64,000 nucleotides of DNA. Origin: Pacificibacter marinus. GTDB lineage: Bacteria; Pseudomonadota; Alphaproteobacteria; Rhodobacterales; Rhodobacteraceae. Both the position numbers and the translations under genes were made by a program. Shown here piece after piece: positions 1-64,000 of this stretch. The number at the start of each line of letters is the position of its first letter. Position 1 is the first letter of the stretch. Location of the stretch: NCBI RefSeq assembly GCF_018860665.1, contig NZ_JAHKPK010000038.1, positions 1-64,000 on the forward strand, in the 5' to 3' direction. The notes beneath the pieces were generated by a model. The model made no database searches and was not told the origin of the DNA. It saw only the letters and a list, made by a program, of their open reading frames with translations.

Positions 1-152
1 CGGCATAGCACCGAGATGCTTTCCTCGCCACGCAGGCCCGCCAAGACGATGCGGATTTTCTCTTCAGCTGAATAGGTTTGCCGCGTCTTGCGGCGGATGT
101 TCTTAACCACCTTGTCGGCGGCGTCTTTTGATGTCTGGGGCTTCTTCGTCAT
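1..152 (-). CDS. IS3-family transposase OrfA (partial, runs off left edge)
   Basis: The minus-strand frame starts with ATG at 152 and is open to base 1. It gives a lysine/arginine-rich protein beginning MTKKPQTSKDAADKVVKN and continuing through a YSAEEKIRIVLAGLRGEES stretch. This is the typical N-terminal helix-turn-helix region of IS3-family OrfA, which binds the element ends and is normally joined to OrfB (the DDE integrase) by a programmed -1 frameshift. An AGGAG Shine-Dalgarno lies 7 bases before the ATG. Only about 50 residues are visible. The IS3 OrfB wreck at 28.5-29.1 kb may belong to a relative of the same element, but this cannot be proved here. Confidence 0.85.
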   Translation of the reverse strand, partial: MTKKPQTSKDAADKVVKNIRRKTRQTYSAEEKIRIVLAGLRGEESISVLC

Positions 153-233
153 CTCGATCTCCTAATCGATAAGATGAACCAGAAATCCTCCGTTATTCAA
201 ATCCTCAAATCTGTCCCACGGGTGCTGACGTCA
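1..233 (-). mobile_element. IS3-family insertion sequence, 5' part
   Basis: This is the end of an IS3-family element that reads leftwards out of the window. On the minus strand the element appears to begin at 233 with TGACGTCAGCACCCGTGGG, followed by about 80 non-coding bases and then orfA. The border is set by where the open IS110 transposase frame abruptly stops matching (codon 18). The other end and the target duplication lie outside the window, so the exact border could shift by a few bases. Confidence 0.7.
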
Positions 234-287
234 GACATGGACATCAAGTGTGTCCTTGGAAACGTCGATACCGATGGTAGTGTCCAT
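234..287 (-). pseudogene. IS110-family transposase, N-terminal fragment cut by the IS3 element
   Basis: Reading leftwards from ATG at 287 gives MDTTIGIDVSKDTLDVHV and then a stop created by the IS3 end. The GIDVSKDTLDV segment is the start of the DEDD (RuvC-like) catalytic domain of IS110/IS1111-family transposases, with the first catalytic Asp in the IDVSK motif. Only 18 codons survive. A purine-rich stretch (GGTAGAAAAG) precedes the ATG. The rest of the gene is either beyond the left edge or lost. The identification rests on one short but very characteristic motif. Confidence 0.75.
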
Positions 288-600
288 GTGTCTTTTCTAC
301 CTTGTCTTGTCATACGGGCCCGAAGCCCTAGCATCCACCTCTCGGGACATTGCTATGCAATACCCTGCCGGTCAGTGGTTCAGGTCATTAGAAAAAACGA
401 GGGCGACCTTACTCCTCCACGGTCCATCACGACCAAGCGGGAAACGATCCGACCCTCGCCGTTGCCCGACATAAATGCCGTGCCGGGCAACGGCTCCTGT
501 ATCGCACAAGAGCCACGTTCTGGATAAGACAAGTGGGATATGAGACAGACAACTGGAACACGCAAAAGCCCTGGCGCGGTCGAGCGGAAGGTGGGCCAAA
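288..600 (-). mobile_element. IS110-family non-coding end (candidate bridge-RNA region)
   Basis: Upstream of the IS110 start codon there are about 300 bases with no credible gene, although short frames exist. The region is rich in dyads. There is a perfect 10-bp inverted repeat (CCGTTGCCCG/CGGGCAACGG, 459-493) and an imperfect 42-nt palindrome (338-379) that recurs at 28.7-28.9 kb. In IS110-group elements the long non-coding end beside the transposase start is transcribed into a structured guide (bridge) RNA. That role is an inference from family knowledge and position, and I did not fold the RNA. The outer border near 600 is a guess. Confidence 0.35.
338..379 (+). repeat. 42-nt imperfect palindromic repeat, copy 1
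   Basis: The core is ATTGC-TAT-GCAAT (349-361), flanked by CCTCTCGGGAC on the left and a CCTGCCGGTCAGTGGT-type right arm. It aligns along its whole length with copies at 28701-28742 (opposite strand) and 28823-28864 (same strand). It sits about 50 bases upstream of the IS110 transposase start. Confidence 0.7.
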
Positions 601-628
601 CATTCATCTGGGCGGCACTAAAGATTAA

Positions 629-3160
629 TTATGCGTTTGTTGTATATGCCAAGCGGGCAGCTTTGTATGCGGTCAGAGCAGGCGGTAAGTCTTTGAGAGT
701 GTTTTCCATCACAGACCTGTCGCCTTTTTCAGAGGCTATTTCCAGATTTTTACACAGATTGTGTAGATAGGTTGCGCCAATCATACCGCTTGCACCGGCT
801 ATTGAGTGTGAAATTGTTTTGATATCTTTGGCGTCATGCGTCGTGAGTAAGAGCGCTATATCCGCCTCGATCTGCGCCACAAAAGCATCTAGGCGGCTCT
901 GCATTTTTGCAAGGCCAAGGATGTCCCGCAATTCTTGAAGTTGTTGCGTATCAATATGCTTAGAAGCGGGTAAGCTGGCCGCAGTCTGAAGGTTTACACC
1001 ATTGAGCGCGGCCGCAATCGTCGCACGTCTAACGGGCTTTTCAATCGTCGCCAATATGCCGACGTGTTCGAACGCCAATTTGTCCTCTGCCATGACATTT
1101 GCTGTAACGGCAAAAATTGCAGTGAGTTTGTTGGGACCGTTTCCGGCCTTGATCAATCTGGTGGCCTCGACCCCGCTGATGCCAGGCATGGAAATGTCCA
1201 TTAAAATGGCATCGTAGCCCTGTATTTCACAAATATTAACGGCCTCTTGACCTGTTTCTGCCAGCGTCACTTCATGGCCCATTTTGGTGAGCATAGCTTC
1301 GATCAGTTCACGATTAACGGCATTATCGTCGACCACCAAAAGGCGCATAGGCGCAGTGTGGGTTGACGTCTCAGGCGCGTTTTTAATCTGTTGAAATGCG
1401 TTTTCTTCGCATGGCGTGAACGGCAGTGTGACAACAAAAGTAGATCCGATGCCGATTTGAGACATGCATTGAATGTTACCTCCTAAGCGTTCGACCTGTC
1501 GTTTTACTATGCCGAGACCAAGCCCCGTGCCACTTTTACGTTTTTCGTAACGGTCCCCAAGAGAGACAAAGTCGTCGAAAATACGGTCTAAATCGTCGTT
1601 TGAAATGCCGATGCCGCTGTCAGTCACTTTAACGATCATGTGATGCAGGTCATCGTGTTTTTTTTCAATCTGTGTCGTTAATGTGACCGATCCTTTGGGT
1701 GAAAATTTGACGCCATTGCTGAGAAGATTGCTGAAAATTTCCCTAAGCGCGCGTGGATCAGACAGAATTGGCGCCTTGGCTTCATCCGCAAGGTGGGTGT
1801 TTAACAAAACTTCTTCGCTGTCAGCAAAAGGCTTAAGAGACTCCGCAATTGAACTGATCAAGTCGGAAAAGATGAGCGGCTCTAGCGAAAGCGTCTCGTC
1901 TGCATCCAATCTCTCAATCACCAGAACGTCGTTGATATGTTCCATAAGCACGTCGCCTGATTTTGTTGCGGCCTTTAAGTATTTCTCTTGTTCTTGAGAC
2001 ATCTCAGTCGTGCCCAGCAAATCCAGCGCTGCGATCACACCATTCAGTGGTGTGCGCATTTCGTGGCTCATGATGGCGAAGAAACGGGATTTTTCTTTTG
2101 CATTCGTAAGGGCTTGATCACGCATCTCAAGGATTTCAGCCTCGTAGGCTTTTTGGTTCGTGATATCACGAAAATAGGTCACAAATTTATTGTCGTCGCC
2201 ATCTTTGACCAAACTAGAGCGCACAGCGGCGGGGAATTCCCGACCATCTTGCGCCCGCAGTGTAAATTCTTTCTCTCCTCGGTCAGCTATGCTGGTCATT
2301 CCAGTCTCGCGAAATTTTTTGAGATTTTCCATAATCTCACCTTGATGTCGGCGAGGGATAAGGTTTTCGACAAAGGAGTTGGAAATCAATTCTTCCGAAC
2401 TTGCGGCAAATAGCTCTTGTGCGGCCTCGTTTATATCAAGGATCATGCCGCGGTCATTGATCAGCAGAACAGCATCACCAGAGGCCCGTAGCATTGTGTC
2501 TGATCTGGCTTTTTCAGCCAATGCGTTGGCGCGTGATTGGCGCAGGTGTTTGGATTGCTTCGAGAGAACAAAAATGGTTAGCAATAGGGCCAATGTGATG
2601 GCGATCAACAGGTAAAAGAGCCATGATACATATAATGTAATTTCGCTGCGTTGTTGTTCGGCGCGCTCTGCATGAATTTTTATCGAATCGATCGCGATAC
2701 GCCGCGGCAATGGAGCGATATCCGCCATGAGGCGAGATATCTGAGTCCATTGCGCGCGCAGGCTCGCATCGTTGCTGTCGATCAGATCAAGAGTGTTGTC
2801 GAGCTTTGCAAGCAAGTCATCGATATCTGTCGCATCATCTCGCGCGTTGAGGTGAAGCGTTTGCGCCAGTTTGGTTCGGCTGTAAAATACGTTGAACTGT
2901 CTGCGGAACGCGTTGAGGTTTTGTGTCTCATTGTTTTCAAGGCTGTGCTGAACGTGCATAAGCTTGAGATATTCGACTTCCAGTTGGGAATAGGCCCAAC
3001 CCCGTTGGTCGTTGCGCGCTGTGTTAAGCTCTTCTAATCGTTCCCAAAAAGAGAATGATAGTAAAGCTATGAACGCGAATGCCAGCAGGATACCCAGTAG
3101 CCACACTCTTTGAAACCACGGGTTTTCAAACCGATTTTTGCTCTTGCTACGCATTTTCAA
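629..3160 (-). CDS. Hybrid sensor histidine kinase with PAS, receiver and Hpt domains
   Basis: This 843-residue inner-membrane sensor has membrane segments at about 18-38 and 177-200 that bracket a helical periplasmic domain. A PAS domain (about 218-335) is followed by HisKA with the phospho-His in SHEMRTPLN (H366), an HATPase domain (N box near 482, GTGLGLGIVKR near 545-554), a receiver with Asp655 in LMDISMPG, and a C-terminal Hpt with His785 in SHSIAGASG. This His-Asp-His arrangement is that of ArcB/BarA-type phosphorelay kinases, so a separate response regulator must accept the phosphate. The divergent LuxR-type regulator at 3863 is the obvious candidate. The periplasmic-protein gene 10 bases upstream is probably co-transcribed and may supply the signal. 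No residue required for catalysis looks missing. Confidence 0.93.
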   Translation of the reverse strand: MKMRSKSKNRFENPWFQRVWLLGILLAFAFIALLSFSFWERLEELNTARNDQRGWAYSQLEVEYLKLMHVQHSLENNETQNLNAFRRQFNVFYSRTKLAQTLHLNARDDATDIDDLLAKLDNTLDLIDSNDASLRAQWTQISRLMADIAPLPRRIAIDSIKIHAERAEQQRSEITLYVSWLFYLLIAITLALLLTIFVLSKQSKHLRQSRANALAEKARSDTMLRASGDAVLLINDRGMILDINEAAQELFAASSEELISNSFVENLIPRRHQGEIMENLKKFRETGMTSIADRGEKEFTLRAQDGREFPAAVRSSLVKDGDDNKFVTYFRDITNQKAYEAEILEMRDQALTNAKEKSRFFAIMSHEMRTPLNGVIAALDLLGTTEMSQEQEKYLKAATKSGDVLMEHINDVLVIERLDADETLSLEPLIFSDLISSIAESLKPFADSEEVLLNTHLADEAKAPILSDPRALREIFSNLLSNGVKFSPKGSVTLTTQIEKKHDDLHHMIVKVTDSGIGISNDDLDRIFDDFVSLGDRYEKRKSGTGLGLGIVKRQVERLGGNIQCMSQIGIGSTFVVTLPFTPCEENAFQQIKNAPETSTHTAPMRLLVVDDNAVNRELIEAMLTKMGHEVTLAETGQEAVNICEIQGYDAILMDISMPGISGVEATRLIKAGNGPNKLTAIFAVTANVMAEDKLAFEHVGILATIEKPVRRATIAAALNGVNLQTAASLPASKHIDTQQLQELRDILGLAKMQSRLDAFVAQIEADIALLLTTHDAKDIKTISHSIAGASGMIGATYLHNLCKNLEIASEKGDRSVMENTLKDLPPALTAYKAARLAYTTNA

Positions 3161-3170
3161 TTAGGCCAGT

Positions 3171-3641
3171 TCATTCATCAAAGGTGACACGGTCGAGTTG
3201 CCAAATAGAACGGCTATAATAAATCTCTGATTGATATGCTGTGTTCTGATCAAATGGGTAAATGACCCAAAGCGGGCCGTTTTCGCGTACAGACATGGCT
3301 TGGCCATTCAAAGCGTATGCGATGATTGGTCCATTCTCCACTGCGTCGGACACAGGGATTTCAACCGTATAGTCATTGATTGCAGTCGCATTCATCATGC
3401 CCTCGGTGACGTCGAAATGCGCCACGAAATCTTTTAATGAGACTCCCTTGAACACTTGCATGCCACCTTGCGTCCACTGTGTTGTGGTTTCAAATTCGTC
3501 AAACGGCATGGATTTGAGGTCATCCATGGTCAGTGTAACGCTTTTTTCGCCTTGATTGACTGTCAGAACAACCTCTTGGGCAAATGCTGTTACAGGCAGA
3601 CAAAGGGCGCTGACCATGAGAATAGATTTCAAAAAAGACAT
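3171..3641 (-). CDS. Periplasmic molybdopterin-oxidoreductase-fold protein (possible sensor partner)
   Basis: A 156-residue protein begins with a clear signal peptide (MSFLKSILMVSALCLPVTAFA, cleaved before QEVVL). The remainder (VTLTMDDLKSMPFDEFETTTQWT, FKGVSLKDFV, VENGPIIAYALNG, GPLWVIYPFD) resembles the small oxidoreductase/molybdopterin-binding domain of the SUOX/YedY fold. There is no Cys at the usual cofactor-ligand position, so it may bind a ligand rather than catalyse. I chose the start at 3641 because AGGAG lies 8 bases upstream and the signal peptide begins there; a longer frame to 3704 has neither. It lies immediately upstream of the hybrid kinase, and such proteins are commonly encoded next to membrane signalling proteins. 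A role in signal perception is inferred. Confidence 0.75.
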   Translation of the reverse strand: MSFLKSILMVSALCLPVTAFAQEVVLTVNQGEKSVTLTMDDLKSMPFDEFETTTQWTQGGMQVFKGVSLKDFVAHFDVTEGMMNATAINDYTVEIPVSDAVENGPIIAYALNGQAMSVRENGPLWVIYPFDQNTAYQSEIYYSRSIWQLDRVTFDE

Positions 3642-3829
3642 ATTGTTTTCTCCTGACGATACGAAACTGAAGGGATAGTTGCAGTTGCCTTTGGCTTTTT
3701 CCATCGCTCATCAGCACATGGCTTATATCCTTTCGTATAGTTTTATATTCTCACACGCTTAAATTGTATATTTACTAAAGGTGCCAAAGCTCTGTTATGC
3801 TGAGGTTAGCTCCATAGGGGCAATGAAAT

Positions 3830-3841
3830 ATACGTTCGTAT
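3830..3841. promoter_or_regulatory. Possible response-regulator operator (dyad)
   Basis: ATACG-TT-CGTAT is a perfect 5+5 dyad 21 bases before the response-regulator start, and a CGTATAG half-site-like sequence lies near 3735 in the same divergent region. LuxR/NarL-type regulators often bind such short inverted repeats. The match to this regulator is positional only. Confidence 0.25.
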
Positions 3842-3862
3842 CCGTTCTTGAGAGGAATATTT

Positions 3863-4483
3863 ATGGCGCTCACCATTTTAATTGCCGATGATCACGATCT
3901 TGTCCGCGAAACGCTGGCGATGTTTCTAGATGCAGATGGGGAGAGCCAAACGGTATCCGCTAAGGATCTGAACGAGGCTTTGGATAAAATCAAAAGCGAT
4001 GGCCCTTTTGATCTGGTGCTATTGGATTTTACCATGCCGGGAATGAAGGGGCTTGAAGGGCTGACAAAGGCGATCAAGGCCAATGAAGGCAAGCCCGTTG
4101 GATTGATTTCTGGCACGGCCACACGTTTGATTGCTGAACAAGCACTCGAAGCTGGCGCGGCAGGATTTTTGCCCAAAACGCTTCCGGCTAAATCTTTGGT
4201 GAATGCGGTGAAATTCATGGCCGCAGGAGAGGTCTACGCGCCAGTCCGATTCATGTCTGGTAAGGACGACCCCGAAGAAACCGATTTTGAAAAGGACTTG
4301 TCAGAACGCGAACGCCAAGTTTTACGTGGGCTCATGGCTGCAAAGTCCAATAAGGAAATCGCCCGCGACCTTGATCTACAAGAGGTTACGATTAAGCTGC
4401 ATGTCAAAACACTTGGCCGAAAGCTGGATGCTAAAAACCGGACCGATGCCGCGATGATCGCGCGGGACGCGGGATTCATTTAA
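3863..4483 (+). CDS. LuxR/NarL-family response regulator
   Basis: This 206-residue cytoplasmic two-domain regulator has a receiver (residues 2-118) with acidic residues in IADDHD, phospho-acceptor Asp55 in LLDFTMPG, the T/S position in LISGTA and a conserved Lys in FLPKTLP. It is followed by a LuxR-type helix-turn-helix (about 138-200: LSERERQVLRGLMAAKSNKEI, then VTIKLHVKTLGRKL). I chose the start at ATG 3863 because GAGAGG lies 7 bases upstream; an in-frame TTG at 3848 overlaps that ribosome site. The gene is divergent from the periplasmic protein/hybrid kinase operon, so it is the likely output of that phosphorelay. The targets are unknown, and the adjacent surface-protein block is a possibility. 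A strong terminator follows. Confidence 0.93.
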   Translation: MALTILIADDHDLVRETLAMFLDADGESQTVSAKDLNEALDKIKSDGPFDLVLLDFTMPGMKGLEGLTKAIKANEGKPVGLISGTATRLIAEQALEAGAAGFLPKTLPAKSLVNAVKFMAAGEVYAPVRFMSGKDDPEETDFEKDLSERERQVLRGLMAAKSNKEIARDLDLQEVTIKLHVKTLGRKLDAKNRTDAAMIARDAGFI

Positions 4484-4509
4484 GCGATTTACTGACTTTA
4501 TTTTTTAGG

Positions 4510-4540
4510 AACGCGCCTCATTTAGATGGCGCGTTTTTTT
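4510..4540 (+). terminator. Rho-independent terminator
   Basis: AACGCGCC and GGCGCGTT form an 8-bp stem with a 10-base loop, followed by a run of seven T. It closes the response-regulator transcript. Confidence 0.9.
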
Positions 4541-4602
4541 GTCTTATCAGTTTTTTGATCTAAGGGCGCAGCCGGTCTTCCAACGGTTATGTGCCGACTA
4601 CT

Positions 4603-4763
4603 CCAAAGCATATCTTCCTGCCCTCCGTTACTCAAACTTACCCCAACGCTACACTGCGAGAAGCGTGGGCTTGCGCAATCATAGAGGCTTAACCGCTCGG
4701 ACGCTCCCGAGCAGATGCGCAACTGTCGAAAGACCTTATGATCAGGAATGTCGCTCATGACCT
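4603..4763 (+). promoter_or_regulatory. Structured leader, copy A (shared with copy B at 5807)
   Basis: About 160 bases are duplicated upstream of the next two genes, ending inside the sixth codon. The best-conserved 95 bases contain an outer stem TTGCGCA/TGCGCAA (4671-4677 with 4716-4722) enclosing an inner hairpin GCTCGG/CCGAGC (4695-4700 with 4707-4712), then GTCGAAAGACC and the ribosome site AGGA. The stems are identical in both copies while the unpaired segment between them varies, which suggests selection on RNA structure. I recognise no known riboswitch class. It could instead be a DNA operator plus a common promoter. Confidence 0.55.
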
Positions 4764-5251
4764 GTCACTATTTTAAACACTCAAAACGCATGTCGAACAT
4801 GCTTTATCTGAGCCTTGCCGTGCTAACCATAACTTTGACTGCTCCGGCACAAGCTGCCCGGCCAAAGTCACAGCAGGCAGGCGCAACAATCGTGATCAAT
4901 GGAGATCCCGGCGGCAGCGTTCGCGATCGCTACAATGAGATCAAGCAAATTGATCGATTAGGTCAAAAGATAGAAATCCGCCGTGGCTCGTGCATGTCAA
5001 GCTGCACCATGTTTTTGGGCGCCAACAATGTTTGCGTATCTCCAGAGGCCTCGTTCGGGTTTCATGGTCCCTACCGATTTGGTGCGAAATTGTCCCAAGC
5101 CGACTTTGATCAATGGTCGCGGGTCATCTCTGCGCATTACCCTGCGTCAGTGAAGGATTGGTACATGACAAAAGCGCGTTTCAAAACTCACTCCGTTACG
5201 CGCCTGTCGGGAGCAGAGTTGATCCGCCATGGGGTGCAACGCTGTCTATAG
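4757..5251 (+). CDS. Exported ClpP/crotonase-fold-like protein of unknown function
   Basis: A 164-residue protein has a signal sequence (MSNMLYLSLAVLTITLTAPAQA) and then about 125 mature residues. The mature part (ATIVINGDPGGSV, IEIRRGSCMSSCTMFLGANN, VCVSPEASFGFHGPYRFG) has the pattern of periplasmic ClpP-fold-like proteins seen in alphaproteobacteria. A CxSSC segment lies where a nucleophile would fall, followed by a conserved His in FHGP. Whether it is a protease is unknown. Two ATGs (4748, 4757) lie after AGGA. The second has normal spacing (9 bases); the first abuts the site, so I prefer 4757. The paralogous leader at 5807 precedes a different kind of exported protein, so the leader and not the coding part is shared. 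Confidence 0.7.
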   Translation: MTCHYFKHSKRMSNMLYLSLAVLTITLTAPAQAARPKSQQAGATIVINGDPGGSVRDRYNEIKQIDRLGQKIEIRRGSCMSSCTMFLGANNVCVSPEASFGFHGPYRFGAKLSQADFDQWSRVISAHYPASVKDWYMTKARFKTHSVTRLSGAELIRHGVQRCL

Positions 5252-5806
5252 CGGCGCCGAGGGGGTTCCTCGTACCTTAAAACATCGCCCAATAAACCTG
5301 TTCTGGCCGTTGAGTTTCGAGAGCACTATCTTCATCGACCAGAACATCTCATGATCGTACAACACCGCCGCATGGTTTCGATTTTCGTGACGATGTCATC
5401 GAAAAGACGACAAAGAATCAGCGGTTAACCGGTCCATCTGAAACACAGTATATGATGCTCAGCCTCTGCGGTTGTGATGTGTTTTGCTCAAGTGCGCAAC
5501 GGGGGCGCTTGGCGTTGGTTATGGTCATCAAGTTGCGATTGCCTGACATCGTTTCCAATCCCGTCTCTCACACATGCAAATTGGTACATTCGACTATTTT
5601 CGTCCGCTGGGGCCGATCGTGAAAAATGGTGTCGAGGAAACGACTTGTTTCTGAATTGAAAGTGCCATGCTCGTATCTCTCCATAAGTTCTGGAATGCAT
5701 CTAAACGAATGCTTGAGTCGCTAGGGACACTTCAGTGAAACATGGGGCGTATGTCTCTTATTCAGACAGTCGGATACTCTGATCCAAAGACTATTCCCTA
5801 CCTATC
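5252..5806. other. Intergenic region, no credible gene
   Basis: About 550 bases without a convincing coding frame. A short hairpin (CGAGG/CCTCG, about 5259-5273) without a T-tract follows the previous stop. Short frames on both strands lack ribosome sites and recognisable sequence. The second structured leader begins at 5807. Confidence 0.5.
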
Positions 5807-5967
5807 CCAAAGCATATCGACCTCCCCACCGGCATTAAAATTTAGCCCTACGCTACAATGCGAGAGGCGCGGGTTTGCGCAATCATAAGTCCATCACCGC
5901 TCGGACGCTCCCGAGCAGATGCGCAACCGTCGAAAGACCTTATGATCAGGAATGTCGCTCATGACCT
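5807..5967 (+). promoter_or_regulatory. Structured leader, copy B
   Basis: This is the second copy of the leader found at 4603. Outer stem TTGCGCA/TGCGCAA is at 5875-5881 with 5920-5926, and inner stem GCTCGG/CCGAGC at 5899-5904 with 5911-5916. From the inner stem to the codons for Met-Ser-Leu-Met-Thr-Cys the two copies differ at a single base. Only the unpaired stretch between outer and inner stems and the upstream 60 bases diverge. The same regulation of both downstream genes is the simplest reading. Confidence 0.55.
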
Positions 5968-6473
5968 GCTACCATCCTAAATATTTAAAGGCGCTTTATG
6001 TCAGCGCTGTTTTCAGCGTCTCAGCGGGCTCTCTTGCCGCTGATGCTCTCGAAAGCACAATGACGTTTCAAATCGTAGAGACCTCATCAGAAGGTGTAGA
6101 AATGCTTGTCGAACGCGCCTCAGTAGAGCCGCAAGAAGTCATCCACTACACGCTCTCTCACGAGAACAAGACAGACAAAGAAATGCAGGGGTTGATTATC
6201 GGTGCCCCTGTTCCAGAGGGCGTGTCCCTCTCTTTGGACGGCAACAGCACCTCTGTGCCTGCCACTTTCGAGATCCAAGCGGATCTTGATCCCGAACTGG
6301 AAGGGCTTGAATGGTCGACCCTCCCAGCGATGCGCAAAGTCGTCGAAGCAGATGGCACCCTGCGCGAGGAAGAGCTCCCGATCGAAGAGGTCCGCGCCGT
6401 GCGCTGGTCTTTGAGTGAGGCGCTCGAAGCGGGCGAAACCGCCCTTACCACCTATCGCGTTCGCGTCAACTGA
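5961..6473 (+). CDS. Small exported DUF11-like protein
   Basis: A 170-residue protein has a signal sequence (KALYVSAVFSVSAGSLAADA) and one beta-rich domain. It carries the motifs of the DUF11 'conserved repeat' fold: EVIHYTLSHENKTDKEMQGLIIGAPVPEGV, ending GETALTTYRVRVN. Start choice mirrors copy A: ATG 5961 has a 9-base spacer to AGGA, while 5952 abuts it. It is followed after 51 bases by a large DUF11 protein and then by a still larger barrel-bearing one, so the three probably form a surface assembly in which this is the smallest subunit. Function unknown; the operon role is inferred from order and shared domains. Confidence 0.75.
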   Translation: MTCYHPKYLKALYVSAVFSVSAGSLAADALESTMTFQIVETSSEGVEMLVERASVEPQEVIHYTLSHENKTDKEMQGLIIGAPVPEGVSLSLDGNSTSVPATFEIQADLDPELEGLEWSTLPAMRKVVEADGTLREEELPIEEVRAVRWSLSEALEAGETALTTYRVRVN

Positions 6474-6524
6474 TCCGTCTTTTTCGGGTCTTCCTCTAAA
6501 TCTTACACACAAAGGTAAATCAAC

Positions 6525-9131
6525 GTGTCATATCATTCTAAATTCATGCGTACGGCCAGTGTCGTAGCCGTCAGTGCGCTTGTGGGGACTGCGGTCTTCG
6601 CAGCACCTGAAGCGGGCGTGGTCATTGGCAACCAAGCTGTCGCCACATATCAAAACGCCGCTGGTGACACCATTACGGTGACATCAAACACAGTGGAAAC
6701 CGTGGTCCAGCAGGTTGCAGGTGTAACCCTCACCTCGAACAATTCCGAAACCATTGCGCCTGGGGGGAAAGCCTTCTTACCGCATGTCATCACCAATGAC
6801 GGTAACGGCCCTGACAGCTTTGGACTGTCCGCCATTGAAGACGATACAGGTGCGCTCGACACCACGAGACTTGTTTTCTACCCGGATGCCAACATGGATG
6901 GTGTGGCGGATAGCTCCACCCCTATCACCGAAACGCCTGTCTTGGGTAACGGTGAGCAATTCGGTGTCGTGATCGAAGCCTCTGTCGCGTCCACTGCAAC
7001 GGGCACTGATGACATCACAGTGACAGCCACGTCGCTTTTGGATGGCGCTGAGACGTCGGTCAACACAGATACGCTGACCATCTCTACGGATGCGATTGTC
7101 GAGCTTGTAAAAAACATGACGGTCGATCCCGGCATCAACGGCATCGTTGATTCAGGGGATGAAGTGACCATCACGCTGACCTACTCCTCCACTGGTCTTG
7201 CCGCAGCAAATGATTATTCTGTGCAAGATATTCTTGACGCCGATTTGGTTTATCAAGCCGGGTCAGCGGTTTGGTCCGATGCATCAGGCGCGTTGGATGA
7301 CGACAACACAGCGACGACGACCGATGCTACGAACGGAAATAGCGAAACCATTGCTTGGGATTATGACGACGCCCAAACTGTTGGCTTTACCATCTCGTCT
7401 GTTGGCTCTGGACGCTCCGGTAGCGTAACGTTCAAAGCGACGATTGCTTCTACTGCACAAGCTGGCATTGTTCAGAACACAGCAACTCAGACTGTCAACG
7501 GTGCCGCCTTCCCACCATCCAACACGGCTCAACTCACAGTGGATAATCAGTATAACATTTCTGTTGCTGATACTGCGATTGACGCGGCGGGCGCAGCCGA
7601 TGCGGCGTCGAATGCATCGGGCACGGATGACGACACGCTCAACAATGATGTCGTCACCGAAAGCACGGACGTATATCAAGGCGGTGTTGTGAAGCATGAG
7701 TTTGTGCTGACAAACAACTCCAACGTTTCGGATAGCCTGTCCTTGTCGGTTGCGAATCTAGACTTTCCTGCAGGAACAACTTTCCGCTTTGTTGGTTCCG
7801 ACGGTGTGACGCCTATTGTCGGTCCAGTGGGGCCGCTTGCGATCGGCGATAGCACAAAAGTGACATTGATTGCCCAGTTGCCAACGGATCTCCCTCCAAC
7901 TGCGACAACCGATTACACGGCGACAGTGACCACAACCTCTGAAGGTTCCGGCATTTCAGATACATCCACTGCCGAATTTGACGGTGCGATCCTTGCGTCG
8001 GCTGTTGATTTGGAAAACGCAGTTGTTGGCTCAGAAGGTGACGGTGCTGCCCCAACAAACGGCGGCAATCCATGGATCACCACAACCACCGACCCAGGCG
8101 TTCCTGTTACCTTTGAGATGCTCGTTGAAAACAACGGCGCTGTCTCTGATACCTACGGTTTGGCTCTCAATACGCCGCTTCCAACTGGTTGGACTGTAGA
8201 GTTTCAATTGGCTGATGGGACAGTGGTTTCGAACACAGGCACGATCCCTGCAGGTAATTCTCTGCCGATTACAGTCGTTGTGACGCCTGCTGATCTTGCA
8301 GCTCCGGGTGACACGCTCATCGATATCAATGTTGAATCTGCCGTGTCAGATCAGTCTGACAGCATCACCAACCAAGTGACAGTGAACGAGATCTATGATG
8401 TTGAAATCATCCAAGATCAAACAGTTCAGGCTTCGCCGGGTGGTGTTGTTGATATTCTGCACACTGTGACCAACGCCGGTAACGTTACCATCATAGATGG
8501 TGCGATCACTGAGAGCGGTCTGTCGGACTTCTCGGGCGCGATTTTCTATGACATCGACAACAACGGTGTTCTAGATGCTACCGACCCTGTGATTGACAAC
8601 TTCAACGATATCACTGGCGGTCTTGCAGCAGGTGACAGCTTGTCCTTGATCTACCGTGTCCAGACACCTTCGACAGCAACCGTCGGTGTGTCTGAAATCG
8701 GTACCATCGCCTTGGATAGCACGCTCAACACCACTGAAACCGATGCAGATACGGCGGATAACGCAAGCTCTGACACGATCCAGATTATCTCTGGTGACGT
8801 CACGCTGACTAAGTATCAGTATATCGATGCGGCATGTGATGGCACCGTGGGTGTCTTTACGAAAAACCGCCTCGATGTAGAGCCGGGCCAATGTGTGCGC
8901 TACCTCGTGGAAGCGGAAAACACAGGGTCCTCTGCGGCGGACAACGTGCTGATCAATGACGCGGCACCTGCCTACACCACGATCATCAACTGTGGTGGGT
9001 CATGTGATGCGGTGCTCGTTCCGGGCACTGCCACATCAACGATCACCGCGACTGGTATCAGCTCAAGCCACGGCACGGTTTTGCCAGGCTCTAAAGCATC
9101 GGTCGAATTTACCGTTCAGGTAGAAAACTGA
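6525..9131 (+). CDS. Large exported DUF11-repeat surface protein
   Basis: An 868-residue acidic protein has an N-terminal signal (MRTASVVAVSALVGTAVFA, cut before APEAG). It then carries a chain of immunoglobulin-like DUF11 repeats full of Asp, Thr, Ser, Val and Asn, with phrases such as PGGKAFLPHVITNDGN, SGDEVTITLTYSSTG and DNVLINDAAPAYTTI. Four Cys residues occur only in the last 120 residues, where they may form disulfides. There is no LPxTG, transmembrane anchor or RTX signal. I take GTG 6525 as start, with AAAGG 9 bases upstream; ATG 6546 is an alternative. The C-terminal end (PGSKASVEFTVQVEN) resembles the C-termini of the two giant GEVED proteins downstream. A stalk or fibre subunit is the natural inference. 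Confidence 0.8.
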   Translation: MSYHSKFMRTASVVAVSALVGTAVFAAPEAGVVIGNQAVATYQNAAGDTITVTSNTVETVVQQVAGVTLTSNNSETIAPGGKAFLPHVITNDGNGPDSFGLSAIEDDTGALDTTRLVFYPDANMDGVADSSTPITETPVLGNGEQFGVVIEASVASTATGTDDITVTATSLLDGAETSVNTDTLTISTDAIVELVKNMTVDPGINGIVDSGDEVTITLTYSSTGLAAANDYSVQDILDADLVYQAGSAVWSDASGALDDDNTATTTDATNGNSETIAWDYDDAQTVGFTISSVGSGRSGSVTFKATIASTAQAGIVQNTATQTVNGAAFPPSNTAQLTVDNQYNISVADTAIDAAGAADAASNASGTDDDTLNNDVVTESTDVYQGGVVKHEFVLTNNSNVSDSLSLSVANLDFPAGTTFRFVGSDGVTPIVGPVGPLAIGDSTKVTLIAQLPTDLPPTATTDYTATVTTTSEGSGISDTSTAEFDGAILASAVDLENAVVGSEGDGAAPTNGGNPWITTTTDPGVPVTFEMLVENNGAVSDTYGLALNTPLPTGWTVEFQLADGTVVSNTGTIPAGNSLPITVVVTPADLAAPGDTLIDINVESAVSDQSDSITNQVTVNEIYDVEIIQDQTVQASPGGVVDILHTVTNAGNVTIIDGAITESGLSDFSGAIFYDIDNNGVLDATDPVIDNFNDITGGLAAGDSLSLIYRVQTPSTATVGVSEIGTIALDSTLNTTETDADTADNASSDTIQIISGDVTLTKYQYIDAACDGTVGVFTKNRLDVEPGQCVRYLVEAENTGSSAADNVLINDAAPAYTTIINCGGSCDAVLVPGTATSTITATGISSSHGTVLPGSKASVEFTVQVEN

Positions 9132-9138
9132 TCCCTCC

Positions 9139-9183
9139 GCGCCCCCCAGTTTCCTCGCTCAATTTGGGGGGCGCACTTTTTTT
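9139..9183 (+). terminator. Strong intra-operon terminator/attenuator
   Basis: GCGCCCCCCA (9139-9148) pairs perfectly with TGGGGGGCGC (9165-9174), followed by ACTTTTTTTCTCT. It lies between the DUF11 fibre gene and the barrel gene, only 23 bases before the latter's start, so it should lower expression of the barrel protein relative to the fibre protein. Confidence 0.88.
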
Positions 9184-9206
9184 CTCTCATTTGACGGATA
9201 GACCAG

Positions 9207-12200
9207 ATGCGCGGTTTTTCTAACACGTTGAATGCATGCGCCGCTTCTCTTGTCGCTGTTGTCGCATGCGTCATTTTCCTCTCACCCAATACCTTGAAGG
9301 CCGATCCAGCCCCTGCGGGAACGATTATTCGCAACATTGCTGAGGCACGGTTCTACAATCCTGATTTGGGTATCACTGAAACTGTTTACTCCAACCCAGT
9401 TGAAGCCACTGTCGCGGCGGTTCCAACGGTTGAATTATCTGGTTCCTCCGCACTTATTTTGTCGCGCGGAGCGATTGGCCAATATTACTTTAGTGTTGAA
9501 AACGTCGGGAATTTAGATGTCTTGACCCGTGTGTCTATCGCCGATTTAGATGCGCAGGATGTCAAGCGTGACGGCCAGCTTTATCTTGATGCCAATAAGA
9601 ATGGTGTCGTTGATTATGGTGATGTCACATTAGAGCCTAATGCCGAAATCTCGCTTGAGACGGGTGCAAGTTCGCAGTTGATCTATGAATTCCGTATCGC
9701 ATCAGATGCCGGTCTCGACACGATTGTCGCATCCCAACTGACTGTAGATGCAAGTGCTGGCTCGAACGAGAATGTATCTGTTTTAGGCACAGCCAGAGGC
9801 ATGACCGAATTGGTTGAAGCCACGTTAGAGCTTGAAAAGACACAAAGCTTTGCGCGTGGTGACGATGCGGATCACCTGACCTACACCCTGCGTATGCGCA
9901 ACAACTCGGACGAGGCCGTCGCCGCCTATGTCACGCTTGACGGTGACGCGCTGCGTATCGATGACGCGCAGGTTTCGGGCGTATTGCTACGCGATGCAAT
10001 CCCATTGAATACTATATTTGAAGCGCATCTGTCTCAGGGCGCGATGCAGCCGCTTTTTCATCTGCGCGATATGCCTCTGCACGAGTATACAAGCATTGCG
10101 CCAACCGATTTAACCGATGTGGATGCGGTCGCTTTTTTCCACGAGGGCGACTATGCATCTGGTTTCTCAAGCGATGTGATGTTCCGCGTGCGTGTGCCCC
10201 ATGCTCTTGGGCCTGTCGAGATCGACAACACAGCACAGGTCAATGTGACCGAAGAGATCAGCCAGCCGTCGAACACGGTCGTGTATGGCCGCGTTGACGA
10301 CAGTCTCGCAGCGTTGCGTTATGTCGAGCCCGGCACAGATTTAGATATGGTCTATGGTGCGTTTGGGTTAGACACATCCTTGGTGCTCAGTGCAGGGGCT
10401 TGCAACCAATCGACTGACATCGATCAGGTCTTTGTCACCCTTCGCTCTACGCGCACCGGCGATGTGGAAACTGTTTTGGCAACTGAAACAGGGCCCAACA
10501 CCGGAGAGTTTCGCACCGCGGCCATTCCCTTGGCCGAAATGGATTTGCCACGTTCCGAAGACGGCGTAATGGCCACATCCAACGGTGACCGTATCGTTGC
10601 GATTTCTGATTGTGCGGACACCATGCTTGAAGATATTCTTTGGGTGAACCCAGGTAATTTCGTGTTCAATTCCGTAACAAATGATCCGATTGATGGCGTT
10701 TTGGTTACTCTTGTCGATGCCGCCACTGGGGCGATGGTCGATAGCACTGTGACGGATGCGCAAGGCTTTTTCAGCTTTGACACCAATGAGACTGGCGTTT
10801 TCGCCTACCGCCTCGTTGGTGCGGATGATTGGACCTATCCGTCGGTGCGTCTTGATTTTCCGGGCTATGGCCGGATCGTGACCGAGGCGAGCTATGGCGA
10901 GGATTTCGCGCATATCAGCGGCCCACCGCAGGTTGCCGATATTCCTGTTGATCCGTTCTACGGCACACCGCTTTCTTTGGAAAAAACGGTGGATCGTGAT
11001 CAGGTCGCCTTTGGCGAATTCGTGACCTACACTTTGGATGTGACCAACAATATGTATCAGGCGTTGATGCATACCACCTTGATGGATAGTCCTCCGCGTG
11101 GTGTGAATTTGGTCCTAGGGTCCGTGCGTTTTGACGGTGCGGTTCTTCCCGACCCGACACGGGATGCTGTCGGTGATCTGAGTTTTGATCTCGGGACGCT
11201 CAAGCCGCTCACCAGTTATGAATTGAGCTACACGATGCAGGTCAGTGCTGGGGCGCGTGAAGGTGAGAATATCAACACCGCACTCTTTTCCGGGTATCAG
11301 GCGGGAACGGGCACTTTGCGCAGTTCTCCCGTGGCGCGTGCTCGTGTCTTGTTGGACAATAGCGGCGGTGTTTTCGCGCGTCAGGGGACGGTGATCGGCT
11401 CTGTTTTCATGGATTGTGATGGCGACGGCATACGCGACACGTTTGATGATGAAGACCGTCTTGGCCGTCATGCTGAACCGGGCATCCCAGGCGTGCGCAT
11501 CGTGACGGATCAGGGGCTAAGCGTCGTGACCGATATCGATGGTAAATATTCACTCTATGGTCTCTCTGCGGTGACCCACGCTTTTCTTGTGCAGCCCGAA
11601 ACCCTGCCAAAGGACAGCGAAATTCAAATCACGCGTAGCAATGATCTGGGCCGTGCAGGATCGCGTTTAATCCCGCTTAAAAAAGGCGAGTTGCGTGCAG
11701 AGCATTTCGCGGTGCAAGCCTGTACGCCAGAAGTTATGAACGAGATTGATGCGCGCCGCACTTGGTTCGAAACAAATGCACAGACCGAAGCCTTGAGGGC
11801 TGCCGACCTGCCGCTGGTTGGATCACGTCCAGCGACACGTTCTGCACGGACAGAAGCAGGCGTGGCGACCACAAGCCAGCTTTCACCTGCAAAATTGCAG
11901 CGCGAGGCCGAGGCCGTGGGCGCAGAAACAATCGTTCAAAAATCCCGTAACCAACAACGGAGCCGTCCGCTGTCGCAACTGATGAACAGTTTGGACAATA
12001 CGACTGGATTTATCGGTCTTGAAGACGGACAGGTTTTGGATCGTCGCAGCGCCTCAATCCGCGTCAAAGCGAATATGGATCTGTCTCTCAGCCTTATCGT
12101 TAATGGGCGCGAAGTCGATGCTGATCGTATTGGCGAACGCTCCACGTTGGACTCCAAAAATTTGCAAGCCGTTGAATTTGTCGCGGTCAGCTTGCGCGGT

Positions 12201-14963
12201 GATCAAAACACATTAACACTGGTGGGCCGTGACCCGTTCGGGATCGAACGCGAGCGTGTTGAACTGACGCTGTTTGCTCCCAGCAACCCAGCAAAAGTCG
12301 AGGTGATTGCGCCAGAGGTGGTTAATGCTGATCCGACCACGCCTTTTCCTGTGGTAGTGCGCTTTCTTGATGCCCGTGGACGTCCTGTCTTGGCCTCTTC
12401 GGTTGTGACGCTTGAGGCGCGTCGTGCGACTTGGGATGTGGAGGATATCCGCCCTGATGTGCCTGGGGTTCAGGTGTTCATCGACAATGGGGAGGCGACA
12501 TTTGACGTCATTCCTCCGCAGGTCTCAGGTCCTGATCGTCTTGGTGTTCGGGCCGGTTTCGATGATGGCGCAACCACAGTTGAGTTCACACCCAACTTGG
12601 ATGAACGTATTTTGATTGGCGTGATCGAAGGGGCCATCACTTTAGGAGGTGACGGAGCGGGGACGCTTTTGCCAAAGGATCAGTTCTCGCATTTTGAGGA
12701 CACGACCGAAGGCCTGCGTGGATCGCTGTATCTTAAGGGCGTGATCCGTGGTGATACGCTTTTGACCCTGCGCTATAATTCAGATCGTGACACGGAAAAC
12801 CGGTTGTTCCGCGACATACGCGGTGATGAATACTATCCAGTCTATGGCGATAATTCCGAACGCGGTTTTGATGCTCAATCCTCGTCAAACCTTTTTGTGA
12901 AGGTCGAAAAGGGGCGTTCCTATATGCTTTATGGCGATATTGATATTTCGCCTGAGGCGGAGGCCTTTAAACTGGGTGGTCTCAGCCGCGTGGTGACAGG
13001 AGCCAAGGCACATTGGAGTGACGAACGCACCTCTGTGACTGTGTTCGCAGCGCGTACCAACGCGGAACAGAAGATTATTGAAATCCGCGGCCGCGGTGTC
13101 TCTGGTCCTTATGATGTGGATTTGTCAGGCTATATTGACGGCTCCGAGCGGATAGAGGTGCTTGTGCGCGATGAAGAGGGTGGGGATGTCATCTCAACCG
13201 AACTTTTGCGTCGCGGCACGGATTATTTGCTAGATTTTTTCAGCAACACCATCACCTTTGATCGCCCTTTGCGCCAGTTCGATCTGGATGGCAATCCGAT
13301 TTCTGTGCGTATGACTTTCGAAATCGAGGCTGAGAACGCAGAGAAATATTGGATCTATGGCGGCGAGATCAATCACACGCTCAATGAGCGGACAATGATC
13401 GGCGCGCGCCTTGTCCATGCGGATGCAGAACGGGGTCATGATGCTCGAACACGACTGATTTCTGGCTATGTCGCGCATGAGGCTCGCAATGGTGGTGACT
13501 GGGAGGCAGAAATTGCGCGGAGCGAGGACAAGGACGGCACAGCTGGTATGGGCGCACGTTTGGCCTATGATATATCCACTGACAACAGCCGCTTTTCCGC
13601 CGAAGCAATCTACACTGACAATAGTTTTGCGGCTCCAGGGGCATTGGCGAATGCAGGAACCACGCAGATGCGTTTTTCCTATGGTCGCACTCTGAGCCGT
13701 AAAGCTGAGTTGGAGCTCAACGGTGAATATGTTGAAGATCGGATCACTGACGCTAAACTGACTCGCTTGGACCTTTTGTATCGCTATCAAATGCAACCAC
13801 ATCTGGGTTGGGAAATCGGCGCGGAAATCGCACAACGCACTACGGCAGGCGAGAATAAAACTCAATCTGCGCTGATCGCCGGAGTGAATTGGGTGCCACA
13901 GGACCGCGACAATACCCGTGTGGATGCGCGCTTGCGTTTTCCTGTCTCGGGCGATGGCGCAACAGAACTCACTCTTGGCTTAACAAGTGAGCCAGAAAAA
14001 GGTTGGACGGTCTATTCCGAAACAGAGCTGCGTTTTGATAAAGGTGCGACGATCACTCGCTTTTCTATGGGCTTCGACTATCAGATGACCGACTGGCTTA
14101 CTGGGACGTTTGATCTTAGCCGTGGCGCTGGGGATCAGGCGACCACCTATACCCAAGGCTTGGATGCTGTTTGGGATTATAACGACTTCACAAGGTTTAC
14201 GTTGGGCATTGAGCATTCGCGTGAAATGGAAACGTCACAATCCAAGCTCACCTCTGTGGCGTTGGGTGCCAAATGGAGTTCTGCTGATGACACTTGGGTT
14301 GGAGATGCCGATCTTGAGGCAACGTTCGAGCCGACTGGTGAAACCTATTATGCCAGCTTGGGTATGGCGGGTCAGCTAAACGACGATTGGACTGTTTTGG
14401 GTCGCTCACGCATCGCGCTCGACAATCGCGATGGTGACGACAGCACGCGGATTAGGACTCGCATCGGGGCCGCATACCGCCCGTCGAATGATCCGCGCAT
14501 GGAAGTGCTTGCGTGGTATGAGCATCGCCTTGAGGAAAAACATGGCACGACCCAAACGCATATGTGGTCCGTTGATGCGACCTATGAAGCCAGCGCAGAT
14601 TTGCGCCTGAACGGCAAATATGCGGGACAGCACCAAAGCTACCGCTTGCCGGGCCATGCTGATGCCGCATCGCTCACCCAACTGGTGCAAGCCGGTGTGA
14701 ATTGGGAATTCTCGGACGACCGTTTTCAATTTGGTGCAAATGTAGGCCATCTTTGGGACGACGCCGGAAATCGTTCGATGGGTCTTGGGGCTGAGCTGGG
14801 CTTTGTCCCTGCGAAAGGCACCCAAATTGCCATCGGCTATAACCACAGCCGCGGGCAGGTCGCAGGCCAATCTGATCTTTATCAAGATGGCCTCTACCTT
14901 CGATTTAATCTTCTTCTGGACAATTCCCTTTGGAATCATCTGGACCAGTTTCTTGGCAATTGA
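9207..14963 (+). CDS. Giant DUF11/SdrD-B-like protein with C-terminal outer-membrane beta-barrel
   Basis: This 1,918-residue protein starts with a signal sequence (LNACAASLVAVVACVIFLS...LKA). It has DUF11-like domains (about 40-420 and 585-705), a carboxypeptidase-regulatory-like beta domain (about 490-570) and an SdrD-B-like domain (about 728-800: VFMDCDGDGIRDTF, GIPGVRIVTDQG). A charged linker (830-930) and Ig-like segments follow. From about 1140 to the end there is a long series of alternating polar/hydrophobic strands with aromatic girdles (RGSLYLKGVIRGDTLLTLRYN, RMTFEIEAENAEKYWIYGGE, GLYLRFNLLLD) typical of an outer-membrane barrel. I infer that the barrel anchors, or perhaps exports, the preceding DUF11 proteins. 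Such three-gene groups are not something I can tie to a characterised system. The ribosome site is weak (GGATAG). Confidence 0.78.
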   Translation: MRGFSNTLNACAASLVAVVACVIFLSPNTLKADPAPAGTIIRNIAEARFYNPDLGITETVYSNPVEATVAAVPTVELSGSSALILSRGAIGQYYFSVENVGNLDVLTRVSIADLDAQDVKRDGQLYLDANKNGVVDYGDVTLEPNAEISLETGASSQLIYEFRIASDAGLDTIVASQLTVDASAGSNENVSVLGTARGMTELVEATLELEKTQSFARGDDADHLTYTLRMRNNSDEAVAAYVTLDGDALRIDDAQVSGVLLRDAIPLNTIFEAHLSQGAMQPLFHLRDMPLHEYTSIAPTDLTDVDAVAFFHEGDYASGFSSDVMFRVRVPHALGPVEIDNTAQVNVTEEISQPSNTVVYGRVDDSLAALRYVEPGTDLDMVYGAFGLDTSLVLSAGACNQSTDIDQVFVTLRSTRTGDVETVLATETGPNTGEFRTAAIPLAEMDLPRSEDGVMATSNGDRIVAISDCADTMLEDILWVNPGNFVFNSVTNDPIDGVLVTLVDAATGAMVDSTVTDAQGFFSFDTNETGVFAYRLVGADDWTYPSVRLDFPGYGRIVTEASYGEDFAHISGPPQVADIPVDPFYGTPLSLEKTVDRDQVAFGEFVTYTLDVTNNMYQALMHTTLMDSPPRGVNLVLGSVRFDGAVLPDPTRDAVGDLSFDLGTLKPLTSYELSYTMQVSAGAREGENINTALFSGYQAGTGTLRSSPVARARVLLDNSGGVFARQGTVIGSVFMDCDGDGIRDTFDDEDRLGRHAEPGIPGVRIVTDQGLSVVTDIDGKYSLYGLSAVTHAFLVQPETLPKDSEIQITRSNDLGRAGSRLIPLKKGELRAEHFAVQACTPEVMNEIDARRTWFETNAQTEALRAADLPLVGSRPATRSARTEAGVATTSQLSPAKLQREAEAVGAETIVQKSRNQQRSRPLSQLMNSLDNTTGFIGLEDGQVLDRRSASIRVKANMDLSLSLIVNGREVDADRIGERSTLDSKNLQAVEFVAVSLRGDQNTLTLVGRDPFGIERERVELTLFAPSNPAKVEVIAPEVVNADPTTPFPVVVRFLDARGRPVLASSVVTLEARRATWDVEDIRPDVPGVQVFIDNGEATFDVIPPQVSGPDRLGVRAGFDDGATTVEFTPNLDERILIGVIEGAITLGGDGAGTLLPKDQFSHFEDTTEGLRGSLYLKGVIRGDTLLTLRYNSDRDTENRLFRDIRGDEYYPVYGDNSERGFDAQSSSNLFVKVEKGRSYMLYGDIDISPEAEAFKLGGLSRVVTGAKAHWSDERTSVTVFAARTNAEQKIIEIRGRGVSGPYDVDLSGYIDGSERIEVLVRDEEGGDVISTELLRRGTDYLLDFFSNTITFDRPLRQFDLDGNPISVRMTFEIEAENAEKYWIYGGEINHTLNERTMIGARLVHADAERGHDARTRLISGYVAHEARNGGDWEAEIARSEDKDGTAGMGARLAYDISTDNSRFSAEAIYTDNSFAAPGALANAGTTQMRFSYGRTLSRKAELELNGEYVEDRITDAKLTRLDLLYRYQMQPHLGWEIGAEIAQRTTAGENKTQSALIAGVNWVPQDRDNTRVDARLRFPVSGDGATELTLGLTSEPEKGWTVYSETELRFDKGATITRFSMGFDYQMTDWLTGTFDLSRGAGDQATTYTQGLDAVWDYNDFTRFTLGIEHSREMETSQSKLTSVALGAKWSSADDTWVGDADLEATFEPTGETYYASLGMAGQLNDDWTVLGRSRIALDNRDGDDSTRIRTRIGAAYRPSNDPRMEVLAWYEHRLEEKHGTTQTHMWSVDATYEASADLRLNGKYAGQHQSYRLPGHADAASLTQLVQAGVNWEFSDDRFQFGANVGHLWDDAGNRSMGLGAELGFVPAKGTQIAIGYNHSRGQVAGQSDLYQDGLYLRFNLLLDNSLWNHLDQFLGN

Positions 14964-14982
14964 GCGACACGGTTGCCAAGAA

Positions 14983-15020
14983 GGCCGCCCCCAAGCGCAT
15001 CTGGGGGCGGCCACTTTTTT
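14983..15020 (+). terminator. Rho-independent terminator
   Basis: GGCCGCCCCCA (14983-14993) pairs with TGGGGGCGGCC (15002-15012) and is followed by ACTTTTTTAT. It ends the DUF11/barrel operon. Confidence 0.9.
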
Positions 15021-15178
15021 ATCCACCGGCACAGGTTGCTGCCCGCAAGGTAAGGCATTTGCTCGTAAGAGGAGTGATGCCTATCCCTTTGAGCTCCGCG
15101 CGCGCCTGATGCGCAAAAGCATTTCGATCAAACAAAGCGCATCATGAAGCATGATTTCATGTCGCAATGGAGATCCTA

Positions 15179-15943
15179 ATGAAAACTTTAACTTACACAC
15201 GTCCCGCCTTTGAAAACCCATCTACTCTACCGGGCAACTTTCTGGCTTCTCTCGCAATCAGCGTCGCCCTTTGTGGTGGTGCTCACGCCGAACAGTCCAG
15301 CTTTGATTTGAATTACGATGCGCTGCAAATTATGCCTGCCTCTCTGCCTTCGAGACCGGACTTGCCGTATGTCTCACAGGTTACAACGGCAGAGATCTTG
15401 CGTACATATCTGCCCTCATTTGAAAGCACTGCAACGGATCATTTGAAATCCCTGATTGCTTCTGTGGAGGCGGCAAGCGCAGGTTATGACGCGGTGGTTC
15501 ACAGTGCTTGGGTGAAGCCTTCTGCACGTCCAACCGACATGACGATCGGGCAGATTTACGATTGGATTGATGCTACTCCTAATCAAAATCACGCGATAGG
15601 CCGCTACCAAATCATTCCGGCGACACTCAGACGCCTGGTCAGCAAAAGTGGTTTACCTCTTTCTTCGAAATATTCGGAAATCACCCAAGATTTTCTCGCG
15701 GATATGTTGTTGGAAGAAGCAGGTTACAGACGCTTTCTGAACGGCAGTTTAAGCCAAAGTCAATTCATGAACAAACTGGCGCGTATCTGGGCAGGTCTAC
15801 CGACATCGAACGGGCGATCTTACTATCATGGCATTTCAGGCAACCGCGCGGTGATGTCCAGAAAACGCTTTGACCAGACAATGACCGCGATTTTTTCAAG
15901 CGGGGCACAAAGCAAACAGGTGTCGGAGTTGTTGAAATTCTAA
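15179..15943 (+). CDS. Exported lysozyme-like protein (GH104-like)
   Basis: A 254-residue protein has a signal region (FLASLAISVALCGGAHA) and a C-terminal lysozyme-like domain. Its hallmarks are VEAASAGYDAVVHSAW (candidate catalytic Glu), TIGQIYDWIDATPNQNHAIGRYQIIPATLRRLV and a terminal helical segment. This is the pattern of small GH104-type/phage-like muramidases common in Rhodobacterales. It should cleave peptidoglycan in the periplasm. ATG 15179 has GGAG 6 bases upstream; the earlier ATG at 15167 overlaps that site. Its place between large surface-protein genes suggests local wall remodelling to let a surface structure pass, which is inference. It has its own terminator. Confidence 0.72.
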   Translation: MKTLTYTRPAFENPSTLPGNFLASLAISVALCGGAHAEQSSFDLNYDALQIMPASLPSRPDLPYVSQVTTAEILRTYLPSFESTATDHLKSLIASVEAASAGYDAVVHSAWVKPSARPTDMTIGQIYDWIDATPNQNHAIGRYQIIPATLRRLVSKSGLPLSSKYSEITQDFLADMLLEEAGYRRFLNGSLSQSQFMNKLARIWAGLPTSNGRSYYHGISGNRAVMSRKRFDQTMTAIFSSGAQSKQVSELLKF

Positions 15944-16008
15944 AGGGGATGCCCATCCATCTTTAGATACCCAGAGGTCTGCGTGCTTGCCGCAAACCCC
16001 TTAACTTG

Positions 16009-16036
16009 ATGTCGCCTTCGGGCGGCATTTTTTTGT
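16009..16036 (+). terminator. Rho-independent terminator
   Basis: ATGTCGCC-TTCG-GGCGGCAT (one G.U pair, UUCG tetraloop) followed by seven T, downstream of the lysozyme-like gene. Confidence 0.9.
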
Positions 16037-16269
16037 TTTCTATACCACAGTATAGCGCGTCCTTACCTTTGCTTTTCCTGTAGTCCTAAGTCTATTTAAA
16101 ATATTTTAAATCAGTGTCTTATGTTCTTTTTGGGTGCGCATATAAGCGCCTGAATGAAAGACGTCACCCACAGTTTCAGCCATTTTAAATCTACGTTTTC
16201 GGACGTGTCGCAAAAGGATTTGGATGCGCGGAACAATCCCTCGATTGGCCGCAAAATATGGAGGCCAAA

Positions 16270-17883
16270 ATGCAGGGTCATATGATGGATCGGTTCAACG
16301 GAACCTTTAAAAACGACACTTTGACCTTGGATGGGAAAAGCGCTTCCGTACATGGCTGGGCGGGAAATGATGTCATTTCAGTTCTAGACAGTGCAGGCAT
16401 GAGTGAGCTGTGGGGCGGGCGTGGCAATGACACGTTGATAGCCTCTGTTCCGGGTGCGGGACAGGTTCACATGGGCGGCGGTGACGGAAACGATACGATT
16501 GTCATGGATGTGACCAATCAAAGCGGTGCTCAAGGTCACCATGTGTATGGTGGGAAAGGCGCCGATAAATTTGTGTTTACAAATGTCGATCAAGCCGATG
16601 TGCCGACGATTGGGCGCATTGATGATTTTGACGCCTCACAAGATAGCCTTTGGATCGAGGATAGCGAAATCGATCTTTACAACCTTCCAGACGGGGTCGA
16701 ACTGGTGAGGTACCAAGATCAATATTGGCTCAAGATAGGAGAAAACGTTGTTTATGCCCTTGAAGGGGCACGAGATGGCGGTGAAGAGCGTCACTTTTCC
16801 GATTTCCCCAGCTCCGTTGAAGATCTTGAACGTGTCACATGGCAAGACAATGTAAACTACGTGCCTATGGAATTGTACGAAGATGAAGTGGCGGACCTGA
16901 ATGCGCTTTATGCGACTTACGCAGGGACTGCCGAGGGCACGGAAGAAAATGACTGGATTTACGACGATAACCTTGATCGGTTCGATGATGATGGTGATCA
17001 GGTTGTAACCGCCGACAGCACAATCCGCGCAGGTGCTGGCGATGATGTTATCGATGCAGGCAAAGGGGATGACAGGATTTATGGTGAAGATGGCGATGAT
17101 TTGATCGCCGGCGGCCAAGACAACGACAGGCTTTACGGGGGCAGGGGGAACGATCAACTTTGGGGTGGGTCTGAAAATGACCGCCTTAATGGCGGACAGG
17201 GCGATGATACCTTGTCTGGCGGCAGCGGCAATGACGTGCTTGCCGGTAGCCTAGGAGCGGATGCGCTTTACGGAGATCGTGGCGATGACCGGCTTTTCGG
17301 TGGGGGCGGTAATGATGCAATGCATGGCGGAAGCGGTGATGATCGTCTAATTGCCGGCAGCGGCAATGACGTGCTTAACGGTGGTGACGGGGTGGATCGC
17401 CTTTATGGCAACCGCGGTTCAGATATGCTGTACGGTGATAGTGGTAATGATAAACTTTATGGTGCAGGCGGTAATGACGCGCTGTTTGGTGGCGATGGTG
17501 CTGACATCCTGCGCGGTGGCACAGGGGATGACGTTTTAACCGGCGGGAAAGGTCGCGATCTTATGCTCGGAGGGCAAGGTCAGGATGTTTTCGCGATCGG
17601 CGAAAATGATCTTGCGTCGTGGAGCGATCTCAGCGGAACTCGATCAGAGAAGATGGCTGAGCTTGATCTTGTCAAAGATTTCAAAGTCGGTGAGGACCGT
17701 ATTTCTTTCGAAGCGATGGAAGGGGTGAACTCGATGGATGATCTTCAAATTTGGGCAACCAAAGACAACGAAAACCTAATGTATACTTTGCAAATCAAAG
17801 ACACAGATGAGCGTTTTCTGATCGACGTCGATGACGACACCAAGTGGTCAGACATGATGTCAGAGGATAATTTTGGTTTTTGA
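16270..17883 (+). CDS. RTX (haemolysin-type calcium-binding) secreted protein
   Basis: A 537-residue acidic protein has no N-terminal signal peptide. Residues about 30-110 hold an irregular set of GGxGNDT motifs. A central non-repeat region (about 110-245) is followed by roughly ten tandem pairs of the nonapeptide GGxGxDxLx (about 251-437, e.g. [19 protein letters not shown]). The C-terminal 100 residues ([18 protein letters not shown]...) have the usual end of type I secretion substrates. The repeats bind calcium after export. No enzymatic domain is recognisable, so a structural or adhesive surface role is most likely. The start at 16270 is supported by GGAGG 5 bases upstream. No HlyB/HlyD/TolC genes lie beside it, so the exporter is elsewhere. 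Confidence 0.88.
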
Positions 17884-18333
17884 TTAAAAGCGACTTGCGA
17901 GATACGTCTCGTTTTAAACCTATCCGCATGTATATGGAACTATACGTAAAACAATGGTTTGTACCCTTTGCTAGGGGGCATCAATTCACCCGTCGATGGT
18001 ATTCCTAATTGCAAGATGCGCAAAAAAGGAAAGTACCATGCAACGGGATATAACGAAACCGCCGGTCCAGATGGCGGGCGGGATCACGCAGTGGGTGGGG
18101 GCCACAACCTGCGCGATCCCGCATTTTAGCATGAGATTTGCCCTTGGCATGTTACGTGTCGGAGCAATTATAATCCCATTCAGTGGATACGTAGGTGCTT
18201 TTTTCGATGCGCGCCTCGCCACCCAGCTCATTTACCTGGTTATCAGTGGTCATGTATCGGCATGCCGCTCACCTCAATTCTGAGTGTCTTTTTTAGGTCC
18301 GATAGCCATCTCTGTATCCTTCAGGTGTGTCGC
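17884..18333. other. Intergenic region with an 8-bp inverted repeat
   Basis: 450 bases between the RTX gene and the first GEVED gene. It contains GCGGGATC (18073-18080) and its exact complement GATCCCGC (18114-18121), which could form a long stem-loop, plus one possible small gene (18038-18283). I see no clear promoter. Confidence 0.4.
18038..18283 (+). CDS. Possible small membrane protein, unrecognised
   Basis: An 81-codon frame is preceded by a good ribosome site (AAAAAAGGAAAG, 5 bases before ATG). The product has a hydrophobic centre (FALGMLRVGAIIIPFSGYVGAFF) that could be one membrane segment. I recognise no family. It contains the 8-bp inverted repeat noted above and its end passes the first ATG of the frame of the next gene. 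It may be real, or a chance frame in an untranslated region. Confidence 0.3.
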   Translation: MQRDITKPPVQMAGGITQWVGATTCAIPHFSMRFALGMLRVGAIIIPFSGYVGAFFDARLATQLIYLVISGHVSACRSPQF

Positions 18334-21294
18334 ATGAAGTCGCTATGGAACATTCTAACCAATGGGATCATTGCATCTGTGTTTTTGATCCTATCGCACG
18401 CCGCACAGGCTGGTGAAAACTGCGGCGCGGCTTGCGTTTTCGCGGGGCCACGCATGGCCAGTGTACAGTCCAGTGACTCTGAGTTGCTTGGGCCTATCCT
18501 TGGTGGCTTGCTTGGAACAGACGTGGGGTTGAGCGTTCTGGATTGGAACGCCATAGCGGGAGCTGATCTAAACCTTCTTGATGTGATTGGTTCGGGCGAT
18601 GTCGCCGTTTCCAATCCTGGACAGTTGATCGATGCTGATATTACGCTGCTCGAATTGGTCGATGCCTCGATTGCCGCGGCCGAAGCTGACAATGACACAG
18701 CCTTGGTCTCAGCGCTCGGGGCGCTGCGCATTCCTGTGGGTGAACTGAGTGGGACAATCAATCTGGTGGATTTGATTACAGTTGATTTGCCTCAAGGGGC
18801 CTTGGCCAATCTAGAGCTTAATGCGCTAGATTTAATTGGTGGGGCTATTCAGCTTTATAACTATGAAAATGTCGTTACAACGACAGAACCTGTCGCACTG
18901 AACAATGAGATTTTGCAACAATTTGGTATTGGCGGCGCCGAGGTGTTGCTTCAAGTCGTTGAACCGCCTCATTTCGAATGCGGTGGTGCTGGCACCCAGT
19001 TTCACACCTCAACAGTTCGCGCGAAAGTGTCGCTTGATCTTGCCGATTTGGCCTTGGATACGAGCACAATTGATGGGCTTTTGGGGCCACTGGTTGGCGG
19101 GTTGGCGTCAACAGATCTCACTTTGGGCGATCTTGATCTCTATTTCGAATTTGGCCGTGTGGATGGTGAGGTCCTCAGCGCGGACCCTGAAAGCAAAACG
19201 GCCAGTGTGATCCTTGCTCCCAGTGCGATTGATCTCTTTCTCGGCAGCATTGATGACGCACTCTTTTTCAATCGTGACCGTGCGATCGTGCCCTCTGATA
19301 TCGCTTTCGGAACCGTGGGAGAGCTAGAGGTTGCACTTTTTGGCGGTCTCATTCGTGAACGGGCCTCTATCGAGGTCAAATCCTTTGCCCAAAGCGCGCC
19401 GGGGACATCACAGACACTGTTCTTTTCGCCACCCTATCCACAGAGTCAGTCCATCGGGGATGGGGCATCGTCTTTCAGTGATTTGATTGGCACGTTGGCG
19501 CAAAATTTGGATATTCGCGTCGAAGATACTCTTGGCAATCTCGTTGGGCCACTCATTGATACGGTCGTGGAACCGGTTTTGGGAAATCTGGTTGGGGGGC
19601 TGCTCGTTGACGCGATCTCGCCAGTTATCGATCTGACGCTTGATCCACTTTTGGGCTTTTTTGGCGTCGGTATCGGAGAGGCTGAGGCCTCAATTTCCGG
19701 TGTCACTTCGATTTGTGTTGAAAGGTCAGACTGTCCTGTGTCAGGCCCAGCCCCCAATGGCAGTGCATCTGCGCGCTACGGAAGTCCGACACATCTGATC
19801 TATGACACGCTGTTCATGGGCTTTGCCCCGCCTGACGAAGATACGTCATCACGGGCAAGTGTCGATGCGCTGGGCGATGACGAGAGCGGTTTGGATGACG
19901 AGGATGGGGTCGAGTTGCCGATATTCGCGGCAGGGCAGACGAGTGAGATTGAGATCACTTTGTCAGAAACCGGAGGCGAGGCAGGATATTTGCAAGGCTG
20001 GATCGACTGGAACGGAGATGGTGAGTTTTCCGACACCGAACAAATTGCCCGTGACCTTATGCTTGCGGGCGGCGGCGTTCTATCGCTGTCTGTGACGGTG
20101 CCAGATCCGGCATTTGTGGGCGGGAGTTTCGCCCGTTTTCGGTGGTCTACGCTTGCGGGCTTAAATGCGACCGAACCGGCGCCTGATGGCGAGGTTGAAG
20201 ACTATTCCGTGACCGTAAATAGACGCCCTACGACAGCTGTGTCAGGGCGCATTTTGGTGGATACTGGGATCGGCGGGGGCGTTGCGCATGATGCTGTTCT
20301 TAATGGCGCTGAGCTCGGCCTTGATGGCGTGACGGTCCAGTTTGAGACGACTGAAGGTCAAATCATTAGCGTCGCACAAAGTGATGCACAGGGCAATTGG
20401 CATGTCGATCTGCCGCCAAATTTTATCGCCAACGCGATTGTACGGGTTATACCACCTGAAGGATATCTGGCAGTTTCAGAAACCAGTCCGTTGTTTGAGG
20501 GTGGAAGCGATGGACAAATTATCCTGACGGTTGCAGCGGGCGAAAACGTTTCTGGGTTGAATTTCGGCCTCATCCCAGCGCCACGGTTCTATCAGGATGG
20601 ACAAGCCTTTGTGCAGGCAGGCCAAGTCGCCACGATTTATCACGATTATGTGGCGGAAACGGCAGGTGATGTCTCGTTTTCGATTGTGAATGGTGGTTCT
20701 GATCTGGCCAATATTGCTCTGTTCGAAGACCTCGATTGTGACGGAAGTCTAGATCAACTCGTTTCTTTGTCCCGAACTGTCGTAGCGGGGGAACGCATAT
20801 GTCTTGGCGCGCGCACGTCGACAAGTTCCGGCCTCTCATCGGGGCAACAAATCCGTTATGAGATTAACGCGGTGACAGTGTTAGCCAATGACGCCGGAGA
20901 CGTGACGCTCATCAACCGTGATGTGGTATTCATCGGGCAGAACAGCGGTGGATTGGTTATCGAAAAGACCGTTGAAAACATCACGCAAGGCACCGGTGAA
21001 TTGCGCTCCAATTTTGGAGAAGTTGGCGATGAACTTTTGTATCGCCTTAAGGTCCGCCATCAGGGCCTTGCGCCGATCACGAATGTGGCTGTCTATGATA
21101 AAACACCGCCATACACCGAGCTGTCGAATACGATTACCCAGTCTTTCATATTAGGGGACGGGGTGAGCTGTGTTCTGAAACTGCCAGACGTCGCCAGCAT
21201 TGGCTATAAGGGCAACCTGCGTTGGCGGTGTGACGGTCCAGTGTTTCCGGGCGCACAAAGCGCAATTGAATTTACGGTGCGGATCGCGCCGTAA
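18334..21294 (+). CDS. Giant exported GEVED/DUF11 surface protein 1
   Basis: A 986-residue protein has a signal peptide (MKSLWNILTNGIIASVFLILSHAAQA, cut before GEN). The first 450 residues are a Leu/Asp-rich beta domain with repeated GGLLG/GPLVGGL phrases, perhaps an ice-binding or adhesin-like solenoid. A GEVED domain follows (about 500-622: DDEDGVELP, LQGWIDWNGDGEF, DGEVEDYSVTV), then an SdrD-B-like domain (about 630-745) and a C-terminal unit (750-986). That unit is shared with the next gene (ITQGTGELRSNFGEVGDELLYRLKV, YDKTPPYTELS, FTVRIAP). The start at 18334 fits the signal peptide; the longer frame to 18262 does not. GEVED and DUF11 domains are typical of secreted cell-surface proteins. 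Ligand and anchoring are unknown. Confidence 0.78.
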   Translation: MKSLWNILTNGIIASVFLILSHAAQAGENCGAACVFAGPRMASVQSSDSELLGPILGGLLGTDVGLSVLDWNAIAGADLNLLDVIGSGDVAVSNPGQLIDADITLLELVDASIAAAEADNDTALVSALGALRIPVGELSGTINLVDLITVDLPQGALANLELNALDLIGGAIQLYNYENVVTTTEPVALNNEILQQFGIGGAEVLLQVVEPPHFECGGAGTQFHTSTVRAKVSLDLADLALDTSTIDGLLGPLVGGLASTDLTLGDLDLYFEFGRVDGEVLSADPESKTASVILAPSAIDLFLGSIDDALFFNRDRAIVPSDIAFGTVGELEVALFGGLIRERASIEVKSFAQSAPGTSQTLFFSPPYPQSQSIGDGASSFSDLIGTLAQNLDIRVEDTLGNLVGPLIDTVVEPVLGNLVGGLLVDAISPVIDLTLDPLLGFFGVGIGEAEASISGVTSICVERSDCPVSGPAPNGSASARYGSPTHLIYDTLFMGFAPPDEDTSSRASVDALGDDESGLDDEDGVELPIFAAGQTSEIEITLSETGGEAGYLQGWIDWNGDGEFSDTEQIARDLMLAGGGVLSLSVTVPDPAFVGGSFARFRWSTLAGLNATEPAPDGEVEDYSVTVNRRPTTAVSGRILVDTGIGGGVAHDAVLNGAELGLDGVTVQFETTEGQIISVAQSDAQGNWHVDLPPNFIANAIVRVIPPEGYLAVSETSPLFEGGSDGQIILTVAAGENVSGLNFGLIPAPRFYQDGQAFVQAGQVATIYHDYVAETAGDVSFSIVNGGSDLANIALFEDLDCDGSLDQLVSLSRTVVAGERICLGARTSTSSGLSSGQQIRYEINAVTVLANDAGDVTLINRDVVFIGQNSGGLVIEKTVENITQGTGELRSNFGEVGDELLYRLKVRHQGLAPITNVAVYDKTPPYTELSNTITQSFILGDGVSCVLKLPDVASIGYKGNLRWRCDGPVFPGAQSAIEFTVRIAP

Positions 21295-21513
21295 GTGATG
21301 CGCCTGATTTGGCGTATATGTTGACTATCCCAAAGGATAGAGCATTGGCTAAATGCACTCGGCGAGCGCCAAAGGGGAAGAGGCGGCACTTGCAATTTTC
21401 TGAGAAACTAAAGCTCAGTGTCGCAGCCCTCAGTATGCGCGCGGGTCATTCTCATCCCAAACGAATGTCTCGTCCTGAGGTCTATCATTTCTGGGAAACT
21501 CTGAGGTGCCCCC

Positions 21514-24500
21514 GTGAATAAGCCTTTGTCGCGGCTTTCCAAGTCTGCCATAAATATTAGTCTTTCCATTTTTTTGACGGGCTTCGCCCCTGCCAGTTCT
21601 GTGATGGCTGGCGAGTTTCAGGTTGATTGGAGCACGTTTGATTGGCCTGCCGGTTTTGCCGGACCCATCACACGCACATGGTCAGACCAATACGGTTTTG
21701 AAATTGATGTGGAAGCAGAACTGACAGGGACATTCGGAAGCTATCAAGATAGCGGTGGCGCATCGGTGCCAAGTCCGGATGACGTGGAATTTTTTGGCGG
21801 CAATATCGATTCTCTTATCGTTATCGGCAATGCGCCACAAAATGCGGGATCTTTGGGAGATGATAGGATCACGGCAACGGTGCGTGCAAGTTCCGGTGGC
21901 GTGGCTTTTCCTGTTGATAGTCTTGAAATTGATATACTTGATATTGACGGTGTGGATACCAATAGCACAAGCGATCGATGTGATTATGTGACTGGGTTCG
22001 GCAACAACGGCAATCCGACATTTTCAACACAGTCTGTTACGCCATCCGTTCTAGTTGGCCCAGGGCCTGGGTCGGGGTTCACAGGAAATCTGGGTGCGAA
22101 CGAGGCTCAGTGTATTTACATAAACGGGCCTGCGGATTCGCCCACATCTGCGAACGATAATACGGGAACTGTGCGTGCCACGTTCCCCGACGGCACGTCA
22201 GAGGCCACATTCTGGTATGATGAGTCGATCCAGAATGTGAAAAATTACAATGCCTTAACCAACTATAATCCAGGTGCGCGCGGCATTGGGATGTTTGGAA
22301 ATGTTGTCTTTACCGTGGATCAAAGCATCGATTTGACGCGATCGGTCTCTCCGAACTCGGGCATCGAAGGCGATACAATCACTTACACTTATGTTGTCGA
22401 AAATACTGGGGCTTTGCCTTTTAATACAGGACAAGACCTGTTCATCGAAGACAGTTTGTTGGGCACTGTTACTTGCCCTGCCATCGCGAGTCCAATTGCG
22501 CCGGGCGGCACTGTCACATGTACGGAAAGCTACACAGTCAACGCGGTCGATGTTCTAAGTGGGTCTGTTGATAGCTCTGCTACGGCGGGCATTGGTGCCA
22601 TTGGCACGCCGTTTGTGTCGCGGCTGCAATCGAATGTTGAAAATCTAAGTGTTGTGACCAACGTGTTGACCAATTCCACGGGGCCGCGGACTTGCACGCC
22701 ACAATCTGCTTTTGCTCAACCGCGAACACAATTGGCAGGAAGCGGTAGCGCATCGGCCTTAACCACTTCTGATATTTTCGTTTTCGACAACGTTACAACT
22801 GATATCAACGGTAACGATATCGATGCCGTTTTCCAACTGACAGCTATAAGCAACGCAACGAATATTAATTTGGGCACCTCGCTTGAAGCAACCATGGCCG
22901 CCGCGAACAATGGCTATGTCAATTATAAAATGCGTCTGGTGCAGGATGGAACGGCAACAGTGTCAGATCCGCTCGGCACGCAGGTTGAGCAAAGCCGCAT
23001 AAACGGCGTTATCATTCAACAAACCGATGTGGACAGTACAAACACGGGGCAAGACAGTTCCGATGTTGTGGGGCCATTGTTAGCCCCCGATGGAATATCC
23101 TTTTTCAATACCGCGACAGTGACTGGATTTCCATCAGCAGGCCAAGCCATCGCGATGGATCCCGCCAAGACTGGGGACCCAAACGACTGGACTGATGAGG
23201 CCAATGAATCGAACTTTGATAACTATGTTACGTATGAGTACGACACCTTCGTTGAGGCTGAATTCATTCATGGTTTGACCGGTACATACACGCCTGAACG
23301 CCGTCGTGGTTCCGCATTTTTGATTTGTGCAATCAGTAATATTTCAGCCAGTGTTGTTGCTGAAGATGATGACTACACAGCTTCGCCGCTGAACTCTCTT
23401 GCTGGTGGTTTAGCTGGTGAGGTGATGTCAAACGACACTATAAACGGATTGCCGGCGGCCTTTCCGACTGCCACGCTCGAAGTGATCACTCCGGCCACAG
23501 AACAGTCGCTGGGCGCTCTGGTGCCCTATCTTGAAACCGCAGGTGCCGAGGCGGGCAGCGTCATCGTGCCATCAGGTGTGCCTGCTGGCTTTTATGAAAT
23601 TGAATATGAGCTTTGCGATAGCCTTGATCTGGAACAATGCGACCGTGCAAAGGTCACATTGTCCGTATTCGAAGGGATCGGCGTCGATTTTGGCGATGCC
23701 CCTGCGCCTTATTTGCCTGCCTCGCACGGGGTAGGACTGGCCGCAAGCATCTATCTGGGGGCCTTGGCGCCGGACACTGAACTGGTCAATCAATCGGATG
23801 CATTCGCAACTGCGGATGATCTGATCGGCATTGATGACGAGGACGGCGTATTTTTCCCCGCGATGACGCAGGGCGTCACCACGACCATTGATGTGACAGT
23901 CGCCGGAACAGCCTATCTACAAGGGTGGATCGATTTCAATGGCGATGGCATTTTCGATGATACGCAAGATGAACGTATCGCCAGCAACCTTTTGGATGAC
24001 GGCAATTTTGACGATGATATCGCGGGCGATGGCGTGATTCAGATTGACGTAAGCGTGCCAACGGATGCGACCACATCGTTAACATTTGCACGTTTCCGCT
24101 ATGCCAGCCAGACCGACACCCCCTTTGCTGGTTTCGCGTTGGATGGTGAGGTCGAAGATTACTCTTTGGTCATAGCAGCCGCTGATTTGGTGGATCGCGG
24201 GGATGCGCCCGAAAGCTATGGTGATCCGCGCCACATTGTTGTGCCGTCTATTTATCTTGGAGCTGGCTTGCCTGATACCGAAGTCGAAACCCAACATAGC
24301 GAGAATGCAGATGCAGACGACCTCAATGGGTTGGATGACGAAGATTCCATCGCGGTTTTCCCCATACTCGAAGCAGGAACCACTGTGTCTTTGACGGTTC
24401 AAACCCATGAAACATTGTCGAACCTCTATGACGTTGGTGTACCTGTGTTGACGCCGGGTATCACCAATCTACAGGTCTGGATCGATTGGGATCAAAGCGG

Positions 24501-27354
24501 GACGTTTGAGACCACTGAACAGATTGCCGTTGATTACCGCGATGGTGGCACTGGCGACACCGATGGCGTGTTCAACAATCAAATCAGTTTGGACATTCCG
24601 GTGCCAAACACAATTGTCAGTGGTTTCACCTTTGCGCGTGTGCGGTGGTCCACGTCCAGCGCTGTCGCTGCAAATCCTTTTGATGGATTGAATTTTGACG
24701 GTGAGGTCGAAGATTACCAAGTACGCCTTTCTGCAGGCGCTGTACCGTTTATTTGTGACGGGACGCTTTACCGCGTGGTGGGGACATCTTCGCAATTGCA
24801 AGAGTTGGTCTTCACTGAAAATGGCACAGGGGGATTTACTATTACCGATGCAAATGTGGGGTCACCTGCAGGTGTCGATTACAACTCAGCTTGGGGATAT
24901 AACGCTTTAGACGGTTTGTTCTATGGCGTGGACAATGGGACGCTAGATCTTGTGCGGCTCGATTCCTTGGGGAACTTCGATGTGATCTCTACAATTCCCG
25001 CCACTGCCTCTGTGGGCAGTAACGCAGGCGATATTATGGCAAGCGGTGTCATGATTTACCGCGTGAGTGGCGGTGGCGCATTTCAGTTGATAGACCTGTC
25101 TGACCCGTTCAATCCGCAGGATTTGGGCCTCATCACATATGCCGATACTTTAACTGTGGCCGATTTTGCCTTTAATCCGAATGATGGCATGTTCTATGGG
25201 ATCAATTCCGCCACAGATCGCCTGTTCTATTTTGATCCGCTAGGTGGGTCCTCTGGCTCGACGTCCATCGTTGATTTCGGACCGGCAACCTTTACCGCAA
25301 GCTATGGCGCGGTTTGGTTTGACTTCTTCGGGCGTTTCTACATCAATCAAAACGATACGAATGATGTTTTGGAGGTTGATGTAGGCTTTGAAGGAGACGG
25401 AGACGGTACGGCAACCGTGATCGATACTCTGACCCTGTCGAACGAAAACCGTGTGGATGCCGCGGCATGTCCGTCTCGTTTTGGTCCGTTGCCACCCGAA
25501 GGTTCGATCCGTGGCCTTGTTTATATCGACAGTAATTTGTCGGGCAATCCAGATGGACCAGGAGAACCTGGTATCGAAGCGGTCACCGTGTCAGCCTATG
25601 ATATGAATTCGACCCCGGATGATTTCTCGGATGATACGTTCATTTCGTCGACACAAACGGATGATCGTGGCCGCTATTCTCTTGATGGGCTGTCGGCGCT
25701 TTTGACCTATCGGATTGAAGTCGATGAAACAGATCCTGATCTCTCTGGTGCGCAATTAACGACCGAAAATCCCTATCCTGTCGTTCGAGTGACAGCCGGA
25801 AGTCGGACACGCGGATTTGATTTCGGCTTTGCGACCTCCGCTGATTTGTCGCTCACCAAGGTGGCACTTGATACGAATGCCGTGGTTCTGACTGAGGCGA
25901 CTGAGGGGACGGAGATTGATTTCAATCTCACGGTCACAAATGAAGGCACCAGAGCCACGTCAGCTGTGCAAGTTCGCGATCTGTTGCCGAGCGGCTTTAC
26001 CTATGTTTCGGACACGGCTTCGACCAATGGTGATACATATGATCTAGGGACCGGAATTTGGGATATCGGCGATCTGGCCGATGGAGCCAGCGTCAGCCTG
26101 ACCATTCGTGCGACCATGAATGCAACGGGTGAACATACCAACGTGGCCGAAATTATTGCTTCATCTGTGGATGATCCTGACAGTGATCCTAATACTGGTC
26201 CTCTAACGGATGATTTTGCGGATGGTGTGGAGGATGACGATGAAGCCAGCGTCACCGTTGCGTTTGTTGGTGGCGGCTCTGTTCTTACGGGAACCGTGTT
26301 TCAGGACAACGGCGCAGGCACGGCGTTTGATGGCGTTCAAAATGGCCTTGAGGTCGGGACAACCGCAGCCAAAGTAGAGGCATTTAATGGGGCCGGCACC
26401 TTTATCGATAGTCCTGAAATTGCCGCCGATGGCACTTGGTCATTGACCTTACCCGACAGCTTTGCTGGTCCTGTAACCATTCAGGTCACAGCCGCGGCAA
26501 CCCATCTGGTGATTTCCGAAACGCCTGCGGCACTGCCCTCTGGGGTAAACACCGATCCACGCGACGGGCAGTTCACCTTTACGCCTGATCCTAATGAGGA
26601 TTATCCGGTGCTTGATGTCGGGTTGCTGAAACAAGCCCGTCTGCGCGAAGATCAATCTGCCGTCATCGGGGCCGGTCAAGTCGCTGAGCTACGTCATGAA
26701 TTTATTGTGGACGCCGAGGGCAGTGTCGCGTTTTCTGTGACGCCTATTTCTGAAACCCCCGCAGGTGGGTATTCGCAAGCCTTGTTTGAGGACACCAATT
26801 GCGATGGTACGGCTGATACAGTGATTTCGGGCGCTTTGACGACATCTGCGGATCAACTGATCTGTTTGGTGCTCCGCGTTTCTGCGTCGTCCTCGATCGG
26901 CCCGAACGCCAGCTATGTGGTGCAACTCGATGCGGTAACGACCTATGGCGCGACCGGTGTAAGCGAGTTGGATCGCAACACAGATCGCCTGACCACGGAG
27001 TCCTCTACGGGTGCTTTGCGGTTGTACAAAACTGTACGCAATATCACCCAAGGCGGAGCAGAAGGCGTGCGCAATGGCGGGGCTGTTGGCGATGTGTTGG
27101 AATATCGTATTACGGTTGAAAACCCGTCTGCCTCGCCTGCAAGTGAGATTACAATCTATGATCGCACGCCGCCATACACAGAGTTGTTCGCACCGATTGT
27201 CTCACCATCCGCTCTTGGCGATATGATCTGTACGCTTATCGCGCCGTCCAGCAATACTGCCGGATATGCAGGCAATCTGGAATGGGACTGTGTCGGGGCT
27301 TTCTTGCCGGGGTCACGTGGGAATGTCGCGTTCCAAGTGCAAATTGCGCCGTAA
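21514..27354 (+). CDS. Giant exported GEVED/SdrD-B/DUF11 surface protein 2
   Basis: A 1,946-residue protein starts at GTG 21514 (GAGG about 10 bases upstream) with a signal sequence (INISLSIFLTGFAPASSVMA). In order it has an N-terminal beta domain (30-270), a DUF11-like domain (270-380), a second globular region (390-620) and a cadherin-like segment. Two GEVED domains end in GEVEDYS and GEVEDYQ (residues about 880 and 1065). A DUF6923-like propeller segment (1085-1325: GYNALDGLFYGVDNG and similar) is followed by an SdrD-B domain (1330-1438), a DUF11 repeat (1442-1582) and the C-terminal unit shared with the previous gene (1589-1946). It lies 219 bases downstream of its partner in the same direction. 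A matched pair of surface proteins is the best inference. Confidence 0.78.
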   Translation: MNKPLSRLSKSAINISLSIFLTGFAPASSVMAGEFQVDWSTFDWPAGFAGPITRTWSDQYGFEIDVEAELTGTFGSYQDSGGASVPSPDDVEFFGGNIDSLIVIGNAPQNAGSLGDDRITATVRASSGGVAFPVDSLEIDILDIDGVDTNSTSDRCDYVTGFGNNGNPTFSTQSVTPSVLVGPGPGSGFTGNLGANEAQCIYINGPADSPTSANDNTGTVRATFPDGTSEATFWYDESIQNVKNYNALTNYNPGARGIGMFGNVVFTVDQSIDLTRSVSPNSGIEGDTITYTYVVENTGALPFNTGQDLFIEDSLLGTVTCPAIASPIAPGGTVTCTESYTVNAVDVLSGSVDSSATAGIGAIGTPFVSRLQSNVENLSVVTNVLTNSTGPRTCTPQSAFAQPRTQLAGSGSASALTTSDIFVFDNVTTDINGNDIDAVFQLTAISNATNINLGTSLEATMAAANNGYVNYKMRLVQDGTATVSDPLGTQVEQSRINGVIIQQTDVDSTNTGQDSSDVVGPLLAPDGISFFNTATVTGFPSAGQAIAMDPAKTGDPNDWTDEANESNFDNYVTYEYDTFVEAEFIHGLTGTYTPERRRGSAFLICAISNISASVVAEDDDYTASPLNSLAGGLAGEVMSNDTINGLPAAFPTATLEVITPATEQSLGALVPYLETAGAEAGSVIVPSGVPAGFYEIEYELCDSLDLEQCDRAKVTLSVFEGIGVDFGDAPAPYLPASHGVGLAASIYLGALAPDTELVNQSDAFATADDLIGIDDEDGVFFPAMTQGVTTTIDVTVAGTAYLQGWIDFNGDGIFDDTQDERIASNLLDDGNFDDDIAGDGVIQIDVSVPTDATTSLTFARFRYASQTDTPFAGFALDGEVEDYSLVIAAADLVDRGDAPESYGDPRHIVVPSIYLGAGLPDTEVETQHSENADADDLNGLDDEDSIAVFPILEAGTTVSLTVQTHETLSNLYDVGVPVLTPGITNLQVWIDWDQSGTFETTEQIAVDYRDGGTGDTDGVFNNQISLDIPVPNTIVSGFTFARVRWSTSSAVAANPFDGLNFDGEVEDYQVRLSAGAVPFICDGTLYRVVGTSSQLQELVFTENGTGGFTITDANVGSPAGVDYNSAWGYNALDGLFYGVDNGTLDLVRLDSLGNFDVISTIPATASVGSNAGDIMASGVMIYRVSGGGAFQLIDLSDPFNPQDLGLITYADTLTVADFAFNPNDGMFYGINSATDRLFYFDPLGGSSGSTSIVDFGPATFTASYGAVWFDFFGRFYINQNDTNDVLEVDVGFEGDGDGTATVIDTLTLSNENRVDAAACPSRFGPLPPEGSIRGLVYIDSNLSGNPDGPGEPGIEAVTVSAYDMNSTPDDFSDDTFISSTQTDDRGRYSLDGLSALLTYRIEVDETDPDLSGAQLTTENPYPVVRVTAGSRTRGFDFGFATSADLSLTKVALDTNAVVLTEATEGTEIDFNLTVTNEGTRATSAVQVRDLLPSGFTYVSDTASTNGDTYDLGTGIWDIGDLADGASVSLTIRATMNATGEHTNVAEIIASSVDDPDSDPNTGPLTDDFADGVEDDDEASVTVAFVGGGSVLTGTVFQDNGAGTAFDGVQNGLEVGTTAAKVEAFNGAGTFIDSPEIAADGTWSLTLPDSFAGPVTIQVTAAATHLVISETPAALPSGVNTDPRDGQFTFTPDPNEDYPVLDVGLLKQARLREDQSAVIGAGQVAELRHEFIVDAEGSVAFSVTPISETPAGGYSQALFEDTNCDGTADTVISGALTTSADQLICLVLRVSASSSIGPNASYVVQLDAVTTYGATGVSELDRNTDRLTTESSTGALRLYKTVRNITQGGAEGVRNGGAVGDVLEYRITVENPSASPASEITIYDRTPPYTELFAPIVSPSALGDMICTLIAPSSNTAGYAGNLEWDCVGAFLPGSRGNVAFQVQIAP

Positions 27355-27396
27355 TGCAAATTTGGTTGGATGTAGGTGTCTTTGTGATGCGTGGAT

Positions 27397-27437
27397 CGCC
27401 CCCAAACATACTGAATGTAAACGTATTTGGGGGGCGT
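27397..27437 (+). terminator. Probable terminator
   Basis: CGCCCCCAAACATAC (27397-27411) pairs imperfectly with GTATTTGGGGGGCG (27423-27436), followed by a weak TTTGG tail. It lies 43 bases after the stop of the second GEVED gene. Confidence 0.65.
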
Positions 27438-27785
27438 TTGGCTGTCCACTCTGCCCCCGCCACAGTTTCATTCGTTTGGACATTGCTGCTTTAGTGAAGG
27501 CGAGATGGATCGTTTTGGTGCGGAAGTTTTCACTTTGCTCACTCGGTGATACCATCCGATAGAGTTAGGTTTTGTCTTTTTGGGGGCACGTTTTTGCTAT
27601 ATTTCTGCGTAGACGCGATAGATTCGGCGCGTCGGGAAGGTAGAACAAGACCGCCTCATATGACGGTATCGTCACTCTAGGCACAAAATATCGCGGGCCT
27701 TTAATTGAGCGATACGATGCAACGTTGCGCAGTCAATTGTTCTGGACGTGGCTCCGTACCTCGGTATTTCTCCTGATGTCGACCA
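27438..27785. other. Intergenic region, nothing recognised
   Basis: About 350 bases between convergent transcripts. Short frames only, with no ribosome sites and no recognisable repeat. Confidence 0.5.
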
Positions 27786-27828
27786 AAACCTCAAACACCC
27801 TCCGCATTACGGAAGGTGTTTGAGGTTT
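27786..27828 (-). terminator. Terminator hairpin for the CheY-like gene
   Basis: AAACCTCAAACACC (27786-27799) pairs perfectly with GGTGTTTGAGGTTT (27815-27828), with a further TCCG/CGGA stem inside. Read on the minus strand the stem ends in GAGGTTTTGG, 15 bases after the CheY-like stop. The A/T flanks on both sides would allow function in either direction. Confidence 0.8.
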
Positions 27829-27842
27829 CAGGATATTACTTT

Positions 27843-28211
27843 TCAGGATGCAACGAGTTGTCTCACTGTTGCGACTAGAGTGTCTGTGTCGCAAGGCTTT
27901 CTAAGCCACCCGTTCGCGCCAGCTTGTCTCGCACGATCATGGGTCTCGCTGAACTGCTCGCTACTGTGGACTAAGATTGGTAGGGTTGCATTGCCCGTAT
28001 CGCGTCGAATTGCCTTGATGAAATCGATACCATCCATTCTGGGCATTCGAATGTCAGTGATAATAATATCGGGGGAAAGTGCCGTGACGAACTCGATGCC
28101 CTCTACACCATCACGGGCGGCATGAAATGTGAAGCCGGCCGTCTCGAAAGCTGCTTGAAGAATGGCAAGAATAATATCTGAGTCATCTACCCCCAGAACT
28201 CTCACAGTCAT
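27843..28211 (-). CDS. CheY-like single-domain response regulator
   Basis: A 122-residue protein consists only of a receiver domain. It has acidic residues in VDDSD, phospho-acceptor Asp53 in IITDIRMPRMD, a Ser in ILVHSS and a Lys in GWLRKPCD. It should relay phosphate by protein-protein contact, as in chemotaxis or stress phosphorelays. The start at 28211 overlaps the stop of the upstream small gene (ATGA), so the two are translationally coupled; a longer frame to 28280 runs through that gene. No kinase lies beside it. Confidence 0.9.
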   Translation of the reverse strand: MTVRVLGVDDSDIILAILQAAFETAGFTFHAARDGVEGIEFVTALSPDIIITDIRMPRMDGIDFIKAIRRDTGNATLPILVHSSEQFSETHDRARQAGANGWLRKPCDTDTLVATVRQLVAS

Positions 28212-28408
28212 TTTACAAAGTTTCTTCGGATCATTCTGATACGCGTTCCAACGCGGACCTCTGAAAGGTGCCGGATACACGCGATATTCCCCTGTTCCCA
28301 GAGCAACTCTCCTTGGATCTGACTGTACTTACCAATGCTAATACAGGCAAATTCTTTGTGAATGGACGCTCTAGAGCGGGTCATACTTTTTCCAACGGCA
28401 TCAAGCAT
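28208..28408 (-). CDS. Small PilZ-like protein upstream of CheY-like gene
   Basis: A 66-residue frame has a good ribosome site (AAAGGA about 8 bases before ATG 28408) and an ATGA overlap with the CheY-like gene, both arguing that it is real. The sequence (ISIGKYSQIQGELLWEQGNIACIRHLSEV) resembles the core of PilZ domains: the 'iS.gG' strand, then a 'G.l.W..g...Gi.F' strand. It lacks the N-terminal RxxxR that binds c-di-GMP. It could be a truncated or non-binding PilZ module that works with the response regulator. The family call is tentative. Confidence 0.5.
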   Translation of the reverse strand: MLDAVGKSMTRSRASIHKEFACISIGKYSQIQGELLWEQGNIACIRHLSEVRVGTRIRMIRRNFVK

Positions 28409-28700
28409 AAGAAATATCCTTTATTCTTCGACTAACACTATATCGCAAAAGCGTGCGAGGGCTTCGTCTCTGAGGGATGTTGCTTGTAGGCTAAAGGATA
28501 TAACGCAGTGGGCCTGTCGCGCTTTCGTGCCGCCCTCAGTGCTCGTTTAGGCCACCTTGCGTTCGAAAGCGAAAGGGCTTTTGCAGCCCAATGCTGAATG
28601 ACGGCGGCGTGGATTTACGAGGCCGTTGATGTATTCGAAGATCGCCATCTCAGCCTTCCGCCGCGTCTCCCAAGGATGCCGCCAGATAAGTTCAGCTTTG

Positions 28701-28742
28701 ATCACTACCCGGCAAGGTATTGCGCAGCAATGTCCCGAGAAG
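28701..28742 (-). repeat. 42-nt imperfect palindromic repeat, copy 2
   Basis: This inverted copy of the repeat at 338 has core ATTGC-GCA-GCAAT (28719-28731). It replaces the missing catalytic core of the IS3 transposase and joins codons for DAPNQK to codons for IKAELIW. Confidence 0.7.
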
Positions 28743-28822
28743 ACATTTCTGGTTTGGAGCATCTGCGTTGAAGTCACGATCCAGAAGATTGGGCGCGATG
28801 TTGAACTTATGATTGCTATCCC

Positions 28823-28864
28823 CCTCTCGGCAGATTGCTTTGCAATCGCCTGCGGGGCAATGGT
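28823..28864 (+). repeat. 42-nt imperfect palindromic repeat, copy 3
   Basis: Same strand as copy 1, with core ATTGC-TTT-GCAAT (28834-28846). It is inserted cleanly between the transposase codons for KVTT and the following NHKFN segment. It faces copy 2 across about 80 bases. Confidence 0.7.
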
Positions 28865-29330
28865 CGTGACCTTGTGTTTGCGTGTTCTGAAAACAGATAT
28901 GTCGTTCTGGCGGATTAAGCGGCCCACACGGCGGTGATCGACGCTCAAGCGCTCTTCTGGTAACTCTTCAAGTCTGTAGCTTTCCATGCTCAAACGGTGC
29001 TGTTCACGGATAGCCAAGCGACTTTCTTCAACTGAAAGGAGTAGGCTGGACTGATGCTTGCGAAACGATGGAGGCATGGCGTCAATGCGACAACGAAAAA
29101 CGACCGCGCAGCGTTATCAGAAATATCTGCCCGATAATGCAGGCATTCTCAGGTGGCGAAACCAGCTCGCATTGTTGAGAAAAGATGGAAAACTCTGACA
29201 CTCATTGGCAGAAGGTTTGGGAGTAGAGCATGAATTGTCTCTCGGTTTTCAGGCCCAAGGCTACAGTCGGGTGGGTACGAATTGGTGATGGTGCAACGCT
29301 GACCGTTACTGGATTCTTTGCACAGGAAGC

Positions 29331-29993
29331 CTAAGAGTCCGTCACATTCGAGCATTTTAAAGCTTTCAAGGCAAAATGAGTACACTTATCGGACCAAGCA
29401 GAGATGTCAGAGGTCGTCCCATCGTAATTGGGGTTTAACAAGGCTTCCCTTTGTGCACCGTTAATCATGCTGCGTAGCAGTGCTGCCGCTTCGTAAAGGT
29501 CAACATCCTTCTGAGGTGCGCAGTCAGTAAATATTGCGACAAACCGGCGGTCAAATCCTTCTGCGACCGTTTGGATCGACGATAAGTAATTATCGCGGAA
29601 CTCAGGGAATTGGGATTGTTCTGCAAATACGGCGCGGGCATTTAAAACGCCGCCCTCACCAAGGACAAGTTGCGAATAGGCACGTGACAGCGCGAGGGCG
29701 GCGTTTTCAGCGGTTGTTTCACGGGCAGGGGTGTCGAGATGTGCGATGCTTGTCTTGATTGCGTCATTTGCGACCAGTCGGAACAGGCTCGCTTTGTTAG
29801 GGACTGTTTTATAGATCGTGCGGGTCGACATGCCTGCCTTGCGGGCGACAGCTTCGATGCTGGTGCCTGCGTATCCTTCGCTTAGGAAGACCTCAGTCGC
29901 AGCCTTGATCAAAAGCGCATGCGTTTCTTGTTGCGTGCGCAGGGAAGGGCGGCCGCGTGGTCGTTTTGTGGTGGGTGCTTTGTCTTTTGTCAT
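29331..29993 (-). CDS. TetR/AcrR-family transcriptional repressor
   Basis: A 220-residue protein has a basic N-tail (KRPRGRPSLRTQQ) and a classical TetR helix-turn-helix at about 28-72 (LLIKAATEVFLSEGYAGTSIE, VARKAGMSTRTIYKTVPNKASLF). The C-terminal all-helical ligand/dimer domain (75-220) is of the AefR-like type. It is divergent from the HlyD/ABC-2 exporter operon, so it most likely represses that operon and is released by an exported compound. A good dyad, GAAAACCATGATTTTC, lies between them. Confidence 0.92.
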   Translation of the reverse strand: MTKDKAPTTKRPRGRPSLRTQQETHALLIKAATEVFLSEGYAGTSIEAVARKAGMSTRTIYKTVPNKASLFRLVANDAIKTSIAHLDTPARETTAENAALALSRAYSQLVLGEGGVLNARAVFAEQSQFPEFRDNYLSSIQTVAEGFDRRFVAIFTDCAPQKDVDLYEAAALLRSMINGAQREALLNPNYDGTTSDISAWSDKCTHFALKALKCSNVTDS

Positions 29994-30102
29994 AGGGGCT
30001 CCTTTATCGCTTTATAAAAACGGAAACTTTCTTAAATCAAGGGGCGAGTGCTGCGTGTCCGGCATATGCGCACCAAACGCGTATGAAGAGTAAGTTTCTG
30101 GC

Positions 30103-30131
30103 TTGACATCGGAAGGTCCAACAATTTAGAA
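30103..30131 (+). promoter_or_regulatory. Candidate sigma70 promoter of the exporter operon
   Basis: TTGACA (30103-30108), a 17-base spacer and TTAGAA (30126-30131). The -35 matches the consensus and the -10 is weak. It lies 42 bases before the HlyD start. Confidence 0.45.
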
Positions 30132-30144
30132 AACCATGATTTTC
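30129..30144. promoter_or_regulatory. Candidate TetR operator
   Basis: GAAAACCATGATTTTC is a near-perfect 16-bp dyad (one symmetric pair mismatched) that overlaps the -10 element of the exporter promoter, where a TetR repressor would block initiation. The assignment is by symmetry and position. Confidence 0.45.
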
Positions 30145-30172
30145 CAAATAACCCTGACGTCGAGGATATGTG

Positions 30173-31171
30173 ATGAAACTAAACAAAACCGCTGTTATCG
30201 CAGTGATCGCCGTCGCAGGGGCTGCAGCCTATTTAGGGTGGACGGTGAACCAATCCGCGACTTACCTCGTGCAAGGCGAAGTCGAGGCAACGCGCATAGA
30301 TTTATCAGCGATGATTTCTGCACGTATTTCGGAAGTGTACGTGGGTGTCGGGGATCGTGTGGCCGCGGGAGATGTCGTCATACAGATGGAAAGCGCGATA
30401 CTAGATGCGCAACTTGTCGCCGCTCAAGCTGCACTTGAGGTTGCGCGTGCCAACCGCGATTTAACCTACTCCACCCGTCCAGAAACAATCGCCGCCGCTC
30501 AAGCTCAGTTGGAATCTGCACGTTCAAACGTGACGCTGGCGCAAAGCAGCTTTGAGCGTTTCGAACAGTTGCGCAGCGATTCCGTTGTGTCGCAGGCCTC
30601 CCATGATCAGGCCGCCAATAGTCTGACTGCCGCAATTCAAGCGCAAGCCGCAGCGCAAGCCAGTCTTGACCAAGCGCGCAATGGCACGAGCCCTGAACAA
30701 AAGGCGGTGTCTGATGCGCAAGTTAAACAAGCTGAAGCAACTGTTGCACAGACCACCGCCAGCGTAGATGAAATGACGGTGACATCCCCCATCGATGGTG
30801 AAGTGACTGCACGAACCGCAGAGCTGGGCAAGCTGTTTAGCGCAGGCGCGCCGCTGATTTCGATCGTGGATGTCGACCACGCTTGGTTTACATTCAACCT
30901 ACGAGAAGACCTTTTGGAGGGGTTGGAAATTGGCCAACCATTGAAAGCCCGCATTCCTGCTTTGGGGGATGAGGCCGATCTGATCGATGCAACGATCACT
31001 GCCATCAATGTCCAAGGCAGCTATGCCAACTGGCGGGCCACGAAAGCGACAGGTGACTTTGATTTACGGACCTTCTCGGTGCGTGCAGACCCCGTTGAGA
31101 CGGTCACAGGATTGCGCCCCGGAATGAGCGTTTTGGTGGACTGGCCCGCCGCCGCGCGCGCAGATCGATAA
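30173..31171 (+). CDS. HlyD/EmrA-type periplasmic adaptor of an ABC-2 exporter
   Basis: A 332-residue membrane-fusion protein has one N-terminal membrane anchor (AVIAVIAVAGAAAYLGWTV) and a first lipoyl half (ISARISEVYVGVGDRVAAGDVV). An Ala/Gln-rich alpha-hairpin coiled coil (about 75-185) is followed by a second lipoyl half (TVTSPIDGEVTARTAELGKLF) and a beta-barrel ending GLRPGMSVLVDWPA. It is the YhiI-like adaptor that links inner-membrane ABC-2 permeases to an outer-membrane channel. GAGG lies 7 bases before ATG 30173; the GTG at 30170 is less well spaced. The next gene follows after 4 bases. Confidence 0.9.
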   Translation: MKLNKTAVIAVIAVAGAAAYLGWTVNQSATYLVQGEVEATRIDLSAMISARISEVYVGVGDRVAAGDVVIQMESAILDAQLVAAQAALEVARANRDLTYSTRPETIAAAQAQLESARSNVTLAQSSFERFEQLRSDSVVSQASHDQAANSLTAAIQAQAAAQASLDQARNGTSPEQKAVSDAQVKQAEATVAQTTASVDEMTVTSPIDGEVTARTAELGKLFSAGAPLISIVDVDHAWFTFNLREDLLEGLEIGQPLKARIPALGDEADLIDATITAINVQGSYANWRATKATGDFDLRTFSVRADPVETVTGLRPGMSVLVDWPAAARADR

Positions 31172-31175
31172 GCCA

Positions 31176-32393
31176 GTGACAGCCTCGCATCTTCCCCCCG
31201 GTTTTCGTCGCGTTTGGCGCCGTGAGTTGCGCCAGATTGCGACACGACCTGCACTTGCGTTCATGCTGGTGCCGCTGCCCCTGATCCTGTTTTTGGTGCT
31301 GGCAGTGATCTTTGCGCCGGGCTTGCCACGTGATCTGCCTGTGGCGGTTGTCGATCTTGATGGATCCACGATGTCGCGCCAGATTGTACGGATGGCCGAT
31401 GCGGCCGCTGATGTTGAAGTTGTCGAACAGCTTGCATCGCTCAGCGAGGCACGGCAAGCGCTTGTGGCTCAGCGCGCCTATGCGATTTTGATGATCCCCT
31501 CAGGAATGGAGCATGACCTGTTATTGGGGCAAAATCCAGAAGTTGTGGTGTTTTCCAACAGCCAGTTTTTGACGGCAGGCGGGATTGTTGGGCGCAGCCT
31601 AAGCACGACTGTTTCGACGTTTTCCGCGGGTGTGTCCTTGCGCCTGTTAGAGGCTCAGGGCATCGGGACTGATCGCGCGATGGATTTGATTACGCCCATT
31701 CCTGTTCAGGCGAGTCCACTGTTTAACCCTTCACTCGATTACATCCAGTTTTTGCTGTCAGCGATCATGCCAACCGTCATGCAGATATTCATCTGTGCCA
31801 CTGCGGTTCTGTCCTTTTCACGCGAACACCATTCCCCCAACGGCATGCCACGTCTTCAACGCATTGCAGGTTCGCCAACCCGTGCAGTTTTGGGAAAACT
31901 TCTGCCCTATACCTTTGTCGGCACGTTTGTTTTGTTGCTTGGCGATGTGGTGTTGTTTCGCTTTTTTGGCGCCAGTTTTCGAGGCAATATTTTTGTGTTT
32001 TTCCTCAATGGATTCATGTTCATTTTGGCCTGTCAGGCCATGGGGGCGTTGATCGCTTTGATTGCCAAGGACACGACAGGGGCGCTTGGGATGATGGGGC
32101 TTATTGTGGCACCGTCATTCGGGTTTGCCGGCGTTAGCTTTCCACGCTTTGGGATGACGCTTTTTTCCCAAATTTGGGGCGCGATCATACCGTTGACGCC
32201 GTACCTGCAATTGCGGACAGATCAGACCTTGCGCGGTGCGCCGTTAGAGTATTCCCTGTCGACGATGGCATGGTTGTTCGCTCAACTTGTGGTTTTCTCA
32301 TCTCTGTTGTGGCTGATGACGCGTAAGACAATGGCGCAGACACCTGTAGTGAAAGAAAATATCACCACCGATCCCCAAGAGAGTAAGACATGA
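31176..32393 (+). CDS. ABC-2 type exporter permease 1
   Basis: A 405-residue inner-membrane protein starts at GTG. It has one N-terminal membrane helix (AFMLVPLPLILFLVLAVIFAPG), a large periplasmic loop of about 150 residues (LPVAVVDLDGSTMSRQIV...) and five or so C-terminal helices. This is the ABC2_membrane_3 layout of the YhhJ/YbhS/YbhR family. It should pair with the second permease as the transmembrane part of an export pump. The stop overlaps the next start by ATGA. Confidence 0.9.
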   Translation: MTASHLPPGFRRVWRRELRQIATRPALAFMLVPLPLILFLVLAVIFAPGLPRDLPVAVVDLDGSTMSRQIVRMADAAADVEVVEQLASLSEARQALVAQRAYAILMIPSGMEHDLLLGQNPEVVVFSNSQFLTAGGIVGRSLSTTVSTFSAGVSLRLLEAQGIGTDRAMDLITPIPVQASPLFNPSLDYIQFLLSAIMPTVMQIFICATAVLSFSREHHSPNGMPRLQRIAGSPTRAVLGKLLPYTFVGTFVLLLGDVVLFRFFGASFRGNIFVFFLNGFMFILACQAMGALIALIAKDTTGALGMMGLIVAPSFGFAGVSFPRFGMTLFSQIWGAIIPLTPYLQLRTDQTLRGAPLEYSLSTMAWLFAQLVVFSSLLWLMTRKTMAQTPVVKENITTDPQESKT

Positions 32394-33511
32394 TAAAGCT
32401 GCGTCATTTCCTTGCCGAGGTATTTGGGGTCATTCGGACGCTTTTGGCGGATGATAGTGCCAAATCCACGATGATCGTTGGTATTTTGATCTATAGCGTC
32501 CTTTACCCGCAACCTTATGTTGGCGAGGTGTTGCGTGATGTTCCTGTCGTCGTGATTGATCAGGACAATTCGACAGCAAGCCGAACCCTTGTGCGTGAAA
32601 TTGACGTGACCGATTTGGTCGATGTGACCATGTCCGCGCCAGATATGAAAACCGCGCGGGATGCTTTTTATCGACGTGATGTGTACGGAATTGTCGTCAT
32701 TCCTGCTGGCTTTGAGGCAGATATCCTTGCCAGCCATCCTGCGCCCGTGGCGGCCTATAGTGATGGCAGTTATCTGTTGATCTATTCCAATGTTATGCGA
32801 GCCGTGGCTACGGTTGCGGGGACGATGGGAGCACAGGTGAATTATGCGCGCCTCACCGCACAAGGCATCGATGACAGCACGGCGCGCACGATGCTTTCGC
32901 CCGTAACTGTCACAGATATTTCGGTTTTTAACCCGCAGGGCGGCTATGCTAGCTATGTTATTCCTGCGGCATTTGTCTTGATCTTGCAGCAAACCTTATT
33001 GATGGGGATCGGGTTGCTGCACGCGGGGCGCAGGCCACCAACTGGGAGGCGTTTGTGGGCAACGATTGCGGCCTATTTCGGTCTGTATATGATCTGGGTT
33101 GCGTTCACGCAGATGTTGATCCCCTATCTTTATAGCATTCCGCGTACTGGCGATTTGGTGACGTTATTTTTGATCGCTGTTCCGTTTATCTGCGCCTGTA
33201 TTGCAATGGGATTTGCCATCGCGATGGCCATTCCTTGGCGCGAAGGGGTTGTATTTTTGCTTGTGGTGATCGGGATGCCGTTGTTCTTTCTATCGGGTAT
33301 CTCGTGGCCTGTTGAAATGATCCCTGACCACCTGCGCACTATATCATTGCTTGTTCCGTCATCCTCGGCCATTTCTGCCTTTGTTGCAGTGGATCAAATG
33401 GGGGCCTCTGCACAGGACGTGGCCAAAGCAATACAGACGCAGATTGTTCTTGTGGTTGTCTATTCGGCATTGGCTGTGGTTCTTTCTCGGCTGCCCCACA
33501 ACAGACGGTAG
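32390..33511 (+). CDS. ABC-2 type exporter permease 2
   Basis: A 373-residue paralogue of the preceding permease has the same layout: an N-terminal helix (TMIVGILIYSVLYPQPY), a periplasmic domain (VPVVVIDQDNSTASRTLV...) and a six-helix C-terminal half with the motif MPLFFLSGISWPVEMIP. In known systems of this type (HlyD adaptor plus two ABC-2 permeases) an ATPase is encoded alongside. None is present here before the recombinase remnant, so either an ATPase is borrowed from elsewhere or the island junction at 33.7 kb removed it. Confidence 0.9.
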   Translation: MIKLRHFLAEVFGVIRTLLADDSAKSTMIVGILIYSVLYPQPYVGEVLRDVPVVVIDQDNSTASRTLVREIDVTDLVDVTMSAPDMKTARDAFYRRDVYGIVVIPAGFEADILASHPAPVAAYSDGSYLLIYSNVMRAVATVAGTMGAQVNYARLTAQGIDDSTARTMLSPVTVTDISVFNPQGGYASYVIPAAFVLILQQTLLMGIGLLHAGRRPPTGRRLWATIAAYFGLYMIWVAFTQMLIPYLYSIPRTGDLVTLFLIAVPFICACIAMGFAIAMAIPWREGVVFLLVVIGMPLFFLSGISWPVEMIPDHLRTISLLVPSSSAISAFVAVDQMGASAQDVAKAIQTQIVLVVVYSALAVVLSRLPHNRR

Positions 33512-33711
33512 TAAATTCTTGGAAGACAAGAGGCGGGCACCCAAGTGTTCAAGATCAACCCGCCTTAATCGAACATTAGTATCCGAGTATGGTGCTGGCG
33601 CACAAATGCCAACTCATGGGACGCAACTGTGCAGCCTGATCGTGCATGTATAGTGCCGCTTAATCAAATACTTCGCTCAACCCTGCGAAGTCGTGTCCCA
33701 ATCCTACTTCT

Positions 33712-33935
33712 GCTCCGATAAATACTATACTTTGTATAACCTCCTGTTCACAGGACGTTTGGTATTCGGGCTGTTTTTGCCCCCAAGCTTCAAAGCCAAA
33801 ATGCGTGCCAGAGCGGCTGGCTTTGGCATGGTTGTGATTTTATCAATCAACCAAGGAACCTCAATCTTTCTGTGGTCTTTGATGAATTACAAGGCGAGTG
33901 GGAAAAATGATAGATTTTTGACGACATTCGAGGCG
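33712..33935 (-). pseudogene. Serine-recombinase 3' remnant (left border of metabolic island)
   Basis: Read on the minus strand, this segment matches the last roughly 60-70 codons of the recombinase at 61447-62571, with many substitutions and an internal deletion. The best part is 33718-33759, which is 39/42 identical to 61508-61549 by direct reading. Stretches such as CCAAAATGC.TGCCAGAGCG and GTGATTTT.TCAATCAA also align. It is in the same orientation as the copy at 61.5 kb, so the two make direct repeats around about 27.8 kb. No catalytic domain is present. Confidence 0.7.
33718..33759. repeat. Direct repeat, left copy, containing a dyad with 2-bp centre
   Basis: ATAAATACTATACTTTG is followed by AACCTCCTGT-TC-ACAGGACGTT, a near-perfect 10+2+10 dyad. 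The right copy is at 61508-61549. Confidence 0.65.
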
Positions 33936-34045
33936 GCGATCCTTTCCATTAGAATTTGTGAATGAGACAGTTCATACGATGCAGTCGCGTGCTGTTTTAC
34001 TGCAAATTCTACATGGATCGAATGGCTAAAGGATATGATGAGATA

Positions 34046-35065
34046 ATGACTATGTATCAACGCCTCAAAGCGCTTCCCAAGGTTGAGATACATTTGCATC
34101 TGGAAGGGGCTATTCATCCCAAAACGGCGTTTGAACTGGCACGCAAAAACAATGTCGCTTTGCTGCCCTGTCATGCGCCTGAAGACTTATATGACTATGA
34201 GACCCTTGATGCGTTTCTCGCGGTCTATTCCGCCATTTCGCAGTCCGTCGTCGAGGTCGATGACTTTCGGCGTGTCACATATGAGATGCTTAAAGGAGCG
34301 GCCGACAGCGGGGCACGCCATATTGAGTTTTTCATTAGCCCTCATGCGCATGATGGGGTTCCATTTGCACGGCAATTCGAAGGTATTCGCGCAGGAATGA
34401 AAGACGCATTGACTGATTTCGGTGTGACGTCTTTGATTATCCCTGGAATGAACCGAGAGCTAGGCCCTGAACGGGGCGAGGCATATTTGGATGAAATTCT
34501 AGCCAACCGAGAGGACGATGTAGTTGGATTAGGCCTTGATTACTATGAGGCACCGTACCCGCCGGAACCTTTTGCAGGGGTGTTTGCCCGCGCGCGCAAA
34601 GAAGGGCTTAAACTGTCTGCGCATTGTGGTGAAGCAGGGCCTGCCTCTTATGTGCGTGGATCGATTGAAACACTTAAGGTCGATCGCTTGGACCATGGGT
34701 ATAATATTGTCGACGATCCTGAGTTGATGGCGCAAGCGCGGGATTTGGGCATTATGTTTACCTGCTGTCCATCGACCACAAAATACACCACGCCACATCG
34801 TGATTTAACCAGTCCATCGCATCCTATCAGGCGCATGAAGGAAGCTGGGTTGGTGGTGCCGATCAATTCGGATGATCCGCCGATGTTTAAGACCGACTTG
34901 AACGCTGAATATCAGATAGCACTGGAAGACTTAAAATTTTCTCCAGAGGATATAAAAGCTTCGGTTCTTGCGACGATTGACCATGCTTGGGTTGACGATG
35001 CAACAAAACGGCAGTGGCGCACAGAGTGGGCGGCGGATATCGACCGCGCGATCGCATCTTTATAG
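34046..35065 (+). CDS. Adenine/adenosine deaminase (Add family)
   Basis: A 339-residue cytosolic zinc deaminase has HLHLEGA (zinc ligands H16/H18), an SAHCGEAG motif with the zinc His and proton-shuttling Glu, LDHGYN, and INSDDPPMF with the catalytic Asp pair. The SDDPP form and the length lean towards the adenine-deaminase-like branch more than classical adenosine deaminase. The product would be hypoxanthine or inosine. The start is uncertain: the frame is open upstream to 33962, and ATG 34046 is preceded by a rather distant AAGGA. The gene converges tail to tail (4 bases) with the guanine deaminase gene and belongs functionally to the purine cluster. Confidence 0.85.
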   Translation: MTMYQRLKALPKVEIHLHLEGAIHPKTAFELARKNNVALLPCHAPEDLYDYETLDAFLAVYSAISQSVVEVDDFRRVTYEMLKGAADSGARHIEFFISPHAHDGVPFARQFEGIRAGMKDALTDFGVTSLIIPGMNRELGPERGEAYLDEILANREDDVVGLGLDYYEAPYPPEPFAGVFARARKEGLKLSAHCGEAGPASYVRGSIETLKVDRLDHGYNIVDDPELMAQARDLGIMFTCCPSTTKYTTPHRDLTSPSHPIRRMKEAGLVVPINSDDPPMFKTDLNAEYQIALEDLKFSPEDIKASVLATIDHAWVDDATKRQWRTEWAADIDRAIASL

Positions 35066-35069
35066 AAAA

Positions 35070-36419
35070 TCACTTTAATCGGTTGATCGCATCGGTCCAG
35101 ACGCAGGCAATGTTGGGCTTGGATACCGTATAAAGAAGCTTTTCCAGCAACAAATCCCCAAGATTTTGCGGCGTGTCTTCTGTCCAAATGCGTACAGTGC
35201 CATCGCGGCGTGTCGGATCAATGGCGATGGCATCGAATTTCATGCCCGGTTCAAATGTACCAACGGGCAAGCCGAGAGCTTGGCCGCCGCCACGTGTCGC
35301 AAGGAAAAACGCCTCGCGAAAATCTATTCGCCGATCTTTTGTGCCACGGATCTCAGATTCAATCTGTGCCTGCACACCTGTTTCGCGCATACGTGCCGCG
35401 CTGATGCCCATGCGCGCCGTTTCCCAGAGCGATCCAGATGGTCCGCCAGAAATATCAGAACCAAAACCAACATGAAGCCCTTTGTCTAAGGCGCGCCGTA
35501 GCGGAAAAACAGCCCCTGCGAAATAGGCGTTTGATAGGGGGCAATGAGCCACGCCTGCGCCATGTGTCACCATCAAATCCATATCTTTATCCGACAGATG
35601 CGTGCCATGAGCAAAAACGGCATTGTCGCGCATAAGGCCAAAACGTTCAAAGGCTTCAGAGTCAGAACAGCCACAGCGATCTTGAACATAACCATGTTGC
35701 CAATCGCTTTCTGATATATGGCTTTGAATATGCGCCCCAGTTTCTGCCGCGAGCTGTCCCAGACCTTCAAGACAGGCATCGGTACACGACGGAATAAAAC
35801 GCGGCGTGATGACGGGAAACACCATGCCGTCATTATCAGGCAGGGAGTTGATATGGTCGATCACAGCGCGGGTGCCGTCGATGGCGGCCTGTGCTGAGGC
35901 ATCACGGTAATCTTGCGGGCACTGATTTGGGTCGTCCATGGCGACTTTACCGACGAGCGCCCGTTGCCCTTTGATCAGACAAATTTCGGCCAAGCGTTGT
36001 GTGGCGGGCACATGGACCGTTGCGAAATGCAGCGCTGTTGTTGTGCCAATCGCCAACATATCGTCGATCAAGGCGGAATACACATGCTCGGCATAGGTAA
36101 GATCGGAAAATCGTGCCTCTAAGGGAAAGGTGTATGTTTGCAGCCAGTCCTCAAGTGGAACATCCAGCGCTGTTCCAAGTTGAGCGTACTGTGGGGCATG
36201 GACGTGTAAGTCAACGAGACCAGGGATCAAAATCCAGTCTTTGGGTAATCTGACGGCTTCTCTGGGGTCCCCATTTGCCTCAATAGATACAATGGTGCCG
36301 CGTTCATCAAGCGTTAGAACCGCGTCGTGAAAGGCTTCTATCACGCCGATCTGTGGTGCGTGATACCCAGAGAATAGGACTTTGCATCCACGTAGGTCGT
36401 TGATGTTCATTTGTGTCAT
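35070..36419 (-). CDS. guaD: Guanine deaminase
   Basis: A 449-residue amidohydrolase has the guanine-deaminase signature LVDLHVHAPQYAQLG (zinc ligands H72/H74), the HISESD and AHGTHLSD motifs, and the late Asp in GFGSDISGGPSGSL. It hydrolyses guanine to xanthine and ammonia. The start at 36419 follows the stop of the oxygenase gene by 8 bases; a longer frame to 36500 would overlap that gene deeply. It is the last gene of the leftward operon, which supplies transport and deamination of purines. Xanthine made here is the natural substrate of the molybdoenzyme on the divergent arm. Confidence 0.93.
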   Translation of the reverse strand: MTQMNINDLRGCKVLFSGYHAPQIGVIEAFHDAVLTLDERGTIVSIEANGDPREAVRLPKDWILIPGLVDLHVHAPQYAQLGTALDVPLEDWLQTYTFPLEARFSDLTYAEHVYSALIDDMLAIGTTTALHFATVHVPATQRLAEICLIKGQRALVGKVAMDDPNQCPQDYRDASAQAAIDGTRAVIDHINSLPDNDGMVFPVITPRFIPSCTDACLEGLGQLAAETGAHIQSHISESDWQHGYVQDRCGCSDSEAFERFGLMRDNAVFAHGTHLSDKDMDLMVTHGAGVAHCPLSNAYFAGAVFPLRRALDKGLHVGFGSDISGGPSGSLWETARMGISAARMRETGVQAQIESEIRGTKDRRIDFREAFFLATRGGGQALGLPVGTFEPGMKFDAIAIDPTRRDGTVRIWTEDTPQNLGDLLLEKLLYTVSKPNIACVWTDAINRLK

Positions 36420-36427
36420 GTCTTGTC

Positions 36428-37306
36428 TTAGGCTACGTGATTTTCGGGCAGAGCAGGGCCAAGTGTCGTGCCGTAAACGCAGCCTTTTTCTTTTAGCCAA
36501 CGCCGATAGGCGATAGATGTGGCATCTGCGCGGGTCGGTGTCTCAACGCGTGCTTCCAATGGCAAAAGAAGTGGGCGCTGGTTTTCAAGGATGATCCGGT
36601 CTTGTAAAAAAATGACCTGTTGAAAGGCGATTAAGTCGGCGTCGCTGCTATCGACATCCAATAAGAACATCACAGGATGAGCACGAGACAGCCCCGGTTC
36701 CATCGGTTGCACAAACAAGCAGATAACATCCCAACGTGTTTGTGAAATGGGGCAGGTTTTGTACAACAGCACCGTAAACGGCGTGGTTACGCGGTAGATG
36801 TAATCGGTGCGCAGGGGCTCTGTTGCTGATTTCGCAGCGAGCGGTTGAGTGAAAACACAATCCGTTGCCCAGACTTCATCAACGTCACGTCTGATTTCAC
36901 ATTTGTATTTCTCGACTTCGGAATGTGCTTCGGATCCCAAAATATCTTTGTGGACAAACGGAAAATGCGCCATGTCTAAAAAGTTCTCAATCACACGTGG
37001 CGCAGAAGATCGGACTTTGACAGCCCCACAAGGCACATAGCGACGATCGGCTTCTTCGGCTTCAGGAATATCCGGTACGTCTGTGTTAGGGAGGCCCAAT
37101 GTCGACCAAAGATAACCGTACCTTTGGCGCATAGGCAGGGACCGATTGCCCTTGGCTTCACATGTTGTAACCAAAGGGGCGCTGCCGCCGGAAATAGTGA
37201 GATCAACACCCAAAAGTCGCGTGCGCATACCGGATTTTGGAATATCCGCGAGGTTTTGGATGCAATACCATTGATCGAGTGTGGATTTGTCCAATGTCTG
37301 AGTCAT
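36428..37306 (-). CDS. Rieske-less non-haem iron oxygenase subunit, NdmC-like (paralogue 1)
   Basis: A 292-residue protein is related to the catalytic half of Rieske oxygenases. The mononuclear iron motif is intact: N108-x2-D111-x2-H114-x4-H119 in ENFLDMAHFPFVH, with a likely third carboxylate in FLQDRIILENQ. The N-terminus begins like an ordinary family member (WYCIQNLADIPKSGMRTRLLG) and rejoins the fold at YGYLWSTLG. Between these, the roughly 70 residues carrying the CxH...CxxH cluster ligands are missing, replaced by a short Cys-poor stretch. NdmC, the N7-demethylase subunit for 7-methylxanthine in Pseudomonas, has the same architecture and takes electrons from a Rieske domain on another protein. 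Here that would be the product at 44039. Substrate unproven; an N-methylated or oxidised purine is inferred from the operon. Confidence 0.85.
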   Translation of the reverse strand: MTQTLDKSTLDQWYCIQNLADIPKSGMRTRLLGVDLTISGGSAPLVTTCEAKGNRSLPMRQRYGYLWSTLGLPNTDVPDIPEAEEADRRYVPCGAVKVRSSAPRVIENFLDMAHFPFVHKDILGSEAHSEVEKYKCEIRRDVDEVWATDCVFTQPLAAKSATEPLRTDYIYRVTTPFTVLLYKTCPISQTRWDVICLFVQPMEPGLSRAHPVMFLLDVDSSDADLIAFQQVIFLQDRIILENQRPLLLPLEARVETPTRADATSIAYRRWLKEKGCVYGTTLGPALPENHVA

Positions 37307-37316
37307 AGGGTATTTC

Positions 37317-38735
37317 TCATGCGTAAATTCGATCCATTGTTTGGGCATGGTCGTGCATTGCTGCATCAATATCCAGACGGGTAAAGGCTCCTTGTTCGAT
37401 CACAGGGATACCGTTGATGAAAGAGTAATCCACATTAAATGGCCCGCACATAACAAGTGCAGCCAAGGGATCACGCTGCGTGCCGGCCATGCCAAGCTGT
37501 GTGCGCTTGACGGCGATCAAATCGGCGGATTTTCCCGGTGCAATCTGTCCAATGTCATCACGGCCTAATATTTTTGCCCCGCCGCGTGTCGCCATCCAAA
37601 GCGCCTCGCGCGCCGACATCGCCGCAGGTGTGCCGCCAAATCCGCCGCGTCCCCCCGGTGTCTCAGATAAGTAGCGATCCGGCGCGACACGTTGCAAGAA
37701 CTGCGCAAAGCGGACTTCGGAAAACATGTTGGAGGTATCGTTTGAAGCTGACCCATCTACGCCAAGCCCGACTGTGACCCCTGCATCCAACATTTCGCGT
37801 GCGCGCATGATGCCGAGTCCGCAGCGCATATGAGCGGAGGGGCAAAAGGTTGCACCGGTTCCGGTTTCGGCAAAGGTTTTGATTTCTGAGCTGTTTAGGA
37901 AAATGGAATGGGCAAACCAGACATCCGGCCCCAACCAGTCGCAACTTTCCGCATATGCCACAGATCGCATGCCATAGGTTTCTAGACAGTATTCTTCTTC
38001 GGATAGGACTTCGGCGATGTGAGAATGCAGTCGAACCCCTTCATAGGTGCGCGCCAAAGCCGCCGCATCTTTCATCAAACCTTGCGTGACAGAAAAGGCC
38101 GAACATGGCGCAAGGACGATCCGCGTCATCGCATGATCTGACATGTCGTGATAGGTGCCAATCAGGCGTTCGGCGTCTTTCAGGATATCTTCTTCCTCTT
38201 CTACGCAGCTGTCCGGTGGCAATCCACCTTTGCTTTCGCCACGGCTCATTGCGCCGCGTGCAGCGTGAAAACGCATGCCCACTTCCTGTGCCACACGGAT
38301 GGGCGTGTCGAGGGTGCAATCGTTCGGCATGATATATTGGTGATCCGAGCTTGTGGTGCAGCCTGAGATGATCAGTTCTGCCATCGCCATGCGCGATGCT
38401 GTGGCCATCGCGCGATCATCCAGCCGCGCCCAAATCGGATATAGCGTCTTAAGCCAGACAAACAATTCGTCATCTTGAACCATAACGCGGGTGAGGTTCT
38501 GATAAAAATGATGATGCGTGTTGACCATGCCTGGCATCACCACGTGATCCGACAAATCAAGCACACGATCCGCTGTGCGCTCTGCGCCCTCGGGGCAGTC
38601 CGCCATAGGGCCGCAAGCGATAATGATATTGTCGCGGATCAGGATAAACCCGTCAGAAATTTCCGCACCTGCATCACGGTTAGGCCCGTCAAATGTGGCA
38701 AGATGAGAGATGTGTTTGAAAAGAATAGATGTCAT
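37317..38735 (-). CDS. Amidohydrolase, 8-oxoguanine-deaminase-like
   Basis: A 472-residue zinc amidohydrolase. MVNTHHHFYQNLTR (metal ligands H74/H76), the LHSHIAE helix, WFAHSIFL and GLGVDGSASND match the 8-oxoguanine/isocytosine deaminase branch, which also acts slowly on guanine. It would convert 8-oxoguanine to urate. It overlaps the permease upstream by ATGA and is followed after 10 bases by the NdmC-like gene, so it is part of the transport/deamination operon. The exact substrate cannot be fixed from motifs alone. The related S-adenosylhomocysteine/5-methylthioadenosine and triazine deaminases share the fold. Confidence 0.85.
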   Translation of the reverse strand: MTSILFKHISHLATFDGPNRDAGAEISDGFILIRDNIIIACGPMADCPEGAERTADRVLDLSDHVVMPGMVNTHHHFYQNLTRVMVQDDELFVWLKTLYPIWARLDDRAMATASRMAMAELIISGCTTSSDHQYIMPNDCTLDTPIRVAQEVGMRFHAARGAMSRGESKGGLPPDSCVEEEEDILKDAERLIGTYHDMSDHAMTRIVLAPCSAFSVTQGLMKDAAALARTYEGVRLHSHIAEVLSEEEYCLETYGMRSVAYAESCDWLGPDVWFAHSIFLNSSEIKTFAETGTGATFCPSAHMRCGLGIMRAREMLDAGVTVGLGVDGSASNDTSNMFSEVRFAQFLQRVAPDRYLSETPGGRGGFGGTPAAMSAREALWMATRGGAKILGRDDIGQIAPGKSADLIAVKRTQLGMAGTQRDPLAALVMCGPFNVDYSFINGIPVIEQGAFTRLDIDAAMHDHAQTMDRIYA

Positions 38736-39667
38736 CTTTGATCCCTATAATAAGGCGCAGTGATCCCCTCGGGGGCGGCCATAAGGCGGCGCATACGTTG
38801 CCATGTAATCACTGGTAAAATCATCAAAGCCATCGTCCCGAGGTAAGGTAACATTGATAATATTGAGGATGCGATAGGCCAGTTGCGGGCCTGACCGGTA
38901 AAGCCGAGCGCTGTGACAAAGCCAAAGAGCAACCCTGCCAGCACAGCATTGATGGGTCTGAAACCGGCAAAAATAACAAGAGCAACAGCAATCCAGCCGC
39001 GCCCCGCGACCACGCCTTCCGACCAGCTTGGAACAAAGGATAAAGTGAGATAGGCCCCAGCCCCTGCGGCCAATGCAGACCCCAATGATGTGTACCAAAA
39101 CCGCATCTTCATCACAGAAATACCCGCTGCATCAGCCGCCGCAGGGTTTTCGCCAACGGCCCGCATATTCAGGCCATGGCGTGTGTAAAACATCATGTAA
39201 TGCAACGCCAAGGGAAGCGCGAGAAAGATGACATAGACCAATATGTTGTGGCTGAAAAACGCACGTCCGAAAAATGGTAAATCGGACAGTAACGGAATGT
39301 GAAGATCCTCAAATGTTACGGGCACGGGTGAGCCGGAAAACGGTTTGCCGATCGTGGCGGCCATGCCTGTTCCGATATAAGTCAGGGCGAGACCGCACAG
39401 AATTTGATTGGCTCGTATAATCACCGTTGCGGTTGCAAAAATCATGCCAGAGCAAAATCCCACAAAAAGCGCCACAAAAAGCCCAAGCCATGCAGATCCT
39501 GTGCTGACAACTGTCGCCACAGCAGACATGGCGCCCAGTGCGATCAAGCCTTCTACGCCAAGATTAACAACCCCGACACGTTCGGCCAAAACTTCGCCCA
39601 AAGCCGCTAAAGCTAAGACGCCTCCTGCAAGGAATGCGGTTTGAATCAGACCTGCAATAATATCCAT
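38732..39667 (-). CDS. Nucleoside/nucleobase ABC transporter permease (BMP system, second permease)
   Basis: A 311-residue membrane protein with about nine helices is of the BPD_transp_2 type (EAVLAERVGVVNLGVEGLIALGA; RAVGENPAAADAAGISV). This is the shorter permease of NupPQ/YufPQ-like purine nucleoside importers. The EVLAERVGVVNLG signature is that of the permease which pairs with a longer partner, here encoded immediately upstream with 1 base between. It brings the substrates of the deaminases into the cell. Confidence 0.92.
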   Translation of the reverse strand: MDIIAGLIQTAFLAGGVLALAALGEVLAERVGVVNLGVEGLIALGAMSAVATVVSTGSAWLGLFVALFVGFCSGMIFATATVIIRANQILCGLALTYIGTGMAATIGKPFSGSPVPVTFEDLHIPLLSDLPFFGRAFFSHNILVYVIFLALPLALHYMMFYTRHGLNMRAVGENPAAADAAGISVMKMRFWYTSLGSALAAGAGAYLTLSFVPSWSEGVVAGRGWIAVALVIFAGFRPINAVLAGLLFGFVTALGFTGQARNWPIASSILSMLPYLGTMALMILPVITWQRMRRLMAAPEGITAPYYRDQR

Positions 39668-39668
39668 G

Positions 39669-40724
39669 TCAGATGTCCTTCACTTTGGGATGTAGAATTT
39701 TGTAATGGGCCATTTCGTCGCCGATGGCGGCGTAGAGAAGGATAAGGCCAGTCACAGCCAAAACAGTATGAGTGGTTAACCCTTGTGACTGCAAAACAAT
39801 GCCGCCATTCAAAAGAACCGCCATGAAAAATGCTGTAGCCAAGACGCCGATGGGAGCAGCCCGTGCGAGCACGGCAACCATAATACCGATATAGCCGTAA
39901 TTGTTCGATATACCGCCTTGCAAGCGTCCCACCGTTCCAGCCACTTCCATCATTCCGCCGAGCCCTGCAATCGCACCGGACAACAGCATGATGCCGATCA
40001 ATTGGGTTTTTACCGGCATGCCTGCATAGCGAGCTGCCCCCGGATTGGCGCCTGCGATCCGCACTTCGTATCCCCAACGTGTATAGGTTACAAAAAGCGC
40101 CAATGCGATTGCCAGAAAGATGCCGACGAGAGGCCCCCAATGCACAATCCCCCAAAGGGCAGGCACAGACACAGGCAGTCGTGACGTTGTCGCCAAAGCC
40201 ATGCCCGACGGATCAAGCCATGGGCCCGTCGCGACCCAATAGACCAATAATATGGCGACGAAATTCATCAAAAGCGTTGTGATAAGTTCTGAAACATCAG
40301 CATAAGCACGCGCCAATGTCGGGATCAAAATCCACAGCGCGCCGCCGACCATTCCCGCAAGGGCCATCAAAGGTAGGATGACCCAAGTCGGCCCCTGTAC
40401 AAACAGGGCAACACCCGTTGCACAAAATGCCCCGAAATTGAACTGGCCTTCTGCGCCGATATTCCATGCACCAATGCGTAAGGCGACAGCAACGGATAGG
40501 CCGCAATAGACCAAAGGCGAGAACAAAAGGGCCAGATCCTCTAGGCCGAAAGACGATCCAAAGGTTGCGGAAATGACCTTTGCTCCCAAGGCAACCGGAC
40601 TGCGCCCACTTATCGACAAGGCAATCGCAGTGGTGAAAAGGGCTAAAAGAACCGAAGCCACCCGAAAGGCAAAGGCCACGCGCGGCGTGGCAATTGGCAT
40701 GCGTTGAAGGCGTATCAAGTTCAT
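39669..40724 (-). CDS. Nucleoside/nucleobase ABC transporter permease (BMP system, first permease)
   Basis: A 351-residue multi-spanning protein is of the BPD_transp_2 type, with GAWNIGAEGQFNFGAFCATGV and RIAGANPGAARYAGMPV motifs typical of the longer permease in BMP-family nucleoside transporters. Its start overlaps the stop of the ATPase gene (ATGA) and its stop is 1 base from the next start. It forms a heterodimeric channel with the following permease. Confidence 0.92.
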   Translation of the reverse strand: MNLIRLQRMPIATPRVAFAFRVASVLLALFTTAIALSISGRSPVALGAKVISATFGSSFGLEDLALLFSPLVYCGLSVAVALRIGAWNIGAEGQFNFGAFCATGVALFVQGPTWVILPLMALAGMVGGALWILIPTLARAYADVSELITTLLMNFVAILLVYWVATGPWLDPSGMALATTSRLPVSVPALWGIVHWGPLVGIFLAIALALFVTYTRWGYEVRIAGANPGAARYAGMPVKTQLIGIMLLSGAIAGLGGMMEVAGTVGRLQGGISNNYGYIGIMVAVLARAAPIGVLATAFFMAVLLNGGIVLQSQGLTTHTVLAVTGLILLYAAIGDEMAHYKILHPKVKDI

Positions 40725-42295
40725 GTCAGATCCTCCTGCCGTGTGCCGCCCATCATCAAACCGATTTGTTCTACATCGGCGTCTTTTGTGGGGATAATGC
40801 CCATGATTTCACCGTGAAACATCACGGCAATTCGGTCAGAGAAATTCATCAATTCTTCCAGTTCCTCGGAAATAAGAACCACGGCGACGCCTTGGTCGCG
40901 CAACTCAATGAAATAGCGCATCATCGTATTGATCGCGCCAACATCGAGCCCACGAGAAGGGTAGGCGGCAATCAATATTTTTTCTGCAATCCGCATTTCG
41001 CGCCGCGCAACAAGCCGTTGTTGATTGCCGCCGGACAGATTACGTGCAGGCATATTGAAATCAGGCACCATCACATCGGCGACTCTCGCAATTTCACGGG
41101 CCAGATTGGCCGCACCTTTCGGTGAGAACCAGCCTTTGCGCGTCAATGGCGGTTGAGCATATTCACGCAAAACAGCGTTGTCCGTGATCGACAAGGTCGG
41201 GGCCATGCCGGAATGAAGACGATCTTCCGGGATGTGGCCGATGCCCGTTTGCGCCATGGTCCGTGCGCCAGCTTTTGTGACATCTTTACCATCAAGGGTC
41301 AGCATGCCAGAGCTGGGCGTGGAAAGACCGGACATGACGTAAGTCAATTCGCGTTGCCCATTGCCGGCAATCCCAGCGATGCCAAGAATCTCTCCTGCGG
41401 CCAGATCAAACGATATGTTGTTCAGAACCGTTCCCTGATCTGTCGTCAGGCTAATATCTGACAGATTAAGAATGGGAGCGGTTTTGATTGAAGGCGCTGT
41501 TTTTTTCTGTGTCTCGGTCAAGACGATTTCCCGTCCGACCATCAACTGCGCAAGGCTATTTTCTGTGCAAGTGTCCGTCCATTCCGTTGCCACTTTTTTA
41601 CCCCCGCGTAACACAGTCACGCGGTTGGACACTTCCATCACCTCGTCAAGTTTGTGCGAGATGAAAATAACCGCATTCCCACGCGCCACAAATGCTCGCA
41701 GAGCTGCAAAAAGCTCGCGCGCTTCTTTGGGGGTCAACACGGCGGTGGGTTCGTCAAGGATAAGAAGTTTGGCATCACGTGCAAGAACGCGGAGAATTTC
41801 GACGCGTTGTTGTTCGCCCGTGGATAGGTTCGCGACGATGGCTTCGGGTTTCACCGCCAAGCCTAAATTTTGTGCAAGTGCGTGAGTGCGGGATTCTAAG
41901 TGGCGCTTTGAAATACATTTCGGGGTTTGAGGCCATCCGAGGTGAATGTTTTCAGCCACGGTAAACGCGCGTACCAACTTGAAATGCTGATGCACCATGC
42001 CAATGCCCGCGTCTATCGCATCCGTGGGCGACGAAAAATCACGCGCATGGCCTTCAATGATCACTTCGCCCGCATCCATTTTGTAGATGCCGGTTACGAT
42101 GTTCATCAAGGTTGATTTGCCCGCGCCGTTTTCCCCTAAAAGGGCGTGAATTTCACCGGGGTAGACATCGATATCGACATCTTCATTGGCGATAACACCA
42201 GGGAAATATTTGCTGACACCTTTCAGTGCCAAAATAGGTGGCGTCCCGGGCGTTAACCCGAGACGCTGTTGGATCGATGCGGTTTGCCGCGCCAT
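40721..42295 (-). CDS. Nucleoside/nucleobase ABC transporter ATPase (tandem ABC domains)
   Basis: A 524-residue ATPase has two ABC cassettes. The first has Walker A GENGAGKST, signature LSTGEQQR and Walker B LLILDEPTAVL. The second has a degenerate P-loop (GIAGNGQREL), signature LSGGNQQR and the PSRGLD form of Walker B. This is the sugar/nucleoside (RbsA/NupA) pattern in which only the first site is fully canonical. I place the start at 42295, 2 bases after the stop of the binding-protein gene; the frame is open further upstream to 42340. Confidence 0.92.
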   Translation of the reverse strand: MARQTASIQQRLGLTPGTPPILALKGVSKYFPGVIANEDVDIDVYPGEIHALLGENGAGKSTLMNIVTGIYKMDAGEVIIEGHARDFSSPTDAIDAGIGMVHQHFKLVRAFTVAENIHLGWPQTPKCISKRHLESRTHALAQNLGLAVKPEAIVANLSTGEQQRVEILRVLARDAKLLILDEPTAVLTPKEARELFAALRAFVARGNAVIFISHKLDEVMEVSNRVTVLRGGKKVATEWTDTCTENSLAQLMVGREIVLTETQKKTAPSIKTAPILNLSDISLTTDQGTVLNNISFDLAAGEILGIAGIAGNGQRELTYVMSGLSTPSSGMLTLDGKDVTKAGARTMAQTGIGHIPEDRLHSGMAPTLSITDNAVLREYAQPPLTRKGWFSPKGAANLAREIARVADVMVPDFNMPARNLSGGNQQRLVARREMRIAEKILIAAYPSRGLDVGAINTMMRYFIELRDQGVAVVLISEELEELMNFSDRIAVMFHGEIMGIIPTKDADVEQIGLMMGGTRQEDLT

Positions 42296-42297
42296 CT

Positions 42298-43422
42298 TTA
42301 CGTGTCCAAACCTGACACGCCCTCGATGGACCAATTCCAATGATAGAGCTCTTGCTCGGTCATTGTTTCACCTTTGGCGACTTTGACGTTGCCTTTGCTG
42401 TCCTTGATTTCGCCTAAGAACGGGTTGAAGGACCCGTCCATGATTGAGGCTTTGACAGCATCGGCTTTTGCGGCGACATCCGCAGGGACAGTTGCGCCCC
42501 ATGCGTCGACATCCACGCCACTGCCGAAGGGCAGAAGGTCTTGGGTCGGGGTCCATTCGCCAGCAAGACGGCGGCGGACTTGTTCGACATAAAAGGCTTT
42601 AAAGTCCACGATGATTGATGAAATATAGGCGTTAGGGCCATAGCGGCGCAAATCGGTGTTCCACATGACGGCTTTAGCGCCACGTTCTTCCGCAACTTGC
42701 AAATAACCCGCTTCATCCATGATACCAAAGAGCACGTCACAGCCATTATCGATCAAAGCTGTGCCGGCCTGTGTGGCCGCTTGCGGGTCAAACCAGCTGT
42801 TGATCACGATGGCTTGCAGTGTTGCTTCGGGGTTGACCGTCCGTGCGCCCATAAGGAAAGCATTGGTGCCAGAATAGACTGAAGGCACAGGGAAAGATGC
42901 AACATAACCCAATTTTCCAGAGGGTGACATGGCCCCCGCAGCGATCCCCGCGATGTAGGATGGGTACCAATGCGACACATAGTAAGTGCCAAGATTTTCG
43001 AGTGCGCTGCGGCCGTCACATTCATAGAATGCAACGTTTGGCGCACGATTTGCGACGTCATATAGGAAGTCGCCGTAATTCGATGTGGCGAAGACCATGT
43101 TGGCGTCATCGGCCACGAATTGACGGTAAATACGCGTGGCATCCGCTGAATAGGGGATGCTTTCAACATAAGATGTGCGCAGCTTGGGGAATGCCGCTTC
43201 GACAGCTTTCATGCCTTGGTCATGCGCCCAAGTCCATCCCTCGTCAGAGGTTGGGCCAGTGTGCCCAAAAGCGATATGTGCATTTTCTTCTGCGACCGGG
43301 GCGAGTGGGGCTGCTGCATGTGCAGGCTGGAGAAGGCCGGTTTTAGGCAAAACAAGGCCTACGCCAGCTGCGACACCCATGTTCAAAAAGCCGCGGCGGG
43401 ACAGGGATTTGGTCGAAATCAT
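42298..43422 (-). CDS. BMP-family substrate-binding protein with Tat signal
   Basis: A 374-residue periplasmic protein begins with a twin-arginine signal (SRRGFLNMGVAAGVGLVLP) and continues with the basic-membrane-protein fold of purine-nucleoside binders: IAFGHTGPTSDEGWTWAHDQG, FVADDANMVFATSNYGDF, GCDVLFGIMDEAGY. There is no lipobox Cys, so it is exported folded and soluble, not as the usual lipoprotein. It is the first gene of the seven-gene leftward operon and probably fixes what the system imports: nucleosides or purine bases. Confidence 0.9.
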   Translation of the reverse strand: MISTKSLSRRGFLNMGVAAGVGLVLPKTGLLQPAHAAAPLAPVAEENAHIAFGHTGPTSDEGWTWAHDQGMKAVEAAFPKLRTSYVESIPYSADATRIYRQFVADDANMVFATSNYGDFLYDVANRAPNVAFYECDGRSALENLGTYYVSHWYPSYIAGIAAGAMSPSGKLGYVASFPVPSVYSGTNAFLMGARTVNPEATLQAIVINSWFDPQAATQAGTALIDNGCDVLFGIMDEAGYLQVAEERGAKAVMWNTDLRRYGPNAYISSIIVDFKAFYVEQVRRRLAGEWTPTQDLLPFGSGVDVDAWGATVPADVAAKADAVKASIMDGSFNPFLGEIKDSKGNVKVAKGETMTEQELYHWNWSIEGVSGLDT

Positions 43423-43778
43423 AAGGAAGAACCTCTTATCTGTTTATGCTGCCTCATCCCCTTTGTGTGACCATTAGGGATGAGGGCGCGACTGAACGCG
43501 CTTAGATGGAATGTTTGGGTGCCAGCGTGATGCGCCAGCAGCCAAACCTCGAAATTCGTGTCAGCGACAAGGCGGTTTGTCCGTCTCATCTTTGTGTGTG
43601 ACACCACGTTTCCAAAAGTAAATGATGCTGAATAGAGGCTAAGTTTGCACCTCAATGTTGCTTATAGAACAACACTTGACGGTTGTGGAATTCGCCTCTC
43701 TAAGTGATTCTGATATTAAACATTCAGTCGTTGCCTCTGTGTTTCTTGGGGCTTTCTTGTGGGATGCTGTGCGCGCAT
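43423..43778. promoter_or_regulatory. Divergent promoter region of the purine cluster
   Basis: The 356 bases between the BMP operon and the rightward operon must hold both promoters. TGTTG-N9-CAACA at 43656-43674 has the spacing of a LysR-type box. TTGACG (43676-43681) could be a -35. I see no convincing complete promoter on either strand. Confidence 0.5.
43656..43674. promoter_or_regulatory. Candidate LysR-type operator
   Basis: TGTTG, nine bases, CAACA is a perfect dyad with interior TTATAG, and its T-to-A span suits LysR binding. It is the only symmetrical LysR-like box I noticed in the divergent region. The cluster encodes its own LysR protein at 45349. Confidence 0.35.
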
Positions 43779-44042
43779 ATGAAAATCGAACAGGTCAAAT
43801 TTACATTTAAGGGCGATTTGCTTGCTGCGAGCTTCCTTGAATTTGCAGAACACCGCGCGCGGCGCTTGTCGGTGCAACTTGTCACGCAGGACCAAAGTGA
43901 CACCTGCGCGAAAATGATCGTGACAGGGCAACCAGATTTGGTGGATGCATTTGAAATGGCTATGAGCCTTGGGCCACAAGATTGCGTTGTTCACGATGTT
44001 TGGCGTGACGAAATGCTGATAAAAAAAGGAATGTCTTTATGA
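43779..44042 (+). CDS. Acylphosphatase-fold protein lacking the catalytic Arg
   Basis: An 87-residue protein with the acylphosphatase layout: a first strand and loop (VKFTFKGDLLAASFLEFAEHRARRL), a mid segment where the catalytic Asn would sit, and the GPQDCVVHDVW end. In active enzymes the loop reads GxVQGVGFR; here the Arg position is Leu (SFLEF), and the Asn is not preserved. It is unlikely to hydrolyse acyl phosphates and may be a binding or assembly protein. The stop overlaps the Rieske gene by ATGA, so it is made together with the electron-transfer protein. Start is uncertain (43764 is possible); the family call is by pattern only. Confidence 0.55.
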   Translation: MKIEQVKFTFKGDLLAASFLEFAEHRARRLSVQLVTQDQSDTCAKMIVTGQPDLVDAFEMAMSLGPQDCVVHDVWRDEMLIKKGMSL

Positions 44043-44707
44043 CGCAGACCGTGGAAGTTCTGTCACAATGGGTTCCGATCGCCCTATCAAATATGATCGA
44101 ATCTGGCACATCTGCTGGCGTGGTTGCCAAAGGCGCTGAGATTGTCGTTTGGCGTGACTCCTCTGGCGTTGCGCATGCTTGGGAAGATCGTTGCCCTCAT
44201 CGTGGTATGAAAATGAGCTTTGGGTTCGTGCGAGGCGACCACATTACCTGCCTTTATCATGGCTGGGAGTATGATCAGAGCGGTACGTGCCAATATATCC
44301 CTGCCCATCCTGAGGTTGAGGTTCCAAAATCTATCTGTGTTGCCCGATATGGTGTGGCCGAGGCGGGGGGGCTCATTTGGGCGCAATTGCCGCTTGGGTC
44401 AAGTGAGAGCAGCTTCGCAGGTTTGCCTGCTATGGAAGGGGTGAAATCCGTATACATTGACGCCTCAGATGCGACTGTTTTAGCCGTCTTGCGCAAGCAG
44501 GGCTGTGCTGATGGTGATGTCGCGAATGTCGTGATCTTGGAACGTGATGGAGCCACGATGACCATTGGTATTCAACCCATCTCAAGCGCCCAATGTGCGC
44601 TACATATTACTGTGCCTGAAGGCTGTGCGGGCGATGTAAGGGAATCTATTCTTGATTGGAGCGAGGAACTGCGACGCAGCATCGAAGAGCTGGAGGTCGT
44701 GACATGA
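44039..44707 (+). CDS. Free-standing Rieske [2Fe-2S] protein with vestigial oxygenase tail
   Basis: A 222-residue protein. Residues 10-118 form a complete Rieske domain of the oxygenase type, with cluster ligands C52-P-H54 and C71-L-Y-H74 (CPHRGMK, CLYHGW) and the IPAHP and YGVAEAGGLIWAQL features that normally lead into the catalytic domain. The last 100 residues have no N-x2-D-x2-H-x4-H iron motif and are far too short for a catalytic domain. This is the exact complement of the two Rieske-less oxygenases at 36428 and 50401. It should therefore pass electrons to them, as the extra Rieske domain of NdmD does for NdmC. It is coupled on both sides by ATGA overlaps. The reductase feeding it is not in the window. 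Confidence 0.88.
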   Translation: MTQTVEVLSQWVPIALSNMIESGTSAGVVAKGAEIVVWRDSSGVAHAWEDRCPHRGMKMSFGFVRGDHITCLYHGWEYDQSGTCQYIPAHPEVEVPKSICVARYGVAEAGGLIWAQLPLGSSESSFAGLPAMEGVKSVYIDASDATVLAVLRKQGCADGDVANVVILERDGATMTIGIQPISSAQCALHITVPEGCAGDVRESILDWSEELRRSIEELEVVT

Positions 44708-45324
44708 TCTTACATAATTATGATCTTTTTGAGAATTGCTATCGGGTTCGTTTGGTCGCATCTTGTGCTGAAGTGGCGCTGGAACTGATCAATGTGGACG
44801 CCTTTCCCGGCACAGAAGAAAAATCCCCTGAGTACTTAAAACTAAACCCGATGGGGCGTCTGCCTATTTTAGAGGACAATGCGCTGGTTTTGCGTAATCT
44901 TTCAGCAGTTCTAATTTACGTGGCGGAACAAGATATCGATAAACGATTCATACCTGATGAGGCAAAGGACCGCGCTCGGATGATGGATTGGCTGGGATTC
45001 GCTTGTGATGATCTTGCTGTTGCGGTGCAGGCACGCGCTGTCGCCTTGCTGGATGCGGCGGGGGATGTTGCTGAATTACGTGCGCAGGCGCGGGCGTTAT
45101 TTCGTATTCTGGACGACCATTTGACGCGGCAGTCTTTGAGAGGCGAAAATTTTGTGGCGGGGGATGTGCCCAGTTTGGCAGACCTCGCGCTGTTCCCAGC
45201 TTTCGCACTCAGTCGAGATTTTAATCTTGATCATGATGAGTTTCCTGCACTACGTCTTTGGGCGCGCAGAATACGCCTGTTGCCAGGTTTCATAACGATG
45301 CCGGGAATTCCTGACTATCATTAG
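44704..45324 (+). CDS. Glutathione S-transferase-like protein, NdmE-like
   Basis: A 206-residue two-domain GST: an N-terminal thioredoxin fold (residues 1-78, with the LNPMGRLPILEDNALVLRNLSAVL glutathione-binding segment) and an all-helical C-terminal domain (90-200). In the Pseudomonas N7-demethylase a GST-like protein, NdmE, is required to assemble the complex of NdmC and NdmD. Its position directly after the Rieske gene (ATGA overlap) argues for the same structural role. A catalytic GST acting on formaldehyde or another intermediate is the alternative. Confidence 0.82.
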   Translation: MILHNYDLFENCYRVRLVASCAEVALELINVDAFPGTEEKSPEYLKLNPMGRLPILEDNALVLRNLSAVLIYVAEQDIDKRFIPDEAKDRARMMDWLGFACDDLAVAVQARAVALLDAAGDVAELRAQARALFRILDDHLTRQSLRGENFVAGDVPSLADLALFPAFALSRDFNLDHDEFPALRLWARRIRLLPGFITMPGIPDYH

Positions 45325-45348
45325 GCCAGACTACTTTTAGGAAAGCTA

Positions 45349-46284
45349 TTGGATTTACATCGCCTCGGTCTTGTTTCGTCTCGCGTCTACCACTTTTCTC
45401 TGGTGGCCCGCTTGGGGTCCATCCGTCAGACGGCATTGACGTTAAATGTTGCGCCGTCTTCTATTTCTCGTTCGATCAAGCAACTTGAAGAAGACCTTGG
45501 CACACCATTGTTCGACCGCACCAAGCAACGATTGCGGCTGACCTCTGCTGGGGAATTACTTGAGCACCACATCAAGCAATCAACGGGTGAAATGAACCGC
45601 GCTGTGACGGAAATCGGCGACCTGCAAGGGCTGCGCCGTGGCACTGTCACTTTAGCTGTCATTGAAAGTGCGTCGAGGGGGATTCTGACAGATGTGCTAG
45701 CCGGTTTTTGGGTGCGCCATCCAGAAATCAGTGTCGATATACAGGTTGTAGGGTCACAAAATGCGGTTGATTTGGTGCATCAAGGTGAGGCGGATCTCGC
45801 ACTAGCATTCGATGTGCGCGTGCCGCGTAATGCGCGTAGGTTGACATCAATTTCTCTGCCGCTTGGAGTTTTGGTCTCCCCCGGCAGCCCGCTTACGAAG
45901 CTGCGTGGAAAGTTGAAAAGTTACGATCTTTCAGGCGAACGGGTCATCTTGTCTGACGGGTCTTTGACGCTTGGCAGTTCAGTCGAGCAAATGTTTTCTG
46001 GGGCTTTTGTTGAATTTTCACGGCGGACAAAAACCAACTCTATTGGCTTGATGATTGATCTCGCGACTCGTGGGTTAGGCACTATTTTGCAGACCAAAAT
46101 GGGGGTGCAGGCCGAGATTGCGCGCGGACAACTGACGTTTATTCCTTTGTCTGATCCTGGTTTAAGTCTAAGGCGGTTGACGCTTGTGTCGCGCCCGAAA
46201 GGTGAAGTGTCTGAAGCGGCTCAGGCGCTGGCGGATGTTTTGACGTCTACTCTTGAATCGATGCGGGAAACTTCACGCGACTAG
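45349..46284 (+). CDS. LysR-family transcriptional regulator
   Basis: A 311-residue regulator has an N-terminal winged helix-turn-helix (about 10-68: YHFSLVARLGSIRQTALTLNVAPSSISRSIKQLEEDLG) and a periplasmic-binding-protein-like effector domain (about 95-300). The start is TTG 45349, with AGGAAAG 5 bases upstream. It lies inside the rightward gene series, 24 bases after the GST gene, and probably responds to a purine or pathway intermediate to control the divergent region at 43.4-43.8 kb. A 100-base gap follows, so a second promoter may serve the genes from 46386 onward. Confidence 0.92.
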   Translation: MDLHRLGLVSSRVYHFSLVARLGSIRQTALTLNVAPSSISRSIKQLEEDLGTPLFDRTKQRLRLTSAGELLEHHIKQSTGEMNRAVTEIGDLQGLRRGTVTLAVIESASRGILTDVLAGFWVRHPEISVDIQVVGSQNAVDLVHQGEADLALAFDVRVPRNARRLTSISLPLGVLVSPGSPLTKLRGKLKSYDLSGERVILSDGSLTLGSSVEQMFSGAFVEFSRRTKTNSIGLMIDLATRGLGTILQTKMGVQAEIARGQLTFIPLSDPGLSLRRLTLVSRPKGEVSEAAQALADVLTSTLESMRETSRD

Positions 46285-46385
46285 TGTTGCGCTGAGTGAA
46301 ACAACTCGTTCTACAATTACCGTCTTTTGGGAACAGTTTTTTCCTGACAGGTTGATAGAAATCGAGCTATCAACCGGAGGGAATG

Positions 46386-46886
46386 ATGAAACAAAGTGCC
46401 GTCGATGCAGTGATCCGCGGGCTGAAACGGGCTGGGGTGACGCTGGTGTGTTATCTCCCCGATAGTTTGTTCAAAGAACTTTACCCCGCACTTGATGCCG
46501 ACCCAGACATTCGCACGATTCAGGTGACGAATGAGGGCGAAGGCGCTGCGATTTGCGGCGGTATATTTTTGTCAGGACAGCGCGCAGCATTGGTCATGGA
46601 AAATTCCGGCCTGCGGGCGTCAGTTGAGCCTTTGGCGCGAATGGGCCTTGGGGCTGGCATTCCGGTTGTGATGCTTATGAGCTACCGTGGCGATATGGGC
46701 GAAAACAATTGGTGGGCTGTACCACACGCCACCACAATGGAGCCGGTTCTTAAAGCGCTGCGCATTCCCTATGCGGTTGAGCGCGAAGAGGAACGCATCG
46801 AACAGGCCATCGTCGATGCCTATGAACTGGCCTATGCCTCTTACTATCACACAGCTGTGGCCCTATCTGGGAGTATCGTACGATGA
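46386..46886 (+). CDS. TPP-dependent decarboxylase, PYR (alpha) subunit
   Basis: A 166-residue protein matches the N-terminal, pyrimidine-binding domain of thiamine-diphosphate enzymes of the sulfopyruvate/phosphonopyruvate decarboxylase type. The catalytic Glu is in VTNEGEGAAICGG, and MENSGL and WWAVPHAT are typical of the group. It is the alpha half; the beta half follows with an ATGA overlap. ATG 46386 is chosen because GGAGG lies 5 bases upstream. The enzyme should decarboxylate a 2-oxo acid to an aldehyde. Which acid is unknown; its place in a purine operon suggests a ring-opening or side-chain product. Confidence 0.82.
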   Translation: MKQSAVDAVIRGLKRAGVTLVCYLPDSLFKELYPALDADPDIRTIQVTNEGEGAAICGGIFLSGQRAALVMENSGLRASVEPLARMGLGAGIPVVMLMSYRGDMGENNWWAVPHATTMEPVLKALRIPYAVEREEERIEQAIVDAYELAYASYYHTAVALSGSIVR

Positions 46887-47491
46887 AACGATTTGATTGT
46901 ATGACCAAATTGGCAGCGCGCCTGTCTGATGAGTTGGTGATTTTGTCACTCGGTGCCTCCGTTGATGAATGGTACAATGCTGCGCCGCATATGCGCGAAG
47001 CGTCCCTGTTTCAACAACAGCTTGGCTGTGTGACCCCTGAAGCTTTCGGACTGGCAGCAGGTCTACCTGACCGCCAAATTGTATCGCTCGACACAGATGG
47101 TGGGCTTTTGTTTAATTTGGGTATTCTTGCGACTTTAGGCAACGAGCAGCCGAAAAACCTGTTTGTCGTTGTTTGGGATAACGAGCAATACCAATCGATT
47201 GGTGGCCCCAAAACGCATACCGCGTCGGGGCGTGTCGATCTTGCGGGGATCGCGCGCGCTTCTGGTATCGATCAGGCGTTCACCGCAACAACGGTGGAAG
47301 AATTCGACGCACATTGTGAAGCGGGCCTGAAGGCTGAGGTCCCTTATGTCGTTGTCGCCAAGGTTTCAGGCACTGTGCAGCCTGAAATCAAGCGCAAACA
47401 TTCTGATGGGCGTGAAGATAAATACATCTTTGTACGCCATGTCGAGAAAACCGAAGGGATCACGATTATGGGCCCTTCCGAGCACAATTGA
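46883..47491 (+). CDS. TPP-dependent decarboxylase, PP (beta) subunit
   Basis: A 202-residue protein carries the diphosphate/metal-binding domain of the same enzyme family: SLDTDGGLLFNLGILATLGNE with the downstream WDNEQYQSIGG corresponds to the GDG...NN motif, with Thr in place of the first Gly. Separate alpha and beta polypeptides are the rule for sulfopyruvate decarboxylases (ComD/ComE). Together with the GMC oxidoreductase and the aldehyde dehydrogenase of the same operon it could form an oxo acid to aldehyde to acid route. Confidence 0.82.
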   Translation: MKRFDCMTKLAARLSDELVILSLGASVDEWYNAAPHMREASLFQQQLGCVTPEAFGLAAGLPDRQIVSLDTDGGLLFNLGILATLGNEQPKNLFVVVWDNEQYQSIGGPKTHTASGRVDLAGIARASGIDQAFTATTVEEFDAHCEAGLKAEVPYVVVAKVSGTVQPEIKRKHSDGREDKYIFVRHVEKTEGITIMGPSEHN

Positions 47492-47498
47492 TCAACGT

Positions 47499-49022
47499 AT
47501 GAAAACCAGCTTTGACTATATCATCATTGGGTCTGGATCAGGGGGCTCTGCGGTTGCGCGGCGTCTTCATGATGCGGGCGCAGATGTTGCCGTGGTCGAA
47601 GCTGGGCGGTCTAGCTTTGGTATTTCCGATATCGAAGATCCGTCAAAATGGTTCGGGCTGCAAAGTGGAGTATGGGATTGGGGGCATCATTATGCCCCGA
47701 CCAATCGCATCCTTGACCGCGAAATTGCGATCCCGCGGGGCAAGGCTTTGGGCGGGTCTACTGCGACCAATGCAATGATGTGGTATCGAGGTGTGCCTGC
47801 TGATTATGAACGTTGGAATGCGCGCGCGGCTGGCTGGAGTTGGCAAGATTGTTTGCCTGCGTTCAAGGCGTCTGAAAACTGGTCCGAGGGGGCAAGCGAT
47901 CTACGTGGTGGCGAAGGCCCACTAAAAATCACCCGCCCAAATCCAGATCATCCGCTCACGCAAGCGATGCTTAAAAGTGGTGCTGCGATGGGACTGCCGC
48001 TGCTCGATGATCCGAATGGCCCTGAACCTTTTGGTGTGGGGTTGGCAAATTTCAATATTGATAGCGCGGGTCGGCGACATACATCGGCAGAGGCTTACCT
48101 TGCGCCGATTATGGTCTCGGATCGCGTAACTATATTGACCGAAACTCTTGCGCTTTATCTGACATTCGATGGAGATCGCACATCAGGTGTTGCGGTGAGT
48201 GGTCCAGACGGCGAGGCGCATCTCACAGCGCAATGTGGCGTGATTTTATCTGCTGGAGCACTGGAGACGCCGCGTCTTTTGATGTTGTCTGGGATTGGAC
48301 CAGAGGCAGAATTGGCGCGTTTGGGCCTGCCGATCAAACTTAAAGCCGCTGCCATTGGACAGAACCTTCAAGACCACCCTTTGTTGCGCGCATTGAACTT
48401 TCGTGCCTCAGCGCCGCTCGGCGAAATGGTGGGCAACGGCGGAGGGACATTGACGATATGGAAATCTGATGACGCGCTTGCCCAAGCCGATCTTTTGGCG
48501 TTTCCTGTACAAGGGCGGTCTGCGACGCCAGCGCTTTGGGATCAGTATAATTTGGATGGGGACGACATTTTTGCCATTGGGCTTGGTGTGATGCAGTCGC
48601 ATTCTAAGGGCCGGATACGCCTGAACGCTGCGTCTCCCACTGCGCCGTTAGACATTCAACCCAATTTACTTGGTGATCCGCGTGATTTGGCGGCCCTCGT
48701 CAGTGGCATTGAGTTTCTTATGGATATGGTAGCCTCAACGGGGTTTGCACCCTTTTTCAAAGACCATGTCGCGCCACGACGATCTGATGATTTTGAGACC
48801 TTTGTGCGGCGCTCTTGTTCCACCTTTTTTCACTGTTGCGGAACAGCCCAAATGGGCTCTCATGATGATGCCCCCGTTTCCCCTCGGTTGGGCGTCAAAG
48901 GCGTTCGCGGTCTCTGGGTCGCGGACGCTTCTGTCATTCCCGAAATCCCTGCGTGCCATACCCACGCGCCTGTCACGATGATCGGTGAACGTGCCGCAAC
49001 ATTTATATTGGAGGACGCATGA
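47499..49022 (+). CDS. GMC-family FAD-dependent alcohol oxidoreductase
   Basis: A 507-residue flavoprotein. The Rossmann motif IIIGSGSGGSAVARRL and an Asp/Glu-ended VAVVEAG open the chain, followed by the GMC signatures PRGKALGGSTATNAMMWYRG and GALETPRLLMLSGIG. The C-terminal catalytic segment is HCCGTAQMG...ASVIPEIPACHTHAPVTMIGERAA, with a His pair. It resembles choline/alcohol dehydrogenases that oxidise primary alcohols to aldehydes. The aldehyde dehydrogenase three genes on could take the product further. No strong ribosome site precedes ATG 47499, 7 bases after the previous stop; a much longer upstream frame overlaps the decarboxylase and is rejected. Confidence 0.88.
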   Translation: MKTSFDYIIIGSGSGGSAVARRLHDAGADVAVVEAGRSSFGISDIEDPSKWFGLQSGVWDWGHHYAPTNRILDREIAIPRGKALGGSTATNAMMWYRGVPADYERWNARAAGWSWQDCLPAFKASENWSEGASDLRGGEGPLKITRPNPDHPLTQAMLKSGAAMGLPLLDDPNGPEPFGVGLANFNIDSAGRRHTSAEAYLAPIMVSDRVTILTETLALYLTFDGDRTSGVAVSGPDGEAHLTAQCGVILSAGALETPRLLMLSGIGPEAELARLGLPIKLKAAAIGQNLQDHPLLRALNFRASAPLGEMVGNGGGTLTIWKSDDALAQADLLAFPVQGRSATPALWDQYNLDGDDIFAIGLGVMQSHSKGRIRLNAASPTAPLDIQPNLLGDPRDLAALVSGIEFLMDMVASTGFAPFFKDHVAPRRSDDFETFVRRSCSTFFHCCGTAQMGSHDDAPVSPRLGVKGVRGLWVADASVIPEIPACHTHAPVTMIGERAATFILEDA

Positions 49023-50389
49023 GCGACCTAATTTTGACTGCCGATGCCATCGTAACAATGAATGCAACGCGCGAAACGCTGACAGATGCGGCGATTTTCG
49101 TGAAAGGCGATGAGATTGCCGCCATTGGCCCACAGACCGAAGTGATTGCCGCCAACCCGAACGTATCTGTCAAAAATCTGGGCAAAGCTGTTTTGATGCC
49201 AGGATTGATCAACGCGCATGCGCATTCAGGATTCCTGCGCGGCACAGCTGAACATTTACCTGTCTGGGATTGGCTGGCGCAGCATATCAACCCCATGCAC
49301 CGTGTCCTTTTGCCCGAAGAAGCCGAGGCGGCGAGTTACCTTGCTTACGCCGAAAGCCTGTTGGGCGGCACGACAACAATCGTCGACATGTGGCGTCATA
49401 TGGATGGATCTGCACGCGCCTGCGAAGTTCTTGGTAATCGTTTGATTGCAGTGCCTTATGTTGGGGAACATCCTGATTACAACTATTTCGACACGCTTGA
49501 TATGAACGAAGGATTGATTGAGCGCTGGAATGGCAAAGCGCAGGGGCGTGTGAATGTTTGGGTCGGTTTAGAACATCTTTTCTACGCCGATGAGCCCGCC
49601 CAACAGCGCGCCATTGATATGTCGAAAAAATACAACGTTCCGTTTCATACGCATTGCTCGGAAGCTGAAATCGAACTGGCGGAATACCAAACACGTTACG
49701 GAAAAAAACCGATGGAGGTGTTCCGCGATCTCGGTTTTTTTGAGACCCCCTTGGCGATGTTCGCTCATGCGGTTTGGTTCTCGCAAGACGAGATAGAAAT
49801 GGTTGCCGATTACAACGTCTCCGTGGCGCATAACCCCGTATCGAATATGAAATTGGCCTCAGGGATTGCGCCCATCAAAGAAATGCTTGCCGCTGGTATC
49901 CCCGTTGGCATTGGTACTGATGGCGAAAAAGAAAATAACAACTTTGACATGTTTGAAGAGATGAAAACAGCATCTCTCAAAGGTAAGCTGCGTGAACTGG
50001 ATGCAGCTGCGATGGACAGTTGGTCTGTGTTGGAAATGGCGACCTGTTTAGGGGCCAAGGCCGTGGGGCTAGATAAGGTCACGGGGTCTTTAGAAGTGGG
50101 TAAAAAAGCGGACATCATTGCCGTAGATGGTCGATCACCACGCATGACGCCATTTTTCCCAGACGGGCGTTGGTTTAATTTGCAACACAATCTTGTCCAT
50201 GCAGTCAAAGGCGGCGATGTCAAAATGACGATGGTCAACGGTGAGGTCTGTGTCGATGAGGGACGCCTTGTTTCTGGCGATATGTCTGAAATTATTGATC
50301 GTGTTTCCCGTCTGGCACCAGGTCATTTCCAGCGTCGCCAAACTTGGTTGGATGCCAATGGTGGCGGGACGACGCAATGGACGGACTAA
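49019..50389 (+). CDS. Amidohydrolase, purine/SAH-deaminase-like (second)
   Basis: A 456-residue metal amidohydrolase: LMPGLINAHAHSGFLRG (H67/H69), PFHTHCSEAE, AHAVWFS and the late catalytic Asp in GIGTDGEKENNNFDMFEEM. It belongs to the cytosine/guanine/5-methylthioadenosine-SAH deaminase superfamily branch. The Glu-Asn-rich TDG segment is distinctive, so the substrate may be a less common purine or pterin. Its start overlaps the GMC gene (ATGA) and it precedes the second NdmC-like gene by 11 bases. Together they suggest deamination and N-demethylation of the same molecule. Confidence 0.85.
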   Translation: MSDLILTADAIVTMNATRETLTDAAIFVKGDEIAAIGPQTEVIAANPNVSVKNLGKAVLMPGLINAHAHSGFLRGTAEHLPVWDWLAQHINPMHRVLLPEEAEAASYLAYAESLLGGTTTIVDMWRHMDGSARACEVLGNRLIAVPYVGEHPDYNYFDTLDMNEGLIERWNGKAQGRVNVWVGLEHLFYADEPAQQRAIDMSKKYNVPFHTHCSEAEIELAEYQTRYGKKPMEVFRDLGFFETPLAMFAHAVWFSQDEIEMVADYNVSVAHNPVSNMKLASGIAPIKEMLAAGIPVGIGTDGEKENNNFDMFEEMKTASLKGKLRELDAAAMDSWSVLEMATCLGAKAVGLDKVTGSLEVGKKADIIAVDGRSPRMTPFFPDGRWFNLQHNLVHAVKGGDVKMTMVNGEVCVDEGRLVSGDMSEIIDRVSRLAPGHFQRRQTWLDANGGGTTQWTD

Positions 50390-50400
50390 AGGAGAAAAAG

Positions 50401-51240
50401 ATGGCAGGCACCCAAGATCCCGTGGCGCTTAATGACTGGTATGCTGTTGCGACTGCGACAGATTTGGATCATGCAGCAGACACCAAGTTGCTTGGCCACC
50501 CCATTACCGTCGGTCCGGGCCACAAGGTGGTTCACGATGGTCGAGATTTGCCAGTGCGTGAAAAGTTTGGGGTGCTTTGGACCACATTGGGCACACCGAA
50601 CAAAGAGATTTTTGATATTGCAGAAAGCCAAGAGACTGGTCGCCGTTTCGTTCCATGTGGCTGGGTCAAAATGCGGGCTTCTGGATTGCGGGTCGTGGAA
50701 AACTTTCTCGACATGGCGCATTTCCCCTTTGTTCATGCGGATATTTTGGGCTCTGAGCCTCATACAGAAGTGCTGAGTTATAAATCAGAAATCCGCCATG
50801 ACGTGGATGAGGTCTGGGCAACCAATTGCAAATTTTTTCAACCTCAGATGACGACGACGCGTCCGGATGGCGAATTCGCGCAGCTTACCTATCGGGTTCC
50901 GTCGCCCTTTGTTGTGATGCTTTATCGTGTGGTGCCGGACAGTGGTGGAGTTGAAGATGCCATCGCGCTGTTTATTCACCCAATAGACGAAGATGAAGTG
51001 CGCGCGATCCCTGTGATGTATCTTACGGATCAAGAGGCCAGCCACACCCAACTGTTGCGGTTTGAGCAGGTGATTTTTTTACAAGACAGGATCATCGTTG
51101 AAAACCAGCGCCCGCGGCTTTTACCACTTGAAGCGCGTGCTGAAATCCCAACGCGTGCCGACAGTTCCTCGGTCGCTTATCGGCGATGGTTGAAACAAAA
51201 GGGCTTAACATTTGGAACAACAACGCCGGAGGCGGCATGA
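50401..51240 (+). CDS. Rieske-less non-haem iron oxygenase subunit, NdmC-like (paralogue 2)
   Basis: A 279-residue protein is clearly paralogous to the product at 36428. Both share ENFLDMAHFPFVH and the ending LPLEAR...IPTRAD...VAYRRWLK. The iron motif is N101-x2-D104-x2-H107-x4-H112, with a likely further carboxylate in FLQDRIIVENQ. As in its paralogue, the Rieske domain is reduced to a ligand-free spacer (about residues 33-58) before FGVLWTTLG. It should use the Rieske protein at 44039. ATG 50401 has GGAG 6 bases upstream, and the stop overlaps the molybdoenzyme gene (ATGA). Coupling to the xanthine-dehydrogenase-like gene suggests demethylation followed by ring hydroxylation. Substrate inferred, not shown. 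Confidence 0.86.
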   Translation: MAGTQDPVALNDWYAVATATDLDHAADTKLLGHPITVGPGHKVVHDGRDLPVREKFGVLWTTLGTPNKEIFDIAESQETGRRFVPCGWVKMRASGLRVVENFLDMAHFPFVHADILGSEPHTEVLSYKSEIRHDVDEVWATNCKFFQPQMTTTRPDGEFAQLTYRVPSPFVVMLYRVVPDSGGVEDAIALFIHPIDEDEVRAIPVMYLTDQEASHTQLLRFEQVIFLQDRIIVENQRPRLLPLEARAEIPTRADSSSVAYRRWLKQKGLTFGTTTPEAA

Positions 51241-54200
51241 AAATCACGCGGCCTGATAGTTTAAAAGAGGCTGCCAAGCTGATTGCGACAGGAGGCGTTG
51301 CCGTTGCGGGGGGCTCCGGTTTTCAATTGGAGTTCTCTCAAGGCCAAACACCACCCGCACAGTATGTGCCCATCGGCCATTTGATCCCCAAAGGTATTCA
51401 GGGTCTTACACTCGGTGCAGGCACGCCACTCGAAGAAATCCGGCACGCTAATATCCCGCTTTTGTCCAAGGCTTGCGCTGATGTGGCCGCGCCAAATGTT
51501 CGGCGTTTGGCCACTTTGGGGGGCAATCTCGCCTGGGGCAAAGGCTGTCTTATTCCTGCGTTGATCGCTTTGGACGCTGTTGTTGAAACGACCGAGGGCG
51601 CTATGAGCGTCTTGGAATATTTGAAAGCGCCTTTTGGGATTATTTTGTCGCTTACCGTGCGGCCGCTCGAAGATAATAAACCTAAAAGCACATGGCGAAA
51701 AGTCGGTTTGAGACAGGCTTTTACAGCATCTATTATTGCATCGGCTGGGATGATGTCGGTGAAGCATGGACAAATATCAGGCCTACGTTTGGCTGTGGGT
51801 GGCGGTGCGACACCACCGCAAAGATTGTATGATGCTGAAGCGTGGCTGTTGGGACAAACGCTAGAAGATGTTGATCTGACTGATTTACGACACCGCATGA
51901 GAGCAGAAATTTCCGCCCCTGACTGTGCCTTTCGAACGGCGAGCTACCGCAAACGTGTGGCGGCAGCGGGGCTTGTTGCGGGGCTGTTTGGCGCGCCAGA
52001 TGTACCGCTGCATAAAACAACGCGCCGCCCCACAAAGATGCCCCTACCTGAGTTGACGGAATTATCGCGCAGCGCAGGACAGAAACGTTGGCAAACGCGC
52101 CCTGATATGCCCGCGAAAGTGCGTGGAAAGCTGCTCTATCTCACGGATAAACGTGAGGCGCAGATGTTGGTCGGGCGTATTCTTCGCGCAGGGCGACCTC
52201 ATGCGCGCATCTTGGCGATTGATACATCAAAAGCCGAGGCTTTGTCAGGCGTAAAGGCCGTGGTGACGCATCGTGATATCAAAGGGCTGAACGGGTTCGG
52301 TATTGTGTTTCAAGACCAGCCAGCTTTATGCGCTGACAAAGTGCGCTATACTGGTGACCCTGTCGCGGCTGTCGCTGCTATCGATGAGGCCACTGCATCC
52401 AAAGCCTTGTCGCTGATCAAAGTCACCTATGAAGATTTACCTGTCGTCACAGAGGCGCGCGCCGCTTTGATGCCTGACACGCCTTTGGTCCATGAGACGG
52501 GCAATCTGGTAACTGAGGTATCTCACGGTCGTGGCGATACGGAGCTAGAGTGGACTGAAGCATGGGCGAACGTGGCGCATATCGTCGAAGAGACCTATGT
52601 AACCCCGCGCCAAATGCATGGCTTTATGGAAACCGAAGGCGGCTGGGCGGCACCTGAGGGTGCGGGCTTGTTAATCTGTGCCGGCGGACAGCATGGTGCG
52701 CGTGATCAAATGCAACTCTCGCGTATTCTGGATATGCCCACAGAAAATTTGCGCGTGATCACATCGCCCACGGGCGGGGCGTTTGGCGGCAAAGATGAAT
52801 TGACGGTTCAGCCAGCGCTTGCGCTTTTGGCGCAAAAATCAGGACAAGCTGTACGGTTGCATCTGTCACGGGCCGAAAGTGTACAGGCCGGAACCAAGCG
52901 CAATCCCATGTGGATAAAGATGAAAACCGGTTGCGATGCAAAGGGGAAAGTCATCGTGCAAGACGTCGATGTGCTGTCCGAATGCGGAGCCTATGCATCC
53001 TTGTCGCCCGGTGTTTTGGAAACGGCGATGGAGCATGTGGTTGGGCCTTACGCGATCGCGCATTATCGTGCGCGTGGACGTTTGGCCTATACCAACAACG
53101 GAACTTGCGGGGCGTTTCGGGGCTTTGGTGCCAATCAGATGACCTATGCTATTGAGTGCCAAATGGACCGTCTGGCAGGGCTGTGTGGCCTCGATCCGGT
53201 TGACATGCGCCGTCGCAATCTTCGCGCGCTTGGCAGCCCTGGTGTGCTTGGTCAAGCCGTGGCGCCGACAGAGCGCTTGCCCGAAATGCTTGCCGCCGCT
53301 TCAGCTTCGCGCATGTGGCAACCATTTGCCGTCAAAGAAGATGAATGGGCCGGTGTCGGGATGGCTTTGAATTATCAAGGCAACGGATTGGGGACTATTC
53401 CAGAAGACGAAGCTGATTTCGGGCTCGCGCTTAAGGATGGAAAAATCCAAGCCTTGTGCGGTTTGGATGAAATGGGGCAGGGGCTTATTGCCTCCTTACA
53501 TGCCGCTGTTTCAGATAAGTTGGGCTGTGATCGCGCAGATATTTACGCTGTGATTGGCGATACAAAGCACGCCCCCGACAGCGGATCCACAACTGCGGCT
53601 CGCGGTGGTTATGTGGTTTGGCGTGGTGTCGAAGAAACGGCTCCAGCGTTTCAAGCGGCTCTTTTGGGGCGGGCTGCACAGATATTGAACTGCGCCAGCG
53701 ACACACTTGCAATCGTGCCTGGCGGGATCACAAAATTTGGTTTGAATACGCAGACACCTTGTTTGACATTCGCCGACTTAGGAGATGTCGCGCCGGTTCA
53801 AGCACATTACCTTTTCCCAAAGACGAACTACACCAAAGGCAATGCGCGTTTCATTTTTGCATTTGGGGCAACTTTGGCACGCATTGCTGTGAACCGAATA
53901 ACAGGCATGGTGCGTGTCGTTGACTTTGAAATGCATACGGCGGCTGGCCCCGTGATGGATATGGCATCCTATCTGGGGCAAATGGAGGGCGGTCTGGTGC
54001 AAGCCCTTGGTGCAACCTTGACGGAAGATATGCCCTATCATGCGGGGCATCCTGTTGCGCGAAATTTCGATAGCTACATGATGCCGAACGTCAAGGATGC
54101 ACCTGAACATATACGTGTAACGGCGCATGAAAGTCTTGATCCTGAAGACCCGTTCGGGCCGCGTGGAGCGGGGGAACTTGGGGTTGGTGCCGTGGCGCCC

Positions 54201-54335
54201 GCGATTGCCAATGCCGTTGCTGACGCAATTGGGTTTTGGCCTGCTATAACGCCGATTTCGCCCGAGACAATTCTTACGGTGATGGACAGCTTTACGGAGA
54301 TGGACAACCTTACGACGATGGAAGGGCGGGCATGA
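51237..54335 (+). CDS. Xanthine-dehydrogenase-type FAD-molybdopterin fusion subunit
   Basis: A 1,032-residue protein. Residues 1-250 are an FAD-binding subunit (GGVAVAGGSGFQLEFS, APNVRRLATLGGNLAWG, plus a CO-dehydrogenase flavoprotein C-terminal-like part). Residues about 290-1,030 are the molybdenum-cofactor large subunit, with PTGGAFGGKDEL, GAFRGFGANQM and the catalytic Glu region RGAGELGVGAVAPAIANAV. The usual orders are FeS-FAD-Mo on one chain or three separate chains. An FAD-Mo fusion with a separate FeS protein (next gene) is uncommon. By context it hydroxylates xanthine or a related purine. Cofactor maturation genes (xdhC) are not in the window. Confidence 0.88.
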   Translation: MKITRPDSLKEAAKLIATGGVAVAGGSGFQLEFSQGQTPPAQYVPIGHLIPKGIQGLTLGAGTPLEEIRHANIPLLSKACADVAAPNVRRLATLGGNLAWGKGCLIPALIALDAVVETTEGAMSVLEYLKAPFGIILSLTVRPLEDNKPKSTWRKVGLRQAFTASIIASAGMMSVKHGQISGLRLAVGGGATPPQRLYDAEAWLLGQTLEDVDLTDLRHRMRAEISAPDCAFRTASYRKRVAAAGLVAGLFGAPDVPLHKTTRRPTKMPLPELTELSRSAGQKRWQTRPDMPAKVRGKLLYLTDKREAQMLVGRILRAGRPHARILAIDTSKAEALSGVKAVVTHRDIKGLNGFGIVFQDQPALCADKVRYTGDPVAAVAAIDEATASKALSLIKVTYEDLPVVTEARAALMPDTPLVHETGNLVTEVSHGRGDTELEWTEAWANVAHIVEETYVTPRQMHGFMETEGGWAAPEGAGLLICAGGQHGARDQMQLSRILDMPTENLRVITSPTGGAFGGKDELTVQPALALLAQKSGQAVRLHLSRAESVQAGTKRNPMWIKMKTGCDAKGKVIVQDVDVLSECGAYASLSPGVLETAMEHVVGPYAIAHYRARGRLAYTNNGTCGAFRGFGANQMTYAIECQMDRLAGLCGLDPVDMRRRNLRALGSPGVLGQAVAPTERLPEMLAAASASRMWQPFAVKEDEWAGVGMALNYQGNGLGTIPEDEADFGLALKDGKIQALCGLDEMGQGLIASLHAAVSDKLGCDRADIYAVIGDTKHAPDSGSTTAARGGYVVWRGVEETAPAFQAALLGRAAQILNCASDTLAIVPGGITKFGLNTQTPCLTFADLGDVAPVQAHYLFPKTNYTKGNARFIFAFGATLARIAVNRITGMVRVVDFEMHTAAGPVMDMASYLGQMEGGLVQALGATLTEDMPYHAGHPVARNFDSYMMPNVKDAPEHIRVTAHESLDPEDPFGPRGAGELGVGAVAPAIANAVADAIGFWPAITPISPETILTVMDSFTEMDNLTTMEGRA

Positions 54336-54796
54336 TACAGTTTAAGCTTAACGGCGTGCCGGCACAGATTGCCGCTGATGCAATGCTCGTGACGTACTTG
54401 CGCGAAGATATCGGAGCGACGGCTACGAAAATCGGCTGTGACATCGGACGTTGCGGCGCTTGTACGGTACTGCGTGACGGCGCACCGATCAATGCTTGTC
54501 TCGTGATGGGCTGGCAAATTGAGCACGCAGAGATCACCACGATCACCGGACTTGAAACGCAACCTGCTGGCAGGGTGTTGATTAAAGCGATGGAGATCGA
54601 GAATGGGTTTCAATGCGGGTATTGCGCACCCGGAGTAATGATGAGCCTCACGGGGCTTTTGTCTGTTGAAAGCCTTCCAGACGACGCGATGATCGAAGAG
54701 GCGCTTGAAGGCAATATTTGCCGCTGTACAGGCTACCATTCCATTTTGCGCGGGGCGCGTTTGGCACGAGATATGATGAAGGACACGAGACGATGA
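54332..54796 (+). CDS. Two-[2Fe-2S] electron-transfer subunit of the molybdoenzyme
   Basis: A 154-residue protein has a plant-ferredoxin-type domain (ligands C36, C41, C44, C56 in GCDIGRCGACTV...NACLV) and an all-helical second cluster domain (C95-GY-C98 and C130-R-C132: FQCGYCAPG, NICRCTGYHSI). These eight Cys are the complete set of the xanthine-oxidase family. It overlaps its partner gene upstream and the aldehyde dehydrogenase downstream by ATGA, which fixes the start at 54332. Confidence 0.95.
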   Translation: MIQFKLNGVPAQIAADAMLVTYLREDIGATATKIGCDIGRCGACTVLRDGAPINACLVMGWQIEHAEITTITGLETQPAGRVLIKAMEIENGFQCGYCAPGVMMSLTGLLSVESLPDDAMIEEALEGNICRCTGYHSILRGARLARDMMKDTRR

Positions 54797-56301
54797 CATT
54801 CACTGTAAAACCCTGCGCGCCTAAAACTGTCGGAGCTAAAGCTTTGCTGTCTCGGCCTGTTCAACCGGTTTGGATTGGGGGCGAATGGCATGTTTTGTCT
54901 GAGACCTTTGACAGTCACGATCCCGCCACAGGAAAGCTACTGACGCGCTTGTCTCGTGCGGGTCAGGCTGAAGCTGATCAAGCTGTTGAGGCGGCCAATA
55001 CTGCGCTGATTGGCGCAGATTGGGCGGGGATGTTACCGGCCATGCGTCAGGCGCTTTTGTGGAAAATCGCTGATCTGATCGAAGCCCATGCAGATGAATT
55101 GGCCGAACTTGAATGTCTGGACCAAGGCAAAACATATGCCACAGCCCGATTTGGCGAACTGAATGGCGCGATCGCGCAGTTTCGCTATTACGCAGGCTAT
55201 GCGACCAAATTATCGGGTCAGACCATCACGCCGTCCATCGGATATGCGCCAGCAGGCAAACAGGTTATGGCCTACACGCGGCGCGAACCCGTGGGGGTGG
55301 TCGCGGCGATTGTACCGTGGAATTCGCCTTTATTGATGGCCGCGATGAAGCTTGCCCCCGCGCTGTGTGCGGGGTGTACAGTAATTTTGAAACCCGCCGA
55401 AGAGACTTCTCTCACGGCGGTGCGTTTGTGCGAATTGATCGAACAAGCTGGGGTGCCCGTTGGCGTGGTGAACCTTTTGACGGGGCTTGGGCATGAGGTG
55501 GGAGAAGCGCTGGCTGTCCACCCCGATGTGGCCAAGGTCGCCTTTACTGGATCGACAGACATCGGGCGTCGTTTGTTAGGATCCGCACAGGGCAATTTGA
55601 AAAAACTAACGCTTGAACTTGGTGGGAAATCTCCGGCTATTGTCATGAATGATGCCGACCTTGATCTGGCTGTGTCGGGGGTTGCACGCGGTATTTTTGC
55701 CAATTCGGGACAGGTCTGCGTGGCCGCCTCGCGTATCTATGTTCAACGAGGGATTTATGATCGCTTTGCCGAAAAATTTGCGGTATCTGCGCAGTCAATG
55801 CGACTTGGGCACGGGCTTGATCCTGACAGTGACCTTGGGCCTTTGATCAACGCAGGCCATGCCAAACATGTGGCTGAGATTGTTGACGCCGGTCGCACTT
55901 CTGGCGCCGAAGTTTTAGCGGGCGGGGCGATCAATGCGGATTATCCGGCTTTCTACCACCCAACTGTGTTAACGAATGTTCGCCCTGAGATGTCCGTGAT
56001 GCGCGAAGAGGTTTTTGGCCCTGTGGCCACGCTTACTGCGTTTGATGAAGCAGATGAGGTGGTCGCCATGGCAAATGACACACAATACGGTTTGGCTGCC
56101 TCGGTGTGGACACAAGACCTGTCGAGGGCGCATCGTTTAAGTGCTCAAGTGCGCGCAGGGACGGTTTGGGTGAATTGCCACAGTTACTTTTCGCCAGAGC
56201 TGCCAAAAGGTGGCATGAAGGCGTCTGGCTGGGGTGTTGAGAATGGCGCCTTGGGGCTGGACAACTATCTGGAAAATAAGACTGTTTGTATGCTTGTTTA
56301 A
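54793..56301 (+). CDS. NAD(P)-dependent aldehyde dehydrogenase
   Basis: A 502-residue enzyme of the ALDH superfamily: IVPWNSPLLMAAMKLAPALCAG (cofactor site), FTGSTDIGRRL, the general-base Glu in LELGGKSPAIV, the nucleophilic Cys in NSGQVCVAASR, and EEVFGPVATL. It oxidises an aldehyde to its acid. Candidates are an aldehyde from the TPP decarboxylase or from the GMC enzyme; the formaldehyde released by N-demethylation is a less likely substrate for this branch. The start at 54793 overlaps the FeS subunit gene by ATGA. Confidence 0.92.
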   Translation: MTFTVKPCAPKTVGAKALLSRPVQPVWIGGEWHVLSETFDSHDPATGKLLTRLSRAGQAEADQAVEAANTALIGADWAGMLPAMRQALLWKIADLIEAHADELAELECLDQGKTYATARFGELNGAIAQFRYYAGYATKLSGQTITPSIGYAPAGKQVMAYTRREPVGVVAAIVPWNSPLLMAAMKLAPALCAGCTVILKPAEETSLTAVRLCELIEQAGVPVGVVNLLTGLGHEVGEALAVHPDVAKVAFTGSTDIGRRLLGSAQGNLKKLTLELGGKSPAIVMNDADLDLAVSGVARGIFANSGQVCVAASRIYVQRGIYDRFAEKFAVSAQSMRLGHGLDPDSDLGPLINAGHAKHVAEIVDAGRTSGAEVLAGGAINADYPAFYHPTVLTNVRPEMSVMREEVFGPVATLTAFDEADEVVAMANDTQYGLAASVWTQDLSRAHRLSAQVRAGTVWVNCHSYFSPELPKGGMKASGWGVENGALGLDNYLENKTVCMLV

Positions 56302-56400
56302 GCCATTTCTGGGCGCGACTATGCAATATGAAATGTCGGGCCCAAGATGGGGTGGGATCTTACCGTAAAAGCTTCGTATTAATCTGAAAGGGCTAAGACA

Positions 56401-57729
56401 TTGACTGTCGATATTGCAATTATTAATGGCACAGTGATGCCAATGGGTGGCGCTGACGTCATCGAGCGCGGCACGGTTACCATCAAAGGAACCAAGATCG
56501 CCCAAGTCGGTGCGGCAGATGCAATTGATATATCCGGCGCAATCAAAGTGATTGACGCCAACAATTGTGTGATCATGCCCGGCTTTTGCAACAGTCACAC
56601 TCATATCGCGTCCAACATGTTGCTGCGTGGGCTATTGGAAGATGTGCGCCTGTTCGAATGGCTAAGTACCATGTGGACCTTGAAGCAAAATTTTGATCCA
56701 GATACGCTCTATTGGGCCAGCATGAATGGTCTTGTAGAAATGGTGAAATCGGGCATCACCTCATTCAACGAACATTTCGACGCCTATGCCGTGGAGCCAC
56801 AGATTGAAGCGCTCAAAGTGATCCCGCTGCGGGCGACTTTGGGGTACGGGTTTGCGGATCGTGGCATCTATAAATCAATAACCGACTGGTCGTGGAAAAC
56901 GCTGCACGGCTACGGCGATCTTGTGGCCCAACATCATCATAGCAATGGCGGCCTTTTACAGATTGGGCTCTCGCCTCATGCGACCTATTCCTGTGGTCCT
57001 GAAATGTATCATCTGGTGCGCGAAGTGGCCGATGCGCATGGGGTTCCGATCCATACTCACCTTGCCGAAGGGCCGCAAGAAAACGCTTATGTCCAAGAGA
57101 CCTATGGCACGTCGCCAGTGCGTTGGTTACATTCTTTAGGCTTTTTGAAATCCGATGTGACGGCGGCGCATTGCACCCAACTGGACGATGAAGACGCACG
57201 TATTTTAGCAGAAACCGGCACTAAGATCGCCCATTGTCCTGTCTGCAATGCCAAGCTGTCTTCGGGCACGCTGCATTTGAAATGTGTACAACATCACGGC
57301 GTAACGGTGGGCTTGGCGACCGATGGTCCGGCCAGTCACAATTCGCTCGATATGTTCCAAGAAATGAAATTCGCCAGCATCATTCACAAAGATAAAACCG
57401 GTGACGCAGAGTTTTTGCCGACGCAGCAAGTGTTAGAAATGGCAACGGCTGAAGGGGCAAAGGCGATGAATAGACCTGAAACGGGTCAGTTGACGCAGGG
57501 GATGGCGGCGGATGTGATTGTGGTTAATATGGACACAGCACACACGATGCCCGTCTACGACCCCGTCGCGACACTGGTCTATTCCAGTCGCGCAGATGAT
57601 GTGGTGCATACGATTGTTGCGGGGCGTGTTCTTATGGAAAACCGAGTGGTTATAGGCATTGATGAAGCAGAAGTTCGTGCGAACTTTCGTGCTAAGGCGC
57701 ATGCGCTTCGGACGCGAAGCCTTGGGTGA
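56401..57729 (+). CDS. Amidohydrolase, purine/SAH-deaminase-like (third)
   Basis: A 442-residue metal amidohydrolase: IMPGFCNSHTHIASNMLLRG (H66/H68), PIHTHLAEGPQE, AAHCTQLDDED, and the catalytic Asp in GLATDGPASHNSLDMFQEM. It is closest in pattern to the S-adenosylhomocysteine/5-methylthioadenosine and triazine (AtzA/TrzN-like) deaminases. The start is TTG 56401 with GAAAGGG about 8 bases upstream; no suitable ATG is nearby. A 99-base gap separates it from the aldehyde dehydrogenase, so it is the last and least tightly coupled member of the rightward series. Confidence 0.85.
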   Translation: MTVDIAIINGTVMPMGGADVIERGTVTIKGTKIAQVGAADAIDISGAIKVIDANNCVIMPGFCNSHTHIASNMLLRGLLEDVRLFEWLSTMWTLKQNFDPDTLYWASMNGLVEMVKSGITSFNEHFDAYAVEPQIEALKVIPLRATLGYGFADRGIYKSITDWSWKTLHGYGDLVAQHHHSNGGLLQIGLSPHATYSCGPEMYHLVREVADAHGVPIHTHLAEGPQENAYVQETYGTSPVRWLHSLGFLKSDVTAAHCTQLDDEDARILAETGTKIAHCPVCNAKLSSGTLHLKCVQHHGVTVGLATDGPASHNSLDMFQEMKFASIIHKDKTGDAEFLPTQQVLEMATAEGAKAMNRPETGQLTQGMAADVIVVNMDTAHTMPVYDPVATLVYSSRADDVVHTIVAGRVLMENRVVIGIDEAEVRANFRAKAHALRTRSLG

Positions 57730-57901
57730 GCAAAGGCTTACGATAGGCCCTTTTAATCTCGTCCATTGTAACTGTTTTGGGTATGTCGAAAGATGCGTGG
57801 GGATCGTTTGCCAACTGTTGCGCCACATCCTGTTCACGAACAATGATTGAATAAATTAATTGCAACGCGTTAGCCTCAAATGGCACATAGAGTACGGGGT
57901 G

Positions 57902-58591
57902 TCATTGTCGCTGGTCAGAGACGATATGCCCGTCTTCCAATGTGATGATCCTGTCCGCCATCTCAAGAATACGGGGGGCATGGGTGACCATTACGGTTGT
58001 CGTGCCACGGGCCTTGCCAAGCGATTTCAACATTTGAACAACCTTATGCCCGGACTCTTTGTCCAGTGCAGCGGTTGGTTCATCGGCCAGAATAATCTCC
58101 GGATTCGATACCAGCGCACGCGCCACCGCCACCCTTTGCTTTTGTCCGCCAGACAAATTACTTGGTAAATAGTCGCGTCGGTCTGCAAGTCCGAGCAAGT
58201 TAAGAATGTGGTGCGCGGCGTCGCGTTGTTTCTGTGGGTTGCCGCCGCCATGTACCTGAAGCCCCATCAATACGTTCTGAGTGGACGTCAGGCTTTCATG
58301 CAAATTATGCGCCTGAAAGATAAACCCAAGACGGCGGCGCAAGCCTACTAACAAGTCCTCATCCGCATTGTTCAATTCATGGCCAAGAACGCTCACGCTG
58401 CCATCACTTACCTCTCGTAGGCAACCGATCAGCGTCAGCAGTGTCGTTTTACCTGACCCGGATGGCCCCATCAGGATGGTCAGGCTGCCACGTTCGATTT
58501 CAAGATTGACGTCAAAGATTGCCTGCTTGCGGGCGTCGCCTTTTCCGAAAAAGTGGTTCAATCCCCGCGTTGTGATAGATGCATTTCCCAT
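57902..58591 (-). CDS. DevA/LolD-type ABC transporter ATPase
   Basis: A 229-residue ATPase with Walker A GPSGSGKTT, signature LSGGQKQRVAVARAL, Walker B ILADEPTAALD and the H-loop VTHAPR. It belongs to the MacB/LolD/DevA branch that powers export through FtsX-type permeases. It is the third gene of a DevB-DevC-DevA order, and its start overlaps the permease stop by one base (TGATG). In cyanobacteria DevBCA exports glycolipids with TolC; the cargo here is unknown. Confidence 0.92.
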   Translation of the reverse strand: MGNASITTRGLNHFFGKGDARKQAIFDVNLEIERGSLTILMGPSGSGKTTLLTLIGCLREVSDGSVSVLGHELNNADEDLLVGLRRRLGFIFQAHNLHESLTSTQNVLMGLQVHGGGNPQKQRDAAHHILNLLGLADRRDYLPSNLSGGQKQRVAVARALVSNPEIILADEPTAALDKESGHKVVQMLKSLGKARGTTTVMVTHAPRILEMADRIITLEDGHIVSDQRQ

Positions 58592-59766
58592 CAGAACAAA
58601 TCCGCCGGATCAGCATTGGCCAGCCTACGTGTGGCAATGGCGCCAGATAAGCTGCACGCCATGAGGGTCCCAAAGAACACAAGAAGCGCGCGGCCAGCGT
58701 TCATTTCAACAGGCAAGCCGGTGAAGGATACCAGCCCTGCGTATAATCCGAGTGAAACCAAGATCCCAGGAATAAACCCGAATAAGGCGAGGATAATGGC
58801 TTCCTCAAACACGATACCTAAAAAGAAGGATTGCCCGTACCCCATAGCCTTGAAGGTTGCATATTCGCGCAAGTGGTCGGCGACATCCGTGGATAGCACC
58901 TGATAAACAATGACCAGTCCCACAAGAAGGCCCATAAAGACGCCGAAGCCAAAAATGACTCCAGTGGGTCTTTCGGTCGCCATATAGGCCAGATCATTGG
59001 CAGCGGACCCAGACTTGGTTTGAATGCGCAAGTTGCCACTTGGTAACGTATTCATCAGACGCGCAACCACAGCATCGTTGGAAACACCGTCAGCGATGCG
59101 GATCAAAATGTGGTTTGGCGCGCCACTGGAACGGCCTGGAAACACACGCATAAAACTTTGATCGGACATAATCATCATCCCATCCGCCAGAAAGCCGACG
59201 CCTACATCCATTGTGCCAATCGCGGTGAGAGTGTTGCCTCCAGTTTCAAAGCGAAACTGCCCGCCGTCTATCAGCTCTGCAATAACGTCTTTTGGCATTC
59301 CGCGTGTGCCTTCGTCCAGCAACACTGTATTCTCTAGAGACAGTTTTTCGAGGGACGTCGCGATGGCAGGGGTTGCAAAAAGTGGTTTAGCCACATCCAT
59401 ACCAAAACTAAGGAGTGACACCGACGACCCGTCTTCAAGTGTGAATGGAAGATTTCCAATAAACAGCGCAGAAGCATCAGAAACGCCTGCAACGCCAAGC
59501 GCCTGAAACATGCGCGCACGCGGGATATGCCCGCCATCCGTCAATGTGTTCCCGTCTTGTGATGATAGGATGATGTCGGCGTCAAGTATGTCGTAAGGTG
59601 CCACCGTAGAGTTGTTTAATGCGCCCATAATCCCAAGCTGCATAAACACAAGAAGATTGGCAAATGCCACCCCTGCGACAGCCGCAAAAAAACGTCCGCG
59701 ACTGTGCGTCAGTTGCAGCCAGCCAATCGGCAGGCGGCCAAATAATATTGTAAGCAGATGGCTCAT
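58591..59766 (-). CDS. DevC-type FtsX-fold ABC permease
   Basis: A 391-residue membrane protein has one N-terminal helix (FFAAVAGVAFANLLVFMQLGIMG), a large periplasmic domain (about 45-255) and three C-terminal helices (TGVIFGFGVFMGLLVGLVIV...). This is the MacB/FtsX layout specific to DevC exporters. Its first codons overlap the adaptor gene by ATGA and it is followed by the ATPase. Confidence 0.92.
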   Translation of the reverse strand: MSHLLTILFGRLPIGWLQLTHSRGRFFAAVAGVAFANLLVFMQLGIMGALNNSTVAPYDILDADIILSSQDGNTLTDGGHIPRARMFQALGVAGVSDASALFIGNLPFTLEDGSSVSLLSFGMDVAKPLFATPAIATSLEKLSLENTVLLDEGTRGMPKDVIAELIDGGQFRFETGGNTLTAIGTMDVGVGFLADGMMIMSDQSFMRVFPGRSSGAPNHILIRIADGVSNDAVVARLMNTLPSGNLRIQTKSGSAANDLAYMATERPTGVIFGFGVFMGLLVGLVIVYQVLSTDVADHLREYATFKAMGYGQSFFLGIVFEEAIILALFGFIPGILVSLGLYAGLVSFTGLPVEMNAGRALLVFFGTLMACSLSGAIATRRLANADPADLF

Positions 59767-60983
59767 GGTGTGCGGCCAGCGTCGATCCGTACGATAGTTT
59801 CAAGATTGGTGAACGGAGCTGCAGTGGGCGAAGATGCCGCGTCAAGTGTCACGATCACATCAACCACGCGGGCGTCTGTGTTGGCAGCCGGATCGTCAGA
59901 CGTGATTGACTGGCGCCCGATTTTCAACCCGACGGCGGTGACGGTTCCTGTCAAAACATGCTCTAGGGCATCCGCGCTAACGATCACAGGATCACCGATG
60001 GTGACGCGCCCTATCATGGTTTGATAAACCTCGGCCTCGACTGTCATTTGCGATGTATCACCCAGATCAATGATCCCCGTTGTTCCAGCGCGCTCGCCTG
60101 CGCGTACATTTACATCAAGAACCTTGCCACGCTCAGGGGCGCGTACATAGGCGCTGTCCAAATCCTGTTCGGCGCTTGCAAGTGTGGCGCGGGCGGCATC
60201 CAGATTGGCCTCAGCGACTGCAATATCCGCCTGCACCGTTTCCGACCCTGCCGAATAGCGCGATAAAGTGGCTTGTGCGCGTTCTACGTCGCGCGCGGAT
60301 TGTGTAGCAGCGGCAATGGTTTGATCCAAATTCGCGCGGGTGCTCACGCCGCGTTCAAACAAAGTGGTGATACGGTCCAGTTCCGATTGGGCTACACCTG
60401 CCGCCACCTGCGCGCGTTCAAGTGAGGCTTGCGCCTCGGCGCGGCTTGCGGCGTTGGACGCACGCGTCTGGGTCAGATTAGCTTCGCGCACACGCAAACC
60501 TGCGCGCGCTGAAGTCACCGCACTTTGAAGTTGAGGCAAATTGTCCAGAACGGCAAGGATTTCGCCCTGTTCGACATCATCACCCACAGACACCCGCAAT
60601 TCTGCGATCCGTGCGTCGCCCGCGCCAGAAGGTGTTGCAACGCTGATCACATCCCCGCGTGGGACAATTCGACCCAAGGCCACCACATCTCCTTCGCTGA
60701 CCACGGCGATTTGTTCTTGCGTTTTGACTTGCGAGATAGCAATCGCGATGGGCGTATCGGTGCCCGCTCCCGGCTCCAATCCTGTCGCATTGAAAAACAC
60801 CCTTAATCCAGGCGGTTGGAAATACATACCGATGACGGCACCCGAGAACAGAGTGGCCAACAGCAAAGGGATCAGGAGTAGCCATGACTTTCCAGCGACT
60901 TTCTCTGCATTTGCAGGGTCAGCTTTAATTAAACCTGTGTCTTCTAAAGGTAGGTCGGCAACAGTGTTTTGATCTTTGGACAT
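59763..60983 (-). CDS. DevB-type HlyD-family adaptor
   Basis: A 406-residue membrane-fusion protein has one N-terminal anchor (WLLLIPLLLATLFSGAVIGM), a lipoyl half (ARIAELRVSVGDDVEQGEILAVL) and a long Ala/Arg/Gln-rich coiled-coil hairpin (about 155-275). A second lipoyl half (AYVRAPERGKVLDVNVRAGERAG) and a beta-barrel part complete it. As first gene of the exporter operon it should bridge DevC to an outer-membrane TolC-like channel encoded elsewhere. The first 25 residues form an unusual acidic cytoplasmic tail. Confidence 0.9.
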   Translation of the reverse strand: MSKDQNTVADLPLEDTGLIKADPANAEKVAGKSWLLLIPLLLATLFSGAVIGMYFQPPGLRVFFNATGLEPGAGTDTPIAIAISQVKTQEQIAVVSEGDVVALGRIVPRGDVISVATPSGAGDARIAELRVSVGDDVEQGEILAVLDNLPQLQSAVTSARAGLRVREANLTQTRASNAASRAEAQASLERAQVAAGVAQSELDRITTLFERGVSTRANLDQTIAAATQSARDVERAQATLSRYSAGSETVQADIAVAEANLDAARATLASAEQDLDSAYVRAPERGKVLDVNVRAGERAGTTGIIDLGDTSQMTVEAEVYQTMIGRVTIGDPVIVSADALEHVLTGTVTAVGLKIGRQSITSDDPAANTDARVVDVIVTLDAASSPTAAPFTNLETIVRIDAGRTP

Positions 60984-61446
60984 TGTTGGGCTTCATTTCT
61001 CTTTTTCAGGTCGCGGCATTTGTCTTTTCCAATATCTACTGTGAGGCGGTTCGTGTCATTCAACACATTTTTGGCATTTTGGGCCTTGCGATGGATCAAA
61101 GCGGATTGCGCAACTCAAATAATCATTTTTAAAGTTCCGAAACGCATTTCAGCCGCCTATGATCTTATGACGATTGGCATTGATGTAGAAATATATTTTT
61201 GCTACCCCCAGTCACCGTGGCTCAAACGAGATCACAAACAGATTACTGAGATAATGCTTTCAGCGTGGAACTGGCCTATCTGTCCATTTTCCAGCCAAGT
61301 TCAATGCAATTGCACGACAGCTTAACGGGCGTCTTCGAAAAACCTTACAATATCAAACACCAACAGCAAAGATAGCACAGCGTGCAGAATCGACCGGTTG
61401 AGATCATCGCCGAAAATTACCTAACTTTGAGCGATTATGCGTTTTA
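60984..61446. other. Intergenic region between exporter and recombinase remnant
   Basis: 460 A/T-rich bases. One frame (60969-61325) has no ribosome site and no recognisable sequence and is taken as chance. The promoter of the leftward DevBCA operon must lie near 60990-61100, but I cannot pick it out. Confidence 0.45.
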
Positions 61447-62571
61447 TCATTCAATCCGATTTTCACTCAGGCTTGTGAGATAGTGTCCATATCGAGCTCC
61501 GGCAACCATAAATACTATACTTTGCACAACCTCCTGTTCACAGGAGGTTTGTTGTTCAGTCTGTCCTTCAGCCCCAAGGCTCAAGGCCAAAATGCTTGCC
61601 AGAGCGCCGTGAAGCTCCAATTGCGGGTGCATGCGCTTGCCGCCAGTGGGCCGTGGTGTCACCGTGATTTTGTCAATCAAGCCACGGATCTCATCACGGG
61701 CCTCGTTCTCACTGTTTGGGTCTCCAAGCTGCGTGATAAGGGACTTGATGCGCGCATGATAAGTGTGCGCCATCTGCGGATGGATGCGCAGATTAGAAGT
61801 CGGGACAGGGGGGCTGGCAAGGTCATGTTCCAACTGTTGTTGGCGCGCTTCAAGTTGGCTCATGCGGTCATTAATCCGCGCTGCTGGGGTTCCTGCCAGA
61901 AGGGCGTTGACCAGAACATCCTGATCTTTGATCACTTTGGTCAGTTCTTTTTGCTTTGAGGCGCGGTCATCTGTTTTGTGCGCAGAGAGGCGATTGCGCT
62001 CAGCGATGTATTCCTTGGCAAAGATGGCGACCAAGTCGGGCTCCATCAGATTGTCTGAGAGGAGATCAAGAATTTGACGTTCCATATCTTTGCGTGCGAC
62101 CGTCGTGCGGTTTGTGCAGACTGAGGTGCCTTTGTTGCGCGAGGCACTGCAGCCAAACCTGTCCTTGGCGATGGTCGAAAACCCACCGCCGCAGCAGCCG
62201 CATTTGATAAGTCCTGTAAACAGAAAACGTGGTTTGCGCCGTTGCCACGCTTTGCTGTCACTTTGTTTAATTGCCTGACTCTTTTGACGCGCCTTTACGG
62301 CCTCCCAAAGATCTTGTGGCACGATCCGCAGGTCTGGAACCTGCGCGATACACAATTCGGACTTCGCTTTTGGCCGAGACTGCCGTTTGCCGTTGCACTG
62401 CCGGTAATAGACGGGCGGGGCCGCTACTTGGATAACATCTTCATCGAACGGCTGTGACAGGTTCACTTTGAATCGTCCTGCACATGGGCATAATGGCGTG
62501 TTACGGCAAGATGCGGCAAGCCGTGACGTGACAACTCTTAACGTCAAGTTGCCTTGTAGACTTGGCCTCAA
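61447..62571 (-). pseudogene. Large serine recombinase, N-terminally truncated (right border of metabolic island)
   Basis: The open frame encodes the C-terminal half of a large serine recombinase. It keeps the end of the 'recombinase' domain (GKRQSRPKAKSELCIAQVPD, IVPQDLWEAVKARQ), a zinc-ribbon (KCGCCGGG...GCSASRNKGTSVCTN) and a long coiled-coil region. The N-terminal resolvase domain with the catalytic Ser is absent: similarity begins only at about base 62400 and the first 57 residues of the frame look random. It cannot recombine DNA by itself. A decayed copy of its 3' end lies at 33.7 kb. The intact gene was probably the integrase of an element that delivered or rearranged this region. Confidence 0.8.
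61508..61549. repeat. Direct repeat, right copy, containing a perfect 10+2+10 dyad
   Basis: ATAAATACTATACTTTG is followed by AACCTCCTGT-TC-ACAGGAGGTT (61528-61549), perfectly symmetric around a 2-bp centre. It lies within the last codons of the recombinase frame. The left copy at 33718-33759 differs at three positions. Confidence 0.7.
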
Positions 62572-62822
62572 TATTCATATTTTTTGCAGCGCACCGTAGA
62601 AAATTTTTCTCCAAAGACCCTGAATTCAACGCCGTGTCTGCTTGTCAACAACTTGCGCAGAGTGACAGTAGATATATTTTGCTAATTTAAAAAGTAAAGT
62701 AGATTCAAATTGCTTATATTATGGATTTTGAGGCATGATTGACGAAATAGACCTGCATTTATCGGTGCCACAATGCGCCACGAATGCAGCCGTCACGAAC
62801 GATTTCGTAAGGAAAATAAACG

Positions 62823-64000
62823 ATGGCCTCAACCGAAACTGCTTCACCCCATTCCAGCACAAAGGCCTTGATCGCTCAAATACGCGCCGGTGTAATTGGA
62901 GAGGGGCGCATCATCCCCGGACCTTATGGGCCACGCCCTTTGATCTATGCTGACTTCATTGCATCAGGCCGGTCGCTGGATCTGATTGAGACATCCATCA
63001 GAGACAATGTGCTGCCAACTTATGGTAATACCCACACGGAAACATCCTACACAGGGCGTCGCACCACGACGTTGCGTGAAGAAGCGAGGCAGATTATTGC
63101 CGATGCGGTTGGCGCGACAAAAGCCCACGCGGTTGTTTTTACGGGAAACGGGGCCACGGCCGCATTTGACCGTTTGGTACGAGGCATGGAAATCGAACAA
63201 AAGGTGCGCGCGGGCGATCCGCCTGTTGTTTTCCTAGGCCCCTATGAACATCATTCCAACGATCTGCCTTGGCGTGACTCTGGTGCGATTGTAGAGCGTA
63301 TTTCGTTGAATGCTGCAGGGCACATAGATCTTGATCATTTGGCTGATCGTCTGAACGCGCATCAACTGGCCACATTCAAAATAGGGGCTTTTTCTGCCGC
63401 CTCCAATGTGACTGGGGTACGCACTGACCTTAAAGCCATCTCAAAACTGTTACATCAGAATAACGCGGTCTTCATCTGCGATTTTGCCGCGGCAGCGCCC
63501 TATGTTGACATGCAGCTATCCCTTGATCCGCTTGACCCATTGGCGCGGATAGACGCCATTGTTTATTCGTCGCATAAATTCATCGGCGGACCTGGGGCTT
63601 CAGGGGTTCTTATCGCGGATAAGAGGCTTTTCACCTCGGATCGCCCCAGTGTCACAGGGGGAGGGACGGTCAGCTATGTCACGGCCGATCATCATACCTA
63701 TGTAAGAGATATTGAGCGGCGCGAAGAAGCTGGTACACCCGGTATCGTTGGTGACATCCGTGCGGGGGCTGTCATGGCGCTTAAGGAAACCGTCGGATCC
63801 GCCACGATTGAAGCGCATGAAAATGCGATCATTATGACCGCTTTGAATCGATTGTCTGATGTCGACGGTATCGATATTTTGGGCCCCAAAGATGCGGATC
63901 GCATTGGCGTGATGTCCTTTAATATCTCATGCGAGGGCCAGCAGCTTCATTACGGATTTGTTGTGGCTTTGCTCAATGATCTTTTTGGTATTCAGGCGCG
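62823..64000 (+). CDS. Class V aminotransferase / cysteine-desulfurase-like PLP enzyme (partial, runs off right edge)
   Basis: The frame opens at ATG 62823, with AAGGA 9 bases upstream, and stays open to the window end (393 codons visible). The sequence has the class V fold: an IYADFIASGRSLD start, GNTHTETSYTGRRTT, FTGNGATAAFDRLV (cofactor phosphate loop), FLGPYEHHSND, FICDFAAAAPYVDM (Asp to pyridine N) and the Schiff-base Lys in YSSHKFIGGPG. This resembles cysteine-desulfurase-like proteins of about 450 or more residues; the true activity is unknown. It starts 250 bases beyond the recombinase remnant, so it is probably outside the purine island. Confidence 0.85.
   Translation, partial: MASTETASPHSSTKALIAQIRAGVIGEGRIIPGPYGPRPLIYADFIASGRSLDLIETSIRDNVLPTYGNTHTETSYTGRRTTTLREEARQIIADAVGATKAHAVVFTGNGATAAFDRLVRGMEIEQKVRAGDPPVVFLGPYEHHSNDLPWRDSGAIVERISLNAAGHIDLDHLADRLNAHQLATFKIGAFSAASNVTGVRTDLKAISKLLHQNNAVFICDFAAAAPYVDMQLSLDPLDPLARIDAIVYSSHKFIGGPGASGVLIADKRLFTSDRPSVTGGGTVSYVTADHHTYVRDIERREEAGTPGIVGDIRAGAVMALKETVGSATIEAHENAIIMTALNRLSDVDGIDILGPKDADRIGVMSFNISCEGQQLHYGFVVALLNDLFGIQA

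Follow-up and report, generated by a model that had tools for sequence, protein, structure and literature searches.

Rieske oxygenases normally carry their cluster and their iron site on one chain, and they are hard to re-engineer. The closest described system with another arrangement is NdmCDE, which a review (PMC4408171) describes as the N7-demethylase of caffeine-degrading Pseudomonas; the review also reports ndmCDE-like clusters of Sinorhizobium and Mesorhizobium as homologues of unknown function. In lumichrome breakdown (LumA-E, LumJ, LumK/L), a ThDP enzyme of two subunits removes CO2 from a heterocyclic carboxylate, and other enzymes oxidise a ring hydroxymethyl group to the acid (PMC12746152). 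In the window, the whole stretch of 64,000 nucleotides from Pacificibacter marinus that was analysed, a split oxygenase related to NdmCDE is encoded by the following cluster.

33962..35065, plus strand: adenosine/adenine deaminase family (A_deaminase E 4.6e-68; PDB 4gxw, 3ou8)
35070..36500, minus strand: guanine deaminase type amidohydrolase (TIGR02967 365.3 bits, just under the cut-off of 375.4); the true start is probably further in
36428..37306, minus strand: CatB, second catalytic subunit with CatA-like architecture (VanA_C E 7.3e-19; SxtDIOX E 7.8e-22; NdmA E 8.1e-10)
37317..38735, minus strand: 8-oxoguanine deaminase type amidohydrolase (NCBIfam 575.8 bits, above the cut-off of 532)
38732..43422, minus strand: BMP-type ABC importer with two permeases, ATPase and binding protein (63-71% identity to annotated genes of Rhizobium tumorigenes)
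43779..44042, plus strand: acylphosphatase-fold small protein, 87 aa (an alternative upstream ATG at 43764 is possible)
44039..44707, plus strand: stand-alone Rieske protein, a [2Fe-2S] domain plus a degenerate Rieske-oxygenase catalytic domain without the iron site
44704..45324, plus strand: GST-like (NdmE-like) protein (GST_N and GST_C Pfam matches; 33-38% identity to GSTs of fused loci)
45349..46284, plus strand: LysR-type regulator (LysR-annotated homologue in the syntenic R. tumorigenes locus)
46383..46886, plus strand: ThDP decarboxylase alpha subunit (TPP_enzyme_N E 3.8e-8)
46883..47491, plus strand: ThDP decarboxylase beta subunit (TPP_enzyme_C E 9.7e-14)
47499..49022, plus strand: GMC flavoprotein alcohol oxidase/dehydrogenase (GMC_oxred_N/C)
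49019..50389, plus strand: AHY1, amidohydrolase of deaminase type (nearest PDB chains include the MTA/SAH-deaminase-like 4f0r)
50401..51240, plus strand: CatA, non-heme iron catalytic subunit without a Rieske cluster (VanA_C E 1.2e-19)
51237..54335, plus strand: XDH-family FAD and molybdopterin subunit (PDB: 4-hydroxybenzoyl-CoA reductase, nicotinate dehydrogenase, then xanthine dehydrogenases)
54332..54796, plus strand: XDH-family 2Fe-2S subunit (Fer2_2 E 7.5e-22)
54793..56301, plus strand: aldehyde dehydrogenase, ALDH (60% identity to the R. tumorigenes aldehyde dehydrogenase)
56401..57729, plus strand: AHY2, amidohydrolase of deaminase type (deaminase relatives in NCBIfam and PDB)

An earlier note on this DNA had proposed two catalytic proteins with the iron motif but no ligands for a cluster, and one protein with the full Rieske ligand set and no iron site. 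Translation, motifs and Pfam bear this out. CatA (279 aa) and CatB share 53% identity and have in addition a weak KshA_C match, with no Rieske family among their Pfam matches; CatB lies on the minus strand, the plus frame there being full of stops. The sole Pfam match of the Rieske protein is Rieske PF00355 (E 3.8e-23). The GST-like gene directly follows the Rieske gene with an ATGA overlap (44704-44707), as the note had listed; its gene list missed the conserved acylphosphatase-fold gene upstream, which a second ATGA overlap (44039-44042) ties to the Rieske gene. The window thus encodes one Rieske protein and two catalytic subunits. A Cat profile search of the same genome returned CatA, CatB and a third, distant match (E 8e-8), which lies in a 372-aa frame where a Rieske domain is present too; there is one Rieske protein of this class, against two Cat genes. 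One small electron-carrying protein appears to serve two different oxygenases.

The same division was found in related proteins. The motif N-x2-D-x2-H-x4-H is present in all 98 collected related catalytic proteins and CxH-x12-20-CxxH in none (0/98), while among the stand-alone Rieske proteins (180-240 aa) the cluster motif occurs in 61/61 and the iron motif in 0/61. N101, D104, H107, H112 and D229 are invariant in an alignment of 14 sequences, and we take them to be the ligands and the bridging residue of the 2-His-1-Asp iron site with bridging Asp that places these proteins in the Rieske non-heme iron oxygenase superfamily. In the SxtDIOX alignment, the step from residue 27 to 47 of CatA corresponds to 26 to 104 in the PDB chain. 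The losses are complementary: the catalytic subunits are without the cluster-bearing segment and the Rieske protein is without the iron-site segment. The latter models as a whole Rieske-oxygenase subunit minus about 80 residues around the iron site, and in a profile comparison the match of NdmD-type proteins covers this same length in full. The split architecture, with cluster and iron site on separate chains, is well supported.

The 43779-44042 protein has the acylphosphatase fold. In 75 of 83 cases a stand-alone Rieske gene has this small gene ahead of it; the raw count was 75/90 Rieske genes, from which seven that are fused NdmD-type or one-chain oxygenases were removed. Eight stand-alone Rieske genes are without it (L037, L044, L048, L063, L089, L094, L098 and L095), L095 having the gene on the other strand, and none was found at the four fused-NdmD loci (0/4). 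As far as the motif positions usual for acylphosphatases (Phe, catalytic Arg, Asn) show, the conserved columns of 44 members include no Arg following the motif Phe (F19) and no Asn. The protein probably partners the oxygenase without catalytic activity of its own.

The earlier note had called the system an NdmCDE-like demethylase with the Rieske domain freed from its reductase. CatA and CatB have 39-43% identity to NdmC-type proteins of fused loci, the Rieske protein 28-30% to the N-terminal part of NdmD-type proteins, and the window GST 33-38% to GST genes beside fused NdmD-type genes; these references come from Pseudomonas fulva, Klebsiella, Sinorhizobium and Mesorhizobium plasmids, the CBB5 proteins themselves not being among them. 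A placement of the catalytic subunits far from NdmC, which the note had named as a refutation, did not appear in a quick tree: all 98 NdmC-like rows stand opposite three one-chain outgroups (support 99). That tree has very long outgroup branches and contains neither the CBB5 NdmC nor the Klebsiella NdmC-type protein (missed by the filter); CatB as one group has a support of only 13 in this tree. The Rieske protein (222 aa) has no reductase domain, and a search for the NdmD-type reductase part at E 1e-3, which covered the window and the best 80 of 527 loci, gave no match, fused or linked (0/80). The best NdmD-reductase-like genes of the same genome, C34:12000-12911 (36%), C7:125488-126360 (31%) and C35:2648-3508 (27%), all have another Rieske oxygenase at a distance of about 2-3 kb, so no reductase was assigned to the cluster. 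The homology to the three Ndm proteins (for NdmD, to its N-terminus) thus holds. N-demethylation as the role of the whole cluster is not supported, since CatA belongs to a separate lineage tied to a ThDP decarboxylase, GMC, ALDH and an XDH-like enzyme that would be superfluous for N-demethylation alone.

The purine import and deamination setting described earlier is also retained, with the correction that the XDH-type enzyme is nearer 4-hydroxybenzoyl-CoA reductase and nicotinate dehydrogenase than canonical xanthine dehydrogenase. The 37317-38735 protein matches 3hpa and 7ww2 at about 446 bits and 2paj at 246 bits. PDB relatives of the GMC protein are a chloramphenicol-inactivating oxidoreductase, alcohol oxidases, choline oxidase, pyridoxine 4-oxidase and HMF oxidase. 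Sulfopyruvate decarboxylase was rejected for the ThDP pair, both subunits being below curated cut-offs (alpha subunit 103.9 bits on the alpha model, cut-off 147.95; about 32% identity to annotated ComE). A xanthine (NMT1) riboswitch has been reported with similar genes (PMC7373994); it was not detected here, an Rfam scan of window positions 27000-64000 giving 0 matches at the gathering threshold.

This rearranged split system related to NdmCDE is widespread. Parts of the cluster are syntenic in the best 80 of 527 confirmed places, a sample biased towards CatA, and the whole cluster is syntenic in Rhizobium tumorigenes. The hosts include many plant-associated Rhizobiaceae as well as marine or soil Rhodobacterales. 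Among these best 80 of 527 loci, the flanks of CatA and CatB loci contain, respectively, GMC in 31/32 and 0/44, AHY1 in 29/32 and 0/44, ALDH in 24/32 and 0/44, and the guanine-deaminase type in 0/32 and 27/44, and the XDH large subunit flanks CatA in 26/32; contig ends cut some of the ALDH and XDH cases. Six contigs are counted twice, with one CatA and one CatB locus each (L020/L090, L024/L086, L025/L072, L028/L084, L031/L049 and L040/L068), and their ThDP genes are in the CatA locus in 6/6. Across 42 genomes carrying CatB- or compact-type genes, CatA and the ThDP beta subunit were found in an identical set of 20; the 42 genomes, from which the CatB loci of the doubled contigs were left out, are mutually related and the count is uncorrected for kinship. 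CatA and CatB differ at seven positions, and at 162, 176, 187 and 233 all nine NdmC-type and compact proteins side with CatB, as do eight of nine at position 222.

ThDP genes also occur elsewhere. Two low-identity actinomycete ThDP loci (L124, L125) were considered as lum clusters and neither is one; a third (L126) led to the actinomycete G720, which has ThDP, GMC, ALDH and AHY1 homologues without CatA. Their neighbours are adenosine deaminases, a nucleoside phosphorylase, urate oxidase, hydroxyisourate hydrolase and allantoinase, and an NtaA/DmoA-family flavin monooxygenase lies between the ALDH and ThDP genes. Plasmid CP131057 has ThDP genes and no CatA match, an empty result that shows little, from a search of that plasmid alone. 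CatA is therefore not the sole partner of these genes.

With modest confidence, and judging from sequence comparisons, we favour a two-headed split Rieske oxygenase for modified purines. Both halves would descend from ordinary oxygenase subunits, Cat having lost the cluster-bearing segment and the Rieske protein the iron-site segment. The Rieske protein with its GST-like partner, probably together with the acylphosphatase-fold protein, would dock on CatA or CatB, so that one donor may serve two active sites with electrons from a reductase encoded elsewhere. CatB is probably an N-demethylase of guanine- or xanthine-type bases, because NdmC-type residues are kept and guanine-type deaminases and purine import adjoin. 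Several CatB loci with flanks free of purine genes (L058, L070, L074, L077, L080 and L083) speak against the two-headed reading, as do the ThDP genes without CatA and the flanking of CatA by ALDH in only 24/32 and by the XDH large subunit in only 26/32 loci. CatA is probably a methyl hydroxylase, acting on a methyl or similar substituent of a purine carbon; the hydroxylated substituent would be oxidised to a carboxylate and lost as CO2, so that an ordinary purine remains for catabolism. A candidate substrate is adenine methylated on carbon, for example 2-methyladenine, a base of RNA. For this best reading, the purine anchor of the CatA branch is the purine-to-allantoin setting of G720, and the ThDP decarboxylation and hydroxymethyl oxidation of lumichrome breakdown are a precedent for the chemistry (PMC12746152). 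More tentatively, the cluster may be a modular eraser of methyl groups from RNA purines, its free Rieske donor driving two interchangeable heads, with CatB stripping guanine-type N-methyl and CatA starting a new route of oxidative C-demethylation, for example of 2-methyladenine (CH3 to CH2OH, CHO, COOH and finally CO2 via the ThDP heterocycle decarboxylase). The CatA route would then parallel, for purines, the thymine/iso-orotate route of fungi, and the unrelated flavin monooxygenase of G720 would replace the Rieske head.

It is rather doubtful that CatA and CatB are both NdmCDE-like N-demethylases for different positions (for example 7-methyl- and 1-methylguanine from RNA turnover), with ThDP, GMC and ALDH forming a separate neighbouring pathway. 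NdmC homology throughout, the tandem NdmC-like genes of Sinorhizobium meliloti with one NdmD-type gene and one GST, and the ThDP genes without CatA would fit, but the strict pairing of CatA with the ThDP beta subunit in 20/42 genomes, GMC and AHY1 beside CatA and never beside CatB alone, and the CatA-specific residues argue against it. Degradation of pteridines by the CatA branch, for example of 6-hydroxymethylpterin from folate, is improbable; here GMC and ALDH would give the 6-carboxylate, ThDP would remove it, the XDH-like enzyme and a deaminase would follow, and CatA would oxygenate the ring or side chain. The lumichrome ThDP enzyme does act on a pyrazine-ring carboxylate (PMC12746152), and the XDH-like enzyme resembles nicotinate dehydrogenase. 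However, G720 has these enzymes inside a purine-to-allantoin cluster. Isoxanthopterin and pterin deaminases, which we take to be relatives of the window deaminases (2paj is among the PDB matches), would also suit pteridines, but the 37317-38735 protein is nearer 8-oxoguanine deaminase than 2paj. Removal of a longer, cytokinin-type N6 side chain of adenine, with the released aldehyde oxidised by ALDH, is very improbable: N-dealkylation by Rieske and NtaA-type enzymes occurs, many hosts are plant-associated Rhizobiaceae and adenine-type deaminases are present, but the ThDP decarboxylase would be left without a role, the relatives are found in marine or soil Rhodobacterales as well as in rhizobia, and nothing relevant on cytokinin and Rieske was found in the open-licence PMC literature.

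Under the favoured two-headed reading, one electron-delivering chain for two catalytic chains, with remnants of the lost domain on both, indicates how an oxygenase may be split and re-used, and the cluster points to an uncharacterised route for dismantling modified purines. The odd N-terminal half of NdmD would be explained as a degenerate oxygenase subunit and not an added ferredoxin. New here are the complementary losses, the acylphosphatase-fold gene, the co-occurrence of CatA and ThDP, and the actinomycete cluster without CatA; no description of the stand-alone Rieske form, the acylphosphatase-fold gene or this pathway was found in the open-licence PMC literature.

The one-chain Rieske oxygenases (NdmA/NdmB, SxtT/GxtA, dicamba monooxygenase) have the same fold and the motifs of both halves, but here one chain has the cluster and another the iron site, and both retain a remnant of the domain that they have lost. 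The lumichrome pathway shares the two-subunit ThDP decarboxylase, amidohydrolases, a xanthine-oxidase-like enzyme, a Rieske oxygenase and ring-hydroxymethyl oxidation; it differs by an ordinary two-component Rieske dioxygenase, a P450 and ring-cleavage enzymes, while the setting here is purine (PMC12746152). The window ThDP pair is likened to LumK/LumL by class and size only (about 18 and 22 kDa by length). Common to NdmCDE are the Rieske-less non-heme iron subunit, the Rieske domain on another protein and the GST-like partner, which is required in NdmCDE according to the review (PMC4408171). In contrast, the cluster described here has an unfused Rieske protein, no linked reductase, an extra acylphosphatase-fold gene, two divergent catalytic subunits and CatA tied to the ThDP/GMC/ALDH branch. 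The Sinorhizobium and Mesorhizobium clusters differ from the window by a fused NdmD-type reductase and the absence of the acylphosphatase-fold gene (0/4 fused loci). However, the Mesorhizobium cluster is adjoined by guanine deaminase and XDH, as here, and the tandem NdmC-like genes on S. meliloti pSymA share a single donor, as CatA and CatB would.

The gene set described in the earlier note is present in the window, but the CatB gene lies on the minus strand and its orientation had to be corrected. The core genes are:

50401-51240, plus strand, CatA, a catalytic subunit without a Rieske domain
36428-37306, minus strand, CatB, a second Rieske-less catalytic subunit
44039-44707, plus strand, the stand-alone Rieske protein

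CatA and CatB share 53% identity. In Pfam both match the VanA_C catalytic family and neither matches the Rieske families, and Rieske is the only family matched by the 44039 protein. Among solved structures, the closest to these proteins are SxtDIOX/GxtA and SxtT, which are one-chain oxygenases, with NdmA and NdmB next.

The window harbors sequences related to all three parts of NdmCDE, the N7-demethylase of caffeine-degrading Pseudomonas, which supports part of the earlier proposal of an NdmCDE-like system, but the defining trait of that system, a fused reductase, is missing. In NdmCDE the Rieske domain is fused to the reductase, whereas the Rieske protein of the window has no such fusion; NdmD-type proteins and the free Rieske protein are 28-30% identical. 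Furthermore, a reductase match was found in none of 80 related loci (the best 80 of 527 confirmed). Since both are absent, the window system is, judged from sequence, a sister form of NdmCDE and not NdmCDE itself. Three locus forms were found on plasmids, assigned from annotation or by tblastn.

Locus forms, their genes and the organisms carrying them
Fused form: NdmC-like gene, NdmD-like gene of 585-588 aa (Rieske plus reductase) and GST-like gene; Klebsiella, Sinorhizobium meliloti, Mesorhizobium
Compact form: Rieske, Cat (catalytic subunit) and GST-like genes, amidohydrolase and BMP importer; Rhizobium leguminosarum, Shinella, Qingshengfaniella
Window form: two Cat genes; the window, Rhizobium tumorigenes

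The fused locus of Sinorhizobium meliloti has two NdmC-like genes in tandem, and Pseudomonas fulva carries NdmC-like and NdmD-like genes by annotation, plus a GST-like match. Six loci (L058, L070, L074, L077, L080 and L083) consist of CatB, the small acylphosphatase-fold gene, the Rieske gene and the GST-like gene, and no homologs of the purine cluster were found in their flanks. This minimal unit may be able to work alone. On a metagenome contig (L089, 249-3069), a CatB-like gene is accompanied by a second, divergent (38%) Cat-like gene that adjoins its own Rieske and GST-like genes.

The two catalytic subunits belong to different lineages. In a quick tree, the CatA rows form a single group (35 rows, support 100), and the CatB rows lie on one side of a branch with a support of just 13. 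Seven near-fixed positions separate CatA from CatB. NdmC-type and compact proteins match CatB at positions 162, 176, 187 and 233 (9/9 each) and at position 222 (8/9), and do not clearly side with CatB at 192 and 197. In 42 genomes carrying CatB- or compact-type loci, orthologs of CatA (64% identity or more) and of the beta subunit of a two-subunit ThDP decarboxylase (81% or more) occur in an identical set of 20 genomes; the remaining 22 have neither ortholog, two of them having ThDP matches of 34% or less. The neighbors also differ in the fetched flanks of the best 80 of 527 confirmed loci. A GMC flavoprotein alcohol oxidase/dehydrogenase is found near 31/32 CatA loci, a deaminase-type amidohydrolase (AHY1) near 29/32 and an aldehyde dehydrogenase (ALDH) near 24/32, each against 0/44 CatB loci, while guanine-deaminase types are near 27/44 CatB loci and 0/32 CatA loci.

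The ThDP genes are also found without CatA. The actinomycete genome G720 (L128/L129, C2:160000-199900) harbors homologs of the ThDP pair (74 and 81%), GMC, ALDH and AHY1, with no Cat match in this genome. A gene for an FMN monooxygenase of the NtaA/DmoA family (404 bits against a cut-off of 279.7) separates its ALDH and ThDP genes, in CatA's place. The neighboring genes encode two adenosine deaminases, a nucleoside phosphorylase, a nucleoside hydrolase, urate oxidase, hydroxyisourate hydrolase, allantoinase and adenine phosphoribosyltransferase, a complete purine catabolic cluster. This gene setting ties the CatA-linked branch to purines and suggests that CatA's place can be filled by an unrelated oxygenase. 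On plasmid CP131057 (L127, 7125-12609) the ThDP pair is accompanied by a LysR gene and an NMT1-type ABC importer, and Cat is absent from that plasmid. Here the ThDP substrate might be imported directly.

The occurrence across relatives is patchy. Of the 20 genomes listed for the window's genus, 8 have the CatA/CatB pair, and a match was present in 10/148 relatives, nine of them with two matches. Sampling of the window's phylum gave a ThDP beta ortholog in 2/398 genomes (E 1e-40); among 394 genomes sampled from the actinomycete class around genome G398, two carried one with 81-82% identity. Features bordering the purine cluster, and two others recognized by eye, are:

33672-33774 and 61462-61564, a 103-nt direct repeat, copies 76% identical and 27.8 kb apart, bracketing the cluster
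61447-62571, minus strand, a recombinase-like ORF whose 3' part contains the second copy
21514-27354, a secreted repeat-like protein of 1946 aa bearing repeats of the DUF11 and SdrD types (by eye)
57902-60983, minus strand, ATPase, permease and membrane-fusion genes resembling a MacB/DevBCA-type exporter (by eye)

The flanking repeat, with one copy inside the recombinase-like ORF, suggests that the cluster is located between mobile-element remnants.

In lumichrome breakdown, a ring hydroxymethyl is oxidized to the acid, and a two-subunit ThDP enzyme removes a ring carboxylate by decarboxylation (PMC12746152). Relatives of the GMC protein oxidize primary and ring hydroxymethyl alcohols. By analogy with this precedent and these relatives, CatA would hydroxylate a methyl group of a putative substrate, two oxidations of the hydroxylated methyl would follow, and the branch would end with decarboxylation. 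CatB would carry out an N-demethylation. The proposed CatA route parallels TsaMBCD and the fungal thymine/iso-orotate route.
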